Shown: one piece after another, positions 1 to 64,000 of the stretch
Layout: every line of letters starts with the position of its first letter
Position numbering within the stretch: the first letter of the stretch is position 1
DNA from: Diplonema papillatum
Lineage: Eukaryota > Euglenozoa > Diplonemea > Diplonemida > Diplonemidae
Direction of reading: 5' to 3'
Assembly (NCBI GenBank): GCA_030068145.1
Contig: JAPJBO010000025.1
Location: forward strand, 288,501 to 352,500
DNA: 64,000 nucleotides
Program-made: the position numbers and the translations under genes
Notes under the pieces: model-generated
The model's input: the letters and a program-made list of their open reading frames with translations, nothing else
What the model was told of the DNA's origin: nothing
Databases searched by the model: none

Positions 1-884
1 CCACTCCCCCCCACTCCCCGTTTTTCCCCCTTTTTAGGTTAAGCTGTTTTTTGAGGGCTTATTTGTACGCTATTACAGGCAGGTACGTTCATTACCACTA
101 TAGTACTACTACACAGTGAAGGTGGTAAAACTTTGAAATCGGTCTATAAGATTTTTTTTTTTCCCCTCAAAAACTCAAACCGGTTTATTCGGTTTGTCAA
201 ACCGATAAACCGGTATTTTAAAGTCCCCTGTTTTTTTTCCTGCATCGTTCCCACGCTTTTTTTTCTCTTTCGGAAGCAGTGCCAAAACCCTGCGAGGGGG
301 AGTAGTCGAGCCGTACCTGCGTACAGGGTTAACTATCCTGGAAAGCTGCACTTTCTTCGTGTAGTAGGGTGTCTTGTGGATGTGCATGGATAAAACAGGG
401 GAGATCTCATTCTCTTGCATCGGGCCGTACCTACCGTTAACCGCAATAGGTCTCCTAGGCTAGAAGCCTCTGGCCGACAGAACAATGTAGGTAACAAAAG
501 CGGAACGTGCCAGCGATGAAGAGAGAGGCACGCCATCTTTTCTCGCTATTGCCAAAAAGGAGGAGAGCCCGCGAAACAACGTGTCAACACACGCCTGCCA
601 GGCGGTCTCGTCCGTCGGTCAGAACGCCCCCGGCTGCGCCACCATCGGTGCAACAATCATCTTTGACTGGGCCGCGGATTGCTCCGCGCCCACGGCGCAA
701 CGACTTACGCCCGCCGTAGTAGTACGGGACAGTAGTGGGGCGACCGGATACTCCTCGGAGAGATGGTCCCTGCACTCTAACTCGTCTCTTTCTCTCTCTC
801 TCTCTCTTTCTCAGTCAGGGGTTTCCGGAGCCACCGCACCACTGGCTGGAAGGGTGGGGGGGGGGTTTCACTGTTCGTTGCTGT
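1..884. other. Left edge, no gene recognised
   Basis: 176-214 is an imperfect palindrome (AACCGGTTTATTCGGTTTG, TCA, AACCGATAAACCGG). A CT microsatellite runs at about 781-813. Several short frames overlap on both strands without recognisable domains. Confidence 0.5.
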
Positions 885-1163
885 ACCATATGAGACGATG
901 CCAAACCCCCCCCCCCCCCCCCTCCCCTTCGCACTAATAAAATACTTTCGACGTCACCCCTTACTGGCCCCGAAACCCCATCTGGGACCACTTGTGGGCC
1001 TTCTGAGGCCCCTTTACCTTCACTTAACCCGCCAAAAACCGTTTAGGGCCCGTTTTGGGCCGCACAGACAGTGTTTCGGTGCCGGCATACAGGATGGGAT
1101 GACGTCAAAAACTGTTTTATTAGTGCAAAGGGGAGGGGGGGGGTTTTTGGCATCTTATCATAT
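885..1163. mobile_element. MITE with ~65-bp terminal inverted repeats
   Basis: The left end CATATGAGACGATGCCAAAC, C tract, CTTCGCACTAATAAAATACT, TTCGACGTCA is inverse to the right end TGACGTCAAAAACTGTTTTA, TTAGTGCAAAGGGGAGGGGG, TTTTTGGCATCTTATCATAT. The core is ACTGGCCCCGAAACC..GGGCCTTCTGAGGCCCC..CCGTTTAGGGCCCGTTTTGG. Partial copies are at 2818-3019 (left inverted repeat missing) and 14192-14412 (inverted). No coding capacity. Confidence 0.8.
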
Positions 1164-1319
1164 GCCGCTGCGTCTGGACGTGCCAGCAGTCGTCGGTTCA
1201 CAGGAAGAAGGCAGTTAGCGCGCTGTTTCGATCGAGCCGCTGGTACATCACCCCCTTGCAGACAGAGAGGGGTACGGGGGAACAGGCCCTCAACAAAGGC
1301 AACCGTCGCTCCTCACACA

Positions 1320-1440
1320 CAAGGATGAATGTCTTGAGGGGTCACAGAACAACCCCGCTACTTGTCGCAAGTCAGAAAGGGTACGTGAGCCTCGTGAGGG
1401 CGTTGCTTGCGGCCAAAACCTACACCCGCGCCAACGCGTG
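1320..1440 (+). pseudogene. Possible single ankyrin-repeat remnant
   Basis: Frame 1256-1441 ends GHRTTPLLVASQKGYVSLVR then ALLAAKTYTRANA, close to the ankyrin consensus (TPLH.A...GH..VV..LL..GA). Only one repeat is visible and the upstream sequence is unrelated. It could be chance or a captured exon. Confidence 0.35.
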
Positions 1441-1624
1441 ATGGGAACACTTCACTCATTCTCGCATGAAGCGGTTGTAAAAGAGCTTTATGGGGGCACA
1501 TGCCAGCGTCCATTTCGCAACACGACGGAGCGAACCCAGATACGTGCCAGAAACGCAGGATGTCGAGGCCATTCAACGAACAGCTTCACGCCTACCTACC
1601 TCCGACCCCTGATGTTCCTTCGCG

Positions 1625-1775
1625 TTATCGCGCGATTAAAAACCTGGGCGAATGCCGTATTGCGGACAATCCCATATTATCGCACGCCGACTGTTGCGAT
1701 TTGTTTTTTTTTTTTTGTGCGATGATGCGATTATTATTATCGCATGCGAATCGTTTGACCACTATGACTAGGCCG
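1625..1775. repeat. hAT-type terminal repeat with GCGATAAT-like words
   Basis: CGCGTTATCGCGCGATTAAA, CCATATTATCGCACGCCGAC, GTGCGATGATGCGATTATTA, TTATCGCATGCGAATCGTTT, GACCACTATGACTAGG. It is the same end type as 29255-29375. No partner end was found nearby. Confidence 0.55.
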
Positions 1776-2545
1776 GCCGGCGGCGCTGGCCTCGAACCGA
1801 AGCACGCCCGAAGAGCTAATGCTCAACTACTCTGCTTTTGCGGCACTCTCCCGGCCTTCGACCGCTACCCCCCCCCCCCCCCCCCCCTTTTTTGTATTTC
1901 TTCTGTTTTTTTTTCTTCCTGAACACGGGATGTCGTTCCTTTCTTCTTCTTCCCCCCCTTCATTTTTTGCTTTTTTTTTTTTTGTCAGTTCACGTTCTTT
2001 GTTGCCTTATTCTGCCTTTTTTTTTTTTGTGGTTGTTTTGCTGCATTTTCTTAGCGAGTTCTCACTTCTCCCCGTTTTTGCGTTTATGGTGTGAACGTCC
2101 ACACGCCGCGCTGTAAGGGGGAGTGCCAATCCGAGAGGACGCTGGCATCTACCACTACTGGTTCCAGACTGGAGGTCCTATTAACATGCAATGTGAATAG
2201 CCTCTATTCGAGCCAACCCGGCTTTTCTTGCAACAATTATCATTGAATTAGGGCTTACGCTCCACGTGTGGAACGTGTGGACTTCCACACTTTAAATCTT
2301 TTCGGGTTTTATTTCCCCACGTGTGCTTCCACGTGTGGATCCACAGGTACCACATGTGGATTTTGGTTTATTTCTTCCCCCACATGTGCTTGCCACAGGT
2401 TGGTCCACATGCAGGGGAGTCTAGGCCCACAAGTCGCCAAGGGCGGCAGCCAGTCGCTAGTGAGGCTATTTCTTTTGCCCGCCGCACATGGGGGGGATAG
2501 GTTTTTTTTCCCCTCGAGCCTTGGGGCAGCAGTCAATTGTGAGAC
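1776..2545. other. Pyrimidine tract region and CACGTG/CACATGTG cluster
   Basis: 1869-2090 is almost pure T/C. 2255-2430 is rich in CCACGTGTGG and CCACATGTGG palindromes spaced 15-35 bp apart. No gene is recognised. Confidence 0.5.
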
Positions 2546-2820
2546 TGGCAGGTGAGCAGCGTCACCCTAGCGAGCTCTCGGATCAAGCTGCGTCTGATGC
2601 AGCTGTTGTATGGATCGCCTACATACACTCAGCCGCGCGTGCCTTCATTGCGAAGGTTACTGCTGCGGCCTTCTGGGTGGCAGCTGTGTCAGGTCAAGTA
2701 GCGAGATCTGGGGCCCTGTGATGGCTGAGTGCACACCAAAGCAGGGCTGCATCCTCGTGTTGTAGCCGTGTTGTGTATAAGGTTTCGTGAGGGCCTGGTC
2801 AACCACCTCATCACTGTAGC
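2546..2820 (+). repeat. First copy of the ~300-bp dispersed repeat (see 48155-48460)
   Basis: The same sequence as 48170-48455 with scattered substitutions. The frame reads SELSDQAASDAAVVWIAYIH and SAARAFIAKVTAAAFWVAAV, then stops after SGAL. It ends exactly where the partial MITE at 2818 begins. Confidence 0.7.
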
Positions 2821-3019
2821 ACCCCTTACTGGCCCCGACACCCACTTGTGGGCCTTCTGAGGCCCCTTTACCTCCACTTAACCCGCCAAAAACCGTTTAG
2901 GGCCCGTTTTCGGCCGCACAGACAGGTTTTCGGGGCCGGCATACAGTATAGGATGACGTCAAAAAATGTTTTATTAGTGCAAAGGGGAGGGGGGGGGTTT
3001 TTGGCATCTTATCATATAC
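2818..3019. mobile_element. Partial MITE, lacks left inverted repeat
   Basis: CACCCCTTACTGGCCCCGAC..GGCATCTTATCATAT matches 953-1161. The core differs by a deletion in the CCATCTGGGACC area. Confidence 0.75.
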
Positions 3020-3039
3020 CACTACTGGTTTGTCCTATC

Positions 3040-3300
3040 TTTGGGGTGTGAGAGTGCCGCCGCGTTGGTCTATCATGAATAGGAAGTCGGCATGTGCGAA
3101 AAGATGCAGCGGAAACGAGCGCGCCTGCTCGTCTTGTCGGACGTTGAATCAGACTCGTCAGATCACCCAGCCCCGTTTACACCACACGTACTCGATCTTG
3201 ATGACGCAATGGCAGGCGATGGTTATGTCATCAAGTAATCTAGCCCGTGAGAAAAGTGCATGCTGATCCATGTGGTCCACGCACTCAAAAGTTCCCAGTC
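3040..3300 (+). pseudogene. 3' end fragment of a non-LTR element
   Basis: One frame reads RKRARLLVLSDVESDSSDHP then FTPHVLDLDDAMAGDGYVIK and stop. It is similar to the end of the 8.2-12.1 kb element (KRALLPALVLADSVLES and MLDLDDAIAGDDVIR). The non-coding tail GTGCATG(C/T)T(G/A)ATCCA(T/C)GTGG is shared too. This comparison reveals the frameshift in the longer copy. Confidence 0.65.
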
Positions 3301-3349
3301 TTAACCCCTTAGACCTCCACAGGGGTCGTTAAATAGCCCATTTCTTAGA

Positions 3350-4091
3350 TACCTACCCCCCCCCCCCGTGTTTAAGATCGCGTTTTTCCGTGTTTAAGAT
3401 CGCCCCCCAAAAAAACCGATCTTATACACGGGGGGGGAGCGCGCGATCTTAAACACGGGGGGTGGTAGGTATGCCGGAAAGTTGGGATAGGTGTGTCGAA
3501 AACAGCTTTCAAGGGCGGGGATGAAAAAATATAGAGGACTAACCGTACGGGACACACTTAAGTCGGGTATACGACTAAGGTCACCCGGAGACTCTGAAAT
3601 CCCGGATTCTCAAGCGAACGATAACTCTAAAAAGGAATCTCAAGCAAGCTGTCTGACTCTTAACAAAGAGCTTAGACGACTTCGCATCACGCAATGCCGC
3701 AGTTATGAAGTGTGTTTGCGAAAGGGTGCGCTTTCAGGAGCCAAGCGACAAGGCAGCAGAGTGGGCAACCTGGCTGAAGCATGAGTTAAAGTCTAGCCCG
3801 ATACAGTAAAGCTTTCCCCCCCGAATCCCCTCACACTGTCACACCACACACAAAGCTGAACCTCACAAGCACAAAACGTCGAAAGGCACCAATCTGTACG
3901 CCCATACTGGATCGTCGGAAACACAAAGAGCTTTGCGCTAGCTTTGTAAAACCGTGGGGAACAGTATCTTTGGCACCCGCACGTGTTGCTTGCAACCATT
4001 CAAAAAACCCCTGCTTCGAGTCCAGGACTCACAGGCCCATTCGGAAACCAACCATAGCTTCCACCTCCGCCTCCACACAAAACCCGCCACA
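3350..4091. other. Palindromic GATCTTA element, dispersed repeat and region upstream of copy 1
   Basis: 3360-3475 has CCGTGTTTAAGATCG repeats inverted to CGATCTTA(T/A)ACACGGGG. 3560-3660 resembles 7635-7700. 3850-3940 (CTGAACCTCACAAGCACAAA..GTCGAAAG.CACCAATCTGTACG) resembles 17580-17655. The 5' UTR of copy 1 follows. Confidence 0.5.
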
Positions 4092-7000
4092 ATGTTCGCC
4101 ATCCGTGCCGCTGCGAGAGCCACGATCGCTGTTGCGCCTGTGGCTGCTGTTCAGCTCCGAGCAGCCAGCAAGGCAGCAGTGAAGAAGGTGTCACCGAAGA
4201 AGAAGGTTTCGGCCAAGAAGGTGGCACCGAAGAAGAAGGTTTCGGCCAAGAAGGTGGCACCGAAGAAGACAGCTGTGAGGAAGGCAGCCAAGAAGGCGAT
4301 TGTAGCGAAGAGGGCAGCAGCGAAGGTGGCCAAGGCTGCGAAGAAGGCGGCAGCGAAGAAGGCCAAGGCTGCGAAGGTTGCAAAGAAGGCTGCGGCAAAG
4401 AAGGCCAAGATTGCGAAGAAGGCTGCGGCAAAGAAGGCCAAGGTTGCGAAGAAGCAGGCAGCATCGGCGAAGAAGGCAGAAGCAAAGAAGGCCAAGGCCG
4501 CAAAGAAGAAGGCCGCAGTGCTGAAGAAGAAGGCCGCAGCTGCGAAGAAGGCAGCGGCTAAGAAGGCGAAGCTTGCGAAGTTGAAGGCGAAGAAGGCCGC
4601 TTCTCCTGCTAAGAAGAGGGCAGCACTTGCCAGAAAGAGAGCTGCGGCGAAGAAGAACAAACTGGCCGCGCAGAAGAAGGCAGCGGCTTTGAGAAAGAAG
4701 GCAGCGTTGGCGAAGAGGAAGGCAGCCGTGCAGGCGAAGAAGGCGAAGCTGGCAGCCAAGAGAAAGGCTGTTGCGGACAAGAAGAAGGCCATCAGGGCTG
4801 CAGGTGCTTCCAACCCGTACAGCCTGTTCATTGCCAAGACCACGAAAGGCAGCAAGGGCACAGCCAACTTGAAGGATGTCGCTGCGAAGTGGAAGGTATG
4901 GCCGCTGCTCATGCTCCACCATAGGGTTCACGAATCCGACAAAACGGGCTTAAACTTCGGATGTGCAGCGTGTTTTGATAGTTGATCAGACAAGATGGTT
5001 GATCACTCGGACACCTGAAGTCAGCTCTCCATTCATCCCGCGTCGCCAGTCCTGCCTACTAGAAAGGGCTCGCTCAAAACCAGGATTCTACATCGGGGTT
5101 CAGTGATCCGAGCTCACGCCCATTTAAAGTTTGAGAACAGGTCGAGGAAGCGATTTACCCAGTGCCCCCAATAATTTGCTTTACCTGGCGTAACTCCTGT
5201 TCTCGTTCTAGCTATCCTGAGGGAAACTTCGGAGTGAACCAGCTACTAGATGGTTCGATGGGTCTTTCGCCCCTATACCCAGCTTTTGACGAGCGATTTG
5301 CACGTCGACGCCGCAACGGACCTCCACCAGGGTTTCCCCTGCCTTCGTCCTATGCAGGCATAGTTCACCATCTTTCGGGTCCCAACCAGTGTACTTAACC
5401 TCAAATCCCTTTCCAGTAAATCAGGATCGGGCTGTGCTGCGTCCTCAAGGATTGGCACATCTGCGGCTTGTGGGTTTGACACCCTAAGCCTCGCACACGT
5501 GTTGGACTTCTTGGTCCGTGTTTCAAGACGGGTAGTAGAAGATCACTGTAACTGGCATGAGCCTGCGAGCGTTCAAGCACGTCAGGCCAGCGGGAGCAAG
5601 GACGTTGTCCGAAGACGCCGACACTTACCCTTCGCTGACGATGCCGCGGGTCACCTCCTCAACTCGTTTCTATCCTGGTCGATCCGAGCAAAGCTGAGGC
5701 AGCCGGCAACCCGTCTCGCAACGTAGTTCCACAAGGTGAAGTGACCCATCCACCCAAAACGAGCGGCGCCTTTCTCAAGAGTTTCGTCGGCGAATCGCAA
5801 CGCGTTAGGGGACCCTCACAAGGTTTCACGACGGAGTGACCCGTCTACCCGAAACGAGCTGCGACCTCTCACTGCTTTCAACTCTTTCAACACCCCCCTG
5901 TCCCCACGCCTCTACACGGTGAGGTCTCCGCTCACCAGAAGCTAAAGTAAGAGATAGAGGGTGTGCTCGAGTCACACCCGAGCACACCCTCTCGGGCAAA
6001 TGCTAAAATGTGCGGCAATAAGAGCTCGTCACTCGCACAACCGCGGCTGATACAAAACTAATGATGGTGATGATGATGTGAAGAGAGAGTTGTTTTCGTT
6101 GAACGCAGTGCCTGATCGTTTTTTACGTAAAGCTGGATTCAGGACGCAAGTAAAAACGCCACGGTTTGCGGCGACGAGCTTCTCATTTCCTCCAACATTT
6201 CATGTTTGGTAAAAATAAAATGAGGCTAGACTCCACCGTGTACGGTCAACCGGAGACGTTTAAAACACCGACCTAGGGTCGGAATAACGCCAGGAACCCC
6301 TTTGGATGACCAATTCCACGCAATCACAAACAGAGCATGCCGGCACCGCAGAAGGCGCAGTACGTCGCTGAAGCCAAGAGGAACGCCGCCCAGAGGCAGA
6401 AGGTCAAGGCGAGCTTCAAGAAGGTGCGCCCCCCCGCCTGTATTTTCTTGTGTTAACAATGCATTGTTGGTACTAAAAAATTAGTAGGTTGGCAGCGTAC
6501 TACATGAAACTTACCAAAAAGCAGGTGAGTTCCACTGGTGCGCACAAACAAATTCTTCAGTTACAATCGCAACGCATTTTCATTGCGAAAATCTTCAGTT
6601 ACAGTCGCGATTGTAGGCCTACGCATTTTCACTACAAGAATCCTCAGTTACAACCGTAAGGCATTTCATTACAAAATCTTCACTTACAATCGCAACGCAT
6701 TTTCATTGCGAAAATCTTCAGTTACAGTCGCGATTGTCATTTTCACTGCAAGAATCCTCAGTTACAATCGTAAGGCATTTCATTACAAAATCTAGTTACA
6801 ATCGCAACGCATTTCCATTACGAAAATCTTCAGTTACAGTCAGCTTTGGACGAGCGATTTGCACGTCAACACCACAACGGACCTCCACCAGGGTTTCCCC
6901 CGGCTTCGTCCTATGCAGGCATAGTTCACCATCTTTCGCCAACCAGTGTACTTAATCTCAAATCCCTTTCCAGTAAATCAGGATCGGGCTGTGCTGCGTC

Positions 7001-10000
7001 CTCAAGGATTGGCACATCTCCCTTTCAGTGCGGCTTGTGGGTTTGACACCCTACGCCTCGCACACGTGTTAGACTCCTTGGTCCGTGTTTCAGCAATTGT
7101 TTGGATCAGCATGCAACGAATCGGGGGCGATTTTCACACCCTCGGAGCTTCTCCGCGGCCGAACCGACCGGGAAAATGACTGGGCTGCTCCGTGTTGTGA
7201 GTGTGTTTGCACGTTTTCAAGCTCAAGAATCAGTTTCACAAGGAAAGAAATTGGCGACACTTTGCAGGTTTTCGGAAATTCTCTGAGTACAAATGGTCAC
7301 CCACACACTGGAAAACCCCCCAGAAACATAAGAAACCCAAGCACTACTCTACGAGAAAATACATAAAAACGCGGACAACAGACCGGTACGGGCTACAAGG
7401 CAACCCCTGCTCAACTTGTAGAAGTGCTCGCCTGCCTTGATGGCACTTGCACCTTAAAGAACTCAATGCTCAACTTGTAGAACGTGGGGGGCCCAAGATT
7501 ACACTCCACGAAGGAATGTACTTGGTGTCGGTCACAAATAGTCCCGGATATGGCTAGCCATAACCCATAACGAAAGCATGCACTAAATATACAACCCGTA
7601 ACCATAGAGCCCTTTCTTGCTCTAAGAGAACCCATTCATGAACGGTCACACGGAGACCCTAAAACCCCGGAATTTCAAGCGAACTTTAACTCTAAAAATA
7701 GCCTGACGCCGGACGCCGGGCCCGGTTGATCCTTATTTAGGCCCATGGTTGTGACCGGCGGGCCAAAAACGCTCTTTAGACGCCGGTGTTGATGGTGCAA
7801 CGGTACAGTGACGGTAGCGTTCCGGTAGCGCTCACAGTTTCACTGAGGGAGTTGATGCACAACAACAAGAATTTTGGGTCGCCGGCGGCGCGGTTATCTC
7901 TTCGCACGTGATGTGTCATGCTTTCGTCTCTTTTTCGATAGGAGAACTTCACACAACCTTCAGGGTGTGGTTGGTTCAAAGAAACAGTCAAGTTTGCGTG
8001 AGAATAGCGATAGAGCCCCGATCCGCCTTGGCTGTCGACCGTAGACACAAAGCACAGTTCCTTGAAAACTCGAAACAGTCGACAAAGTAAATACTTGCAC
8101 ACAACGCAGTGGACCTGGTGTCGGTCACAAAAAGCTAAATACGAAGATACACGGATACGCAACCACACGTGACAGTAAACAATAAGCGACCACAAAAGGA
8201 ATGAAAACACACTGCCCAGACCCTGCTCTAGCAGCACAAAGGAAAACCCCCCTTCCCCCGCTGCTTAACACCGGAGGAACGCATCTGCAGCTACCTTGCG
8301 CAACGGCGCGGGCCGGAGGCAGTTCCGCATGAGGTATCCCGTTGCTGGCAGAACAGCAGGCGGCTGGCACAGGCGTGCATGAAAGATGGCCAAGGGACAG
8401 AAGGATTCCCGGATCATGAGGAGGCGAAGCAGCTTCTCACGGCATTGCGGGAAGAGACGAGCAGGCTCGGAAAGGAAGGATCGGCGGCCAGGTTTACGAA
8501 ATACCGAGACAAGCTGAACGAGAGGGCTGATGCGAGCAGACGATGTCTGACAACCATCTGCGCCGGACGCGCTGAGCCGTCGGGGGTGTTGCGAAAGGGG
8601 GCGGGAGTGACTGCAAATGTTGACGAGATGGACGAGGTGCTGAACACTGCGTGGGACCCTATCCTGCGTAAGTACAAGGACGGGCCAGAGCCGGAGTACG
8701 AGCCGTTTCGGGATCGGTTCCGGGATCACATCGGCCCACATATGATGGAAGCCGGAACAATCACGGGGGAGGAGCTGCGAATTCTGCTGAGGAAGAAGCC
8801 GAAGAAAAGCGCGTCAGGGGTGGATGGCTGGCGTATGGCTGAACTGCGGGAGTTGCCGCTCCCCCTGCTGAATGCACTTGCGGACGTCATGAACCTGGTC
8901 GAAGCAACTGGAGACTGGCCGGCAAGCATGACAACTGCGCTGGTGTCGATGGTGCCGAAGGATGAGAGTCAAGACCCGCTGCACACAAGACCGATAACCG
9001 TCACATCCGCCGTGTACCGCTTATGGGCCTGCCGCAGGCTGGCGGACATAGTTCTGTGGCAAGAGGAATGGATCGAAGAAGGACAGAAAGGCTTTCGACC
9101 GGGTCACCGGATCGAGGACGTCTTGATGGAAATTGGGCTCGAGATGGAGGACGCCTTGTTAGACGGGGAGCCGCTCTACGGTGTGGCGCTGGACTTCCGG
9201 AAATGCTTCGACATGGTCCCGCGAGAGATAGTACTGCGCTTAGCCGAGGACTTAGGATTGCACAATCGGGTTCTCAAGCCGCTGAGGGCTATCTACAGAC
9301 TGCTCGCGAGACGCTTCAAGCTACCATTAGGGGTGGGCAGGGAGTTCAGTGTGACCAACGGTATCCTTCAAGGGTGCCCTGTATCCGTCATACTCATCAA
9401 TGCCCTGCTGTCGGTAGTGATGAAAGCGGTCAAGAAAGAAGCGGAGGGTGTGAGTCCAAAGTCATACGCGGACGACGCCACACTGCTGTCCAGGCTGTCG
9501 GAGGCCGCCCTGCAAAAGGGAGTGGACGTAGTAGACGAGTTCTGCACACTCACCGGGATGGAGCTAAACCTCCAGAAGACGGTCGCGTTCTCGACGAGAC
9601 GTAGGCATCAGTCGACTCTCAAACTCCGCAGCGTGGATGCGCTGCTGCGGTTTAGCAAATCCGTCAAGTGCCTCGGGGTCCTAGTCTCGACGGCGAAGAA
9701 TAGGACGGAAAGGTCCGACTCGGAGAGGGTGGAGAAGGCGGCTGCCCTGGCGGAAGGCCTCCGCCATGCGCCGTTCCGGTACGAAAAGCGGGTCCGGATT
9801 GTGCAGTCGAATGTGCTACCGGCGGCGCTGTCAGGCTGCTCTTTCGCGCCGGTATCGAAGGTGGCGATGAAACGGCTGACGACGTCGGTGATGGGACTGA
9901 TCTGGGGTGGATCCAACCCGAAGCGCGCGAGGGAGATGGTCCTAAACTTTCAGGAGAAGGGCCACCTGACGGATCCCGGTACATGCCTAGCATATAGGGT

Positions 10001-13000
10001 GACGACAGCGTTTTACGCGGCGTGCGAGAGGTTGCCACGACTGCTGCCTCTGATGGAGAGCATCCGGGGAAGATACGCCGAGGGGGACCTACCCCTGGGG
10101 CCAGTTGGACTGGCGATGAGGAGCATGGAGGAGTGTGGACACGTATGGGGACCCGGGCCCCTGTCTCGCACGCTGAGGAATGGTGCAACATATGACCCGT
10201 TAACCTCGGCACCTTCGAAGAGGGGACATGAAGTTAGGGCGGACTTGAGGGCGAAGACGTGGTCCCGACTGGTGGCGAGGCGGCCGGGATTTGAGGGCAT
10301 ACAGAGAGCCGACCTGGAGCGGACGAACTCCTTCTGGAGGATGCGTGAATGTCCCGCGCACACCGCGAGGCTTATACGTGTAGCGTTGGCGGGGGGGGTG
10401 AACACGGCTGAGTACACGTCGCGGATGAGGCAGGCCGGAGCTGAGCCGCAGGCGCCCAGCTGCAAGCACTGTGGAAGCGGCGACACCGAGGACGAGAAAC
10501 ACGTATTCTGGGACTGCGGAGCGTACTCGCACATACGGCGACGAGAGGCACATGCCGAGCTGATGGCAGCCAACCGGGCCGACTGGCCCAGATGCACGCT
10601 GGAACACGGTGTGGTAGTACCCGAGAATGCCCAATTCTCGAGGCGGCTCCAGGAGATGATGGCTGAAATCCTTGCGGAACGGGCTGGGCTCGAAGCACGT
10701 GGCTGGGTGGCCAGGAACCCCACGACCCCCTGGTCGAGAGCGAATGCGATGCCTGCCGAGAAATTTGACCACCCCTTCGCGCGGATTGCCCCGGCATGGA
10801 CGTGGGAGCGGAACAAGACCTGGGGACTACCGACGTTTTATGCGTTGGTAGCGTGGCTGTCGGACATGCAATGGACCGAGAACGGGCAGGCGTCAATGCT
10901 GGAGCTTGCGATCGACTTTGAACTCTTCTCGGGCCTCAGCATGCCGCTGCACGGGAATGCGCCGAAGGGGGTGAGAGAACGGGGAAACGTCCTGCGCTGC
11001 ATGATGAGCGCGTTGGACAAGCTGGCGGCACAGCAAGGGCTGGGAAGCTGCATGAGAGGAGAGAGGGTGTGCCCGACGACGTCGCTGTCGTTCATGGGCA
11101 TCACGGGGATATCGGGTATACGGCCCAGGCCACGCTTTCGCGAGGCACACACGGGGACGATACTTGAGGAACAAGTGAAAGGAAGCGATGTAGGGACGCA
11201 GTGCCCGACGTACCCTGACTGGACGATCGGGAGAGCGGCGAGGTGGGCCCTGCCTGCCCCACCACAACTGCACCCAGACCCCGTGCATATGCCGGGTGTC
11301 GGTATAGAGAAGGCACTCGTCACGTGCGCGACCCATCACAAAGGGAAGTGTGAGGCGTGCAGAGCACTCGTCCGAAGGGACGTTCCCACGGTAGAGATGT
11401 GCTGCCGGCACCATCACCACGCGAACGATGGGCAGCCGATCGCGGTGTGCACAGAGCACAGCACGACGAAGTGCGGCGAGTGCAAGACGGCGGCGGCGTG
11501 TTGCCGCAGCGGGCATCATGCCTGCCGCACGCATGGCAGAGGAACCTGCCAAGAGTGCAAAAGGCTCCCTACGCTGACGCAGAGGCGACCGGCGGCATGT
11601 TGCAGCCGCGGCCACCACCAGTCCAACAAGCCGAACGTCCAGTCAACCCCCGGACGCAACAAGAAGAAGAGGCCCTCCTCACCCACCCAGGTGGGTGTAC
11701 AGCGGGAAACGCCAGTAGGAAAGCGAGCGGCGCGAGCGCGCGAGCGCCGCTCGCGGCAACGAAAAAGGAGACGGCGACGACCGGACGGGCGACCAAGAGG
11801 CCGCCACCAACGCCAGGAACCAGCGAACGACCAGCGCTGAAGAAGAGGGTGCTCGGCACCCCGAAGGAAGGCCCGATCGCCGGCTGCAAGCGGAAGAAGA
11901 CGAAGGCGACCACACCCGACTCAGGGGTGCATCGAAGGAAGAAGAAGGTTCCGAGGGCAAGCAGCTCTCAGAAACGACCGGGGACCACGGGCACACCAAT
12001 GCCCTCGAAAGTGGAAAACGGGCACTCCTGCCTGCCCTCGTACTCGCCGACTCAGTCTTGGAATCGCAAGAAAGCCAAACCCCGCTAGCTCCACAAATGC
12101 TCGACCTTGACGACGCAATAGCAGGTGACGACGTCATCCGATAACCTGACTTTCAAGGCAGTGCATGTTAATCCACGTGGTTCATGTACTTAAAAGAACT
12201 CAATGCTTAACAGTGCTCACGTGGGCGGTGTCTTCGGACAGCACCTCGTGATGTTCGCATCACAAAACAAAGAAGACAGTGGTCGTTACCTTTTCGGGTT
12301 TCGCTCGCGACCGTTTCCTGAACAATCCTTCACTAAATCCGCGGTTAAAGAACCTGGCCTCAGTGGTGCAAGCACCACGCGCTCTTCAAACCCATGAAAC
12401 ATTTTACCCCGCCTCACCCAGCCTTCTCCCCGTGACGGATTTGCCTGTGCTCTAGTAGCACGGGTGGTCCTGGCTGTGACGAGTTACTAACAGCCGCCTG
12501 CCAAACCAGACTCACACCGCTGTCCTGTCTGCAGACACTCAGGTTCCGCGCTGATGATGGCCCGCCTTATGGGAAGGTGTAAAAAAACATTTTGGTAAAC
12601 ATTGTTTACCGATTTTTCAGAAAAGGGGGGGGGGGGTCGGTAAACATTCACTGTACTGTGGGTCGGGCCTGGCGTGTCGCTCTCTATAGTGCGTCTTCGT
12701 CACAACCACGCAGCCTGTTTGAGGCGGGGGGGCCTCCAAGCGAACACTTTTGAAGCGGGACAACCTGCATACGTCTGTTTTTCAGTGGGGACAACCTCCG
12801 AACCTTGGCCTTGGACGTGCGGTAACAACGTCCCAACATTGGATAGGTAGGATTTAGAGGTTGTCCCATCTCGAAAACAAGCTTTTAGAGGTTGTCCCAC
12901 CTCGAAAACAAACTTGTAGAGGCTGTCCCACCTCGAAAACAAACTTTTAGAGGTTGTCCCACCTCGAAAGCAAGCTTTTAGAGGTTGTCCCACCTCGAAA

Positions 13001-14594
13001 ACAAACTTTTAGAGGTTGTCCCACCTCGAAAGCAAGCTTTTAGAGGTTGTCCCACCTCGAAAACAAGCTTTTAGAGGTTGTCCCACCTCGAAAGCAAGCT
13101 TTAAGAGGTTGTCCCATCTCGAATACAAACTTTTAGAGGTTGTCCCACCTCGAAAAAAAAAAAGAAAAAAAAAAAAACATTTTTAAAAAAACACGGCGGA
13201 CAACGGCGTGGCACAGTCGTCAGTTGACGACGTTCCTTACCTACGGGTGGGAGGTTCGGTTCCCGCCGGTGGACTTTTTTCCGGGTCTGCACTCAGCATC
13301 AAAGGTTCACCAGGGGCGGTCCGGAGGGGCCCTCCCCCCTGGATAAGGGCCCGCAACTTGCCATCATCAAGGTTTTCCGGGGGGGGGTCCGGGGTACGCG
13401 CCCCGAACTTGCTATCATCCCAACCGAACTTGCCATCAGGGTTCAACGGGTTCGGGTTTTCACAAACGCCGAACTAGACAAAAAGGTTCGGGTTTGCACC
13501 AACGCCGGACCTGGGCAAAAGGTGCGGATTTGCACCAACGCCAGGCTGAGCAAAACAATTCGGGTTGGACAAACCGGACCGGCAAGAAGCTTCGGGTTTG
13601 CACAACGCCCGACTGGGCAAACGGTTCGGGTTGCACAAACGCTGGACTGGACAAAAAGGTTCGGGTTTGCACAAACGCCGAACTGGACAAAAAGGTTCGG
13701 GTTTGCACCAACGCCGGACCTGGGCAAAAGGTGCGGATTTGCACCAACGCCAGGCTGAGCAAAACAATTCGGGTTGGACAAACCGGACCGGCAAGAAGCT
13801 TCGGGTTTGCACAACGCCCGACTGGGCAAACGGTTCGGGTTGCACAAACGCTGGACTGGACAAAAAGGTTCGGGTTTGCACAAACGCCGGACTGGGCAAA
13901 AAGGTTCGGGTTTGCACAAACGCCGGACTGGACAAAAAGGTTCGGGTTTGCACAAACGCCGGACTGGACAAAAAGGTTCGGGTTTGCGCAAACGCCGGAC
14001 TGGACAAAAAGGTTCGGGTTTGCACAAACGCCGGACTGGACAAAAAGGTTCGGGTTTGCACAAACGCCGGACTGGGCAAAAAGGTTCGTGTTTGCACAAA
14101 CGCCGGACTGGGCAAAAAGGTTCGGGTTTGCGCAAACGCCGGACTGAGCAAAAGGTTACCTCTAGACTCGCTATGGGTGGTCCTAACACCCATGTACTTT
14201 GGCGTCATCCCATACTGTATGCCGGCACCGAAACACTGTCTGTGCGGCCCAAAACGGGCCCTAAACGGTTTTTGGCGGGTTAAGTGAAGGTAAAGGGGCC
14301 TCAGAAGGCCCACAAGTGGTCCCAGATGGGGTTTCGGGGCCAGTAAGGGGTGACGTCGAAAAGTATTTTATTCGTGCAAAGGGGAGGGGGGGGGGTTTGG
14401 CATCGTCTCATACACCTACCTTTAACTCACGATACCGCCCAAAACCCCTGCAGGCACCGACGAAGTACGCACTGTACGTGAAGCAGAACTTCGCCGCTGC
14501 GTACGCCGCCGCCTCGAGGAAGACGAACGACAGAAAGCAGGCCTTCAAGATGGCCACCAAAGAAGTCGCGATGAAGTACAAGAGCAGCCAGTGA
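4092..14594 (+). CDS. Copy 1: mitochondrially targeted H1-like/HMG-box-like DNA-binding protein, 3 exons (344 aa)
   Basis: Exons are 4092-4895, 6334-6423 and 14454-14594; all junctions are phase 0 with GT donors (GTATGG, GTGCGC) and CAG acceptors. Residues 1-25 (MFAIRAAARATIAVAP...) are Arg/Ala-rich without acidic residues, as in mitochondrial presequences. Residues ~30-238 are Lys/Ala repeats (AKKAKAAKK type) like histone H1 tails or kinetoplast-associated proteins. Residues 239-298, from exons 1 and 2, resemble an HMG box: NPYSLF, then DVAAKWK, then KAQYVAEAKRNAAQRQKV. Residues 299-344 form a shorter second module ending KSSQ. This copy keeps Trp in AAKWK, and its exon 2 begins SMPAPQ instead of NLSSAE. 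Intron 2 is 8,030 bp and holds a whole retrotransposon, so correct splicing is uncertain. A candidate trans-splice AG is at 4033-4034, 58 nt before the start. Role in packaging mitochondrial DNA is inferred. Confidence 0.8.
5030..5660 (-). pseudogene. Antisense 28S (LSU) rRNA fragment in intron 1 of copy 1
   Basis: Read on the minus strand this follows eukaryotic 28S rRNA (5' half): the CTTGAAACACGGACCAAG block (complement near 5511-5528), the CCGAAAGATGGTGAACTATGCC block near 5357-5378, GGTGGAGGTCCG near 5319-5330, GACGTGCAAATCG near 5288-5300, then TATAGGGGCGAAAGACC, the CATCTAGTAGCTGG block, CCCTCAGGATAGC, and finally GCGGGATGAA near 5032-5041. Several tracts diverge from a normal 28S, and no neighbouring 18S or 5.8S is visible. 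It is therefore a fragment, not an rDNA unit. The 5' edge (high coordinate) is approximate. Confidence 0.85.
5957..5991. other. Perfect 13-bp hairpin
   Basis: GAGGGTGTGCTCG at 5957-5969 pairs perfectly with CGAGCACACCCTC at 5979-5991 across a 9-nt loop. It sits in intron 1 of copy 1, downstream of the antisense 28S piece. It could be an rRNA spacer helix carried along with that piece, or an independent hairpin element. Nothing else is recognised between 5750 and 6330. Confidence 0.6.
6334..6423 (+). CDS. Exon 2 of copy 1
   Basis: This 90-nt open segment is bounded by CAG (6331-6333) and GTGCGC (6424). It encodes 30 residues, SMPAPQKAQYVAEAKRN...KASFKK, colinear with exon 2 of the other seven genes. 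The last two thirds match the HMG-box third helix seen in the paralogues. Its first six residues differ from the NLSSAE of most copies, making it the most divergent exon 2 in the array. It is listed separately because the distance to exon 3 is 8 kb. Confidence 0.75.
6541..6842. repeat. Degenerate tandem repeat of about 112-123 bp
   Basis: The block TTACAATCGCAACGCATTT recurs at 6561, 6684 and 6796. Each is followed by a CATT(T)CATT..AAAATCTTCAGTTAC segment and related half-units. It lies at the start of the 8-kb intron 2 of copy 1 and abuts the second antisense 28S fragment. Short ORFs read through it are products of the repeat and are not called. Confidence 0.7.
6841..7093 (-). pseudogene. 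Second antisense 28S rRNA fragment (intron 2 of copy 1)
   Basis: This is colinear with about 5279-5528 of the first antisense fragment: the GACGAGCGATTTGCACGTC block, the CCATCTTTCG block, the TCAGGATCGGGCTGTGCTGC block, and TTGGTCCGTGTTTCA at the end. It lacks the GGGTCC after CCATCTTTC and carries an extra CCCTTTCAGT. The two fragments are therefore separately diverged copies, not a fresh local duplication. Both run antisense to the host gene. Confidence 0.8.
7110..8230. other. Intron sequence with dispersed repeat pieces
   Basis: No gene is recognised. The motif TTGGTGTCGGTCACAAA occurs near 7520 and again near 8110, and a variant recurs near 20357. A CACGGAGACCC..AAGCGAAC..AACTCTAAAAA segment (about 7640-7700) resembles 3580-3640. 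AAAGAACTCAATGCTCAACTTGTAG at 7455-7480 resembles the 3' tail of the non-LTR element at 12190-12215. These look like eroded mobile-element pieces. Confidence 0.45.
8232..12144 (+). mobile_element. Non-LTR retrotransposon, nearly full-length ORF inside intron 2 of copy 1
   Basis: The open frame begins after a TAG at 8229 and the reverse transcriptase ORF runs to 11840. Comparing its tail with the 3' fragment at 3040-3240 shows that the reading continues in another frame to TAA at 12142-12144, ending LDLDDAIAGDDVIR. One frameshift therefore lies near 11.75-11.83 kb. The 3' UTR begins at 12145 and holds a segment repeated at 39646-39725. No apurinic-type endonuclease domain is visible upstream, so the copy is either 5'-truncated or belongs to a clade with another endonuclease. 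The insertion is sense relative to the host gene. Confidence 0.85.
8379..11840 (+). CDS. Reverse transcriptase of non-LTR element (1153 aa from first Met)
   Basis: RT motifs appear in order: SGVDGWR near residues 146-152; PITVTSAVYRLW near 207-218; GFRPGHRIED near 238-247; ALDFRKCFD with the first catalytic Asp at residue 272; NGILQGCP; and SYADD with catalytic YADD at residues 363-366. A thumb-like region follows. Near residues 695-725 is a C-x2-C...H-x4-C knuckle (CKHCGSGDTEDEKHVFWDC) typical of zf-RVT domains. The C-terminus (about 980-1090) has unusual tandem Cys/His clusters (HHKGKCEAC, CCRHHHH, KCGECK, CCRSGHH, TCQECK, CCSRGHH), then a basic tail. The frame stays open through all RT motifs, so this copy is recent. 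The true start may lie upstream, since the frame is open from 8232. Confidence 0.85.
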   Translation: MKDGQGTEGFPDHEEAKQLLTALREETSRLGKEGSAARFTKYRDKLNERADASRRCLTTICAGRAEPSGVLRKGAGVTANVDEMDEVLNTAWDPILRKYKDGPEPEYEPFRDRFRDHIGPHMMEAGTITGEELRILLRKKPKKSASGVDGWRMAELRELPLPLLNALADVMNLVEATGDWPASMTTALVSMVPKDESQDPLHTRPITVTSAVYRLWACRRLADIVLWQEEWIEEGQKGFRPGHRIEDVLMEIGLEMEDALLDGEPLYGVALDFRKCFDMVPREIVLRLAEDLGLHNRVLKPLRAIYRLLARRFKLPLGVGREFSVTNGILQGCPVSVILINALLSVVMKAVKKEAEGVSPKSYADDATLLSRLSEAALQKGVDVVDEFCTLTGMELNLQKTVAFSTRRRHQSTLKLRSVDALLRFSKSVKCLGVLVSTAKNRTERSDSERVEKAAALAEGLRHAPFRYEKRVRIVQSNVLPAALSGCSFAPVSKVAMKRLTTSVMGLIWGGSNPKRAREMVLNFQEKGHLTDPGTCLAYRVTTAFYAACERLPRLLPLMESIRGRYAEGDLPLGPVGLAMRSMEECGHVWGPGPLSRTLRNGATYDPLTSAPSKRGHEVRADLRAKTWSRLVARRPGFEGIQRADLERTNSFWRMRECPAHTARLIRVALAGGVNTAEYTSRMRQAGAEPQAPSCKHCGSGDTEDEKHVFWDCGAYSHIRRREAHAELMAANRADWPRCTLEHGVVVPENAQFSRRLQEMMAEILAERAGLEARGWVARNPTTPWSRANAMPAEKFDHPFARIAPAWTWERNKTWGLPTFYALVAWLSDMQWTENGQASMLELAIDFELFSGLSMPLHGNAPKGVRERGNVLRCMMSALDKLAAQQGLGSCMRGERVCPTTSLSFMGITGISGIRPRPRFREAHTGTILEEQVKGSDVGTQCPTYPDWTIGRAARWALPAPPQLHPDPVHMPGVGIEKALVTCATHHKGKCEACRALVRRDVPTVEMCCRHHHHANDGQPIAVCTEHSTTKCGECKTAAACCRSGHHACRTHGRGTCQECKRLPTLTQRRPAACCSRGHHQSNKPNVQSTPGRNKKKRPSSPTQVGVQRETPVGKRAARARERRSRQRKRRRRRPDGRPRGRHQRQEPANDQR
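12145..12240 (+). repeat. 3' UTR of the non-LTR element
   Basis: The segment GTGCATGTTAATCCACGTGG, TTCATGTACTTAAAAGAACT, CAATGCTTAAC...CACGTGGGCGG recurs at 39646-39725 with few changes. An older relative is at 3255-3300. This marks the element's 3' end, and it allows solo tails elsewhere to be recognised. Confidence 0.65.
12420..12572 (+). repeat. Dispersed ~150-bp repeat (also at 31010-31160)
   Basis: TTCTCCCCGTGATGGATT, then CCTGTGCTCTAGTAGCACGG, TCCTGGCTGTGACGAG, CAGCCGCCTG and CACCGCTGTCCTGTCTGCAG, ending CGCGCTGATGATGG. It is almost identical to 31010-31160. A shorter related piece is at 15042-15075. GTGCT..AGTAGCAC inside forms a small hairpin. No coding frame is shared. Confidence 0.7.
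12853..13155. repeat. 31-bp minisatellite, about 10 copies
   Basis: The unit TTTTAGAGGTTGTCCCACCT followed by CGAAAACAAAC repeats with a 31-bp period from AGAGG at 12856 to 13135. Units differ mainly at AAAACAAAC versus AAAGCAAGC. It lies in intron 2 of copy 1 between the retrotransposon and the next minisatellite. Confidence 0.9.
13440..14160. repeat. GGTTCGGG minisatellite with 209-bp higher-order block
   Basis: Units of about 36-40 bp contain GGTTCGGGTTTGCACAAACG and CCGGACTGGACAAAAA. A divergent multi-unit block starting GGTGCGGATTTGCACC occurs at 13521 and again at 13730, a 209-bp higher-order spacing. The rest are near-identical simple units. Long ORFs exist in several frames on both strands only because the repeat lacks stops; none is called as a gene. 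Confidence 0.9.
14192..14412 (-). mobile_element. MITE, inverted partial copy of the 885-1163 element
   Basis: Reverse-complement match to the MITE at 885-1163. The outer inverted repeat (GATGCCAAACCC, C/T tract, AATAAAATAC, GACGTCA) is kept at the 14412 end. At the 14192 end it stops just after the GACGTCA block. It ends about 40 bp before exon 3 of copy 1. Confidence 0.75.
14454..14594 (+). CDS. Exon 3 of copy 1 (second HMG-like module and stop)
   Basis: It begins after CCTGCAG at 14447-14453 and runs APTKYALYVKQNF...EVAMKYKSSQ to TGA at 14592-14594. It is nearly identical to exon 3 of copies 3-7, so it is under constraint or recently homogenised despite lying behind an 8-kb intron. No other exon 3 lies between copies 1 and 2, and the phase fits, which is why it is assigned to copy 1. 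The inverted MITE at 14192-14412 ends only about 40 bp upstream and may have displaced the usual branch-point region. Confidence 0.75.
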   Translation, partial: APTKYALYVKQNFAAAYAAASRKTNDRKQAFKMATKEVAMKYKSSQ

Positions 14595-16110
14595 AGTTCT
14601 CGTTTCTCGCGCCATTGAACTTGCGCACCAACCTTTTTTTTTTACATAAGCGCCAGCTTGAAAGGAAATGCTCGACGATGCTGCCCGACAAAGAACAGAA
14701 GGGATCCCAAGTGCTGTAACTACCGAACCACGTGTTGAACGGACGTGAGGTCATGCGGGTCTACCCCTACACGACAAATCACACAAACACAACAGGTCAA
14801 AGTCCTGAGTGAGAAAGCAACACACGGTGGTGTAAGCGAAGAACATTTGCCCCTTACCTCTATATTTCCTCCCTTCCATTCGGAGTCGAAGCAGCAACGT
14901 CGAGTATTTTTTTGCCTTCGCGCGCACATGCGTCGTCCATCCAACGCTACTAAAACGTCTACGAATCTAGTTTTTTCCTGTATATCCCCCCCATACCCCC
15001 TCACCGTCCCCTCATTCCTTGTCGCCGAGTTATATAGACGCACACCGCTGTCCTGGCAGTCGCTCAGGTTCCGGTGGTCCGTCTAGTGTGTTGAGGAAGG
15101 AAGGAAGCCGAAACACACAGTGCAGATAGAACGCGGTGCTGAAGGAGGGGGGCACCCTGTTTTTTTAATCTCTTTTTTTCTCCACCCCCCGCGAGATGCA
15201 CGTGGTGCCTCCTCCCCAGGCACCCGTCCCGGCGCGGCTCGACTACCGGCACTCCCGTTTCGTGCTGTTTCGTCCTTCTTCCCCCCGTTTGTCTGTTTGT
15301 TTCCCCCCGACCCCATACTCTTCGCGCGGGCTTGTCTCAGCGTGTTTTTTGGTGGCTGTTCCACATTTCACCAACCGGCACACTCGCAGCAAACCGTAAC
15401 ACCCGCGTTTTTTGTTTTTTGTTTTTTTTGTGAACAACTTGTTGTTCAGAAGTAAACACCTGCTCTGCCGTAGGAAAATACTCGAGGGAGTCCGCTCGTC
15501 AGCAAAACAATTCAAAAGGAAGGAATTTGTGCTGCAGTCCACACGGATCCCAGGTACATCTGGGTTTCGTGTGTCCTCAATGAAGTAGTACTACTAGAAG
15601 GGGTCACCTCCCCGATGCGAGCTGATTGCCGGATGGATGCAGGCAACTGCACCTTTGTACCACCAACACCCTCTGGGTGCTTCCAGGTTACGCGCAATCG
15701 GGGGTTTGAAGCATGTTGATTAATATCAAAAGCCTGCACCCACGCGGCGTTGACTGTGGCTGGTCTTTGTACGGGCTGCCTTGATGTTACTTTGATCAAA
15801 CTCACACTAAGCTGAAAACAACTACTAACTACTGCAACGTTTCTCACCCTCCTCTTCATGAGCGACGACTCCTCCGAGCATTTTGCACTTTTTTTTTTCA
15901 GTTCGCTCTTTGTTCGCCCTCTAAGTAGTATCCCCCTTGCGTTTCACCGAGTCGAGACAAAGAGTACGCAAACCTGCCCACACCATGACTGCTTTCTGGG
16001 CATAGAAGTTCTAGGGGTTCGATGCTTTTCCTTTCGCACCTTTCCTTGTCCACCGCGCGAGCTTGTCGAACCGGAAATCAAGAAGAAGTGGTCGGATGCT
16101 CGTTCAGGCT
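14595..16110. other. Spacer after copy 1
   Basis: No gene is recognised. The spacer is pyrimidine-rich (15150-15460). It contains an inverted relative of the segment at 21655-21745: GGCTGGTCTTTG...CTTGATGTTAC..TGATCAAACTCACACTAAGCTG at about 15750-15815. The conserved 3' flank of copies 3-8 is not evident here. Confidence 0.4.
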
Positions 16111-16124
16111 GAGACAATGGCTGC

Positions 16125-16365
16125 AGAATGTGAAAGCAAGGCGAAAATCACCTCCCCTATGAAGGCAAGGCGAAATCACCTCCACTGTGAAAGCAAGGCG
16201 AAAATCACCTCCACTCCACTGTGAAAGCAAGGCGAAATCACGTCCACTGTGAAAGCAAGGCGAAATCACATCCACTGTGAAATCACCTCCACTGTGAAAG
16301 CAAGGCGAAGTCACCTCCACTGTGAAAGTAAGGCGAAATCTGAAAGCAAGGCGAAATCACCTGCA
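16125..16365. repeat. ~28-bp minisatellite (GTGAAAGCAAGGCGAAATCA...)
   Basis: Irregular tandem copies of GTGAAAGCAAGGCGAAATCA plus CCTCCACT, with some units shortened. Frame-open stretches through it are repeat artefacts. Confidence 0.85.
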
Positions 16366-16529
16366 CACACCCAAGGCAATACCTTAAGGAAAACCATCAG
16401 AAACCCAAACAGCAGCTACAATAAACAGCCCGACTAGCACCCAACCCCACACCTTCTGGCCTCCAGCGGGCAATTCGAGACGATAGAACCCAGTATGAAT
16501 CGGACCGCATTTATAACCGACAGAAGAGC

Positions 16530-16995
16530 AATGTTCGCGTGATGATCATCGCGGATGAAGTTTCTGATGTAGCTCACCTACATTGTGTGACCCGCTTCAT
16601 GAAAAGGTCAGCCAGAGGTGGGGTGTTCATCGCGAGATGATCATCACAGAGGAAGTTTCTGATGTAGCTCACCTACATTGTGTGATACGCTTCATGAAAA
16701 GGTCAGCCAGAGGTGGGGTGTTCATCGCGAGATGATAATCACAGAGGAAGTTTCTGATGTAGCTCACCTACATTGTGTGACACGCTTCATGAAAAGGTCA
16801 GCCAGAGGTGGGGTGTTCATCGCGAGATGATCATCACAGAGGAAGTTTCTGATGTAGCTCACCTACATTGTGTGACACGCTTCACGAAAAGGTCAGCCAG
16901 AGGTGGGGTGCTCATCGCGAGATGATCATCACAGAGGAAGTTTGGGACGTGACTCGCCTACAGTGACACGCTTCATGAAAAGGTCAACCAGGAAT
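16530..16995. repeat. 95-bp tandem repeat, five units
   Basis: TTTCTGATGTAGCTCACCTA recurs at 16561, 16656, 16751 and 16846, exactly 95 bp apart. A diverged fifth unit starts near 16936. Each unit ends AGGTGGGGTGTTCATCGCGA. Units are nearly identical, so the array is young. Confidence 0.92.
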
Positions 16996-17029
16996 GGGGT
17001 GCAACCAGGGATTCTCCTGCATGGTTAAA

Positions 17030-17450
17030 AAATGATTTCTTCCAGGGGACTTTCGGGCGTTGCTAAGCGCTCAGGCTGCGCTGGTACTAAAAAACAGTTC
17101 GGGCACGAAGCGAAGTTCGGCCAGGGTGGTAAAGTCCGGGTGAAGCCAAGGTCGGTGCTCGTGCCCGGGGGGGGGCACCCCCCCCGACCCACCGAGTGCG
17201 GGAAAAGTTTGGCGCTGGTACCCGGGTGGGCGCCCCCCGGCGAAGCAAAAGTTCGGGCGCAGCTAAGTTCTGGTGAAGCTCAGTTCGGACGATAATAAGT
17301 TCGAGTGATGCTAAGTTCGGGCGGAGCTAAGTTCTGGTGAAGCAAAGTTCGGGCGCAGCTGAGTTCGGGCGAAGCAACGCTCGGGCGAAGCAAAGTTCGG
17401 GCGATGCTAAGTTCTGGTACGGGCGCAGCTGAGTTCGGACGAAGCAAAAT
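17030..17450. repeat. Degenerate AAGTTCGGGCG(A/C)AGCTA repeat
   Basis: Many imperfect copies of AGTTCGGGCGAAGC and AAGTTCTGGTGAAGC sit in tandem between the 95-bp repeat and a T/C-rich tract at 17455-17500. The period is irregular, mostly 12-20 bp. Confidence 0.7.
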
Positions 17451-17694
17451 CGCGCGATTTTTTCTTCTTTTTCTTTTTCTTCTTTCTTCTTCTTCCAGGG
17501 GACTTTAAAAACCCGGTGTCCCGGTGTCAGACACCGGGAAAACGCGGTGTGTCAAAAAAAGAGGAAAAAAAAAAAACTGCTGAACCTCACAAACAAACAA
17601 AGGTCGAAAGACACCAATCTGTACGTCCCACGGGATCGTCGGAAACACAAAAAAGTCAAAAAATTTCTGGGAAATTTTTTTTTCCAGATTTCTG

Positions 17695-18215
17695 TTTTGT
17701 CACAATTTTCTCGTGGAAACTACCGGCGGAATTTTCTTTCGTGGGAAGGGAAACTGGTGGTGGAAAATTTTCTCACGACAGAAAACTGATGGAAATTTTC
17801 TCGTGGAAACTACTGGTGGAAATTTCCTTTGTGGAATACTGGTGGAAATTTCTCTCGTGACAGAAAACTGGTGGAAGTTTTCTCGAGGCGAAAGCTACTG
17901 GCGGAAATTTCTCTCGTGGTGGAAACCTGGTGGAAATGTTCTCGTGGAAACTACTGGCGGAAATTTCTTTGTGGAATACTGTTGGTGGAAATTTTCTCAC
18001 GACAGAAAACTGATGGAAATTTTCTCATGGCAAAAACTACCGGCGGAAATTTCTTTCACGGGAAGCTTGGCGGAAAGCTTTTCTAACAGAAATTGTTGGT
18101 GGAAATGTTTTCTAACGGAACCCATCGGTGGAAATTTCTCGTGGCAGAAACCTGATGGAAAAATCTTCTCATAGCAGAAACCACCGGCGGAAATTTCTTT
18201 CACGGAAAAACTGTT
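17695..18215. repeat. Degenerate GGTGGAAATTTTCTCGTGG repeat
   Basis: Over a dozen imperfect copies of a unit of roughly 20-40 bp built from GG(C/T)GGAAATTT(C/T)CT and CGTGG..A(A)ACTACTGG. Gapless frames cross it on both strands, so the overlapping ORFs are not treated as genes. Confidence 0.8.
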
Positions 18216-18263
18216 TTGCGATCTTCGTACTTAGCTGGCTGGCCAGAAAGGCGCCAAAAGATT

Positions 18264-18590
18264 TTCGCGCCTGCGGCGCAGGTATTTGGGCTGAGAATCT
18301 TTTCCGCAATGGGGCTACCGCATTATTTGCTCATTCTGTTCACAGTGTTCCACCGTGGCAGGCAATGCAGGGGCGTTGTGCAGGACGAAAACCTGCTGCA
18401 GCCGGTGAACAACCAACGTGTTTCCGTCCATCTGTTTAGCTGTAAGTGCGACCGTCAAAATTTCCGCGCCTGCGGCGCAGGTTTAATTGACATGTCAGCC
18501 AACCTAGTTGTGACGAGCCACCCTACTGCCCATCTGCTTTGATCCGTAAGTGCGACCGTTTAAAAGTTTCCGCGCCTGCGGCGCAGGGCT
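18264..18590. repeat. Three GC-palindrome repeats (CGCGCCTGCGGCGCAGG)
   Basis: The 17-bp motif occurs at about 18266, 18465 and 18571. The second and third are preceded by GTAAGTGCGACCGT. GCGCC and GGCGC can pair around a TGC loop. The function is unknown. Confidence 0.6.
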
Positions 18591-18889
18591 CCTTTAAGAA
18601 ACACAAAACCGCCACAAGAAGAGTTGCTGGATCGGTGTTCCGGAGTTTAACGCTGGTTCAATCGTGCACCAGAGGCGGCACACGCACGCAGAAGCCAAAA
18701 GGTGGCTCACTACCACAAAATAGATCGCTGCGCGGGCAGGTCTCCCCCCACCCGAAGCGTCAAGACAGCCTACTGTGCGGGTCGGGCTACAGTAGGGTCG
18801 CCGCTGAATGCCGTGTGATTCCCCAAAATCCCGGTTTAGAGCGTAGATTTTCGTCCCAAGGCATCCCTGCTGCCCAAGTGTTGGAAAAA

Positions 18890-20040
18890 AAAAATTCGAC
18901 CTCACACCGGGTTTTTGGCTGACACCGGGTTTCCGCTCCAACCCCCAAACTTTTAAAGACCCCTGAATTTCTTCACAGGGATTATCCTGTACGGTTAAAA
19001 AAATTTTTTCACCAAAAAAAAAATTTTCTGAAAACAGGCCGGTGAAAAAAGATTTTTTAACCATGGGGATTTCTGGTGAAAACTTTTTGGCAAGGGACCC
19101 AAGCTACAGGCTCAGATCCTGGAGTCGTAGTTGCTGTTTTGTGTACAGCCTGCCAGCGATGTGGTCCAGAAGTATCTCTGGAGCCATGAGGGGCGTTGGG
19201 ATTAGCGTGTTGGGGGGCGCCTGTCGTGAGCAGCTTCGCCCTGCCTCGATTCGTTGAAAGGCGTTGAGACCATCATGCCGTAGTGCCGTAGTGCCCACTG
19301 GGACTGACAAGTGAAGGCTACAACTAAGTGGAGAAGCAGCAGCCAGATTGTGTTTTCCATCAATCAGTCACTGGAGGATCGTTTGCTATCCTGAAGCTCA
19401 CAGGCCTGAAAGGATTTTGAAACTAAAAGAGATGTCGCTCGCCGCATTTGGTTTTAGTGGTGCTGCCACTGGCCCTGATGACAAAATATTGCAGTACGAC
19501 TACAGCAACTGGAAGGGACCGAAGTTGGAGAAACAGGCTCTCCTGAGAGGTGTCCAGCAGGGAACCGGGACAAACAGGTTGAAAAAGGCGCAGCTCTTTG
19601 GGACACTGCTTGCTTCAGCAATCCCAGCTTTCCCACACGCAGCGTGGGAATTTTTTTTTTCTGGCCATATCAAAGATTTTTTAACCGGGATTTTTCAGAA
19701 TTTCGGGGATTAGAATAACCCCTGTTTCTTCACCAAAAAAAAAAAAAGTATTCTCAAAACAGGCCGGTTAAAAAGGGTTTTTAACCACGGGAGTTCTGGT
19801 GAAAACTTTTTTTGTGCTTGCAAGGCCAGTGGCACGGAGGCTACAGGACCCGCAGGACCCACAGGTGGGGTCTACAGCAACGTGGCGAAGCAGCAACACG
19901 CCCACGAAGGTCGCACACCAGGCTTACAGGTCATCAAGAAAACCTCGCTCAACGTGGAAAAAAAAAAAACTTTCCGGCCATGCTACAGACGTTTTAACCA
20001 TGATTTTCCCGAATTCCGGGGATTAGAATAACCCCTGGGT
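18890..20040. repeat. Repeated A/T-tract segments (two related copies)
   Basis: CACCAAAAAAAAAA..TTCTGAAAACAGGCCGGTGAAAAA..TTTTTAACCATGGGGATTTCTGGTGAAAACTTTTT at about 19005-19090 recurs at 19730-19812. GGGATTAGAATAACCCCTG also recurs near 19708 and 20020. An open frame at 19348-19713 (121 aa, starting MCFPSISHWR) lies between them, but I recognise no domain in it. Confidence 0.55.
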
Positions 20041-20544
20041 GCAACCTAACCGTAATACTGTAATATTGTGCATAAGTGCTGTGACTACTACTCTTGCCAC
20101 GTTGCGCGAAATTTGTGGGTGTGCAGTACCGCTCCACCGTGCAAGCTTTGTCGAACCTTTCTGGCCTCCAGCGGACGATTCCAGACTTTACTATGGAACC
20201 CAGCAAGAGACACGGGATCTGGACGTGAATCTGGAAAAAAAACCGCCGTTCGCCGAGGCTAGTCGCGGCCCAATGAATCCGCTCGAACATTAAAGGCAAC
20301 CCCTGCTCAATATGCATGCGCGTGGGGCCCAAGACTAAATTCAAGCGAATTTCTTCTTGGTGTCGGTCGCAACACTTACAAACATGGCTAACCGAAGTTA
20401 AAGTGTACAAGCATACCTACTACCCTCATACTACCGCCTCACAGCCTCAATGGTCCCTAAAACACCGAACCTCTAAACCACAATAAACGCTATTAAACTA
20501 AGATTTCCCGCCCGCCCCGCTTCCTTCCCTTCGAAACCTTAACA
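20041..20544 (+). promoter_or_regulatory. Region upstream of copy 2
   Basis: It does not resemble the 5' module of copies 3-8. It holds GGTGTCGGTCGCAACACTTAC near 20357 (dispersed motif) and a C/T-rich stretch, CCCGCCCGCCCCGCTTCCTTCCC, just before AACAATG. AG candidates for trans-splicing are CACAG near 20440-20445 and CTAAG near 20500. No firm promoter element is visible. Confidence 0.35.
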
Positions 20545-23500
20545 ATGAACACCCTCCGCGTTGTGAGAGCTTCGGCTGCTGCGTTCGCGCCTGCAGCAGT
20601 CATGCAGGTGCGAGCTGCCAGCAAGGCAGCTGCCGTGAAGAAGGTTTCGGCTGGCAAGAAAGTGGCGACGAAGAAAGTCAGCGCGAAGAAGCCCGCAGCC
20701 AAGAAGGTGGTGGCAGCAAAGAAGGTCCAGGCGAAGAAGGCTGTGAAGAAGACGGCCGTGAAGAAGGTTGTGGCAAAGAAGGTTGCGAAGAAGGCAGCCA
20801 AGAAGACGGCAGCAGTGAAGAAGGCAGCAGCAAAGAGGGTGAAGGCTGCGAAGGCTGCGAAGACAGCTGCCAAGAAGGCGAAGGCCGCGAAGAAGCAGGC
20901 CGCAGTGGCGAAGAGGGCAGACGCAAAGAAGGCCAGGGCTGCCAAGAAGGCGGCAGCCAAGAAGGCCAAGGCTGCGAAGGTTGCAAAGAAGGCTGCGGCA
21001 AAGAAGGCCAAGATTGCGAAGAAGCAGGCAGCCGTGGCGAAGAAGGCAGAAGCAAAGAAGGCCAAGGCCGCAAAGAAGAAGGCCGCAGTGCTGAAGAAGA
21101 AGGCAGCAGCTGCGAAGAAGGCAGCAGCTAAGAAGGCGAAGCTTGCTAAGTTGAAGGCGAAGAAGGCCGCTTCTCCTGCTAAGAAGAGGGCACTTGCCGC
21201 GAAGAAGGCGAAGGCTGCGGCACAGAAGAAGGCAGCACTTGCCAGAAAGAGAGCTGCGGCGAAGAAGAACAAATTGGCCGCGCAGAAGAAGGCAGCGACT
21301 TTGAGAAAGAAGGCTGCGTTGGCGAAGAGGAAGGCAGCCGTGCAGGCGAAGAAGGCGAAGCTGGCAGCCAAGAGAAAGGCTGTCGCGGACAAGAAGAAGG
21401 CCATCAAGGCTGCAGGTGCTTCCAACCCGTACAGCCTGTTCGTTGCCAAGACCACGAAAGGCACCAAGGGCAAGATGAGCTTGAAGGATGTCGCTGCAAA
21501 GTGGAAGGTGTGTATCCAGTCACTAGCGAACGAACCACTCCTCTCTGGCTATATTGACCACTTGGACTGGATGCGCTCTCTCCAACTCTAAACGGATCCA
21601 TTCGAGAGTCACAGAGCCCAGCGGCAGTGGGTCGTGTGTACCATGCCTAGCAGTCAGCTTAGTGTGAGTTTGATCAACGTAGGATCAAGACAGCCCTTTC
21701 AAAGACCAGCCACAGTCGACGCCGCGGGGGTGCTGGTTTTAGATACCGTACCTTCCCCCCATCCAAAGGACCCACTGATGAGCTCTAACTCTGGATTGGT
21801 CTGCGTTCACGAGCGAAACCCGAGACGAAGAACGAGGTGCACACAACACCGCGGTGAAAAACAATAAAGAGGACTAGTCCCTCAAGGGTTCATACCCTAC
21901 CTGCGGAGTCTTACACTCCCCGCGACCCCTTTTCCCTTTTCCCTTTTCTATTTTACACTCTCTTCGAAGAAGACTTGATGCTAGCATCAAACGTGCATGA
22001 GAGGCAGTGTCCTGCCAAACATTAAACTAAGATTCCCCCCCCCTTTTTAACTTACGAAGGAAGGATGCGACGAACAATGAAACCAGAAAGTTGTGATAGC
22101 ACCGGAACAGGACCGAAAGTCCCCATCCAAAGGACCCACTGATGAGCTCTAACTCTGGATTGGTCTGCGTTCACGAGCGAAACCTGAGACGAAGAACGAG
22201 GTGCACACAACACCGCGGTGAAAAACAATAAAGAGGACTAGTCCCTCAAGGGTTCATACCCTACCTGCGGAGTCTTACTCCCCGCGACCCCTTTTCCCTT
22301 TTCCCTTTTCTATTTTACACTCTCTTCGAAGAAGACTTGATGCTAGCATCAAGCATGCATGAGAGGCAGTGTCCTGCCTAAACATTAAACTAAGATTTTC
22401 CCCCCGTGCATAAGATGGATGAAAAACTCGGGGTTTGGCGGTATCCATCATAATTAAGGGGGGTACCTCACCCCCGTGTTTAAGATGGATTGGCATCCTC
22501 GCCCGATATCGATCTTAATCAAGGGGGTTTGGCTATCCATCTTATGCACCGGGGGGGGGGGGGGGGGGGCGCACTAAGGAATTGGGGGGTGCAACGGGCA
22601 ACGTCAACGTCTGCTAAATTTGGAAGGGGGGGGGGGGGGGGTCCTGTTTGGCGCACCTGGTGGCCGGGCACCCCCCCACCCTTTTTTCCGGGGACCCCCT
22701 TAAACGCGCTCTTTCGCGATGGATCTTTCCACTCCGTCCTCAGTTCGTCTGTGAGGCCTGAAATTTGACGTGCAAAACACAGGCTGAAACCGGGAAAATC
22801 TGCCCTTTCGTGGTTTTCTTGGTGCCGTTTTTTCGAAATTCTCTAAGTACGTTTCCCAGCGGATTTGCCTGAAAAACAGTTTTTGGGGGGTATTGGCATT
22901 TTGGGGAAAGCACATGGTAAATCGGCCCAATCGGCCCGAATTTTCACTTTTTGGGCCAATTTTCCAGATTTTGGCTGATTTTTGAGTGCATTGCAGGAAT
23001 CTTGGTTTTCGGGGAAACTGACTTTGCCCAAAAGTTGCTAAGTACATTTCCCTGCCAAAAAAGTGCAGGAAAACATTTTGGTGGGGAATGACCTTTTTTT
23101 CCGCAAAAGTGGGTTTCGATTTCGAAAACGAGGAGAACGGATTCATCTGGAGGAAACGGAGTACCCACTCGGCACCGGGGGGTCTGGGAAACACCCCAAA
23201 AACAGCCCCCAAAACGACCCCCCCCTACTTCATCCCCCAAAACCATCCCAACAACAACGACCCCCCCCCCCAAAAAAAAAAAAAAAGGGGGGTGCAACGT
23301 GCAACGGGGGCAACGTCCCTTAGTGCGCACCCTGGGGGGGGGGACCCCCGGCAGTGTTCCAGGTAAATGGTAAACGTTTACCGTTTATAAACGTTTACGT
23401 TTACTCATTTTTGGAGTAAACGTTGAGTAAGCGTTTACTGTATCAAGGGCGGCATCCATTGGAAACGCAATCTATCAAGGAAGAGGGGCAACTAAGTAAA

Positions 23501-26500
23501 ATATCCAGACGGACGGTTCGTGCACAAAAGGCGAACAAGCGCAAAGGAGACGCCTGGGAGGGGGTGACAATCACGGAAGTACCCGGATCGAAGATGCGCA
23601 AGGTAACCTACAAGTTCTGCGATAAGGCCTTCTCCACCGCCTCTGCTGAGCACCTGCTCGGCCAAGGCAGCGGCATTGGCGGCTGCGCTCCAAAAGATCC
23701 CATGGTAGTAACACACACCCGCCTTCGTCGTCAAGCTGAAGGCAGCAGAAGAAAAACGAGAAAGCCAAGACGAAGCAGCTGAATATGGTGCAATTCCTCA
23801 CTCGAGCGACCAGTGGGCGCGAAGCCATCAGGGACTTCTGCTATGAAGAAGCCATCGGGTTTAACAAGGCTACTGGTCGTTCGTTCCTGACCATGGTTTC
23901 AGTCCTGCGGGCTATCAGCACATGATGAGTACACCCCCCCAACGCCCGAACTCGGTGGGGTGATGCTTGCCGCCAGATGGACAGCCTTGGGTTGCGCCAG
24001 GAGGCCAAGTATGGTCTAACCGTGCTCTGTAGACGAGTAAACGTTTACCGCGAGTAAACGTAAACGTTTATCGTTTATAAACGTTTACGTTTACTCATTT
24101 TGGAGTAAACGCGTTATCTCAACGGTTGCCAGCTTCACTGCCCCAGGCAAAGTTGTCAAACGATTCGCATTATCACACATCATCGCTTTATTTAGGATTT
24201 TGGCGCCAATTATCGCGTTTTCATTCGCATTATCGCACGATTATCGCATATTATCGCGTATTATCGTCGTCTTGTTGCGTTAGTGGTATAGTCCTTTGAG
24301 AGAGTGAGCCGATGCCTCTCATCTCACCTTTAAAACACGGCTGAGTCGCGCATGCTCTTGACAGACGCTAGCGTCCGACATTTCGCACGCGCGTCGCAGT
24401 CGTTGGGTGGTATTGACAAGGGGTTTCATCGGACCCTCGGATGGGCTTCGTTACTTCACTGCCGCAGGTTCCCCCCTGCCCTAGGAGGTCCGCTTGGCTG
24501 CCTTCGAGTTGCGTTTCCGCGTTGGTGTTGTTGCTTCGCTTTTGGACTCCTTCTTCGACTTCGCACGGTCCCAACGTCCTGGTCTGCCCTTGGTGCACGT
24601 CTCTGCGCAGTTCGTCTCTCCTGCTTGACTTCGTGCTTCCATCGTTGTTGCGTTAGTGGGGAGTCATTAGCATGCAAATGAGTACCACACTATGCCAGCC
24701 TTTCGCTACGTGACTCCAGAAGGGTCACTTTTTCCGCGCTTGCGGAGCGGCGCAACTCTAGTCGGTTGCAACTGTTGTTGGCAGTTGCTCACGAGTTCAT
24801 AATCCGAAAAGGAATCGAAATCTTCGCGTTCTCGTTTGCGCCTACGTTTGCGTATAAGGCACGCCGCGATGCGGAGGACGCGAGTAGCCGGGAAGAGCCG
24901 GCGGGAGGGCGCGATCGTTGTGTGACCCGTGGAGGGTCGGAACCAGAATCTGAGAAGGGGCCCGAGTCAGGGCCTGCCATCGAAGAGGGCCGGGCGGGGC
25001 CGGGTGGGCGCGGTGTGTTCGGGCCGGCGAGGCCAGTGCCGTCGTCGCCGAGATCGGCGCGTCGTCGTCGTCGTGCGCGCAGCGCGGCTGCGGGAGAGGC
25101 CGTGGGGGTGCAGGGCGCGGGTCGCTTCGCCTGCTGGCGGGGGGGCGCGCTTCCGGGGCGACTTCATCGTCCGCCTCCTCCGGCCACGGTTGGTAGGTGT
25201 CCCCGGTGGGGACGGCGCACGCCGCTTCCGGCCTGTGAGGCCGTCGCTCTCGCCTAGGCTGCGACCGCCACCGCCGCCGCCGCGATCCCCGCCGCGTGCG
25301 CTGCCGCGACCAGTGCCGCGGCCGCCGCCACCGTCTCCGCCACTGTTGTCTCCGCCGCCACCGCGGCAGCGGCCGCCACGACCACCGCCACCCCCGTCGC
25401 CACTGCTGCTGTCGCGGCCAGCACCACCCCTGTGATGCCCCCGTCCGCAGCACGCGTCGTCGTTCGGGCAGGTCCCGCATCGCGTCAGCCGATGCGCCCG
25501 GCAGCACTGAATGCGCAGGCCGTCGTCCGGGTGGTGATGCACCTGGCAGCACTGGTCCACTACAAGGCTGTAGTTTCTTCGCATGCCCGTGCACACCGCG
25601 CATTCTTCTTCTACTACTTCTGCTATGCGCAGGCATCGCAGACCGACTGCTGCGTGCGGAGCAGAGGGTCCGCCTGCGCAGCCGGTACAAGCACGGGAAG
25701 GCGCGGGCGTTGCGGCAGAGGGGTGGGCACGTCCCAGCGCAGCGAACGCTGTGCTTGCCGCGCCGCGTCGTACTGCGGGAACACGTCCCCGCTCCGGTTC
25801 TTCCCGTCCCCGGCAGCTGCCCGCGGAAAGCTCGTCTCCAGCACCCCGAGCGTTTCCTCGCCCCCGGCGAAGCGTGGGCGAGGTGTCACAGCATCGGGGC
25901 CCGCAGGGTCCTCATCGAGCCCACCCGGACCTTCCGCTCGGCAGGCAACGGCGACGGCAGCTGCAGGTCTTGGCACAGGCAGCACAATGTCGACAGCATA
26001 GTCCAGAGGGTCTTCCCCCTCTGGTTGGCGGCGAGCCTTCGTACTCCCGGGGGGGCAGGGACGTCGACCCCGGTGTGGACCTCGAAGTCCACTTCCAGCT
26101 CGACGCACGACACCTCGCCCGCGTTCGTCCACCTCAGTGCCGACAGCCAGCCCTTGAGCGCCCGCATTGCACGGCCGCCGTACGCGGCTCATCCAGAAGG
26201 CGGTCGAAGTCGAACAGGTGTTGCACCGCCGGCAGCGGCGCAGCTGCGTGCCAGGGGTGCATCGGTTGCACAACGAAGAGGCGGCGTCGCTCCGCCTCCA
26301 CGCGTGCAGCGTACACCGCCGCCATGAGGCGGTGAAGGGCTGCGACCTCCACCCGCATTCCCTCGACAACAACCCCATGTACACGCGTGCAAGACGGCCA
26401 TCTCGCCCGGTCCGCCCGCAGGAGTTCGGCGAAGCAAGGACGGCCGCGCATCTCGTCGTAGGCGGGGCACTCCCACCATAGGTGATCCGCTGTGTTCTGG

Positions 26501-29500
26501 ACGCCCCGGTTGCAGTCCCTGCAGCCGCGGTCCAGCGGCGGACGCTGAGGTTCCGAAGAGGAGGATCATTATCGCACATTATCGCAGACTTCTTTGGGAG
26601 ACCCGGAGCGAGGCAGGATGGCTTGACAGGCGCAGAAAGTGACAATACGAGTCCGCGGAGCTCGTTGCGAGCCTTTCTCACTCGTACACTCCTCTAGAAT
26701 GCGTCGATCATCCGTCATGCTACCGTGACGCTTCGACAACTGACATCCGACCACTACCAGTGCCACCCAACTTGACAACTACCATGGCACGATCCCTTCT
26801 TGCGCCAGCCGCCTTGGTTGGTGGTGGCTGGTGTGCAGAAGCTTCGGTACGTTGTGGGTGTCCATCACGCTCTCACAGTTCCTTGTATTTTCTCCTGCTT
26901 CATCCGGAAGTCATCCACCGCACTGGTAGGGCGCCGCCTGACATATCCATGACTTCGCACCCACTTCCGTGCCCTACTCATAGCTGAGACCATCGGCAGC
27001 AACCCGACGACAGACAGATGCCTCTTGCAATGCCAATCTCTGGCTGGCGGGTGAGCTCGCTCACCTCGCGGGATAGCGTAGCGCTGCGGGCTCTCTTCTT
27101 CTTGCAACTGTACGGCCTACGGCGGCGGCTAACGCCTTGATGGGAAACTTCAGTTTCCATTGAGCGAAGGGTACGTCCTGCAGATACACGGATTTGGAGC
27201 AAATTGCTTCTATGCCGTTTAACATCTCCTTCCAGCTGCAGAACGCAGCGAAATCCTACTGGTACACAACTTGTGTATCGCAAGAGAGGACGCTGAAGGT
27301 GCAAAGAAAGACGATAGAAAGACAACAGACGTTCGACGTGTTAGGAACGATGCTCTCGGTGGGGCAAGGGGCGTCGAGGCCGAGTAAGCGGGTGAAGGGG
27401 GGTCACGAGAAGGCCCAAGCTATAGCCCGCCGAGCTCGCCACCTACCGGTGCCGATGGAGGAGCGAGAACGCTTCGTCGCCGCTGCAGCGACGACCAAAG
27501 CGCTATACGGAACCGCGGTATGGCAGCCGCCTAAGAAGTATGTCCAGGCGCTGACGAGGGCGACGATGGCGGGAGTCTGGTCCGGAGGTCTACAGCGAAG
27601 CGTCGCAATTGTACTGAATGTGCTGTGCCGAGGCCATCGGTTGACCCAGCATCCGTCATTTAAATGGACAGAGCTTGGACTTGCACGAGACCCAAGGGAA
27701 CTGGAACCTCTTTTGCGACAACGACGCAGAGGACGGGAGCGCAAGGAGACGAGCGACAGTGGCGAAAGACGAGTTTCAACATGCGCCCGACCACCGCGAG
27801 AGTCTTTCCTCTCTTTGGAAGACCTTTATCGCAGTCACTCCTTCCCATCCCGCGTTTGCCAGGAAACCCTGAGCTTGGGCGGTGGTGGTTCGTCTGGCAA
27901 AACCGACAAGTCCACCGGCGGGAACCGAACCTTCTACCCCAATCTCTGTATCGAGCGCAGTCTACAGGCTCTGGGCTGCCACGCGGCTGAGGATGTTGGG
28001 GGAATGGGTACACCAGTGGATACCCGACGGGATACGCGGCGCAGTACATCACAGAGGATGTACGAAGTCGCCTTGTGCTCGATGTGCAATCGAGTGCGGG
28101 CGGCCATTGTACGGGCTGTCTGCAGACTACGAGAAGTGCTTTGATCGCCTCCCACACGAGGTGATGTTCAAACTGGTAGAACATGGGAATAGACAAAGGT
28201 TTCCTCAGGGCCCTAAGGGGTGTGTACGCGTCCATCAGAAGGCACTTCAAAACTGCCGGCGGAGTAGGCGAAGCATTCAGCGCCGCAAACGGAATTTTGC
28301 AAGGGTGCCCTGAGTGTTCTACTATTGAATGCACTCGTCGCAGTATGGGTCAGAGCAGTCGAGGTACTCGGCACCGAAGAAGAAGTAGTGGGCGCGTTGG
28401 CCTTCTTCGATGACACACTGGCCATGACAGACGAGTGGGCGGTGCGTGATCCCGACATTGCGGCGTACCCAGGCAGTGTAGGAGCATACACCTTGTCGCC
28501 ACTTCCCGGGGAAGGCTGAGGCTCCCGTGTCAGCAACGCCGAAGTCGTTGATGAAGACGATGAGCTTGCACGGTTGCTGACCAATGCGGATGGCCTGCCT
28601 CTTTTTAGTGCTGGTGCGTCGACATCTCTCACGACTTTTATCTGGTTCCGGCTGTTTCACTGGGGCTCGCCGAAGTAGTCTTCCCTCGTCGACAAGTCAT
28701 GGTTGGTCTTGTTTCGGCTATTTGTCGAGTTCCAGAATGACACTGCCTTCGTGCAAGCCGGCTCGTGGTCCTGTTGTCTTCTGAAGACCCCCATAATATT
28801 ATGTTTCTTGCGTCTGGCTAGCGTCACGTGTTCGGCGGTACTGCAGAGCCACGGGCCTACGGGTCAAGTGGCTACCGATTTCCCAAACTAAGGCATCAAG
28901 GCGTGGCGCACCTTGAGGCTTGGCGCTTGCGCTGAACATAAGCTCGTCGAAACGGTCAGCCACAGGGCAGAGCTGTGCTGCCTCCGACTCAAGCCTTGCA
29001 AGCGTGGTTGACCGTCACGTTCCTGGACCCGGAGTGGCCTTTTTCTTCTTCTTGCGTCTGGGGAGCATCTGAACAACTTCGTCTGTTGTAGTATCAGCTG
29101 GCACGATCTACTGGGCTGGCGGGATTGGGGCGGCAACGGAATCTGGATGTGGTTGACAGAAAGGTTCTCATAGCACTCTTGCTACAAACCCCAGAGAAAC
29201 TCACAAACTTTCCCCCGGAACCCACCCCTACAGGGGTACATCCTCTGTACAAATACAGTATTACGGATTATCGCATATTATCGCATGCCGATTATATGCG
29301 ATAATTTTGTGCGATAGTGCGATATTATTATCGCATGCGAAAATCGTTTGACCACTATGCCTAGGGTAGGTAATTGGAATAATGTTGAACTGGACTAAAG
29401 CTGGAACGGTGAAAACCCACTTTTTGACGGTAGGCTACCCACATTGCAACCCATGCATTTGACGGGTGCTGCACAAGGAGTTTGGAACAGCTAGTCACAG

Positions 29501-30404
29501 CTGGAGCTCATTGCACAGAGAGAGCTTGCCACATCCTCGGGTGAGATGTGCCTGTGCGTAAAGCAACATTCAGCTGTTGCACGGGGCCGAAGACCCCCGT
29601 GCAAGATGAAAACAGAACTCTTGAGCCGAGTGCCGGATGGAGAAGCTGACAACCTCTCACGCTCTATCCGTCCTCCGAAGGATCCCGCCCCACCCTTCGG
29701 AGAGGAGTCACAGGACTCAAAAGCAGCGTGTCGGAAACTCAAAGCCGACTGGTAAAAGTGACAAGTGGGCTATACTTCGATTCAGCCGTTACTCAAAGCC
29801 ATACACTTAAACACACACTCAAACACAAGACCCTAACACAGAACGTTTCATCTGCGGAGAAGGCGCAGTATGCTGCTGAAGCCAAGAAGAACAACGCCGA
29901 GAGACAGAAGGTGAAGGCAAGCTACAAGAAGGTGTGTTCAGTAGTTGACAACAATTCTAAAGGCCAACGATCGGCGGTCACCTTCTTTTTGCGTTGTTCC
30001 GGAGATATTCGCGAACGCATCTCCATCTCTTACCACCATCATCGGTTTCAGGGGGGTTTTTAACCCTTTTTTCAAAGCTCTTTGCATCTTTCCATCACTG
30101 TACTTGATCGCTATCGGCCTCGGGAGATATTTGGTCTTAGCAGAGGGTACCTGCCGATTAGCTCGGCATTCCCAAACCCATGCAGAAACTACCGAGTACT
30201 GTTACCAGCTGCCCAGCTGGTCAAAGGCACACTCTCCTGCAAAACGTACGCTAAACACCACAGGCGCCGACGAAGTACGCACTGTACGTGAAGCAGAACT
30301 TCGCTGCTGCATACGCCGCCGCCGCCAGGACGACGAGCGACAGGAGGCAGGCCTTCACAGTAGCCACCAAGGCGCTCTCGGCGAAGTACAAGAGCAGCCA
30401 GTGA
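20545..30404 (+). CDS. Copy 2: divergent H1-like/HMG-box-like mitochondrial protein, 3 exons (397 aa)
   Basis: Exons are 20545-21507, 29842-29931 and 30264-30404; donors are GTGTGT at 21508 and 29932, with CAG acceptors. This is the most divergent and longest member. The presequence is MNTLRVVRASAAAFAPAAVM, still basic and Ala-rich, so targeting is conserved although the sequence is not. The Lys/Ala domain spans about residues 30-290. The first HMG-like module is 292-351 and keeps Trp (AAKWK); the second is 352-397 with AAARTTSDRRQAF and ALSAKYKSSQ changes. Intron 1 is 8,334 bp and full of mobile elements on both strands. The upstream region lacks the CCACCTCCGCCTCC 5' UTR of copies 3-8, so its expression may differ. 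It could be a separate subfamily or ancestral type. Confidence 0.78.
21757..22405 (+). repeat. ~280-bp segment present twice, with hammerhead-like core
   Basis: CCCATCCAAAGGACCCACTG onward is repeated at 21757-22040 and 22119-22400, about 362 bp apart and nearly identical. Each copy has CTGATGA then GCTC, a 25-nt loop, GAGC and GAAAC, which is a hammerhead catalytic core with a 4-bp stem II. Stems I and III could not be paired convincingly. Each unit ends in a TTAAACTAAGATT(C/T)CCCCCC boundary. Confidence 0.7.
22400..22562. mobile_element. Small MITE-like element with CCCCCGTG(C/T)(A/T)TAAGATGGAT ends
   Basis: CCCCCGTGCATAAGATGGAT at the left is matched in inverse by ATCCATCTTATGCACCGGGGG at the right. 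An internal CCCCCGTGTTTAAGATGGAT also occurs. Another palindromic relative, CCGTGTTTAAGATCG..CGATCTTATACACGGGGG, is at 3367-3475. Confidence 0.6.
22569..23328. mobile_element. ~760-bp element with 11-bp perfect terminal inverted repeats
   Basis: GCGCACTAAGG at 22569-22579 is inversely matched by CCTTAGTGCGC at 23318-23328. Next to each end lies a GGGGGGTGCAACG..GCAACG segment, but in the same orientation. The interior has no recognised protein; a 170-aa minus-strand frame (23212-22700) shows no motif I know. G-runs flank both ends. Confidence 0.5.
23361..24112 (+). mobile_element. hAT-like remnant: BED finger and transposase N-terminus between AAACGTTTAC repeats
   Basis: The frame 23423-23782 encodes DAWEGVTITEVPG...VTYKFCDKAFSTASAEHLL, spaced like a BED zinc finger that lacks one Cys. 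In another frame (about 23785-23923) MVQFLTRATSGREAIRDFCY then EEAIGFNKATGRSFLTMVSVLRA resembles the segment that follows BED fingers in hAT transposases. Both sides carry GTAAACGTTTACCG/TTTATAAACGTTTACGTTTACTCATTTT. The frameshift and the stop after RAIST make it a pseudogene fragment. Confidence 0.6.
24141..24272. repeat. hAT-type terminal repeat with GCGATAAT cluster (left-type end)
   Basis: CCAGGCAAAGTTGTCAAACG then ATTCGCATTATC, followed by multiple ATTATCGC words. The reverse complement of 29325-29365 reads CCTAGGCATAGTGGTCAAAC then GATTTTCGCATGCGATAATA. The two ends thus face each other 5.2 kb apart. A third such end is at 1625-1775. Confidence 0.6.
24648..24698. repeat. Palindromic motif shared with 57315-57363
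   Basis: GTTGCGTTAGTGGGGAGTCA, TT(A/T)GCATGCAAATGAGTACCA, CACTATGC. CATTTGC and GCAAATG form the central palindrome (slightly broken here). The flanks GTGGGG and TACCAC also roughly pair. Otherwise 24270-24960 holds no gene I recognise. Confidence 0.6.
24967..26575 (-). pseudogene. Truncated C-terminal part of a second non-LTR element
   Basis: Read 26575 to 24967 this follows residues 695 onward of the 8379-11840 protein. CRDCNRGVQNTADHLWWECP then LRADRARWPSCTRVHGVVVEG matches CKHCGSGDTEDEKHVFWDCG and NRADWPRCTLEHGVVVPEN. Next comes LKGWLSALRWTNAGEVSCVE matching LVAWLSDMQWTENGQASMLE, then the terminal Cys/His clusters (QCCQVHHH, CCRAHRLTRCGTC, CCGRGHHRGG) and a Gly/Arg-rich tail. The matching pieces lie in different frames, so it is broken. 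The RT core is absent. Confidence 0.7.
27190..27880 (+). pseudogene. Non-LTR RT fragment (thumb region)
   Basis: FDVLGTMLSVGQGASRPSKR, then the ALYGTAVWQPPKKYVQALTR and GVWSGGLQRS blocks, aligns in pattern with KCLGVLVSTAKNRTERSDSE..LPAALSGCSFAPVSKVAMKR..LIWGGSNPKR of the intact element. It lies in a 316-aa frame starting at 27194 but lacks the catalytic motifs, which occur downstream in a separate fragment. The order is scrambled. Confidence 0.55.
27880..28470 (+). pseudogene. Non-LTR RT fragment (palm core, frameshifted)
   Basis: PISVSSAVYRLWAATRL, GLSADYEKCFDRLPHEVMFK (motif A), then in a second frame FSAANGILQGCPE, then in a third LNALVAVWVRAVEVLG..ALAFFDDTLAMTD with FFDD at the catalytic site. 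At least two frameshifts separate the motifs. It is a dead copy, related to but clearly diverged from the 8.4-kb element. It follows the thumb fragment, so the two derive from different insertions or a rearrangement. Confidence 0.7.
28800..29010 (+). repeat. Dispersed repeat, inverted copy at 49470-49655
   Basis: GGCGGTACTGCAGAGCCACG, GGCCTACGGGTCAAGTGGCT, ACCGATTTCCCAAACTAAGG onward is the reverse complement of 49470-49655. One frame is shared by both copies (GA(C/R)AEHKLVETVSHRAE), hinting at a decayed ORF. I do not recognise the family. Confidence 0.6.
29255..29375. repeat. hAT-type terminal repeat with GCGATAAT cluster (right-type end)
   Basis: ATTATCGCATATTATCGCAT, GCCGATTATATGCGATAATT, then ATTATTATCGCATGCGAAAA, TCGTTTGACCACTATGCCTA. 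It is inverse to 24141-24180 and same-sense with 1625-1775. It could close a 5.2-kb composite element or be a solo end. Confidence 0.6.
29470..29800. repeat. Spacer segment shared with 35930-36270
   Basis: From ACGGGTGCT..GGAGTTTGGAACAGCT through GAAAACAGAA..CTTGAGCCGAGTGCCGGAT to GGTAAAAGTGACAAGTGGGC. The copy at 35930-36270 lies between genes 3 and 4; here it lies inside intron 1 of copy 2. Its last 50 bp occur a further time at 36345-36410. Confidence 0.75.
29842..29931 (+). CDS. Exon 2 of copy 2
   Basis: After CACAG at 29837-29841 come 30 codons, NVSSAEKAQYAAEAKKNNAERQKVKASYKK, then GTGTGTTC. This is colinear with exon 2 of the other genes. Upstream lies a spacer segment (29470-29790) that otherwise occurs between genes 3 and 4. 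The 3' part of this gene may therefore have come from another unit by unequal exchange. Confidence 0.75.
30264..30404 (+). CDS. Exon 3 of copy 2
   Basis: Starts after CACCACAG (AG at 30262-30263) and encodes APTKYALYVKQNF, then a diverged helix (AAARTTSDRRQAFTVATKALSAKYKSSQ in two blocks), to TGA at 30402-30404. The conserved YALYVK start and KYKSSQ end are kept while the middle differs from all other copies. Confidence 0.78.
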   Translation, partial: APTKYALYVKQNFAAAYAAAARTTSDRRQAFTVATKALSAKYKSSQ

Positions 30405-30494
30405 CCCGACAAACTGACTGGAACGACGATCCGACCCAAAACGGCGTCTTGAATTTTCTTGCCGCCGCTCTCGAGTCACGACGTAAAACGAGAA

Positions 30495-30665
30495 CCAAAC
30501 CTTCTAACGTTTCTAGTGCTAACAATCTTGCGGGTTGCCCCTTGTATTGTGCAGGCCAACAAGACGTTGATCAGAATTCCTTATTACCTGAAAATGACAC
30601 AGGGTAAATACAAGGGGGAAAACGATCAACCGGCACGCACAAAACAAAACGAAGCGCCCGTTTTT
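30495..30665. repeat. Dispersed ~150-bp repeat; two tandem copies at 57370-57710
   Basis: TAGTGCTAACAATCTTGCGG, TTGCCC..GTATTGTGCAGGC, GATCAGAATTCCTTA, CAGGGTAAATACAAG, GGAAAACGATCAACCGGCAC. It sits directly downstream of copy 2, while the duplicated form is downstream of copy 7. TTGTGCAGGC looks like a splice acceptor, so a decayed exon boundary is possible. Confidence 0.65.
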
Positions 30666-31004
30666 TTTGGAATGAGTCACCCCCCCACTCTCCATCCCGT
30701 TCACGCTCGCTTGCGAAAAGGAGACACGATACCTTTTCATCCATTCCGTCTCCAACCTCAAGGCCAATCGGTTTCGAGAGCACCGCGAGATCCGCAAAAA
30801 ATCCCGGAGGACTTCGGGTCTCTTAAGACCGCCCGACTACACCCACGCAAGCGACGCATCCCTTCTAGAAGTTCCCGCCCCATCAAAGCACCGTCCTTTT
30901 CTCCTCCCATGTACAGTCTCGTTCATTGGCGCACACGTGCCAAGACGGCTTCACCCTCCCCCTCCCCTGAACACGAAACTAAGATTTTCCCCCCAGACAC
31001 GGTT

Positions 31005-31165
31005 GTAGGGGCCTTCTCCCCGTGATGGATTCGCCTGTGCTCTAGTAGCACGGGTGGTCCTGGCTGTGACGAGCTACGAACAGCCGCCTGACAAACCTGA
31101 CTCACACCGCTGTCCTGTCTGCAGACACTCAGGTTCCGCGCTGATGATGGTCCGCTTTATGTGTC
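31005..31165 (+). repeat. Second copy of the 12420-12572 repeat
   Basis: Near-identical to 12420-12572 up to GCTGATGATGG, then diverges. Downstream, GGTCC and GGACC flank a loop before GAAAC, but see the rejected hammerhead reading. Confidence 0.7.
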
Positions 31166-31309
31166 CGTGGCTTAAAGGACCGAAACACGGCGCAGACTGG
31201 ACCAGTGCGGTGTTGAGCACATACCCATTCCAAGCACGTTCTTGCAATCCCCCTCCCCCGGATGTTCCCCCTTCTTTTACCTCGCATTACGAAGCGCCCG
31301 ATCGGCAGG

Positions 31310-31690
31310 CTGACGGCGCCCGAACAAAGAATGAAAGTACGACAATGACAAGTAATGAAACGACGTTTACCTTGGCTGCACCAGCAGGGGTTCCTGGCTT
31401 CTCGTTTGTCGCTGGTGTTCTGACGGGCGCGAAGAAGTGGCGAACCATGTACGGGCGTCGCTGTCGAAAATGGACGCGGTTCATGGTATGTGTCTGGGGG
31501 ACTGACGGCGCCCGAACAAAGAATGAAAGTAATGAAAGTAATGAAACGACGTTTACCTTGGCTGAACCAGCAGGGGTTCCTGGCTTCTCGTTTGTCGCTG
31601 GTGTTTTGACAAAGAAAGCGCGAAGAAGTGGCGAACCCTGTACGGGGTGTCGCTGTCGAAAATGGACGCGGTTCATGGTAGTCTGGAGAT
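31310..31690. repeat. ~190-bp direct duplication
   Basis: GACGGCGCCCGAACAAAGAA, then ACGACGTTTACCTTGGCTG, CCAGCAGGGGTTCCTGGCTT, TCGCTGTCGAAAATGGACGC recurs at about 31314 and 31503. The second copy has a few short insertions. The plus-strand frame 31054-31794 passes through both copies, but its content is repeat. Confidence 0.8.
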
Positions 31691-31780
31691 TGACGGCGGC
31701 CTTCAGCTATCGCTCGGATTACCTCGTCGAGGATAGTTTGGATTGGAATGCAAAGAATCTGTGGCAGAAAAAACTGCCTG

Positions 31781-31970
31781 GTTGGGTTGATTGAGTGGGT
31801 TTGCCTGGCTGGGTCGATTGAGTGGGTTGCCTGGCTGGGTTGATTGAGTGGGTTTGCCTGGCTGGGTTGATTGAGTGGGCTTGCCTGGCTGGGTTGATTG
31901 AGTGGGTTTGCCTGGCTGGGTTGATTGAGTGGGTTTGCCTGGCTGGGTTGGTTGAGTGGGTTTGCCGGAC
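31781..31970. repeat. 27-bp minisatellite, about 7 copies
   Basis: Unit GATTGAGTGGGTTTGCCTGG plus CTGGGTT in tandem, with one unit missing bases near 31828. It lies in the spacer before copy 3. Confidence 0.9.
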
Positions 31971-32054
31971 ACACACAAGGTGTCCTTTTTCTGGAATTAC
32001 CTTCCACCCCGTTCTAACCAAAAAAAGAATAGGCGTGTGTTTGTTTGTACGTGC

Positions 32055-32096
32055 CCTGTGCCCAGTGCCCTGAATGTCAACGCTGAGAGATCAGGT

Positions 32097-32156
<60 letters not shown>

Positions 32157-32198
32157 TTCTAATTAAAGACGCGCATGAATGAACCAATGAGATTCCTT
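32055..32198 (+). pseudogene. 28S rRNA fragment with 14-bp flanking direct repeats
   Basis: GCCCAGTGCCCTGAATGTCA, AGCGCGGGTAAACGGCGGGA, GTAACTATGACTCTCTTAAG, GTAGCCAAATGCCTCGTC, GACGCGCATGAATG and GAGATTCC match the most conserved part of eukaryotic 28S rRNA, the region that contains the R2 retrotransposon and I-PpoI target. It is flanked by TTGTTTGTACGTGC at 32041-32054 and 32197-32210. That is the signature of an inserted rRNA piece with target-site duplication, not an rDNA unit. Confidence 0.9.
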
Positions 32199-32439
32199 GT
32201 TTGTACGTGCGGGGGAGGATTAGCCTGTTAGTGAGTGATAGTGAGTGAATATGATCGGTAGGCTAATCTTCTCCCAAACACGCTGCCAGCGTTCTAGACT
32301 GTTTACAATTAATTGTTATTACGAAAAAAACGAAACTTAAATGCTGCAACCGTTCAAAACCCTCTGCTTCGGGCTCAGACCTATTCGAACCAACACCAGA
32401 TCTCACTCATCCCTCGCCTCCACACCAAAACCCGCCACA

Positions 32440-34836
32440 ATGTTCGCTATCCGTGCCGCTGCGAGAGCCACGATCGCTGTTGCGCCTGTGGCTGCTGTTC
32501 AGCTCCGAGCAGCCAGCAAGGCAGCAGTGAAGAAGGTGTCACCGAAGAAGAAGGTTTCGGCCAAGAAGGTGGCACCGAAGAAGACTGTTGCCAAGGTTCA
32601 GAAGAAGACAGCTGTGAAGAAGGTTGCGGCAAAGAAGGTTGCGAAGAAGACAGCCAAGAAGGCGGTTGTAGCAAAGAAGGCAGCAGCGAAGATGGCCAAG
32701 GCTGCGAAGAAGGCGGCAGCGAAGAAGGCCAAGGCTGCGAAGGTTGCAAAGAAGGCTGCGGCAAAGAAGGCCAAGATTGCGAAGAAGCAGGCAGCCGTGG
32801 CGAAGAAGGCAGAAGCAAAGAAGGCCAAGGCCGCGAAGAAGAAGGCCGCAGTGCTGAAGAAGAAGGCAGCAGCTGCGAAGAAGGCAGCAGCTAAGAAGGC
32901 GAAGCTTGCGAAGTTGAAGGCGAAGAAGGCCGCTTCTCCTGCTAAGAAGAGGGCACTTGCCGCTAAGAAGGCGAAGGCTGCGGCACAGAAGAAGGCAGCA
33001 CTTGCCAGAAAGAGAGCTGCGGCGAAGAAGAACAAACTGGCCGCGCAGAAGAAGGCAGCGACTTCGAGAAAGAAGGCAGCGTTGGCGAAGAGGAAGGCAG
33101 CCGTGCAGGCGAAGAAGGCGAAGCTGGCAGCCAAAAGAAAGGCTGTCGCGGACAAGAAGAAGGCCATCAAGGCTGCAGGTGCTTCCAACCCGTACGCCTT
33201 GTTCGTTGCCAAGACCACGAAAGGCAGCAAGGGCAAGATCAACTTGAAGGATGTCGCTGCGAAGTACAAGGTGTGTATTCTGTTTGCCGGAGAAAGCTCT
33301 TTCACAGAAGGGTTCACATCTCTCCGTAACCTTCGAATCTGCCATCATGACTTTGCCATCTAGGAATCGTATCGTGGTTTGTTTCCATCGCGTGTCAGTT
33401 TCCCTTACTTTTGTTTGTTTCCGCTTTGTTGTGTGCGGACAGACCTACTGCTGCGGTTTCCTGCTCCGACCTATCGCTTGCCTCTCTGTCCAGAGCAGAA
33501 AACCGTGGCAACAGCCACTGAATGACTTCCTACGGGAACGTCTCAGTTAGACTTTGGCGGACAATGTCCGGCATGGGGAGGGGGGGGGGCCCTGCCAGTG
33601 ATCATGGCAAACGTTGAGCGTTTGAACGTTTGACAAACGTTTGCGTTTGCAAAATTCATGTCAAACGTGTATCAAACGTGAGTGAGGCGCTGGCTGCGCC
33701 TGCAGTGGGGACCGAGTGTGGGGTCGGCTTGTGAACACTCGAGCCACAAGGGCAAGATCTTCATGCCCGGGGCCCCAGAAAGTGGGAGGGAACACTTGCA
33801 GAAGGCTAGTATCTCCCTGTATCTCCCTGTGCACGCCCAAGGAGAACCAGAAGGATGTCTTGTTCCCTTATTTTTGTCTGTCCGCCTGCAGCCACGTGGA
33901 CAAGTGCTATCAAGGGTCGTGTACTGTGTACAGACCCGGTCCATCAATTGGCAAACGTCACGTTCGCACGTTTGTCAAACGTTTGCGTTTGATAAATCTT
34001 GTCAAACGTACGTTTGCAAACGTTTGATAACATCACTGCCCTAAGGGGGGATCTCGGGCCTTTTTTTTTTAACCTACAGGACAAAGCCATGGTTTGCCAT
34101 GCCGTCATCTGTCCGTCAAAAAATAGAAAGGTGGGGGAGGGGGGGGTTCTCCGCTATGCCGGCAAGTGTCCGCTAAAGTCTAACTGACACGTTCCCTGCT
34201 GACACGGATTCACGATCGTTTTCGGAAACATTGTATTGGACAAGAAAAGTAGCTGCTTCGGAATAACGGATGCCAAAAAACTCTACACAGAACTTGTCGT
34301 CTGCGGAGAAAGCGAAGTACGCTGCCGAAGCAAAGAAGAACAGCGCCGCAAGGCAGAAGGTGAAGGCAAGCTTCAAGAAGGTATGCGTTTGCTTTTACCC
34401 TGTGTGTGAGCACACACAACATTGTTGTCATAAGAACCAGGCTGTTGTAGGCTTATAAGCACGGGTACGGTGTCCAGTTGAGTGCCTCTGATACCACACC
34501 TCTCCTGACAACTTCCGGTGCTCAACTCAGCCCCAAGCCTCGGGTTATGATGCACAGGTGTAAACAATCTGCCCTCTTTGTTGTTGTAGTTGTTTGCCCC
34601 CATCATCGAGATGATAGACCAGGATCACGAGGCATGAATTTTTCATGCCCCATGTTGCTTGGCAATTCTCACTCGCCCACCCTCTACATGTGCAGGCACC
34701 GACGAAGTACGCTCTGTACGTGAAGCAGAACTTCGCTGCTGCATACGCTGCCGCCTCCAGGAAGACGAACGACAGAAAGCAGGCCTTCAAGATGGCCACC
34801 AAAGAAGTCGCGATGAAGTACAAGAGCAGCCAGTGA
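32440..34836 (+). CDS. Copy 3: mitochondrial H1-like/HMG-box-like protein, 3 exons (353 aa)
   Basis: Exons are 32440-33270, 34291-34380 and 34696-34836. The start is set by the presequence MFAIRAAARATIAV shared by seven copies, and by the CCGCCACA before ATG. Residues 248-277 (ASNPYALFVAKTT..KDVAAKYK) plus exon 2 (278-307, NLSSAEKAKYAAEAKK..) form the HMG-like module, with Tyr in place of the Trp of copies 1, 2 and 8. The second module is 308-353. The candidate trans-splice AG is at 32377-32378, 62 nt upstream. Intron 1 (1,020 bp) contains a MITE-like insertion at 33604-34030. One residue is odd: ATSRKKAAL where others have ATLRKKAAL. Confidence 0.85.
33604..34032. mobile_element. ~430-bp MITE-like element bounded by CAAACGTTTG clusters (intron 1 of copy 3)
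   Basis: TGGCAAACG..GAACGTTTGACAAACGTTTG, CGTTTGCAAAATTCATGTCAAACG on the left; TTGGCAAACGTCACGTTCGC, TTTGTCAAACGTTTGCGTTTGATAAATCTTGTCAAACG on the right. The ends are direct, internally palindromic clusters. The interior has no recognised protein. The other short introns 1 (copies 5-7, 241-320 bp) lack it, so it is an insertion. Confidence 0.65.
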
Positions 34837-36552
34837 GTTGGTGCTTCTGTGCCACCTGCTTTACACAGCACGCACCCCACCTGTTCTCAAGCGATGGTCT
34901 CACGAGCTAGGAACATGCACCTGCCTACGAACCAGAGCGGCTGACACACAGTTTCCAGGCTTTTCATTTTTAGCCACATGCAATGTGTGAGGAAACTGAA
35001 CCGCCCAAGTAGGACCTTCTGATCATGATCATTTGCCAAATTTGCCACCTGAATCCACGTCCAGGATTTGAGCTGGTGCGGTCAACGAAAGTCCCTTTCT
35101 ACTTTCTCCTACTCTCGCGGTGTACGGTTTTTGCGCCAGAGCTGATGGGGCACATGAGCACGTACCTCCAAGCCAGTTCTTCCATCTTCCCTTTTTTCAA
35201 ACGATCGGCTCACGAGCTAGGAACATGCACCTGCCTACGAACCAGAGCGGCTGACACATGTCCAGGCTTTTCATTTTTGCGCCAGAGCTGATGGGGCACA
35301 TGAGCTCGTACCTCCAAGCCAGTTCTTCCATCTTCCCTTTTTTCAACCGATCGGCGCACGAGCTCTTCTGTATCCCCTGTCCCCCCCTTAGTTAGAACCA
35401 CCCCCATTCCCCATCGAAAAAGATGATCTTGAAAGGTTGTGGGTGGGGCGGACCGACGACGAACCTGAAATCTGTCTGAAAGTAATCAGAATGGCAATGC
35501 GTAAGAGACGTCCTTCTGTAGATCGTCCGTCTCCCACCCCTTCCTTTCTCTCTGTACAGTTCCCATTTTCCTTTCTCCCGGCGTGGTGTGTCAAGGCTAC
35601 GCTCTAGCTATCGAGCTAGCGAAGTTCATGCCAGCGACAGCATTACTGCACAACGCATTACTGCATTGCCGCATTGTTTCTGCCAGGACTGATACGAAAC
35701 CGTCAAACATGCCTGACGAGAAGCCTGACCCGCGTTGCATTTTTTTTCTTGTCTTCTCTTGATTACGAAGTAGCGGCTTGACGCAGCGTGGTCCCAGAAG
35801 AAAGTTGCATGCACTCGTTTCTTGTCCCTGCGCTTCAGCGCGGCCCCGCCGGAAAAGGACGTCCGGAAACAGGAGGAATTTGCTGCGGCAACGGGAAGGG
35901 AAAATTTTGTTCGTTCATGACCAACGTCCATGACGGGTGCTTGCACCAGGAGTTTGGAACAGCTCGTCAGGCCAAGCTCGCCACATCCTCGGGTGAGATG
36001 TGCCGCCTGTGTAAACATTCTGTGGACGTTCAGCAGTTGCACGGGGCCGAAAACCCCGCGCAGCTAACACTGCAAGATGAAAACAGAAGTCTTGAGCCGA
36101 GTGCCGGATGGAGAAGCTGACAACCTTCCACGCTCTATCCGTCCCTCGAAGGATCCCGCCCCATCCACCCTTCGGAGAGGAGTCACAGGACCCAAAAGCA
36201 GCGCGTGTCGGAAACTCGAAGCCGACTGGTAAAAGTGACAAGTGGGCTGTACCTCGATTCAGCCGTTACCCACTCAAAGCCCTGAACTTGAAAACCGACA
36301 CGCAATGCCGATGCACTAAAAAAAATGGCTTGTCGGGGGCACATTTGGTAAAAGTGACAAGTGGGCTGTACCTCGATTTAGCCGTTACCCACTCAAAGCC
36401 CTGAACTTACGCAATGTCGACGCACTAAAAAAAATGGCTTGTCGGGGGCACAAAGTTTCCATTTTCTGTTGCTTCGGCTCATGATACTCAGTCCTAATCG
36501 AGCCCAAACAATAGATTCCACCCACCTCCGCCTCCACACAAAACCCGCCACA
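34837..36552. other. Spacer between copies 3 and 4 with shared 3' flank
   Basis: About 35170-35800 is the conserved downstream block found after copies 3-8: AAACGATCGGCTCACGAGCT, CTTCTGTATCCCCTGTCCCC, TTAGAACCACCCCCATTCCC, GGTTG..GGTGGGGCGGACCGACGACG, CTCCCACCCCTTCCTTTCTC, TACAGTTCCCATTTTCCTTT, CCTGACGAGAAGCCTGACCC. An extra partial copy of its start is at 34890-34960. 35930-36270 repeats 29470-29800. No protein gene is recognised. Confidence 0.7.
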
Positions 36553-38977
36553 ATGTTCGCCATCCGTGCCGCTGCGAGAGCCACGATCGCTGTTGCGCCT
36601 GTGGCTGCTGTTCAGCTCCGAGCAGCCAGCAAGGCAGCAGTGAAGAAGGTGTCACCGAAGAAGAAGGTTTCGGCCAAGAAGGTGGCACCGAAGAAGACTG
36701 TTGCCAAGGTTCAGAAGAAGACAGCTGTGAAGAAGGTTGTGGCAAAGAAGGTTGCGAAGAAGGCAGTCAAGAAGGCGGTTGTAGCGAAGAAGGCAGCGGC
36801 GAAGATGGCCAAGGCTGCCAAGAAAGCGGCAGCGAAGAAGGCCAAGGCTGCGAAGGTTGCAAAGAAGGCTGCGGCAAAGAAGGCCAAGATTGCGAAGAAG
36901 CAGGCAGCCGTGGCGAAGAAGGCAGAAGCAAAGAAGTCCAAGGCCGCGAAGAAGAAGGCCGCAGTGCTGAAGAAGAAGGCAGCTGCTGCGAAGAAGGCAG
37001 CAGCCAAGAAGGCGAAGCTTGCGAAGTTGAAGGCGAAGAAGGCAGCTGCTTCTCCTGCTAAGAAGAGGGCACTTGCCGCTAAGAAGGCAGCAGCTAAGAA
37101 GGCTGCGGCACAGAAGAAGGCAGCACTTGCCAGAAAGAGAGCTGCGGCGAAGAAGAACAAACTGGCCGCGCAGAAGAAGGCAGCGACTTTGAGAAAGAAG
37201 TCAGCGTTGACGAAGAGGAAGGCAGCCGTGCAGGCGAAGAAGGCGAAGCTGGCAGCCAAGAGAAAGGCTGTCGCGGACAAGAAGAAGGCCATCAAGGCTG
37301 CAGGTGCTTCCAACCCGTACGCCTTGTTCGTTGCCAAGACCACGAAAGGCAGCAAGGGTAAGATCAACTTGAAGGATGTCGCTGCGAAGTACAAGGTGTG
37401 TATTCTGTTTGTCATCGGAGAAGCTCTCTCACAGAAAGATTCGTAGCTTCGCACAACCTTCGAAGTTGCTCATCATGAGTTTGGCATCGATAGTCGAAGA
37501 AGGTGGGTTGTTTGTATCGCGTGTCCTTTTCACTCACTTTGTTTGTTCCGCTTTGTTGTGTGTGGACAGACCTGCTGCTGCTGCGGGTGACTGCTTTGAC
37601 CGCTGGCTTTGTCGCTTGCACAAAGACCGTAGCACCAACCTCTAAATGATTTCCTACTGACTACCGTCGTAATGTAATTGGATTACTGTTAAAAATGGGA
37701 GCTGGGCGTCCCAGGTTTTACCCGGGTGCGGCATTGTTTTTTTCGGAGTTTGCGACTTTGCGTACTTTGCAGAATATCGCGACCCTTGTGCTTGCCGGTG
37801 CTCAATACCCCTAGATGCCGCTGTCATAAAAGGCTGCAGGTCCATCACTGGTGCAGTCACGCTCCCCCGGGTGTCCCAGGTTTTACCTGGTCTGTCATTT
37901 ACCCGTCCAGCTTTAGTTCAACATTATTCCAATTATATACTCTAAGTAGGAAAATAAACTAGTTTCTTTGAAGACTAACAATAATCCGAACGACAGGTTT
38001 GCGGTTCCAATCCGTCCAGAGAAACAAAGTAGCTTACTTCCCCTCCTTCCCTTCCCACTTGCTTCATTTTTCTTCGGAGTTCCCGTGGCACCTCATGAAG
38101 TGGTCAGCAGCAAGATTAGCAGCTTTCTTCTGGCTTCACCTTTTAAAGGGGGGGGACGAGAGTGACAGACACAAGCATAGGAGTGAGGATTTTATTATTG
38201 AAAAGTATGCCAATACTGCAGGGTATAGTTGACTAGACCTCTTGAGTTTGTGCCAACCACGAATTGGGGAGTCGGGAGAACCCCACCTACAAAGCCAAAA
38301 GCAGGACCGACCCCCCCGTTCGTGAGAAAAAGCGAAGAATAAAAACACCTTCTTTTTTCCATCTATCTGTGTTAAGAGCCGCAACTCAACTATTATTGGG
38401 CGGGACAAGTAGCTGCTTCGGAATAACGGATGCCAAGAAACTCCACACAGAACCTTTCGCCTACGGAGAAGGCGCAGTACTCTGCCGAAGCAAAGAAGAA
38501 CAGCGCCGCAAGGCAGAAGGTGAAGGCAAGCTTCAAGAAGGTATGCGTTTGCTTTTACCCTGTGCGTGTGCTTTGTTGGCGTATGAACCAACCGGCTGTG
38601 GGTCGTATATATATATATTGGTGCCCAGTTGAGCCCCATGCTATCACAAAGCTAACAACCACGTGTCTAGTTACTGCTCAACTCACCCTCAAACCTCGGG
38701 TGACTGATACACACGTGTGAATGATCCGCCTCTTTGTTGGTTGTAGTTGTTTGCCCTCACCATCAAGGTCAGGATCATGAGGCAGAAGCTCCATGTTGCT
38801 TGGCAATTCTCACTCGCCCACCCTCCACAGGCGCGGGCACCGACGAAGTACGCACTGTACGTGAAGCAGAACTTCGCCGCTGCATACGCTGCCGCCTCCA
38901 AGAAGACTAACGACAGAAAGCAGGCCTTCAAGATGGCCACCAAAGAAGTCGCGATGAAGTACAAGAGCAGCCAGTGA
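36553..38977 (+). CDS. Copy 4: mitochondrial H1-like/HMG-box-like protein, 3 exons (359 aa)
   Basis: Exons are 36553-37395, 38451-38540 and 38831-38977. Exon 2 reads NLSPTEKAQYSAEAKK. The usual exon 3 acceptor TGCAG is lost here (GCGCGGGCACCG), and the nearest AG is CCACAG at 38825-38830. Exon 3 is therefore 147 nt and adds Ala-Arg before APTKYALYVK, still in frame. Residues 252-311 are the first HMG-like module (AAKYK form) and 312-359 the second, including the extra Ala-Arg. The Lys/Ala domain carries AAASPAKKR and a KKAAAKKAAAQ variant shared with copy 5. Candidate trans-splice AG: 36490-36491, 62 nt upstream. Confidence 0.85.
37620..38450. other. Intron 1 of copy 4, second half; carries a segment shared with 57000-57170
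   Basis: AGTATGCCAATACTGCAGGG, TATAGTTGACTAGACCTCTT, GAGTTTGTGCCAACCACGAA, TTGGGGAGTCGG onward (38195-38350) is repeated at 57008-57160. A GTCCCAGGTTTTACC motif occurs twice (37708 and 37872). No gene is recognised. The 3' 70 bp before exon 2 (TAGCTGCTTCGGAATAACGG) are conserved in copies 3-6. Confidence 0.6.
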
Positions 38978-40480
38978 ACGGTCTTTTGTACCACCTCCTT
39001 CACGCAGCACACACTCCGCCTGTTTTGAGACCATGGGCATACGAGCGGCATTTGCCACGAACCAGGGTGGCTAGCACTCAGGTTGCAGGCTTTTGATCTT
39101 CCGCCAGAGCTGTTGGGACACATGAACACATACCGTTCCAAGCCAGTTCTTCCAACTTCCCCTTTTTTCAAACGATCGGCTCACGAGCTCTTCTGTATCC
39201 CCTGTCCCCCCTCAGTTAGAACCACCCCCATTCCCCATCAAAAAAAGATGACCTTGAAAGGTTGGGGCTGGGGCGGACCGACGAAGAACCTGAAATTTGT
39301 CTGGTATGGTACTCAAAACGGCAATGCGGGATGAGATGTTCTTCTGTTGATCGTCCGTCTCCCACCCCTTCCTTTCTCTCTGTACAGTTCCCATTTTCCT
39401 TTCTCCCGGCGTGGTGCGTCAGGGCTACTCTTTATGTATCGAGCTGCCGAGGTTCATGCCAACGACTGCATTACTGCACAACGCATTACTGCTTTGCCGC
39501 ATTGTTCCCGCCAGGACAGATACCCAAACAGTCCCAACACGCCTGACGAGAAGCTTGACCCCGCGTCGTATTTCCTGTAAGAGTGCCAACGCTACTCTTT
39601 CTAACGTACATATAAAAGGTGCCACGGGATAAGCCGGCAGCCGCTGCTTAACGAGTGCATGCTAATCCATGTGGTTCATGTACTTAAAAGAACTCAATGC
39701 TTAACGGCTTATCACGTGGGCGGCCCTGAGATTACCCCCTCAGGTGACACCATTTTATCTTTAGCCATATTTCAACTCTCTTGTCTTCTCTTGATTACGA
39801 AGTTGTGACTCGACCCAGCGAAACCCAAAAGAAAGTTCCATGCACCCGTTTTCTTGTCTCTGCTTGTAAAGTGACTTCACTCAAGGCGTTCATTGGCCCC
39901 GACCCCAAGGTAATCCCGGTGTGTGGCCAGCGGGTCTACAGCCCAGTTGTTCGCGCTAAGGAAAAAAGCGGCTGATTTCAGCCGGAAATACTCGAGGGAC
40001 TGCCTTGTGCTCATTTCGAAGGAGGCTAGAGGGGAGAAAACAATACAACTACAATGGTGTGGTCGGTGGGCCAGTTCCCCGTAGTTCCCCCGTAGTTCAA
40101 CATGGGGGGGGGGTGTCTTTTTTTTTTTTTCGTTTCTTGTTTTTTTGCTGAGTGCTTCAGGGATGCGGCCTTGGGTCCTGGAGAGCATTTCTGAGCTACT
40201 TTGCACGTTTTCGTCACAAAATAAGGACAATTTCGGGTAATTCGAGCGTATCAAGATCAAAGACCCCAGGAGACAAGCCACCTGGTCCAGGCCAAAATCG
40301 GTGAATTTCGGGGGGTAATTCCTTTGTGGCGATCACTTTGTGCAGTCGGCCCTGGCGAAGGTGGGGCGGAAGAGCTACAAAGGTGCAGTATTACGGCCCC
40401 AACTTGCGCAGAGCGGCCATGTGCTATGCGTGCCCCGAAGAGGAAGGAATAGGATGAGAAGGAAGGACAGACTGGGAGTC
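38978..40480. other. Spacer after copy 4: conserved 3' flank plus a solo retroelement tail
   Basis: 39080-39560 is the shared downstream block. 39646-39725 is a solo copy of the non-LTR 3' UTR seen at 12168-12240. 40075-40100 has GGCCAGTTCCCCGTAGTTCC, repeated near 42310. No gene is recognised. Confidence 0.6.
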
Positions 40481-40489
40481 ACGGTTTGA

Positions 40490-41370
40490 CAGGTAGTGAC
40501 AGGATCAGCTGCGGTAAGGAGAGCAGGAAATGTTCTACCAGAGGCCCCGCGCCCGCCGGGTTTCGAAGCGATCGCGGGACCGGAGACCTTCGCGGCGGTC
40601 GGAGGAGAGAGGTGGTTCCGGGCGCTGCAGTATTGGCTGGATGGGATGTGCTGGTCGGTGGCGGGTGACGTCTCGATGGCGGAGCTCGCCGTCGACTTTG
40701 AAGTGTGCACCAAACTGGATCTTCCGGGCAGTGTCGTAGCGACAACGGACGGGACACCGTTGAGCATGCGTGCGAGGGTACTCGGAAAACTTTTAAAAAC
40801 CGTCGGGAATGCGCTGGAGCGAAACGGCGACGGACCGCTTCTGCCAGACAGGAAACTGGAGAAGATAGGGTCGCTGAGAACGGTGGGAGCCCGGATCTTT
40901 TCCCTACGTACGGAGGTGGAAGGGCAGAGCGTGCGGCGAGATGGGCGGTGTTCAACGCTACGGAACACGAAAAGTGGAGTGAGCGGGTGTGCCACGAGCA
41001 CCAGAAAGTGATGTGCGGCGTGTGAAAGCGCCGGTGCAGCAACCGGTGAACCTGGGCGAGCAATCGAAGAAGAAGCGAGGCACCAAACGCGCGCCTGAGC
41101 GCGACGATCAAGTTGAGCTAAAGAGGCGAAATAATGACACATCACGTACGAAGAGATATCCGCGACACCGCAAATCGCCACAGATTATTTGCATTCTAAC
41201 CCAAACTATCAGAGGCGGTCGCGGTCGAAGACGGCAACCCGAGCGAGGAGTAAGGTTGATAACCAGAATGACAGGTCATAATAATAATGGCCATGCTGAA
41301 GGCAAGGTTGCGTTGCAGGAGGAGAAACTGGTGCTTGGCCGAGGATAAGATGGCTATGGCGGCAGGGGCA
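40490..41370 (+). pseudogene. Non-LTR element C-terminal fragment and tail
   Basis: RWFRALQYWLDGMCWSVAGD, VSMAELAVDFEVCTKLDLP, then RARVLGKLLKTVGNALERNG (frame 40496-41011) parallels TFYALVAWLSDMQW..SMLELAIDFELFSGLSMP..RGNVLRCMMSALDKL of the intact element. No RT motifs remain. 41210-41500 is inversely repeated at 58620-58910, which marks it as family tail sequence. Confidence 0.65.
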
Positions 41371-41499
41371 GAACAGAGAGACAGCGAGTCCTTCTTGTGG
41401 GGTAGTCACGCCTTCGCAGTCCCAGGACCTCCGCCCACTTGCGTACAGCCGTCGACTGGCCTTTCCCAAGAGGACGAGTTGGAATGCAGGTACCATCTC

Positions 41500-42045
41500 C
41501 GGAGAGCTTCCGGGTTCTCCCAGAGTAGAGGAGCTGATGCAAACGCCACCTGGGCTTCTGAACGTGATTGCAGATCACCTTCTTGCCAAACCCAAGAGGG
41601 GTTGGAGTGTCGGAATGGCGCGCAAGGAGAGGCTCTGGCTTGTTTGCTTCTTTCGCTGGCGAGAGGGAGACTTCGGACACGGCAAAGCCTTCGGGTCTTC
41701 GGGCTCTGCATCCAGAGATCGTAGAGCAGTTTGCCGACAACAACATTAGCCTTGAATGGCATGCTGAGGGCATGCAGTTTATCAAGAACTTCTTATCAGC
41801 TTCCCTTCCATGCAGACACAAGTTGGACTCAAGCACATATTTTCTTCTATCACCGGACTCTTGATTGCGTGCTGCCAATTTTATCTGTGGGCTGTCCAAG
41901 ACATCCTGCAGATCTCGATCGGCCAGGCCTCTGCCATCCGTCACGATAACGCGATTATTTTCAAGGGCCAGTACAAGCACGCAATGGTGGCAACTGAGCT
42001 TTTCGTTCAGTCCTCTTGGGGAACGTTGAAGGGGGCCCGGTAGCG
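41500..42045 (+). other. Unrecognised sequence with protein-like frames
   Basis: Frame 41568-41864 includes GLRALHPEIVEQFADNNISL then EWHAEGMQFIKNFLSASLPC. Frame 41810-42043 includes GLKHIFSSITGLLIACCQFY then LWAVQDILQISIGQASAIRH. Amino-acid composition looks coding-like and the two overlap, as in a frameshifted gene fragment. I recognise no family. It could be part of an unknown transposon. Confidence 0.3.
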
Positions 42046-42539
42046 AGCTTTACTTAGGTTCCTGCGAGCGTGAGCCAACCGACATCTGCGAGTCCTACGA
42101 TAGCGTTCGAGTCTACTTTCCAGCGAATCCTTCATGCCACGGCGTCACGAAAGCACCAACCCCGACACCCCGAACGCTCCATTTTTCAAAAGGCTTGGCC
42201 CTTCTGTGGAAAGCCCAAGCAAGAGGAACCGTTTTGCTCACTCCAAAGCTCCCGGTTTGGTGCGTGGCGTTTGAAAAAATCCACTACAAAAAAAAAAAAA
42301 GACACCCCAAGGTCAGTTCCCCGTAGTTCCCCCGTAGTTCCCCCTGGCTATACCGACCACACCATACAAAGTGGGTCTTTTTTGTTGAACGCTTACGCCC
42401 GCCACTAAACCCAGATTTACCTGTGTTTCGTGTGGGCTACAGCACATTTACCTCCCTTTGATCTATCGCAACTGGCAGTCTCCTCAAGCATTTCCTACAA
42501 AGCAGGTGCTTATACAAAAAAGTTCTTGAAAAACTGACT

Positions 42540-43405
42540 GGCTGATAATCAGCCGGCTGACTTTTGGAAGGTCTGCCGATCAGAAGGGGTTTACGACACC
42601 ACCTTGCCGGTGCATCAAGCTGATTGAGCGGCATAGCCAAAGTTTTACACTGTTGAAATTCGGCCGATTTTGTGCGCGTCTGCCGGTTAAAAAAGGGCTC
42701 GAAGTTTAATCAGCCGGCAAGCCGGCTGATTTTTGGAAGGTCTGCCGATCAGAAGGGGTTTACGACACCACCTTGCCGGTGGATCAAGCTGATTGAGCGG
42801 CATAGCCAAAGTTTTACACTGTTGAAATTCGGCCGATTTTGTGCGCGTCTGCCGGTTAAAAAAGGGCTCGAAGTTTAATCAGCCGGCAAGCCGGCTGATT
42901 TTTGGAAGGTCTGCCGATCAGAAGGGGTTTACGACACCACCTTGCCGGTGCATCAAGCTGATTGAGCGGCATAGCCAAAGTTTTACACTGTTGAAATTCG
43001 GCCGATTTTGTGCGCGTCTGCCGGTTAAAAAAGGGCTCGAAGTTTAATCAGCCGGCAAGCCGGCTGATTTTTGGAAGGTCTGCCGATCAGAAGGGGTTTA
43101 CGACACCACCTTGCCGGTGGATCAAGCTGATTGAGCGGCATAGCCAAAGTTTTACACTGTTGAAATTCGGCCGATTTTGTGCGCGTCTGCCGGTTAAAAA
43201 AGGGCTCGAAGTTTAATCAGCCGGCAAGCCGGCTGATTTTTGGAAGGTCTGCCGATCAGAAGGGGTTTACGACACCACCTTGCCGGTGCATCAAGCTGAT
43301 TGAGCGGCGTAGCCAAAGTTTTACACTGTTGAAAATCGGCCGATTTTGTGCGAGTCTACGGGTAGAAAAGGGCTCGAAGTTTAATCAGCCGGCAAGCTGG
43401 CTGAT
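42540..43405. repeat. 169-bp satellite, five units, alternating A/B types
   Basis: The period is 169 bp: the short frames inside the units start at 42672, 42841, 43010 and 43179. Each unit contains AATCAGCCGGCAAGCCGGCT, GGTCTGCCGATCAGAAGGGG, ATCAAGCTGATTGAGCGGCA and TTACACTGTTGAAATTCGGC. Units alternate between TGCATCAAG and TGGATCAAG (C, W, C, W, C by codon), implying a 338-bp dimer. The 68-aa ORFs are satellite artefacts. Confidence 0.93.
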
Positions 43406-43683
43406 CGCACACTGCTACAGCCTGAAAAAAAAGGTCGACACTGCCGCCATCCGTGCTTTTCTAGTGGCATCAACCGGGCAAACTGGCAGTCTCGCAGACG
43501 GAAAAATGTCCAAGAGACAAGTACTTTTGACTAGCCATCGACATCTTCTCTGCTGGTCACCAGCTGGCTTGCTGGGGGGTCCAAGGTTACATCTTTCTGT
43601 TGCAAATAACCTCAGGCTTTACAGTCTTAATCGAACCAACAATAGATTCCACCCACCTCCGCTTCCACACAAAACCCGCCACA

Positions 43684-45324
43684 ATGTTCGCCATCCGTGC
43701 CGCTGCGAGAGCCACGATCGCTGTTGCGCCTGTGGCTGCTGTTCAGCTCCGAGCAGCCAGCAAGGCAGCAGTGAAGAAGGTGTCACCGAAGAAGAAGGTT
43801 TCGGCCAAGAAGGTGGCACCGAAGAAGACTGTTGCCAAGGTTCAGGTGAAGAAGGCGAAGAAGACAGCCGTGAAGAAGGTTGCGGCAAAGAAGGTTGCGA
43901 AGAAGGCAGTCAAGAAGGCGGTTGTAGCAAAGAAGGCAGCAGCGAAGATGGCCAAGGCTGCCAAGAAAGCGGCAGCGAAGAAGGCCAAGGCTGCGAAGGT
44001 TGCAAAGAAGGCTGCGGCAAAGAAGGCCAAGATTGCGAAGAAGCAGGCAGCAGTGGCGAAGAAGGCAGAAGCAAAGAAGGCCAAGGCCGCGAAGAAGAAG
44101 GCCGCCGTGCTGAAGAAGAAGGCAGCTGCTGCGAAGAAGGCAGCAGCTAAGAAGGCCAAGATTGCTAAGTTGAAGGCGAAGAAGGCAGCTGCTTCTCCTG
44201 CTAAGAAGAGGGCACTTGCCGCTAAGAAGGCAGCAGCTAAGAAGGCTGCGGCACAGAAGAAGGCAGCACTTGCCAGAAAGAGAGCTGCGGCGAAGAAGAA
44301 CAAACTGGCCGCACAGAAGAAGGCAGCGACTTTGAGAAAGAAGGCAGCGTTGGCGAAGAGGAAGGCAGCCGTGCAGGCGAAGAAGGCGAAGCTGGCAGCC
44401 AAGAGAAAGGCTGTCGCGGACAAGAAGAAGGCCATCAAGGCTGCAGGTGCTTCCAACCCGTACGCCTTGTTCGTTGCCAAGACCACGAAAGGCAGCAAGG
44501 GCACGATGAACTTGAAGGATGTCGCTGCGAAGTACAAGGTGTGTATTCTGTTTGTCGGAGAAAGCTCTTTCACAGAAGGTTCACAGCTTTTCACAATTTT
44601 TGAATCTGCCATCATGAGTCTATCTAGGAATTGTATCGTGGTTTGTTGTTATCGCGTGCCAGTTTCACTTACCATCTGAATGACTTCGTACTGACATGGA
44701 TTCATGATCGTCTTCGGAAATATTGTATTCGACAAGAAAAGTAGCTGCTTCGGAATAACGGATGCCAAAAAACTCTACACAGAACCTGTCGTCTGCGGAG
44801 AAGGCGCAGTACTCTGCTGAGGCAAAGAAGAACAGCGCCGCGAGGCAGAAGGTGAAGGCAAGCTTCAAGAGGGTATGCGTTTGCTTTTACCCTTGTGTGT
44901 GAGCACACACAACATTGTTGTCATAAGAACCAGGCTGTGGTAGGCTTATTAGCACGGGTATGGTGCCCAGTTGAGTGCCTCTGATACCACACCTCTCCTG
45001 GCAACTTGCGGTGCTCAGCTCACCCCCAAACCTCGGGTTATGATGCACAGGTGTAAATAATCTGCCCTCTTTGTTGTTGTAGTCGTTTGCTCCCATCATC
45101 GAGATGATAGACCAGGATAAAGAGGCCGAATAGCGCTCCATGTTGCTTGGCAATTCTCACACGCCCACCCTCTACATATGCAGGCACCGACGAAGTACGC
45201 ACTGTACGTGAAGCAGAACTTCGCTGCTGCATACGCTGCCGCCTCGAGGACGACGAACGACAGAAAGCAGGCCTTCAAGATGGCCACCAAAGAAGTCGCG
45301 ATGAAGTACAAGAGCAGCCAGTGA
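43684..45324 (+). CDS. Copy 5: mitochondrial H1-like/HMG-box-like protein, 3 exons (361 aa)
   Basis: Exons are 43684-44538, 44783-44872 and 45184-45324, with compact introns of 244 and 311 bp. Relative to copy 3 the Lys/Ala domain has an extra VKKAK after KVQ (shared with copy 6) and the AAASPAKKR and AAAKKAAAQ forms (shared with copy 4). First HMG-like module 256-315 (GTMNLKDVAAKYK then NLSSAEKAQYSAEAKK, ending KASFKR); second 316-361 with SRTTNDRKQ. Candidate trans-splice AG: 43623-43624, 60 nt upstream. Directly upstream is the 169-bp satellite. The mix of copy 4 and copy 6 features suggests gene conversion. Confidence 0.87.
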
Positions 45325-46250
45325 GTGGGTGCTTCTGCGCCACTTCCTTTACCCACCTATTCTCAAGCGATGGGCTCACGAACCACGAACAGTCGATTGC
45401 CTACGAACCAGTATGGCTGAACACATAGTTTCCAGGCTTTTCATTTTTGACCCAGAGCTGATGGGCCGCACGTACCGTTCCAAGCCAGTTCTTCCATCTT
45501 CCCTTTTTTTCAAACGATCGGCTCACGAGCTCTTCTGTATCCCCTGTCCCCCCTCAGTTAGAACCACCCCCATTCCCCATCAAAAAAAGATGGCGTTGAA
45601 AGGTTGGGGGTGGGGCGGACCGACGACGAACCTGAACTTGTCTGAAGGTACTCAGAATGGCAATGCGTATGAGACGTCCTTCTGTTGATCGTCCGTCTCC
45701 CACCCCTTCCTTTCTCTCTGTACAGTTCCCATTTTCCTTTCTCCCGGCGTGGTGTGTCAGGGCTACGCTCCAGCTATTGAGCTAGCGAGGTTCGTGCCAA
45801 CGACTGCAATACTGCACAACGCATTATTGCATTGCCGGATTGTTCCTACCAGGACTGATACGAAACCGTCAAACATGCCTGACGAGAAGCCTGACCCACC
45901 GCGTTGCATTCTTTTCTCGTCTTCTCTTGATTACGAAGTAGCGGCTTGACGCAGCGAAGTCCCAAAAAAAAAGTTCCATGCACCCGTTTTCTTGTCTCGG
46001 AAAAAGTCGCGTTGGCAGAAACGGTAAGGTGTTAGTTGTCACAGGGTTGGTGAAAATGAAAGCTAGAATTTGGGGTAGCCCTGCTTATTAGATTCACGGT
46101 AAAACGAAGCTAGCGTACAAGGATTGCCTGATCTCGCACCTTCTGTCCGAGAACAAATAGATGCTTTATTCTCTGCGCTTCAGCGCGGCCACAACTCGCC
46201 GGAAACGGGTTGGGACAGCAGCGACCGGAGTTCCTTGTCCTAGGCTGGGA
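45325..46250. other. Shared 3' flank after copy 5
   Basis: 45460-46040 is the conserved downstream block. 46000-46050 (TCTCGGAAAAAGTCGCGTTG, GCAGAAACGGTAA) is shared with 58160-58205 after copy 7. No gene. Confidence 0.7.
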
Positions 46251-46287
46251 AAATGAATTCTCCGTCGACGACTCACTCCTGCATTAG

Positions 46288-46288
<1 letters not shown>

Positions 46289-46381
<93 letters not shown>
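46289..46381. repeat. (GCT)31 trinucleotide repeat
   Basis: 31 uninterrupted GCT/CTG triplets, followed by GTAAGTTTCAC. Frames crossing it read poly-Ala, poly-Leu or poly-Cys. GTAAGT immediately after the tract looks like a 5' splice site, but no coding context is evident. Confidence 0.97.
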
Positions 46382-46383
<2 letters not shown>

Positions 46384-46801
46384 AAGTTTCACCTGGAATA
46401 TAGAAAAGGGGGAAGCGAAGGATCTAACGTATGACTGGGACTCCCGCGATGTGGGAGTGGGACTCCGCATTTATCTCATTTTCCGAGTCTAGAGGGTTGG
46501 CAAATTTAGCTCTCTTGCGAGCTATCCCACTTTTCTGGGGCATACCCCCATCCCGTACATTTCTCTACACCGTTTTTTTGTTTTTTTTTTTTTTTTTTGA
46601 ACGGGAAAAACAGCGTACTAGCTCTGACCTCGACCCCCGAGCCCGGAACTGGTAAACTGGTCTGTATCCAGATTTTGTGCACAGGGGGAGGGCAGACACC
46701 CCCGTTCGGCAACGAATGCCTGCAGAGCGAAGTCGTACCGGATAGCGGTGGCATGGTGGACAAAGAACGAAGAAAGCCATACGCCTGCTACGGGAAACGA
46801 A

Positions 46802-47018
46802 GGGACGAGTGGGCCAACAACAGCGTCAGTGAAGGGACGAGTGGGCCAACAACAGTGTCGAGTGGGCCAACAACAGTGTCAGTGAAGGGACGAGTGGGCC
46901 AACAACAGTGTCAGTGAAGGGACGAGTGGGCCAACAACAGTGTCAGTGAAGGGACGAGTGGGCCAACAACAGTGTCAGTGAAGGGACGAGTGGGCCAACA
47001 ACAGTGTCAGTGAAGGGC
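46802..47018. repeat. 32-bp minisatellite, about 7 copies
   Basis: Unit GGGACGAGTGGGCCAACAAC plus AGTGTCAGTGAA at a 32-bp period, with one 21-bp short unit near 46860. It abuts the hAT fragment. Confidence 0.9.
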
Positions 47019-47019
47019 T

Positions 47020-47395
47020 TGGGTTAGTCATCATATCTTTGCGCATGACCCCCACTTTGTCGACGCACGCTTCATACTCCGGCCACGTGGCGAAGTTCAG
47101 TGTTCTTGGGCTCGCAATCCACGCATTGAGGTACGCCTCCATAGCGCTCCTCGGGATGCCACTGCCACGTTCATACGGGCCATTGAGCCCGAGCATTAGC
47201 ACGTCGGTCAGCGTCTGCTCGTGAAGCCTCTTCCTGGCTTTTGTCAACACCCTTTTCATGTTTGAAAAGACACGCTCGACCGATGCTGTCCCCATTGGCA
47301 GGACAACAGCAATGGCAAACAGATTGTTTGTCTCTGGAAATGCCGTCGAAAGGTTCGATGACTTCAGCAGCCCCAGCATGACGTCTTCCAATGCA
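47020..47395 (-). pseudogene. hAT transposase C-terminal (dimerisation domain) fragment
   Basis: The minus-strand frame 47532-46975 contains LFAIAVVLPMGTASVERVFS then NMKRVLTKARKRLHEQTLTD and VLMLGLNGP. That is the hAT C-terminal pattern (A/P-x5-SVERVFS, then K..R..L.......L). After it come YERGSGIPRSAMEAYLNAWI and TWPEYEAC. Upstream, coding sequence gives way to a GTGGTA(C/G) repeat (47400-47515), so the rest of the transposase, including most of the catalytic region, is missing. It is unrelated in position to the BED fragment at 23.4 kb. Confidence 0.75.
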
Positions 47396-47399
47396 CCCG

Positions 47400-47518
47400 G
47401 TGGTTGAACACGGTGGTAGTACACTGTGGTACCCCGTGGTAGCACACTGTGGTACCTGGTGGTAGTACAATGTGGTACCATGTACACACTGTAGTAGTAC
47501 ACTGTGGGTAGCCGGTTT
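47400..47518. repeat. GTGGTAC/GTAGTACACTGTGG repeat
   Basis: Tandem imperfect copies of GTGGTAGTACACTGTGGTAC with CCC/CTG/CAT linkers. It replaces the N-terminal side of the hAT fragment and may be an expanded terminal or subterminal repeat. Confidence 0.65.
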
Positions 47519-47654
47519 CTCCGGGAAAACAATAATAGCTGAGATTTTTTTTATTTTTTTGACCCAGACCAGTTTCCAGACCAACTCTGGTCTGGCGACC
47601 AGCTGACCCCCCCCAAGCTAGTAGGCTGGGGAAAAACACGCATCTTTTATCCCG

Positions 47655-47760
47655 AAGGGTTTATTATCCCGCAATCGAACCAGGTTGTAGTACCTATGCA
47701 CATACACACCTTCTCCGGTAGCTCCCGGCTCAGCCGACTTCCGCGGCCTTCTTAAAAGTA
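47655..47760. repeat. ~100-bp repeat, second copy at 49370-49470
   Basis: TTATTATCCCG(C/T)AATCGAAC, CAGGTTG(T/C)A(G/A)TACCTA, CACATACACACCTTCTCCGG, TAGCTCCCGGCTCAGCCGAC, TTCCGCGGCCTTCTTAAAAG. Same orientation, about 1.7 kb apart. A second repeat (28800-29010 type, inverted) follows the 49.4-kb copy directly. Confidence 0.75.
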
Positions 47761-48154
47761 AAATAAGCAACCGACCTGATGCCGCCGAAGCAGAACGCAG
47801 CAGTCACGGCTGACGAGCCCAGTGTCCTTCCGCATGGAGGCACACGGAAGAGCTCCCCCGCAAGGGTGCTTACCCCCGCGAGTAAAAGGGTGCTTCTTTC
47901 CAGGGCAGGTATTCTCATCTTGCAAGGTGGCCGGTGCTTCCTCACGGGCCCCGACGCACGCCTGCGTCCTCTCCATCCAACCATCTGTTTAAAACAAAAC
48001 TACGCATTTCTTCTTTCTCTGTATTTCCAAGTTCTCCCCTCGTGCTGGCACCACGAAGCGAGGTCCGTCGCTGCTAGCGGGCCCAGAGAAGGGAAATAAA
48101 TGTTTTGGTATCTTTGAGAATTCACAATTCGTTGAAAACATTTTTTTGGAGCGC

Positions 48155-48460
48155 GGGGGCAGCAGTCAGTTGTGAGACTGGCAGGTGAGCAGCGTCACCT
48201 CCCCTAGCGAGCTCTCGGATCAAGCTGCGTCTGATGCAGCTGTTTTATGGATCGCCTACATACACTCAGCCGCGCGTGCCTTCATTGCGAAGGTTACTGC
48301 TGCGGCCTTCTGGGTGGCAGCTGTGTCAGGTCAAGTAGCGAGATCTGAGGCCCTGTGGTGGCTGAGTGCACACCTAAGCAGGGCTGCATCCTCGTGTTGT
48401 AGCCGTGTTGTGTATAAGGCTTCGTGGGGGCCTGGTCAACCACCTCATCACTATAGGGCA
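48155..48460 (+). repeat. ~300-bp dispersed repeat, second copy of 2525-2820
   Basis: GCAGTCA(G/A)TTGTGAGACTGG, CAGGTGAGCAGCGTCACC, GAGCTCTCGGATCAAGCTGC, through GGCCTGGTCAACCACCTCAT. Both copies keep an open frame, SELSDQAASDAAV(L/V)WIAY and FIAKVTAAAFWVAAVSGQVA. This one continues ALWWLSAHLSRAASSCCSRV where the other is interrupted. CAG|GTGAG inside resembles an exon-intron junction. The family is not recognised. Confidence 0.75.
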
Positions 48461-48469
48461 CAAACCTTT

Positions 48470-49961
48470 CTCGACAGTGATTGGACAGTCGGGATTGCCG
48501 GGGGCGGGTCTCCATGAAGAAGAAAAGTGTAAAGCAAGACCTGCCCCCTGCGCCTGCTGTCTCCGGCTGCTTCGGCAGACGACACATACTACTACTACTC
48601 CTTGGAGCGCGGGACACAAGCCTTTCTTTTTTTTTTTTTTACCAAACATGCAATGTTGGAGGAAATAAGAACGCGTCACAGGCCTTCCACGGCGTTTCCT
48701 TGCGCCCTGTACCAAGAAACAAACGTCCAGGGCAAAGCGTTCAACGAAAAACAATTCCCCCCCCTCATCATTTTCCGGTATCAACCGTGGCTAGCCAGTG
48801 ACGCGTCTTATTTTTTTTTTTTTTTTTTTTTTTTTTTTGGTAACTGAGGGGAGAAATGCGTGACGCACGACCACAAGCCGGACCAAACTTGTGAGTGTGG
48901 GACTGTCCGTTTTTCCGTCGGGACTTACCCACTAAAACTCAAAACTCAGAGATTCGAGAGATGCAGAGGGTGCTACCCACGGTTCTCACCGTGTACGCGG
49001 CGCGATGGAGGGGCCACCCTCCACGCGGGACTTGGCCAGTCCTTGCGCTGTCTGCCGCAGGGGTGCCCGGTGGCTAGCCGGATCTTGCGTCGGAACCCCT
49101 GCGCTCGCTGTGGCGCGGCTTGGCGGTCCCCAATTCCGTTTGTCTACGGTTGTTGGGGTACCTGGTGATCGTCCAGTCTGGGCGAGTCCGGTTGAACCGG
49201 CAGACTGTGGCAAGGGTACGATCACGCCGCTCAACTCACTCGGGGAGACACCCTCCACAAGCGACCGGCTTGCGACCGGTCTGGGAGAGTGCCTCGGGTG
49301 AGGTTGCTGCTGCACCTGGGTGTTTTGGGCGCTCTTGCTCAGGCTGGGGTCCTGAAGGCGGGCTTTTTTGGGGGTTATTATCCCGTAATCGAACCAGGTT
49401 GCAATACCTAAGCACATACACACCTTCTCCGGTAGCTCCCGGCTCAGCCGACTTCCGCGGCCTTCTTAAAAGGTCGGAGGCAGCACAGTGCCACAACCCC
49501 GTCCGCTCTGCCCTGTGGCTGACTGTCTCGACGAGCTTGTGTTCAGCGCGAGCGCCAAGCCCCAAGGTGCGCCATGCGTTGATGCTTTAGTTTGGGAAAT
49601 CGGTAGCCACTTGACCCGTAGGCCCGTGGCTCTGCAGTACCGCCGAACTGCAGCAGGCTTTCCCTGGCACACATGTCCCTGGCCAATTCGAGGAAAAATT
49701 AAAACGCATCGTGTGCAGGCTCTACTGCAAACTCACAGGTTGCCAAGCAGCATTGATGTGCCACTGCGTGACGAAGTGCCAGCAGTTGGTACCATGCTTT
49801 TAACGGGCCTCAACTGGGCAAACTGGCAGTCTTATGGCTTGCCGGGGGTACAAGGTTTCCGTTTTCTGTTGGAGGTTCCTGCTTCGGCTCATGATACACA
49901 GTCCTAATCGAACCCAAACATAGATTCCATTCACCTCCGCTTCCACACAAAACCCGCCACA
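48470..49961. other. Spacer before copy 6
   Basis: Holds a 29-nt T tract (48810-48838), the 100-bp repeat at 49370-49470, the inverted dispersed repeat at 49470-49655, and the last 150 bp of the usual gene-upstream sequence (49795-49961). Frames at 48860-49423 show no recognisable domain. Confidence 0.5.
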
Positions 49962-51562
49962 ATGTTCGCCATCCGTGCCGCTGCGAGAGCCACGATCGCT
50001 GTTGCGCCTGTGGCTGCTGTTCAGCTCCGAGCAGCCAGCAAGGCAGCAGTGAAGAAGGTGTCACCGAAGAAGAAGGTTTCGGCCAAGAAGGTGGCACCGA
50101 AGAAGACTGTTGCAAAGGTTCAGGTGAAGAAGGCGAAGAAGACAGCCGTGAAGAAGGTTGCGGCAAAGAAGGTTGCGAAGAAGGCAGTCAAGAAGGCGGT
50201 TGTAGCGAAGAAGGCAGCAGCGAAGATGGCCAAGGCTGCGAAGAAGGCAGCAGCCAAGAAGGCCAAGGCTGCGAAGGTTGCAAAGAAGGCTGCAGCAAAG
50301 AAGGCCAAGATTGCGAAGAAGCAGGCCGCAGTGCTGAAGAAGAAGGCAGCTGCTGCGAAGAAGGCAGCAGCTAAGAAGGCGAAGCTTGCGAAGTTGAAGG
50401 CGAAGAAGGCCGCTTCTCCTGCTAAGAAGAGGGCACTTGCCGCGAAGAAGGCGAAGGCTGCGGCACAGAAGAAGGCAGCACTTGCCAGAAAGAGAGCTGC
50501 GGCGAAGAAGAACAAATTGGCCGCACAGAAGAAGGCAGCGACTTTGAGAAAGAAGGCAGCGTTGACGAAGAAGAAGGCAGCCGTGCAGGCGAAGAAGGCG
50601 AAGCTGGCAGCCAAGAGAAAGGCTGTCGCGGACAAGAAGAAGGCCATCAAGGCTACAGGTGCTTCCAACCCGTACAGCCTGTTCGTTGCCAAGACCACGA
50701 AAGGCAGCAAGGGCAAGATCAACTTGAAGGATGTCGCTGCGAAGTACAAGGTGTGTATTCTGTTTTGTCATCGGAGAAGCTCTCTCACAGAAGGGTTCGT
50801 AACTTCCCACAATATTCGAATCTGCTTGCCATCATGAGTTTGGCATCAGTAATCGATGAAGGTGGTTTGTTTGTATCCCGTTGGTTGCACTCACGTTGTT
50901 TTTTCCGCTTTGTTGTGTGTGGACCTGCTGCGGTTGACTGCTCCTGGTGACCGAATGCTTGCACGAAAACCGTGGCACCAACCCCGAAATGACTTCCTAC
51001 CATCTTCGGAAATATATAATGGGCAAGAAAAGTAGCTGCTTCGGAGCAACGAATGCATAACTCTACACAGAACCTGTCGTCTGCGGAGAAAGCGAAGTAC
51101 GCTGCCGAAGCAAAGAAGAACAGCGCCGCAAGGCAGAAGGTGAAGGCAAGCTTCAAGAGGGTATGCGTTTGCCTTTAACCTGTGCGTGAGCGTCGTTGTC
51201 GTATGCACCAGGCTGTGATTTGTTTATTATCATACCACAAAGCTAACAATACCCGTGTCTTAGTTACTGTACTCAACTCACCCCGGGTGGCTGATACAAC
51301 GTGTGAATGATGCGCCTCTTTGTTGTTGTAGTTGCCCTCACCATCAAGATCAGGATCATGAGGCTGAATTGAGCTCCATGTTGCTGGGCAATTCTCACTC
51401 GCCCACCCTCCACATGTGCAGGCACCGACGAAGTACGCACTGTACGTGAAGCAGAACTTCGCTGCTGCATACGCTGCCGCCTCCAGGAAGACGAACGACA
51501 GAAAGCAGGCCTTCAAGATGGCCACCAAAGAAGTCGCGATGAAGTACAAGAGCAGCCAGTGA
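49962..51562 (+). CDS. Copy 6: shortest H1-like/HMG-box-like mitochondrial protein (339 aa)
   Basis: Exons are 49962-50750, 51071-51160 and 51422-51562. It lacks the AVAKKAEAKKAKAAKKK segment found in copies 3-5 and 7, going straight from KIAKKQ to AAVLKKKAAAAKK; this is an in-frame deletion of about 24 residues in the Lys/Ala domain. Other differences: ALTKKKAAV and IKATGASNPYSLF. First HMG-like module 234-293 (AAKYK form, ending KASFKR), second 294-339. Candidate trans-splice AG: 49900-49901, 61 nt upstream. Introns are 320 and 261 bp. The sequence before exon 2 lacks the GGATGCCAAAA of other copies (GCAACGAATGCATAAC). Confidence 0.86.
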
Positions 51563-52271
51563 ACGGTCTTTTGAACCACCTCCTTTACGCCCCGCTCGCT
51601 CTCTACCTGTTTTGAAGTGATGACCAGGGGCTGACACTCAGGTTGCAGGCTTCTGATATTCCGCCAGAGCTGACGGGACACGTGAACACGGTCCGTTCCA
51701 ATCCAGGTCTTCCAACTTCCCCTTTTTTCAAACGATCGGCTCACGAGCTCTTCTGTATCCCCTGTCCCCCAGTTAGAACCACCCCTATTCCCCATCAAAA
51801 AAAGATGATCTTGAAAGGTTGGGGCTGGGGCGGACCGACGACGAACCTGAAAACTGTCTGAAGGTACTCAGAATGACAATGCGAGCTGAGATGTCCTTCT
51901 GTTGATCGTCCGTCTCCCACCCCTTCCTTTCTCTCTGTACAGTTCCCATTTTCCTTTCTCCCGGTGTGGTGTGTCAGGGCTACTCTCTAGCTATCGAGCT
52001 AACGAGGTTCATGCCAACGACTGCATTGCCGCATTGTTCCTGCCAGGACAGGTACCAAAACAGTCCCAACACGCCTGACGAGAAGCCTGGCCCACCACGT
52101 CACGTTGCATTTTCTTGTCTTCTCTTGATTACGAAGTTGTGACTCGACCCAGCGAAATGCCAAAACTTCCATGCTCCCGTTTTCTAGTCTCTGCTTGAAA
52201 GTAACTTCACTGAATGCATCCATTGAACCCGATCCCAAGCTAATGCCGGCGTGCAGTCAGCGGGTCTACTA
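51563..52271. other. Shared 3' flank after copy 6, cut by the VIPER-like element
   Basis: 51655-52260 is the conserved block, running parallel to 39080-39945 to the words GTGTG/GTGCAG..CAGCGGGTCTAC. At 52272 the sequence changes abruptly to the end of a minus-strand RT frame, which places the element boundary at base-level precision. Confidence 0.7.
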
Positions 52272-52830
52272 GGCAGTCATCAGGGTATCGACTATCTGCC
52301 GATAGGACGGGAAGCTGCATGGTGGAAGTCTGATGTGCTCCAAGGCAGCGTTTAACTGTTTGCAGGCTAAAATGATTCGCAGCTTATGCGGGTCCTTCTT
52401 CGGAACGCATAAGGCGGAAGAACACAGTCTTGTCGTCTCTCTCCTGGGGGCCGGCTCCAGGAAATTGCAGTTAGTCAGTTGCTGAAGGCAGGGTTCGAGC
52501 CGTGAGTTCCGTGGACCTGGCGATGTATGGCCGGTGATGCGTGCGTTCAGTCTGATGAACTCGCCTTCGATCCATCTGAAATGCAGCAGGAGATGGGGGA
52601 AATCTTCTATGAACAGACGAGAGTTTAACGCAGATAACGTAGCGGAGGCAAATCTCCCCTTCATAGGAAGCCCTGGGTGCGCGAAGCCTTTCCCATCTAG
52701 ATCCCACCATCGGTCGAAGTAATCGTAAGCCCACAATACTCGCCGGAAAGCTTTCATTGCAGACACGTCGAAGCCCTGGCCGTCACCTGAGCCGGACCCC
52801 ATGTTCCGCGGTCGGTGTAGTGTCGTGTCG
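52272..52830 (-). pseudogene. Reverse transcriptase N-terminal part of the VIPER-like element
   Basis: In frame 53561-52269, the segment FDVSAMKAFRRVLWAYDYFD, then FPHLLLHFRWIEGEFIRLNA, and CVPKKDPHKLRIILACKQLN then PPCSFPSYRQIVDTL matches the fingers region of DIRS-type RTs (VPKK-x5-R-x2-D/A-x-K-x-LN). The catalytic palm (YxDD) and RNase H are absent because the element stops at 52272. The first two-thirds of that long frame merely overlaps the recombinase. Confidence 0.65.
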
Positions 52831-53740
52831 ATAGCACTTCCACATGTCGTCCAAGAGCCTTGGCCGCTGCTTCGCCTTCCAACCCCGCCACGGCGTTCAG
52901 CGACGCAATCCGAATGTACTTCGTCGTCACGCCCAGTTTCTCCTTCAGGTACTGGTTGTAATTCTGCTTGTCCAGAGCCTGGAACACCAATCCAGTCGGA
53001 GGTTTCGACGGCTGGGCAAGGAACCACTTCAGGAAACGCGCCGAAAGAGGGCCGCTCTTCGGCAGGATCTGGCTTTGACCCATGCCAGCAAGGTCCGTCT
53101 TGCCTTTGACCCAGGTCACCATGAACTGGTCGTGGCGCAGATCGCGGCGCTGGAGCTGGACATGGAAATGTTGCAATCGTTCCAAGTCCACCCAACGGGC
53201 CCCCGACGCTAGCTGAAGCGCGAGGGCGACCGACTGGATCACCGAACCCCTCGGAATCGCCTCTCTGATGGCCGATACTTCCGGGACTCTGCTCATCTTC
53301 GCCTCGTGTTTTTTGAACAATTCGAGACGGCCCGTTAGGGCCCGCCGCAAGGCCGCTTGCGGTGTCTTCAGCGACTGGCTGAAGTACGTCAAGTACTGTC
53401 GTGCTGAAGCTGGTTGGATCTGCCCGAGATCGAGCAATCTTTGAACCCAGAGGTGGAACGCTTCCTCCCGGGTGATGTGCGGATCTACTCTGCGTAGGAG
53501 CTTCTCGAACGCTTCGCTGCGCCGCATGACCGACAGGAAGGAGGCCTGTCCGCGGTAGCAAGAGGACATAGTCCTGAGCAGGTTCTGCTTGAGAAGTGGG
53601 ACCTCCTGGGCTGACAGGAGAGTGCCTTTCCGTATGCGGCCTTGACCTAACTGTTCCCTCCAGATTTTCAGCGGGTCCGCCGCCAAAATGGGTGGGTCGG
53701 GAGGGGAATACGGTCTCGAGGGAATGGGATAAGTCGACAC
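52754..53740 (-). CDS. Tyrosine recombinase of the VIPER-like element (328 aa)
   Basis: The frame is intact and starts 9 nt after the gag stop. An N-terminal SAM-like helical region (residues ~70-150) is followed by the catalytic domain. GARWVDLERL supplies Arg182 (box I), TWVKGKTD a beta-hairpin Lys, and TKYIRIASLN Arg277 (the box II K/H-x-x-R). LGRHVEVLSTRHYTDRG supplies His299 and the likely nucleophile Tyr308. The spacing R182, R277, H299, Y308 fits phage-integrase-type recombinases. It would join circular or linear cDNA into the genome. The following RT frame overlaps its end in another frame. Confidence 0.8.
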   Translation of the reverse strand: MSTYPIPSRPYSPPDPPILAADPLKIWREQLGQGRIRKGTLLSAQEVPLLKQNLLRTMSSCYRGQASFLSVMRRSEAFEKLLRRVDPHITREEAFHLWVQRLLDLGQIQPASARQYLTYFSQSLKTPQAALRRALTGRLELFKKHEAKMSRVPEVSAIREAIPRGSVIQSVALALQLASGARWVDLERLQHFHVQLQRRDLRHDQFMVTWVKGKTDLAGMGQSQILPKSGPLSARFLKWFLAQPSKPPTGLVFQALDKQNYNQYLKEKLGVTTKYIRIASLNAVAGLEGEAAAKALGRHVEVLSTRHYTDRGTWGPAQVTARASTCLQ

Positions 53741-53749
53741 TCCCGTCAG

Positions 53750-54822
53750 TCAGTTTTTTGACCGCTTCGCTTGGGGTTGTTCTAGGGGGGCCCCTCTCTT
53801 ACGGGAACCGGCATGGCCGGAAGAGCTACGACTAGGCATGGGGTTCTTGGGGTTGACGGCCGAGGCCGCCTTCCAGGCGTTTTTGACGTCCTCGCCATTT
53901 TCGGTGCGGGCTACAGCCACGCGTAGGATATGGTCATTAAACTCCCCGAAAGGAATGTCTTCCACGTATGACTCATAGGCCACTCCGCGTGCACGGGCCA
54001 CAGAGTGGGGTAATCCCGTCTCGCTGAAGTATTTCAGCGTCTCCATGCGCACCATGATCGCATTGAGGGCAGGAAGCTGTTCCTCCCTCCACGTGTCCCG
54101 CTCTCTGCTGAGTCGCAGGACCTTCCACAATGTCCGCTGTTCTTGTCCGACAGCAGTGGACCCAGGGGAGGTTGGCCGCTCGAGGAACGGACCATACCTA
54201 CGAGCGACCTCGTTGAGGATCGCATCGACACAGGAGGCTGATCCTATGTATGGGAGCCAGGCTCCAACCCGTCTGACATCGAGGTCGTACGGGATCCTCA
54301 GCGCCTGTTGCTGGGCTGACAGCTTAGCGGCGAGCAGGAATGTGCGCTGCTTGGCAGCAATGTTGGCCAACTGGGCAACGGCGGGATCAGAGTGCCTGAG
54401 GAAGGCTTCTGGAATCTCGGGTCCGATGTCCGGTGCATCCGAGAAATCACCGACGGCCGACTCGGCGTCCCAATCGGGGGGAAGAACGGTGGGGGTCTTC
54501 TCGCTCGACCGGCACTAGCTCCTGATCCTTGTGGACCAGCCAAGAACAGACAGGACAAACCCAAGGCTGATTGGGGTTCTCCGGAAGAGCGAACCGAGAC
54601 TGATTCTCTTTAGTTCGCAGCCTAGTTTTTAGGCAGCGGGCCAGGCCGATGGCTCCGCAGCGGGCACATCGATTGCCGCGGTTAGGATCGTGTGTGCTGT
54701 CACACGAAGGGAAGAACACGCATCGAATGTCCTGCCACCGGCCTGGCGTTAGGCGGGAACTCGGCCACCAGGATCGCATCCCAATCGACATCGGTGAGGT
54801 CCATGTCCTCACGTGATGGTAC
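53750..54822 (-). pseudogene. Gag-like ORF of the VIPER-like element (frameshifted)
   Basis: It begins MPAVPSREDMDLTDVDWDAI near 54822. In the next frame follow CVFFPSCDSTHDPNRGNRCA and RCGAIGLARC, then QPWVCPVCSWLVHKD, a four-pair Cys pattern like a zinc ribbon. After a second shift come DWDAESAVGDFSDAPDIGPE and the long intact part 54370-53750 (NIAAKQRTFLLAAKLSAQQQ; VAYESYVEDIPFGEFNDHIL), ending in a basic QAKRSKN. Two frameshifts in C/G runs break it. The gag role is by position only; I recognise no capsid fold. Confidence 0.55.
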
Positions 54823-54925
54823 AGCCGGCATTTTTTGTTTGTACGTATGTGCTATCACCTGCATGGTAATTTCCACGCTGCCAACCGTTGCTTTTTGATA
54901 ATGACAACCGCGGTTGTTACCATAA

Positions 54926-55191
54926 AAAAAGGTCGACGATGCTGCCATACATGCTTTTTACTGGCATCAACTAAGCAAACTGGCAGGCTTGCAGAGCCGG
55001 AGAGACGGCCAAGAGACAAGTACTTTGACTAGCCATCAACATAGCGTCTCTGCTTGGCCACTAGCTGGCTTGCCGGGGTACAAGGTTTCAGTTTTCTGTT
55101 GCAGGTCCCTGCTTCGGGTTCAGGATTAACAAGCCTAATCGAACCAACAATAGATTCCACCCACCTCCGCCTCCACACAAAACCCGCCACA
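54926..55191 (+). promoter_or_regulatory. Gene-proximal upstream region of copy 7 (shared 5' module)
   Basis: GGTCGACGATGCTGCC, CTGGCATCAACTAAGCAAAC, TGGCAGGCTTGCAGA, AAGAGACAAGTACTTTGACT, CTAGCTGGCTTGCCGGGGTA, CAAGGTTTCAGTTTTCTGTT is shared with 43431-43600 (copy 5) and partly with 49795-49900 and 36440-36480. It ends in the 5' UTR AATAGATTCCACCCACCTCC. It presumably holds the promoter and the trans-splice acceptor (AG at 55132-55133); no TATA-like element is evident. Confidence 0.5.
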
Positions 55192-56796
55192 ATGTTCGCC
55201 ATCCGTGCCGCTGCGAGAGCCACGATCGCTGTTGCGCCAGTGGCTGCTGTTCAGCTCCGAGCAGCCAGCAAGGCAGCAGTGAAGAAGGTGTCACCGAAGA
55301 AGAAGGTTTCGGCCAAGAAGGTGGCACCGAAGAAGACGGTTGCCAGGGTTCAGAAGAAGACAGCTGTGAAGAAGGTTGCGGCAAAGAAGGTTGCGAAGAA
55401 GGCAGTCAAGAAGGCGGTTGTGGCGAAGAAGGCAGCAGCGAAGATGGCCAAGGCTGCGAAGAAGGCGGCAGCGAAGAAGGCCAAGGCTGCGAAGGTTGCA
55501 AAGAAGGCCGCGGCAAAGAAGGCCAAGATTGCGAAGAAGCAGGCCGCCGTGGCGAAGAAGGCAGAAGCAAAGAAGGCCAAGGCCGCAAAGAAGAAGGCCG
55601 CAGTGCTGAAGAAGAAGGCAGCAGCTGCGAAGAAGGCAGCAGCTAAGAAGGCGAAGCTTGCGAAGTTGAAGGCGAAGAAGGCCGCTTCTCCTGCTAAGAA
55701 GAGGGCACTTGCCGCGAAGAAGGCGAAGGCTGCGGCACAGAAGAAGGCAGCACTTGCCAGAAAGAGAGCTGCGGCGAAGAAGAACAAACTGGCCGCGCAG
55801 AAGAAGGCAGCGACTTTGAGAAAGAAGGCTGCGTTGGCGAAGAGGAAGGCAGCCGTGCAGGCGAAGAAGGCGAAGCTGGCAGCCAAGAGAAAGGCTGTCG
55901 CGGACAAGAAGAAGGCCATCAAGGCTGCAGGTGCTTCCAACCCGTACCGCCTGTTCGTTGCCAAGACCACGAAAGGCAGCAAGGGCAAGATCAACTTGAA
56001 GGATGTCGCTGCGAAGTACAAGGTGTGTATTCTGTTTGTCATCGGAGAAGCTCTCTCACAGAAAGCTTCGTAGCTTCCCACAATCTTCTAAGGTGCTATC
56101 ATGAATTTGACATCAGTAATCGAAGGTGGCGTATTAATTTCACTCACTTTGTTTGTTTCCGCTTTGTTGTATGTTGACAGACCTGCTGCTGCGGTTGACT
56201 GCTCCGATCTGTCGCTTGCACGAAGACCGTAGCACCAACTCCTAAACGAGAAACTCTACACAGAACCTTTCGTCTGCGGAGAAGGCGCAGTACGCTGCCG
56301 AAGCAAAGAAGAACAGCGCCGCAAGGCAGAAGGTGAAGGCAAGCTTCAAGAGGGTATGCGTTTGCTTGAACCCTGTGTGTGTGCGCACGCAACATTGTTG
56401 TTGTATGAACCAGGCTGTGGTTCGTTTATTATTATTGAAGTGCCCAGTCCCAGTTGAATGCCTCACAAACCTAAGAATCCACGTGTCTATTACTGTGCTC
56501 AACCCCCAAACCTCGACCTTGACTGATACACACGTGTGAATAATCCGCCCCTTTGTTGTAGCTGTTTACCTATACCATGAAGGTCAGGATCATAAGGCTG
56601 GATTGAGCTCCATGTTGCTTGGCAATTCTCACTCGCCCACCCTCCACATGTGCAGGCACCGACGAAGTACGCACTGTACGTGAAGCAGAACTTCGCTGCT
56701 GCATACGCTGCCGCCTCCAGGAAGACGAACGACAGAAAGCAGGCCTTCAAGATGGCCACCAAAGAAGTCGCGATGAAGTACAAGAGCAGCCAGTGA
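55192..56796 (+). CDS. Copy 7: mitochondrial H1-like/HMG-box-like protein, 3 exons (353 aa)
   Basis: Exons are 55192-56022, 56264-56353 and 56656-56796; introns are 241 and 302 bp. It has the same length as copy 3 and nearly the same sequence, differing at KTVARVQ (copy 3 KTVAKVQ), KKAVKKAVV and NPYRLFVAK, where Arg replaces Ala or Ser at the start of HMG helix 1. First HMG-like module 248-307 (AAKYK, ending KASFKR), second 308-353. The candidate trans-splice AG is 59 nt upstream (55132-55133). The last ~20 bp before exon 2 (AACTCTACACAG) match the others, but the rest of intron 1 is shortened. Confidence 0.87.
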
Positions 56797-58620
56797 GTGG
56801 GTGCTTCTGTGCCACCTCCTTTACGCAGCACGCACCCCAACTGTTCTCAAGTGATGGGCTCTTGCCTATGCACCATAGTGACCGACACTCAAGTTCCCGG
56901 CTGTTGATGTTTTTCGCCAGAGCTAATGGGACACATGAACACCATCTATTTCAAGCCAATTCTTCGAACTCTTCAAAAGAATAAACCAAAACTACGCATT
57001 TCTTCTTGAAAGTATGCTATTACTGCAGGGAATAGTTGACTAGACCTCTTGAGTTTGTGCTAGCCACGAATTGGGGAGTCGGAAGAACCTACAAAGCCAA
57101 AAGCAGGACCGACCCCCCCCGTTCGTGAGAAAAAGCGAACAATAAAACCACCTTCTTTTTTGGAACAACATACCACGCTGGCCATGTCAGTACAAGAAAG
57201 AAAGTTGGCAGCGTTGGAACCTGCCATGTAAAGATACAAAACAGGTCCTTCGCCCACACACATATCTTTGTCAAGAGCAGCACCGCAACTCAACTATTCT
57301 CCTTTTTTCGTCGTCTTGTTGCGTTAGTGGGGAGTCATTTGCAAGCAAATGAGTACCACACTATGCACGCACCTTTTTAGTACTAACAATCTTGCGGGTT
57401 GCCCTCCAATGTATTGTGCAGGCTAAAAAGACGTAGGCAGCGTGTTTTGGTGGTTGATCAGAATTCCTTACCTGAATACACACAGGGTAAATACAAGTGG
57501 GAAAACGATCAACCGGCACGCACAAACAAAACGAAGCGTCTGCCTTTTTAGTACTAACAATCTTGTGGGTTGCCCTTCAATGTATTGTGCAGGCTAAAAA
57601 GACGTAGGCAGCGTGTTTTGGTGGTTGATCAGAATTCCTCACCTGAATCTACGCACACAGGGTGAATACAAGTGGGAAAACGATCTCCCGGCACGCACAA
57701 ACAAATCGGCTGACGAGTTCTTCTGTATCCCCTGTCCCCCCCCCCCTTAGTTAGAACCACCCCCATTCCCCATCAAAAAAGATGATCTTGAAAGGTTGGG
57801 GGTGGGGCGGACTGACGACGAACCTGAAATTTGTCTGAAAGTACGCAGAATGACAATGCGGATGAGATGTCCTTCTGTAGATCGTCCGTCTCCCACCCCT
57901 TCCTTTCTCTCTGTACAGTTCCCGTTTTCCTTTTTCCGGTGGTGTCAGGGCTACGCTTTAGCTATCGAGGTAACGAGGTTCATACCCACGACTGCATCAC
58001 TGCACAACGCATTGCTGCATTGCCGCAGACAGATACCAAACTGTCCCAACACGCCTGACGAGAAGCCTGACCCACCGCGATGCATTTTCTTGTCTTCTTT
58101 TGATTACGAAGTCGTGGCTCGACCAGCGAAATCCCAAAAGTATGTTCCACGCACCCATTTCTTGTCTCGGAAAAGATCGCGTTGGCAGAAACGGTAAAGA
58201 TGATAATTGTCACAGGATACAGCGACCTAATAGGCTATGCACCCGCGTAGTGGGCATTATCCACCTGGTCCGGGCTCCTGGTAAGTTCTCCGCAACTCCC
58301 CGACACTTCCCCGAAACTCCCCGAAACTCCCCGATACGCAGCCTGATTTTCTTGGGAAAAAGTGGGGCTGCCGGTGGGTGGGCAGGTGTACAGGTTGGTA
58401 GTTGAGTGGACAGATGGGTGGATGGGGGTGGGCAGGTCGGTACCGTGCAAGAGAACTCGGATGCGCTCCTGCACCCGAGTTTAGCCTTTTGATTGGAAGC
58501 CGCACCGGAAACAGTGGGTCAACCCATCCCGGAATTCTGAATTCGTGCACCCGGTTGAAAGGAATGTCCACTTCGGAGTCCACGTTCACTTATGTGGGGA
58601 GTTGTAGAGTACGGGAGGAA
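56797..58620. other. Spacer after copy 7: shared flank with inserted repeats
   Basis: 57008-57160 repeats 38195-38350. 57315-57363 is the CATTTGC/GCAAATG palindrome also at 24648. 57370-57540 and 57545-57710 are tandem copies of the 30495-30665 repeat. 57710-58215 is the conserved downstream block, here displaced about 0.7 kb by those insertions. No protein gene is recognised. Confidence 0.65.
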
Positions 58621-60050
58621 CCGGAAATCTCCGGAAAGATGGTACCCGCATTTCAACTCGTCTCGGAAAAGGTCAGTCGACGACCGTATGCAGGTGAGTG
58701 GAGGCCCTGGGACTGCGAAGGCGTGACCACCCCATAAGGAGGACTCTCTATCTTGCGTTATCTCTCTGTCCCAGTCGCCATAGCAACCTTATCTTCGGCC
58801 AAGCATCATCCTGCAACCCTGCTTTCAGGATGGCCATCGTGCCTCTCATTTTGGTTATCAACCTTACTCCTCGCTCGAATTGCCGTCTTCGACCGTAGCC
58901 CCTGGTCCTGGTGGTTAGGGTTAGCATGCAAAGAGCCTGTGGCGATAATCTGCATCTGCTCTCTTTCGTGACTACCTCTTCGTGCTACCTCTCTTCGTCA
59001 CTGGTACCTTATCTTGCACCTGTCTTCGATGATGGCGAGTCCTTACGCCGCCGCTTCGTTGCAGCGGCCGTCCTAGTGTCGTCGCCTTCTGCGGCGTTCT
59101 CGATGGCGGTGTTGGCGCCGGCATCCGCCGCTTCCCTTGTGGCGCTTTGGGCCGATGGTCGCAGCCTGCGTCTCGACTTCGGTGTCGCTTCGGGCGTCCC
59201 CGGGGGCGAAGGCCAGCCCTCCGGGGCATTCGGGCAAAATCGGGAAACGAGTTGTGCATAATGGCCCACTACCTGCAGGCTGTGCATAAATAGCTATTTC
59301 CCGCGCCTGGAGGATTGGTAAATTCGAAATTTTCGAATTTAGCGCTCAATCAAAGGTTGGCGAAATAAAAGCGAGAATTAAATTCAATTTGCAATAGAAT
59401 CTCTGGACGTGAAACTAAATGAGCTGCTATACTCCGGGGAGCTGAAAACAGTTGAACAAATTTGTTTCCTTACGGTGCTTGGGCGATGGCCGTGTTGTCT
59501 TCTGTAGCTTTGCCGAGGTTGATCGTCGCTTCTTCGTCTTCGCTCTCGAGACCGGGCTTCGCACTTCGTCTTCAGCTGCTTTCAGAAGTACCAGCACCAC
59601 GTTGGCGCGCTTCGCTTGCTTCGGCCGAGGCGCAGCAGGTACACAAATTGCCCAGTAGCAACACTGCCAAGAGCAGCGAAGAGAAATTGCTTCGACACGA
59701 ACGTACTTAGTACGTTAGAAGCATGATATCTGAACCTGTCAATGAACACAATTGGTGCTGCCGCGGGGCTTCTCAGCTCCGCTTTCCGCTTCTGCGCCGT
59801 CCATCCGACCCCTCTCGCCACCGCACGATGGTACCCTTTCCGACAGCAGTGTCCGGGCCTCCAGCTCCTCTTGCCATGCTCGCACGCTGGCATCTTGTGG
59901 TCAACAGCGGAGAGCGCGACAAACTTCGCCGCCGTCAACTCGGCGAAAAATATGTGCTGCGGGACATCTCTCTCCAAAGGGCCCCACATCGCCACGGGGC
60001 CCACCAGCCAGGTCCATCCTGCATCCTGGCGGCCGACCACGCCTTCATGA
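58620..60050 (-). pseudogene. Non-LTR element 3' region, inverted, decayed
   Basis: 58620-58910 is the reverse complement of 41210-41500, the tail of the retroelement fragment at 40.5 kb. Farther upstream on the minus strand (60040-59582) a frame contains PACEHGKRSWRPGHCCRKGY then HRAVARG, a Cys/His cluster like the CCRSGHH motifs at the C-terminus of the 8.4-kb element. 59259-58972 reads as an Arg/Pro-rich tail. No RT motif remains. The assignment rests on the shared tail and the Cys/His pattern. Confidence 0.5.
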
Positions 60051-60761
60051 GAGTGTCCCGCTGCCTCATCAACCAGACGTCAGCCGGCTGTCGGAATATT
60101 GAGTCATAAAGGATACCCCGCCCCCCAAGTATGCAGACGCAGACGTATACACAGGTGTACACGCAAGTATTCGCATAAGAATACGTCGAAGTCCTTCTCC
60201 CTGCGCGAAGGAGAAGTCGCGGATAACGGCGGGAGGCCGGCTCTGAACCCGCCGACTTCGGTGCCGTTGCTCGAGACGCAGCTGGTCGTCTTCCCGCGAG
60301 TCGAACGTGACCCACTGGTTCCCCGACAGACGCCGCCTCACCCCAGGAACGGAAGAGCGTCGTCACTCTTGCGAACCAGCGACTCCCACCTGTTAGAACC
60401 TGATGCGCGGGGTCCCCCATCCACGCAAAGCACCGGACTCCGGCTCACCCTGCAAAGCGGCGTGCCCCACACACCGTCCACGCCCAGATGGCGGTCCCGA
60501 CGACCTTTCCAAATCCCGTGCACACTCATTTTCCCGACCGACTCAGCCGAGCAAATCAGCAGCCGCGCTTCTCTCGCCCACTCCTGCTGCAGGCTGTACC
60601 CCACCCCCAGGACAACCGGGGTCGGGCTGGGTTCGAGGACGGACAGCTTCTGGTCACTGGCTGGCTCATTTTCTGCTGCAGGCACCTGCTTCGGGCCTTC
60701 AGGTCTATTTGAATCAACAATAGATTCCACCCACCTCCGCCTCCTCACAAAACCCGCCACA

Positions 60762-63339
60762 ATGTTCGCCATCCGTGCCGCTGCGAGAGCCACGATCGCT
60801 GTTGCGCCTGTGGCTGCTGTTCAGCTCCGAGCAGCCAGCAAGGCAGCAGTGAAGAAGGTGTCACCGAAGAAGAAGGTTTCGGCCAAGAAGGTGGCACCGA
60901 AGAAGACTGTTGCCAAGGTTCAGAAGAAGACAGCTGTGAAGAAGGTTGTGGCAAAGAAGGTTGCGAAGAAGGCAGTCAAGAAGGCGGTTGTAGCGAAGAA
61001 GGCAGCAGCGAAGATGGCTAAGGCTGCGAAGAAGGCGGCCAAGGCTGCGAAGGTTGCAAAGAAGGCAGAAGCAAAGAAGGCCAAGATTGCGAAGAAGCAT
61101 GCCGCCGTGGCGAAGAAGGCAGAAGCAAAGAAGGCCAAGGCCGCAAAGAAGAAGGCCGCAGTGCTGAAGAAGAAGGCAGCTGCTGCGAAGAAGGCAACAG
61201 CTAAGAAGGCGAAGCTTGCGAAGAAGCATGCCGCCGTGGCGAAGAAGGCAGAAGCAAAGAAGGCCAAGGCCGCGAAGAAGAAGGCCGCAGTGCTGAAGAA
61301 GAAGGCAGCTGCTGCGAAGAAGGCAGCAGCTAAGAAGGCGAAGCTTGCGAAGTTGAAGGCGAAGAAGGCCGCTTCTCCTGCTAAGAAGAGGGCACTTGCC
61401 GCTAAGAAGGCGAAGGCTGCGGCACAGAAGAAGGCAGCACTTGCCAGAAAGAGAGCTGCGGCGAAGAAGAACAAACTGGCCGCACAGAAGAAGGCAGCGA
61501 CTTTGAGAAAGAAGGCAGCGTTGGCGAAGAGGAAGGCAGCCGTGCAGGCGAAGAAGGCGAAGCTGGCAGCCAAGAGAAAGGCTGTCGCGGACAAGAAGAA
61601 GGCCATCAAGGCTGCAGGTGCTGCTAACCCGTACGCCTTGTTCGTTGCCAAGACCACGACAGGCAGCAAGGCCAAGATCAACTTGAAGGATGTCGCTGCG
61701 AAGTGGAAGGTGTGTATCGTGATAGCCATAACCGGGGGAGAAAGCAAGGCCAACAACAGCTGAGAATGTTTGCATCCCGCTAGCCGGGGTACAAAAAGTG
61801 CTCGGGACAGAAATCGAACCTCCCCGGCTCAGGTAGCCAACACCACCAATGACGGTGCCAATAAAAGCAAACATAGGGACCATAGACCATCCTTGGCGCG
61901 GTTGTTTGCTTTAGCTTTGTTCCATGGTAGAGCAAAAGTTATCCTAATACCGTCCCTCAAAGGCACGAGAAGATGTTAAAATTACACAAAGTAGTACAAC
62001 GAAAAGTAAAAGACCCTTTGCCTCCGCTGCAAAACTTGCTAGCGGAGGTAGGTTTTGATTGTCCCGTTCTGTTTCGCGGAACTGTTTGCATCCGGATACG
62101 ATACGGAACTGTTTCATCCGGATATGATACGGGACTGTTTACATCCGGATACGATACGGAACTGTTTCATCCGGATATGATACGGAACTGTTTCATCCGG
62201 ATACGATACGGAACTGTTTCATCCGGATATGATACGGGACTGCTTACATCCGGATACGATACGGAACTGTTTCATCCGGATACGATACGGAACTGTTTCA
62301 TCCGGATACGATACGGAACTGTTTCATCCGGATACGATACGGAACTGTTTCATCCGGGTATGATACGGAACTGTTTGCATCAGGATACGATACGGAACTG
62401 TTTCATCCGGATATGATACGGGACTGTTTACATCCGGGTATGATACGGAACTGTTTGCATCAGGATACGATACGGAACTGTTTCATCCGGATATGATACG
62501 GGACTGTTTACATCCGGGTATGATACGGAACTGTTTGCATCAGGATACGATACGGAACTGTTTCATCCGGATACGATACGGGACTGTTTACATCCGGGTA
62601 TGATACGGAACTGTTTGCATCAGGATACGATACGGAACTGTTTCATCCGGATATGATGCGGAACTGTTTGCATCCGGATATGATACGGGACTGCAGGTGG
62701 GTTGTTTGCCTGGTGCATTGGAGTCACTCGCTTTATTCGTTTCTGGATCTTCCGCGGTGCTTTCCTACTATGGCCTACCGCTTGTATTTCTCAGTACAGG
62801 AGGTCCAGCACGACGACCCTCTACACGTTTTCTTCCGAACCGGATTTGCAAAGCTGTAGAGACCCTGCACGGTAGTGTCAAGAACCTCTACACAGAACCT
62901 GTCGTCTGCGGAGAAAGCGAAGTACGCCGCCGAAGCAAAGAAGAACAGCGCCGCAAGGCAGAAGGTGAGGGCAAGCTTCAAGAAGGTATGCGTTTGCTTT
63001 TCCCCGTGTGTGTGCACTATGGCAACGTTGTTGCCATAGTGGCAATCTGGTGCCCAGCTCACCCAAAACCAGAGGGCTGAAACACACCTCTTTTTCATTT
63101 TAGTTGCCGGACCCTCCGTCAAGACGAACGCACATGGCTCAATTGAGCTCCAGTTTTGTTGGCAATAATTCGCATTCACCCACCCTCCACATGTGCAGGC
63201 ACCGTCGAAGTACGCACTGTACGTGAAGCAGAACTTCGCTGCTGCATACGCTGCCGCCACCAGGAAGACGAACGACAAGAAGCAGGCCTTCAACATGGCC
63301 ACCAAAGAAGTCGCGATGAAGTACAAGAGCAGCCAGTGA
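60762..63339 (+). CDS. Copy 8: H1-like/HMG-box-like mitochondrial protein with internal duplication (392 aa)
   Basis: Exons are 60762-61709, 62896-62985 and 63199-63339. The Lys/Ala domain holds an in-frame direct duplication: AKKHAAVAKKAEAKKAKAAK then KKAAVLKKKAAAAKKA(T/A)AKKAKLAK appears twice, adding about 42 residues; the repeat begins with His, seen only here. Like copies 1 and 2 it has AAKWK. First HMG-like module 287-346 (GAANPYALF; KVRASFKK), second 347-392 (APSKYALYVK, TRKTNDKKQAFN). The candidate trans-splice AG is at 60701-60702. Intron 1 (1,186 bp) carries a 26-bp minisatellite. The frame is open upstream to 60099, but the conserved presequence sets the start at 60762. Confidence 0.85.
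62080..62695. repeat. 26-bp minisatellite in intron 1 of copy 8, about 23 copies
   Basis: Unit GATACGGAACTGTTTCATCC plus GGATAC, with variants GGGACTGTTTACATCC and GAACTGTTTGCATCAGG arranged in repeating groups. The 147-aa frame 61973-62416 is a repeat artefact. Introns 1 of copies 5-7 are under 330 bp and lack it. Confidence 0.93.
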
Positions 63340-64000
63340 ATTGGTGCTTCTGTGCCACCTCCTTTCTCCAGCGCAAACCCCACCTGTTTTCAAACGTTGG
63401 CATCAGGAGGTACGAGCAGGCATTTAACTACGAACCAGAACTACATCGCTGCCCCGTCTGCTCAGGTTCCAGGCTTTTGATTTTTCCGCCAGAGCTGATG
63501 GGTCACATGAACACGTACCGTTCCAAGCCAGTCCTTCCAACTTCCCCTTTTTTCAAACGATCGGCTCACGAGCTCTTCTGTATCCCCTGTCCCCCCTTAG
63601 TTAGAACCACCCCCATTCCCCATCAAAAAAGATGACCTTGAAAGGTTGGGGGTGGGGCGGACCGACGACGAACCTAGGTGTTAGGCTGAAAGTACAGAAT
63701 GGCAATGCGGACGAGATGTCTTTCTGTAGTTCGTCCGTCTACCACCCCTTCCTTTCTCTCTGTACAGTTCCCATTTTCCTTTCAGGGCTACGCTTTAGCT
63801 TTTGAGCTAACGAGGTTCATGCCAACGACTGCATTACTGCACAACGCATTACTGCATTCCCGCATTGTTCCTGCCAGAGTTACCAAGATGCCAAGCTGCT
63901 TAAACATGCCTGACGAGAAGCCTGGCCCACCGCGTAGCATTTTTTCTTGTCTTCTCTTGATTCCGAAGTCGTGTCGACCCAGCGAAAAGCCAAAAGAAAG
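63340..64000. other. Shared 3' flank after copy 8
   Basis: GTTCCAGGCTTTTGATTTTT, CCGCCAGAGCTGATGGG, AAACGATCGGCTCACGAGCT through GCCTGACGAGAAGCCTGGCC, as after copies 3-7. It is cut by the window end, so another gene unit may follow. Confidence 0.75.

Follow-up and report, generated by a model that had tools for sequence, protein, structure and literature searches.

The window analyzed here, a stretch of 64,000 nucleotides from the marine protist Diplonema papillatum, contains eight head-to-tail genes between positions 4092 and 63339, each with an unbroken model of three phase-0 exons (8 of 8) and a product of 339-397 aa. All eight share one architecture, in which a 25-residue presequence is followed by a Lys/Ala domain, then by an HMG box, and finally by a short last module. 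The exons are as follows.

4092..4895, + strand: gene 1 exon 1, presequence, Lys/Ala domain, and HMG helices 1-2 (product 344 aa)
6334..6423, + strand: gene 1 exon 2, HMG helix 3
14454..14594, + strand: gene 1 exon 3, short second module and stop
20545..21507, + strand: gene 2 exon 1, presequence unlike the other seven (product 397 aa)
29842..29931, + strand: gene 2 exon 2
30264..30404, + strand: gene 2 exon 3
32440..33270, + strand: gene 3 exon 1 (product 353 aa)
34291..34380, + strand: gene 3 exon 2
34696..34836, + strand: gene 3 exon 3
36553..37395, + strand: gene 4 exon 1
38451..38540, + strand: gene 4 exon 2
38831..38977, + strand: gene 4 exon 3, start set by a shifted acceptor AG
43684..44538, + strand: gene 5 exon 1 (product 361 aa)
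44783..44872, + strand: gene 5 exon 2
45184..45324, + strand: gene 5 exon 3
49962..50750, + strand: gene 6 exon 1 (product 339 aa)
51071..51160, + strand: gene 6 exon 2
51422..51562, + strand: gene 6 exon 3
55192..56022, + strand: gene 7 exon 1 (product 353 aa)
56264..56353, + strand: gene 7 exon 2
56656..56796, + strand: gene 7 exon 3
60762..61709, + strand: gene 8 exon 1, Lys/Ala domain of 263 residues with a 129-base repeat unit (product 392 aa)
62896..62985, + strand: gene 8 exon 2
63199..63339, + strand: gene 8 exon 3

These gene models reproduce the first ATG, the last stop, and the range of product lengths given in the initial annotation, and confirm its eight intact tandem genes of common architecture, which are the start of an array of 17 genes on contig C25 that reaches C25:396216. 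All 17 array models are on the + strand, as are all the C25 matches listed. Relatives outside this contig are found on four others, giving 22 loci in total (17 in the array, one on C648, one on C20, two on C685, and one, which is broken, on C831). The diplonemid host proposed in the initial annotation is confirmed by the gene model on C685, which is identical to DIPPA_15346. Examination of the splice sites in the eight window genes showed a GT donor in 16 of 16 introns and an AG acceptor at the homologous position in 15 of 16. The exception is intron 2 of gene 4, where GG is found at this position, and where an in-frame AG located 6 bases upstream adds Ala-Arg, so that the product is 359 aa with the shifted acceptor rather than the 357 aa of the model. 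Intron 2 of gene 1 has 8030 bases, and intron 1 of gene 2 has 8334 bases.

Our analysis of divergence among the eight genes demonstrated purifying selection on all three parts of the protein, with a dN/dS of 0.23 for the presequence (26 of 28 pairs usable), 0.19 for the Lys/Ala domain (28 of 28 pairs), and 0.38 for the HMG part (28 of 28 pairs). For each of the 4 older gene pairs compared, similarity is higher in the coding sequence than in either intron; for example, genes 3 and 4 are 97% alike in their coding sequence and 51% alike in intron 1. Since the models are intact, dN/dS is below 1, and the coding sequences are more alike than the introns, these genes are maintained and are not chance repeats, and a chance or repeat artefact is ruled out by the reading frame kept in 8 of 8 genes, by dN/dS below 1, and by the divergence of introns in the older pairs.

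In all 20 models of the family, the presequence is 24-26 residues long, has 3-4 Arg but lacks Lys and acidic residues, and is followed by a Lys-rich remainder of the protein; it is identical across 25 residues in 17 of the 20. It ends R-A-A|S in 19 of 20 models, the C685 model having R-M-A|S instead, and by reading, two eukprot homologues end R-C-A|S and R-W-A|S. The amphipathicity of the presequence showed no excess over its own shuffles (0.326, against a shuffle mean of 0.333, with 0.497 of 2000 shuffles reaching 0.326). The Arg/Ala presequence noted initially was seen in all eight window genes, although that of gene 2 differs from the other seven. The mitochondrial targeting proposed with it we likewise call probable, on the basis of the Lys-free presequence with its conserved R-x-A|S end and of a published prediction for the family (PMC12699882), and the presequence is probably cleaved after R-A-A near residue 25.

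The Lys/Ala domain covers 210-268 residues in the eight genes, a range slightly wider than the 200-250 residues first estimated, with 2-4 prolines and a net charge of +83 to +104; Lys and Ala together make up 0.62-0.65 of the residues of the eight products. The description of this region as histone H1-like holds for its composition, which resembles an H1 tail, but not for a linker-histone domain, since the N-terminal 249 residues of the gene 3 product match 0 Pfam families at E<=1, an H1/H5 winged-helix domain included. A linker histone proper was dropped as a candidate, since Pfam finds no globular domain in these residues.

Of the two HMG-like modules described initially, the first, by its profile similarities, is a genuine HMG box (PF00505/PF09011). 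When searched against PDB sequences, the box-1 profile has TFAM box B (E 1.5e-9) and Abf2 (E 1.3e-4) as its best solved matches, and the first 11 solved matches of the family profile are all mitochondrial HMG proteins. Against three HMG-box pieces from printed alignments (two TFAM and one HMGB1, hence not independent of the PDB result), hhalign gave a probability of 96.9%, with 0 of 60 shuffles reaching the score. An HMM search of the kind suggested in the initial annotation showed a match to Pfam HMG_box at E<=1 for every one of the 8 box-1 members (best 1.6e-9). At the level of single proteins, a whole-protein Pfam scan of one array protein gave no match, the C-terminal 116 residues of the same protein are below the curated cut-off (16.7 vs 25.4 bits), and an NCBIfam scan identified 0 families in 4 of 4 proteins. 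The C20 copy exceeds the HMG_box_2 cut-off (22.7 vs 22.4), and eukprot P0002 exceeds that of HMG_box (30.9 vs 25.4), with P0001 below it (17.7). Searched alone, P0002 has an SRY/HMGB1 construct as its top solved match (4e-7), followed by TFAM (5.6e-6), and a specific relationship to the mitochondrial HMG proteins is therefore not established.

The second module is HMG-like, but is not proven to be a box by sequence. It stops where the third HMG helix should start, and its end coincides with the place where an intron cuts box 1. Comparison with box 1 by hhalign gave a probability of 24%, with 0 of 200 shuffles reaching the score, and comparison with the three HMG pieces gave 7.8% (0 of 60 shuffles). 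None of the 7 members is matched by a Pfam HMG model at E<=10, and the PDB likewise gave no HMG match at E<=10. Weak Pfam matches to ChaB (PF06150) are present in 7 of 7 members (best E 0.012), with the first member scoring 15.1 bits against a cut-off of 27; against 77 distinct ChaB sequences, hhalign gave 1.9%, with 4 of 60 shuffles reaching the score. We suggest that this module, which would comprise helices 1-2, may be what is left of a degenerate HMG box after the loss of its third-helix exon, and that the half box may have been conserved in that state.

Searches of protein databases recovered few homologues. The first returned no array gene, only DIPPA_15346 (the C685 copy) and P0002 (2 of 83 candidates), and a second, with P0002 as the query, yielded P0003 as the sole match other than P0002 itself (122 candidates). 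The third, with the C20 copy, gave no match at E<=1 from 961 candidates, which is not evidence of absence, because P0001 is clearly similar and yet was missed.

The initial annotation knew of no described fusion of a basic H1-like domain with HMG boxes, and this has to be corrected on two counts. The family itself is already known in print, in a BMC Genomics paper of December 2025 (PMC12699882) which describes a 21-member, mitochondrion-targeted family of D. papillatum with A+K >60%, mostly with a C-terminal HMG motif. The array genes agree with it in organism, composition, mitochondrial targeting, and C-terminal HMG motif, and very probably belong to it (21 members vs the 22 loci counted here). 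The section of that paper on the family is silent on any tandem array, on exon structure, on a second module, and on Glom, and our addition is mainly the gene array and its fine anatomy. In addition, a Lys-rich arm joined to HMG boxes has a precedent in Glom of Physarum polycephalum, a mitochondrial nucleoid protein with a Lys-rich N-terminal half and two C-terminal HMG boxes (PMC7463775). Compared by description, Glom differs in its two HMG boxes and its proline-rich region, whereas the second module of the array proteins is at best a half box, and the Lys/Ala domain of the eight, with its 2-4 prolines, is not proline-rich. TFAM and Abf2, the mitochondrial HMG proteins that are the best solved matches to the box-1 profile, differ in having two complete boxes and no long Lys/Ala arm (in part PMC7463775). 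Euglenozoan mitochondrial DNA also has proteins that are basic or carry an HMG box. Review literature places TbKAP6 among the HMG-box proteins, with CfKAP4 as its homologue, and calls the Crithidia KAPs H1-like; these descriptions include no long Lys/Ala arm fused to HMG boxes, such as the array proteins have. In the open-licence literature searched, we found no paper on a diplonemid kinetoplast-associated protein, and nothing pertinent to the Diplonema mitochondrial nucleoid among the matches listed (further literature drawn on: PMC10161547, PMC6334171, and PMC10719067).

Taking together the observed gene structure, array, conservation, charge, and HMG homology of box 1, we consider it likely that this is a nuclear dosage array for an abundant mtDNA-packaging protein of D. 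papillatum, for which we infer import, DNA binding, abundance, and packaging. By analogy with known systems, a role in packaging is plausible: the product would be imported through its presequence; the Lys/Ala arm, in the manner of an H1 C-terminal tail or of Glom's Lys-rich half, would neutralise DNA and bridge it; the HMG box, as in TFAM and Abf2, would bind in the minor groove and bend the DNA; and the short last module might contribute a weaker contact of its own. Expression from many gene copies would meet the protein demand of the circles of an mtDNA of 256 Mbp (~260 Mbp). The question at stake is how one mitochondrion holds this much DNA, and the main text of the paper measuring it contains none of the terms histone, HMG, packag, and KAP. 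An array of 17 genes with a fixed anatomy offers candidates that can be cloned, and the conserved putative half box lends itself to deletion. With regard to abundance, mass spectrometry in PMC12699882 detected 10% of its DNA/RNA-metabolism mitoproteins, and the passages on the Ala/Lys-rich family give no abundance figure.

Lys/Ala arms, like HMG boxes, are frequent in nuclear chromatin, and the products could be H1/HMGB-like chromatin proteins whose Arg/Ala N-terminus merely resembles a presequence, in keeping with an amphipathicity no better than that of shuffles and with the SRY/HMGB1 match of the P0002 box. We hold this to be very unlikely, as the Lys-free, acid-free N-terminus with its R-x-A|S end is shared by all 20 models, persists in diverged copies, and recurs in two eukprot homologues, a mitochondrial prediction is published for the family (PMC12699882), and the leading solved matches of the family profile are mitochondrial proteins. 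Very unlikely, too, is an RNA-side factor of the mitochondrion (mitoribosome or RNA editing/ligation) in which a basic arm acts together with a small helical domain. RNA processing in diplonemid mitochondria is very complex and basic Lys/Ala arms can bind RNA too, but the sole fold recognised here is the HMG box, which is DNA-binding in its known mitochondrial members (PMC7463775).

A bulk packaging protein must also be weighed against a specific mtDNA-binding role, in which the proteins would help to replicate, recombine, decatenate, or transcribe the many small circles, with different copies perhaps binding different circle classes. Depletion of the HMG-box protein TbKAP6 lowers minicircle release and disturbs kDNA, according to review literature, PMC12699882 favours "replication and/or maintenance" as the role of the family, and the HMG part is more variable, relative to synonymous change, than the Lys/Ala part. 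We nevertheless regard such a specific role as unlikely, since the presequence identity among the models and the near-identical Lys/Ala domains of the array copies (dN 0.019 among 18 close copies, 153 of 153 pairs) speak for dosage and not for a division of labour.

Our search for relatives of the eight in-window genes shows that they are part of an array of 17 genes, extending from C25:292592 to 396216 with all 17 on the + strand. The eight-gene family proposed by the initial annotation holds inside the window (C25:288501-352500 of a 271 Mb genome) and is not the full extent of the array, which continues past it; the outer coordinates proposed for the in-window part, a first ATG at 4092 and a last stop at 63339, agree with our gene models. 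All eight in-window genes have three exons of identical layout, with every junction in phase 0. Exon 1 opens with a presequence of 25 residues, continues with the Lys/Ala domain and runs into an HMG box (box 1), whose first half it encodes up to an A-K-Y/W-K motif; exon 2 (30 codons) encodes the remainder of box 1, and exon 3 (46 codons plus stop) encodes a short last module (module 2). The products of genes 1 to 8 are 344, 397, 353, 357, 361, 339, 353 and 392 aa long. Across the 20 complete models in the genome, donors are GT in 40 of 40 introns and acceptors are AG at the homologous position in 39 of 40, the sole exception being in gene 4, where an in-frame AG lies 6 bases farther upstream; with the acceptor shifted to it, the product would have 359 aa.

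One further close copy is present on contig C648, and diverged copies are present on C20 (one) and C685 (two). The complete C685 model (302 aa) is identical at every residue to P0001, “hypothetical protein DIPPA_15346 [Diplonema papillatum]”. The diplonemid host put forward in the initial annotation is thereby confirmed. The second C685 copy contains exons 1 and 2, with exon 3 not found in the 10-kb stretch, and its exon 1 appears interrupted, perhaps by an extra intron; a partial duplicate of its N-terminal part lies ~450 bases upstream, near position 3543 of L019 (C685:28000-37999). On C831 (L020, C831:80000-89999) there is only a diverged exon-1 relative, in which the frame changes before the HMG part, and tblastn found no exon 2 or 3 at E<=1 within 10 kb; this is either a degenerate copy or an assembly error. 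Within the array, genes 12, 14 and 16 share 99.8-100% CDS and 99.9-100% intron identity, and genes 11, 13 and 15 share 99.5-99.8% CDS identity, which points to a recent duplication of a two-gene unit, unless this is an effect of the assembly.

Genes 5 and 7 are 97% alike in their CDS and just 59% in intron 1. Values of dN/dS (Nei-Gojobori) for the presequence, K/A domain and HMG part, which are rough because the alignments are short and low-complexity and dS is saturated in diverged pairs, were respectively 0.23 (26 of 28 pairs usable), 0.19 (28/28) and 0.38 (28/28) among the window's eight genes; 0.20 (147 of 153), 0.19 (153/153) and 0.37 (153/153) among the 18 close copies; 0.29, 0.29 and 0.24 (18/18 each) for C20 against these copies; and 0.44 (17/18), 0.18 (17/18) and 0.22 (18/18) for the C685 copy against them.

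The HMG-box similarity claimed for the first module was borne out by profile searches. A single full-length array protein has no Pfam match, and its C-terminal 116 residues score 16.7 bits for HMG_box, below the cut-off of 25.4, as does P0001 (17.7 bits); the C20 copy exceeds the HMG_box_2 cut-off (22.7 vs 22.4 bits), and the eukprot homologue P0002 that of HMG_box (30.9 vs 25.4 bits). A box-1 profile built from eight sequences (six Diplonema, two eukprot) matched, among solved structures, TFAM box B (E 1.5e-9), then Abf2 (1.3e-4), with HMGB, SOX, MLL3, SMARCE and TOX entries following; all 24 entries listed at E<=0.01 are, to judge by their names, HMG-box chains. When the profile covered the entire C-terminal part, it matched TFAM (8.6e-6) and Abf2 (1.6e-4), and triosephosphate isomerase appeared as noise from 0.1 on. 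By these comparisons we consider the first module settled as an HMG box. Since an SRY/HMGB1 construct is the top match (4e-7) of the P0002 box taken by itself, with TFAM next, a special kinship of box 1 with mitochondrial HMG proteins is at most suggested.

The second, shortened HMG-like module of the initial annotation does end early, and is probably half an HMG box. It begins like one (K-Y-A-L-Y-V-K), and its end, K-Y-K-S-S-Q-stop, corresponds to the point where intron 1 cuts box 1. Using hhalign, module 2 aligned to box 1 with a probability of 24% and a score of 19.99, which 0 of 200 column shuffles reached (maximum 18.3; reversed profile 9.4), and to three HMG pieces with a score of 16.8, reached by 0 of 60 shuffles (maximum 12.1), over only 18 columns, i.e., helix 1. 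Pfam finds HMG in 0 of 7 module-2 members; in all seven it gives ChaB a weak match (best E 0.012; the first member scores 15.1 bits vs a cut-off of 27). Against a profile built from 77 bacterial ChaB sequences, module 2 scores 14.3, a value reached by 4 of 60 shuffles. Module 2 may instead be ChaB-like. P0001, P0002 and P0003 also carry this module and stop at the same point; the latter two are eukprot transcript translations, which speaks against a gene-model error.

In 20 of 20 models the presequence (first 24-26 residues) contains 3-4 Arg, zero Lys and zero Asp/Glu, and the protein after it 62-121 Lys and 7-17 Arg. The presequence ends R-A-A|S in 19 models and R-M-A|S in one; by reading, the corresponding ends are R-C-A|S in P0002 and R-W-A|S in P0003. 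Ends of this R-x-A|S type agree with the R-3 processing motif. The hydrophobic moment of the presequence is no higher than in shuffles, a result against the targeting reading. A published predictor consensus places the family in the mitochondrion (PMC12699882). This 2025 mitoproteome study described 21 related mitochondrion-targeted proteins with Ala+Lys >60%, three quarters of them with a C-terminal HMG motif, reported a comparable number of such proteins in other diplonemids, and suggested that the family acts in replicating or maintaining mtDNA. Its main text, supplements apart, uses “tandem” three times, never of the Ala/Lys family. Relative to that text, the present analysis contributes the array of 17 genes, the HMG box divided by an intron, the short terminal module and the tests made on it, the match between the box-1 profile and TFAM/Abf2, and a comparison with Glom, the Physarum nucleoid protein whose architecture is covered in a 2020 review (PMC7463775).

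By analogy with relatives, the Lys/Ala arm would condense mitochondrial DNA, the HMG box would bend it, and the gene array would provide the protein supply. The gene 3 arm (224 residues) has a charge of +88 and the entire precursor +112. With a reported D. papillatum mitochondrial DNA content of 256.4 +/- 59.5 Mbp, simple arithmetic indicates that half-neutralising its ~513 million phosphates would need about 2.3 million molecules. In polycistronic units, as kinetoplastids suggest, extra gene copies would be an evident route to higher output. In Diplonema, genes are arranged in long clusters on one strand, which the genome paper treats as polycistronic units.

The introns and spacers contain further features. 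Within the second intron of gene 1 (8 kb), a 1153-aa open frame at 8379-11840 (+) contains a reverse transcriptase domain (PF00078, E 8.2e-21) and looks like an inserted retroelement. The first intron of gene 2 (8.3 kb) includes a GC-rich stretch at 24000-28000 (0.63 and 0.61), each strand of which has long open frames, several in total; the four frames scanned had no Pfam match at E<=0.01. One idea for its source is GC-rich mitochondrial DNA copied into the nucleus. Repeats and conserved blocks in the window are as follows:

12853-13156, tandem array of a 31-base unit, introns/spacers
13449-14157, tandem array of 36/209-base units, introns/spacers
16535-16991, tandem array of a 95-base unit, introns/spacers
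42551-43405, 169-base unit repeated in tandem 5.1 times with 98% matches, shortly upstream of gene 5
46289-46382, 31 perfect GCT copies in a row, gene 5-6 spacer
46859-47017, five perfect copies of a 32-base unit, gene 5-6 spacer
62077-62693, tandem array of 26/53/80-base units, introns/spacers
35473-35731, 39301-39559, 45639-45897 and 51856-52114, conserved block, part of it pyrimidine-rich

The conserved block follows the stop codons of genes 3-6 at a distance of about 0.3-0.64 kb, and may have a role in trans-splicing or poly(A) addition of transcripts.
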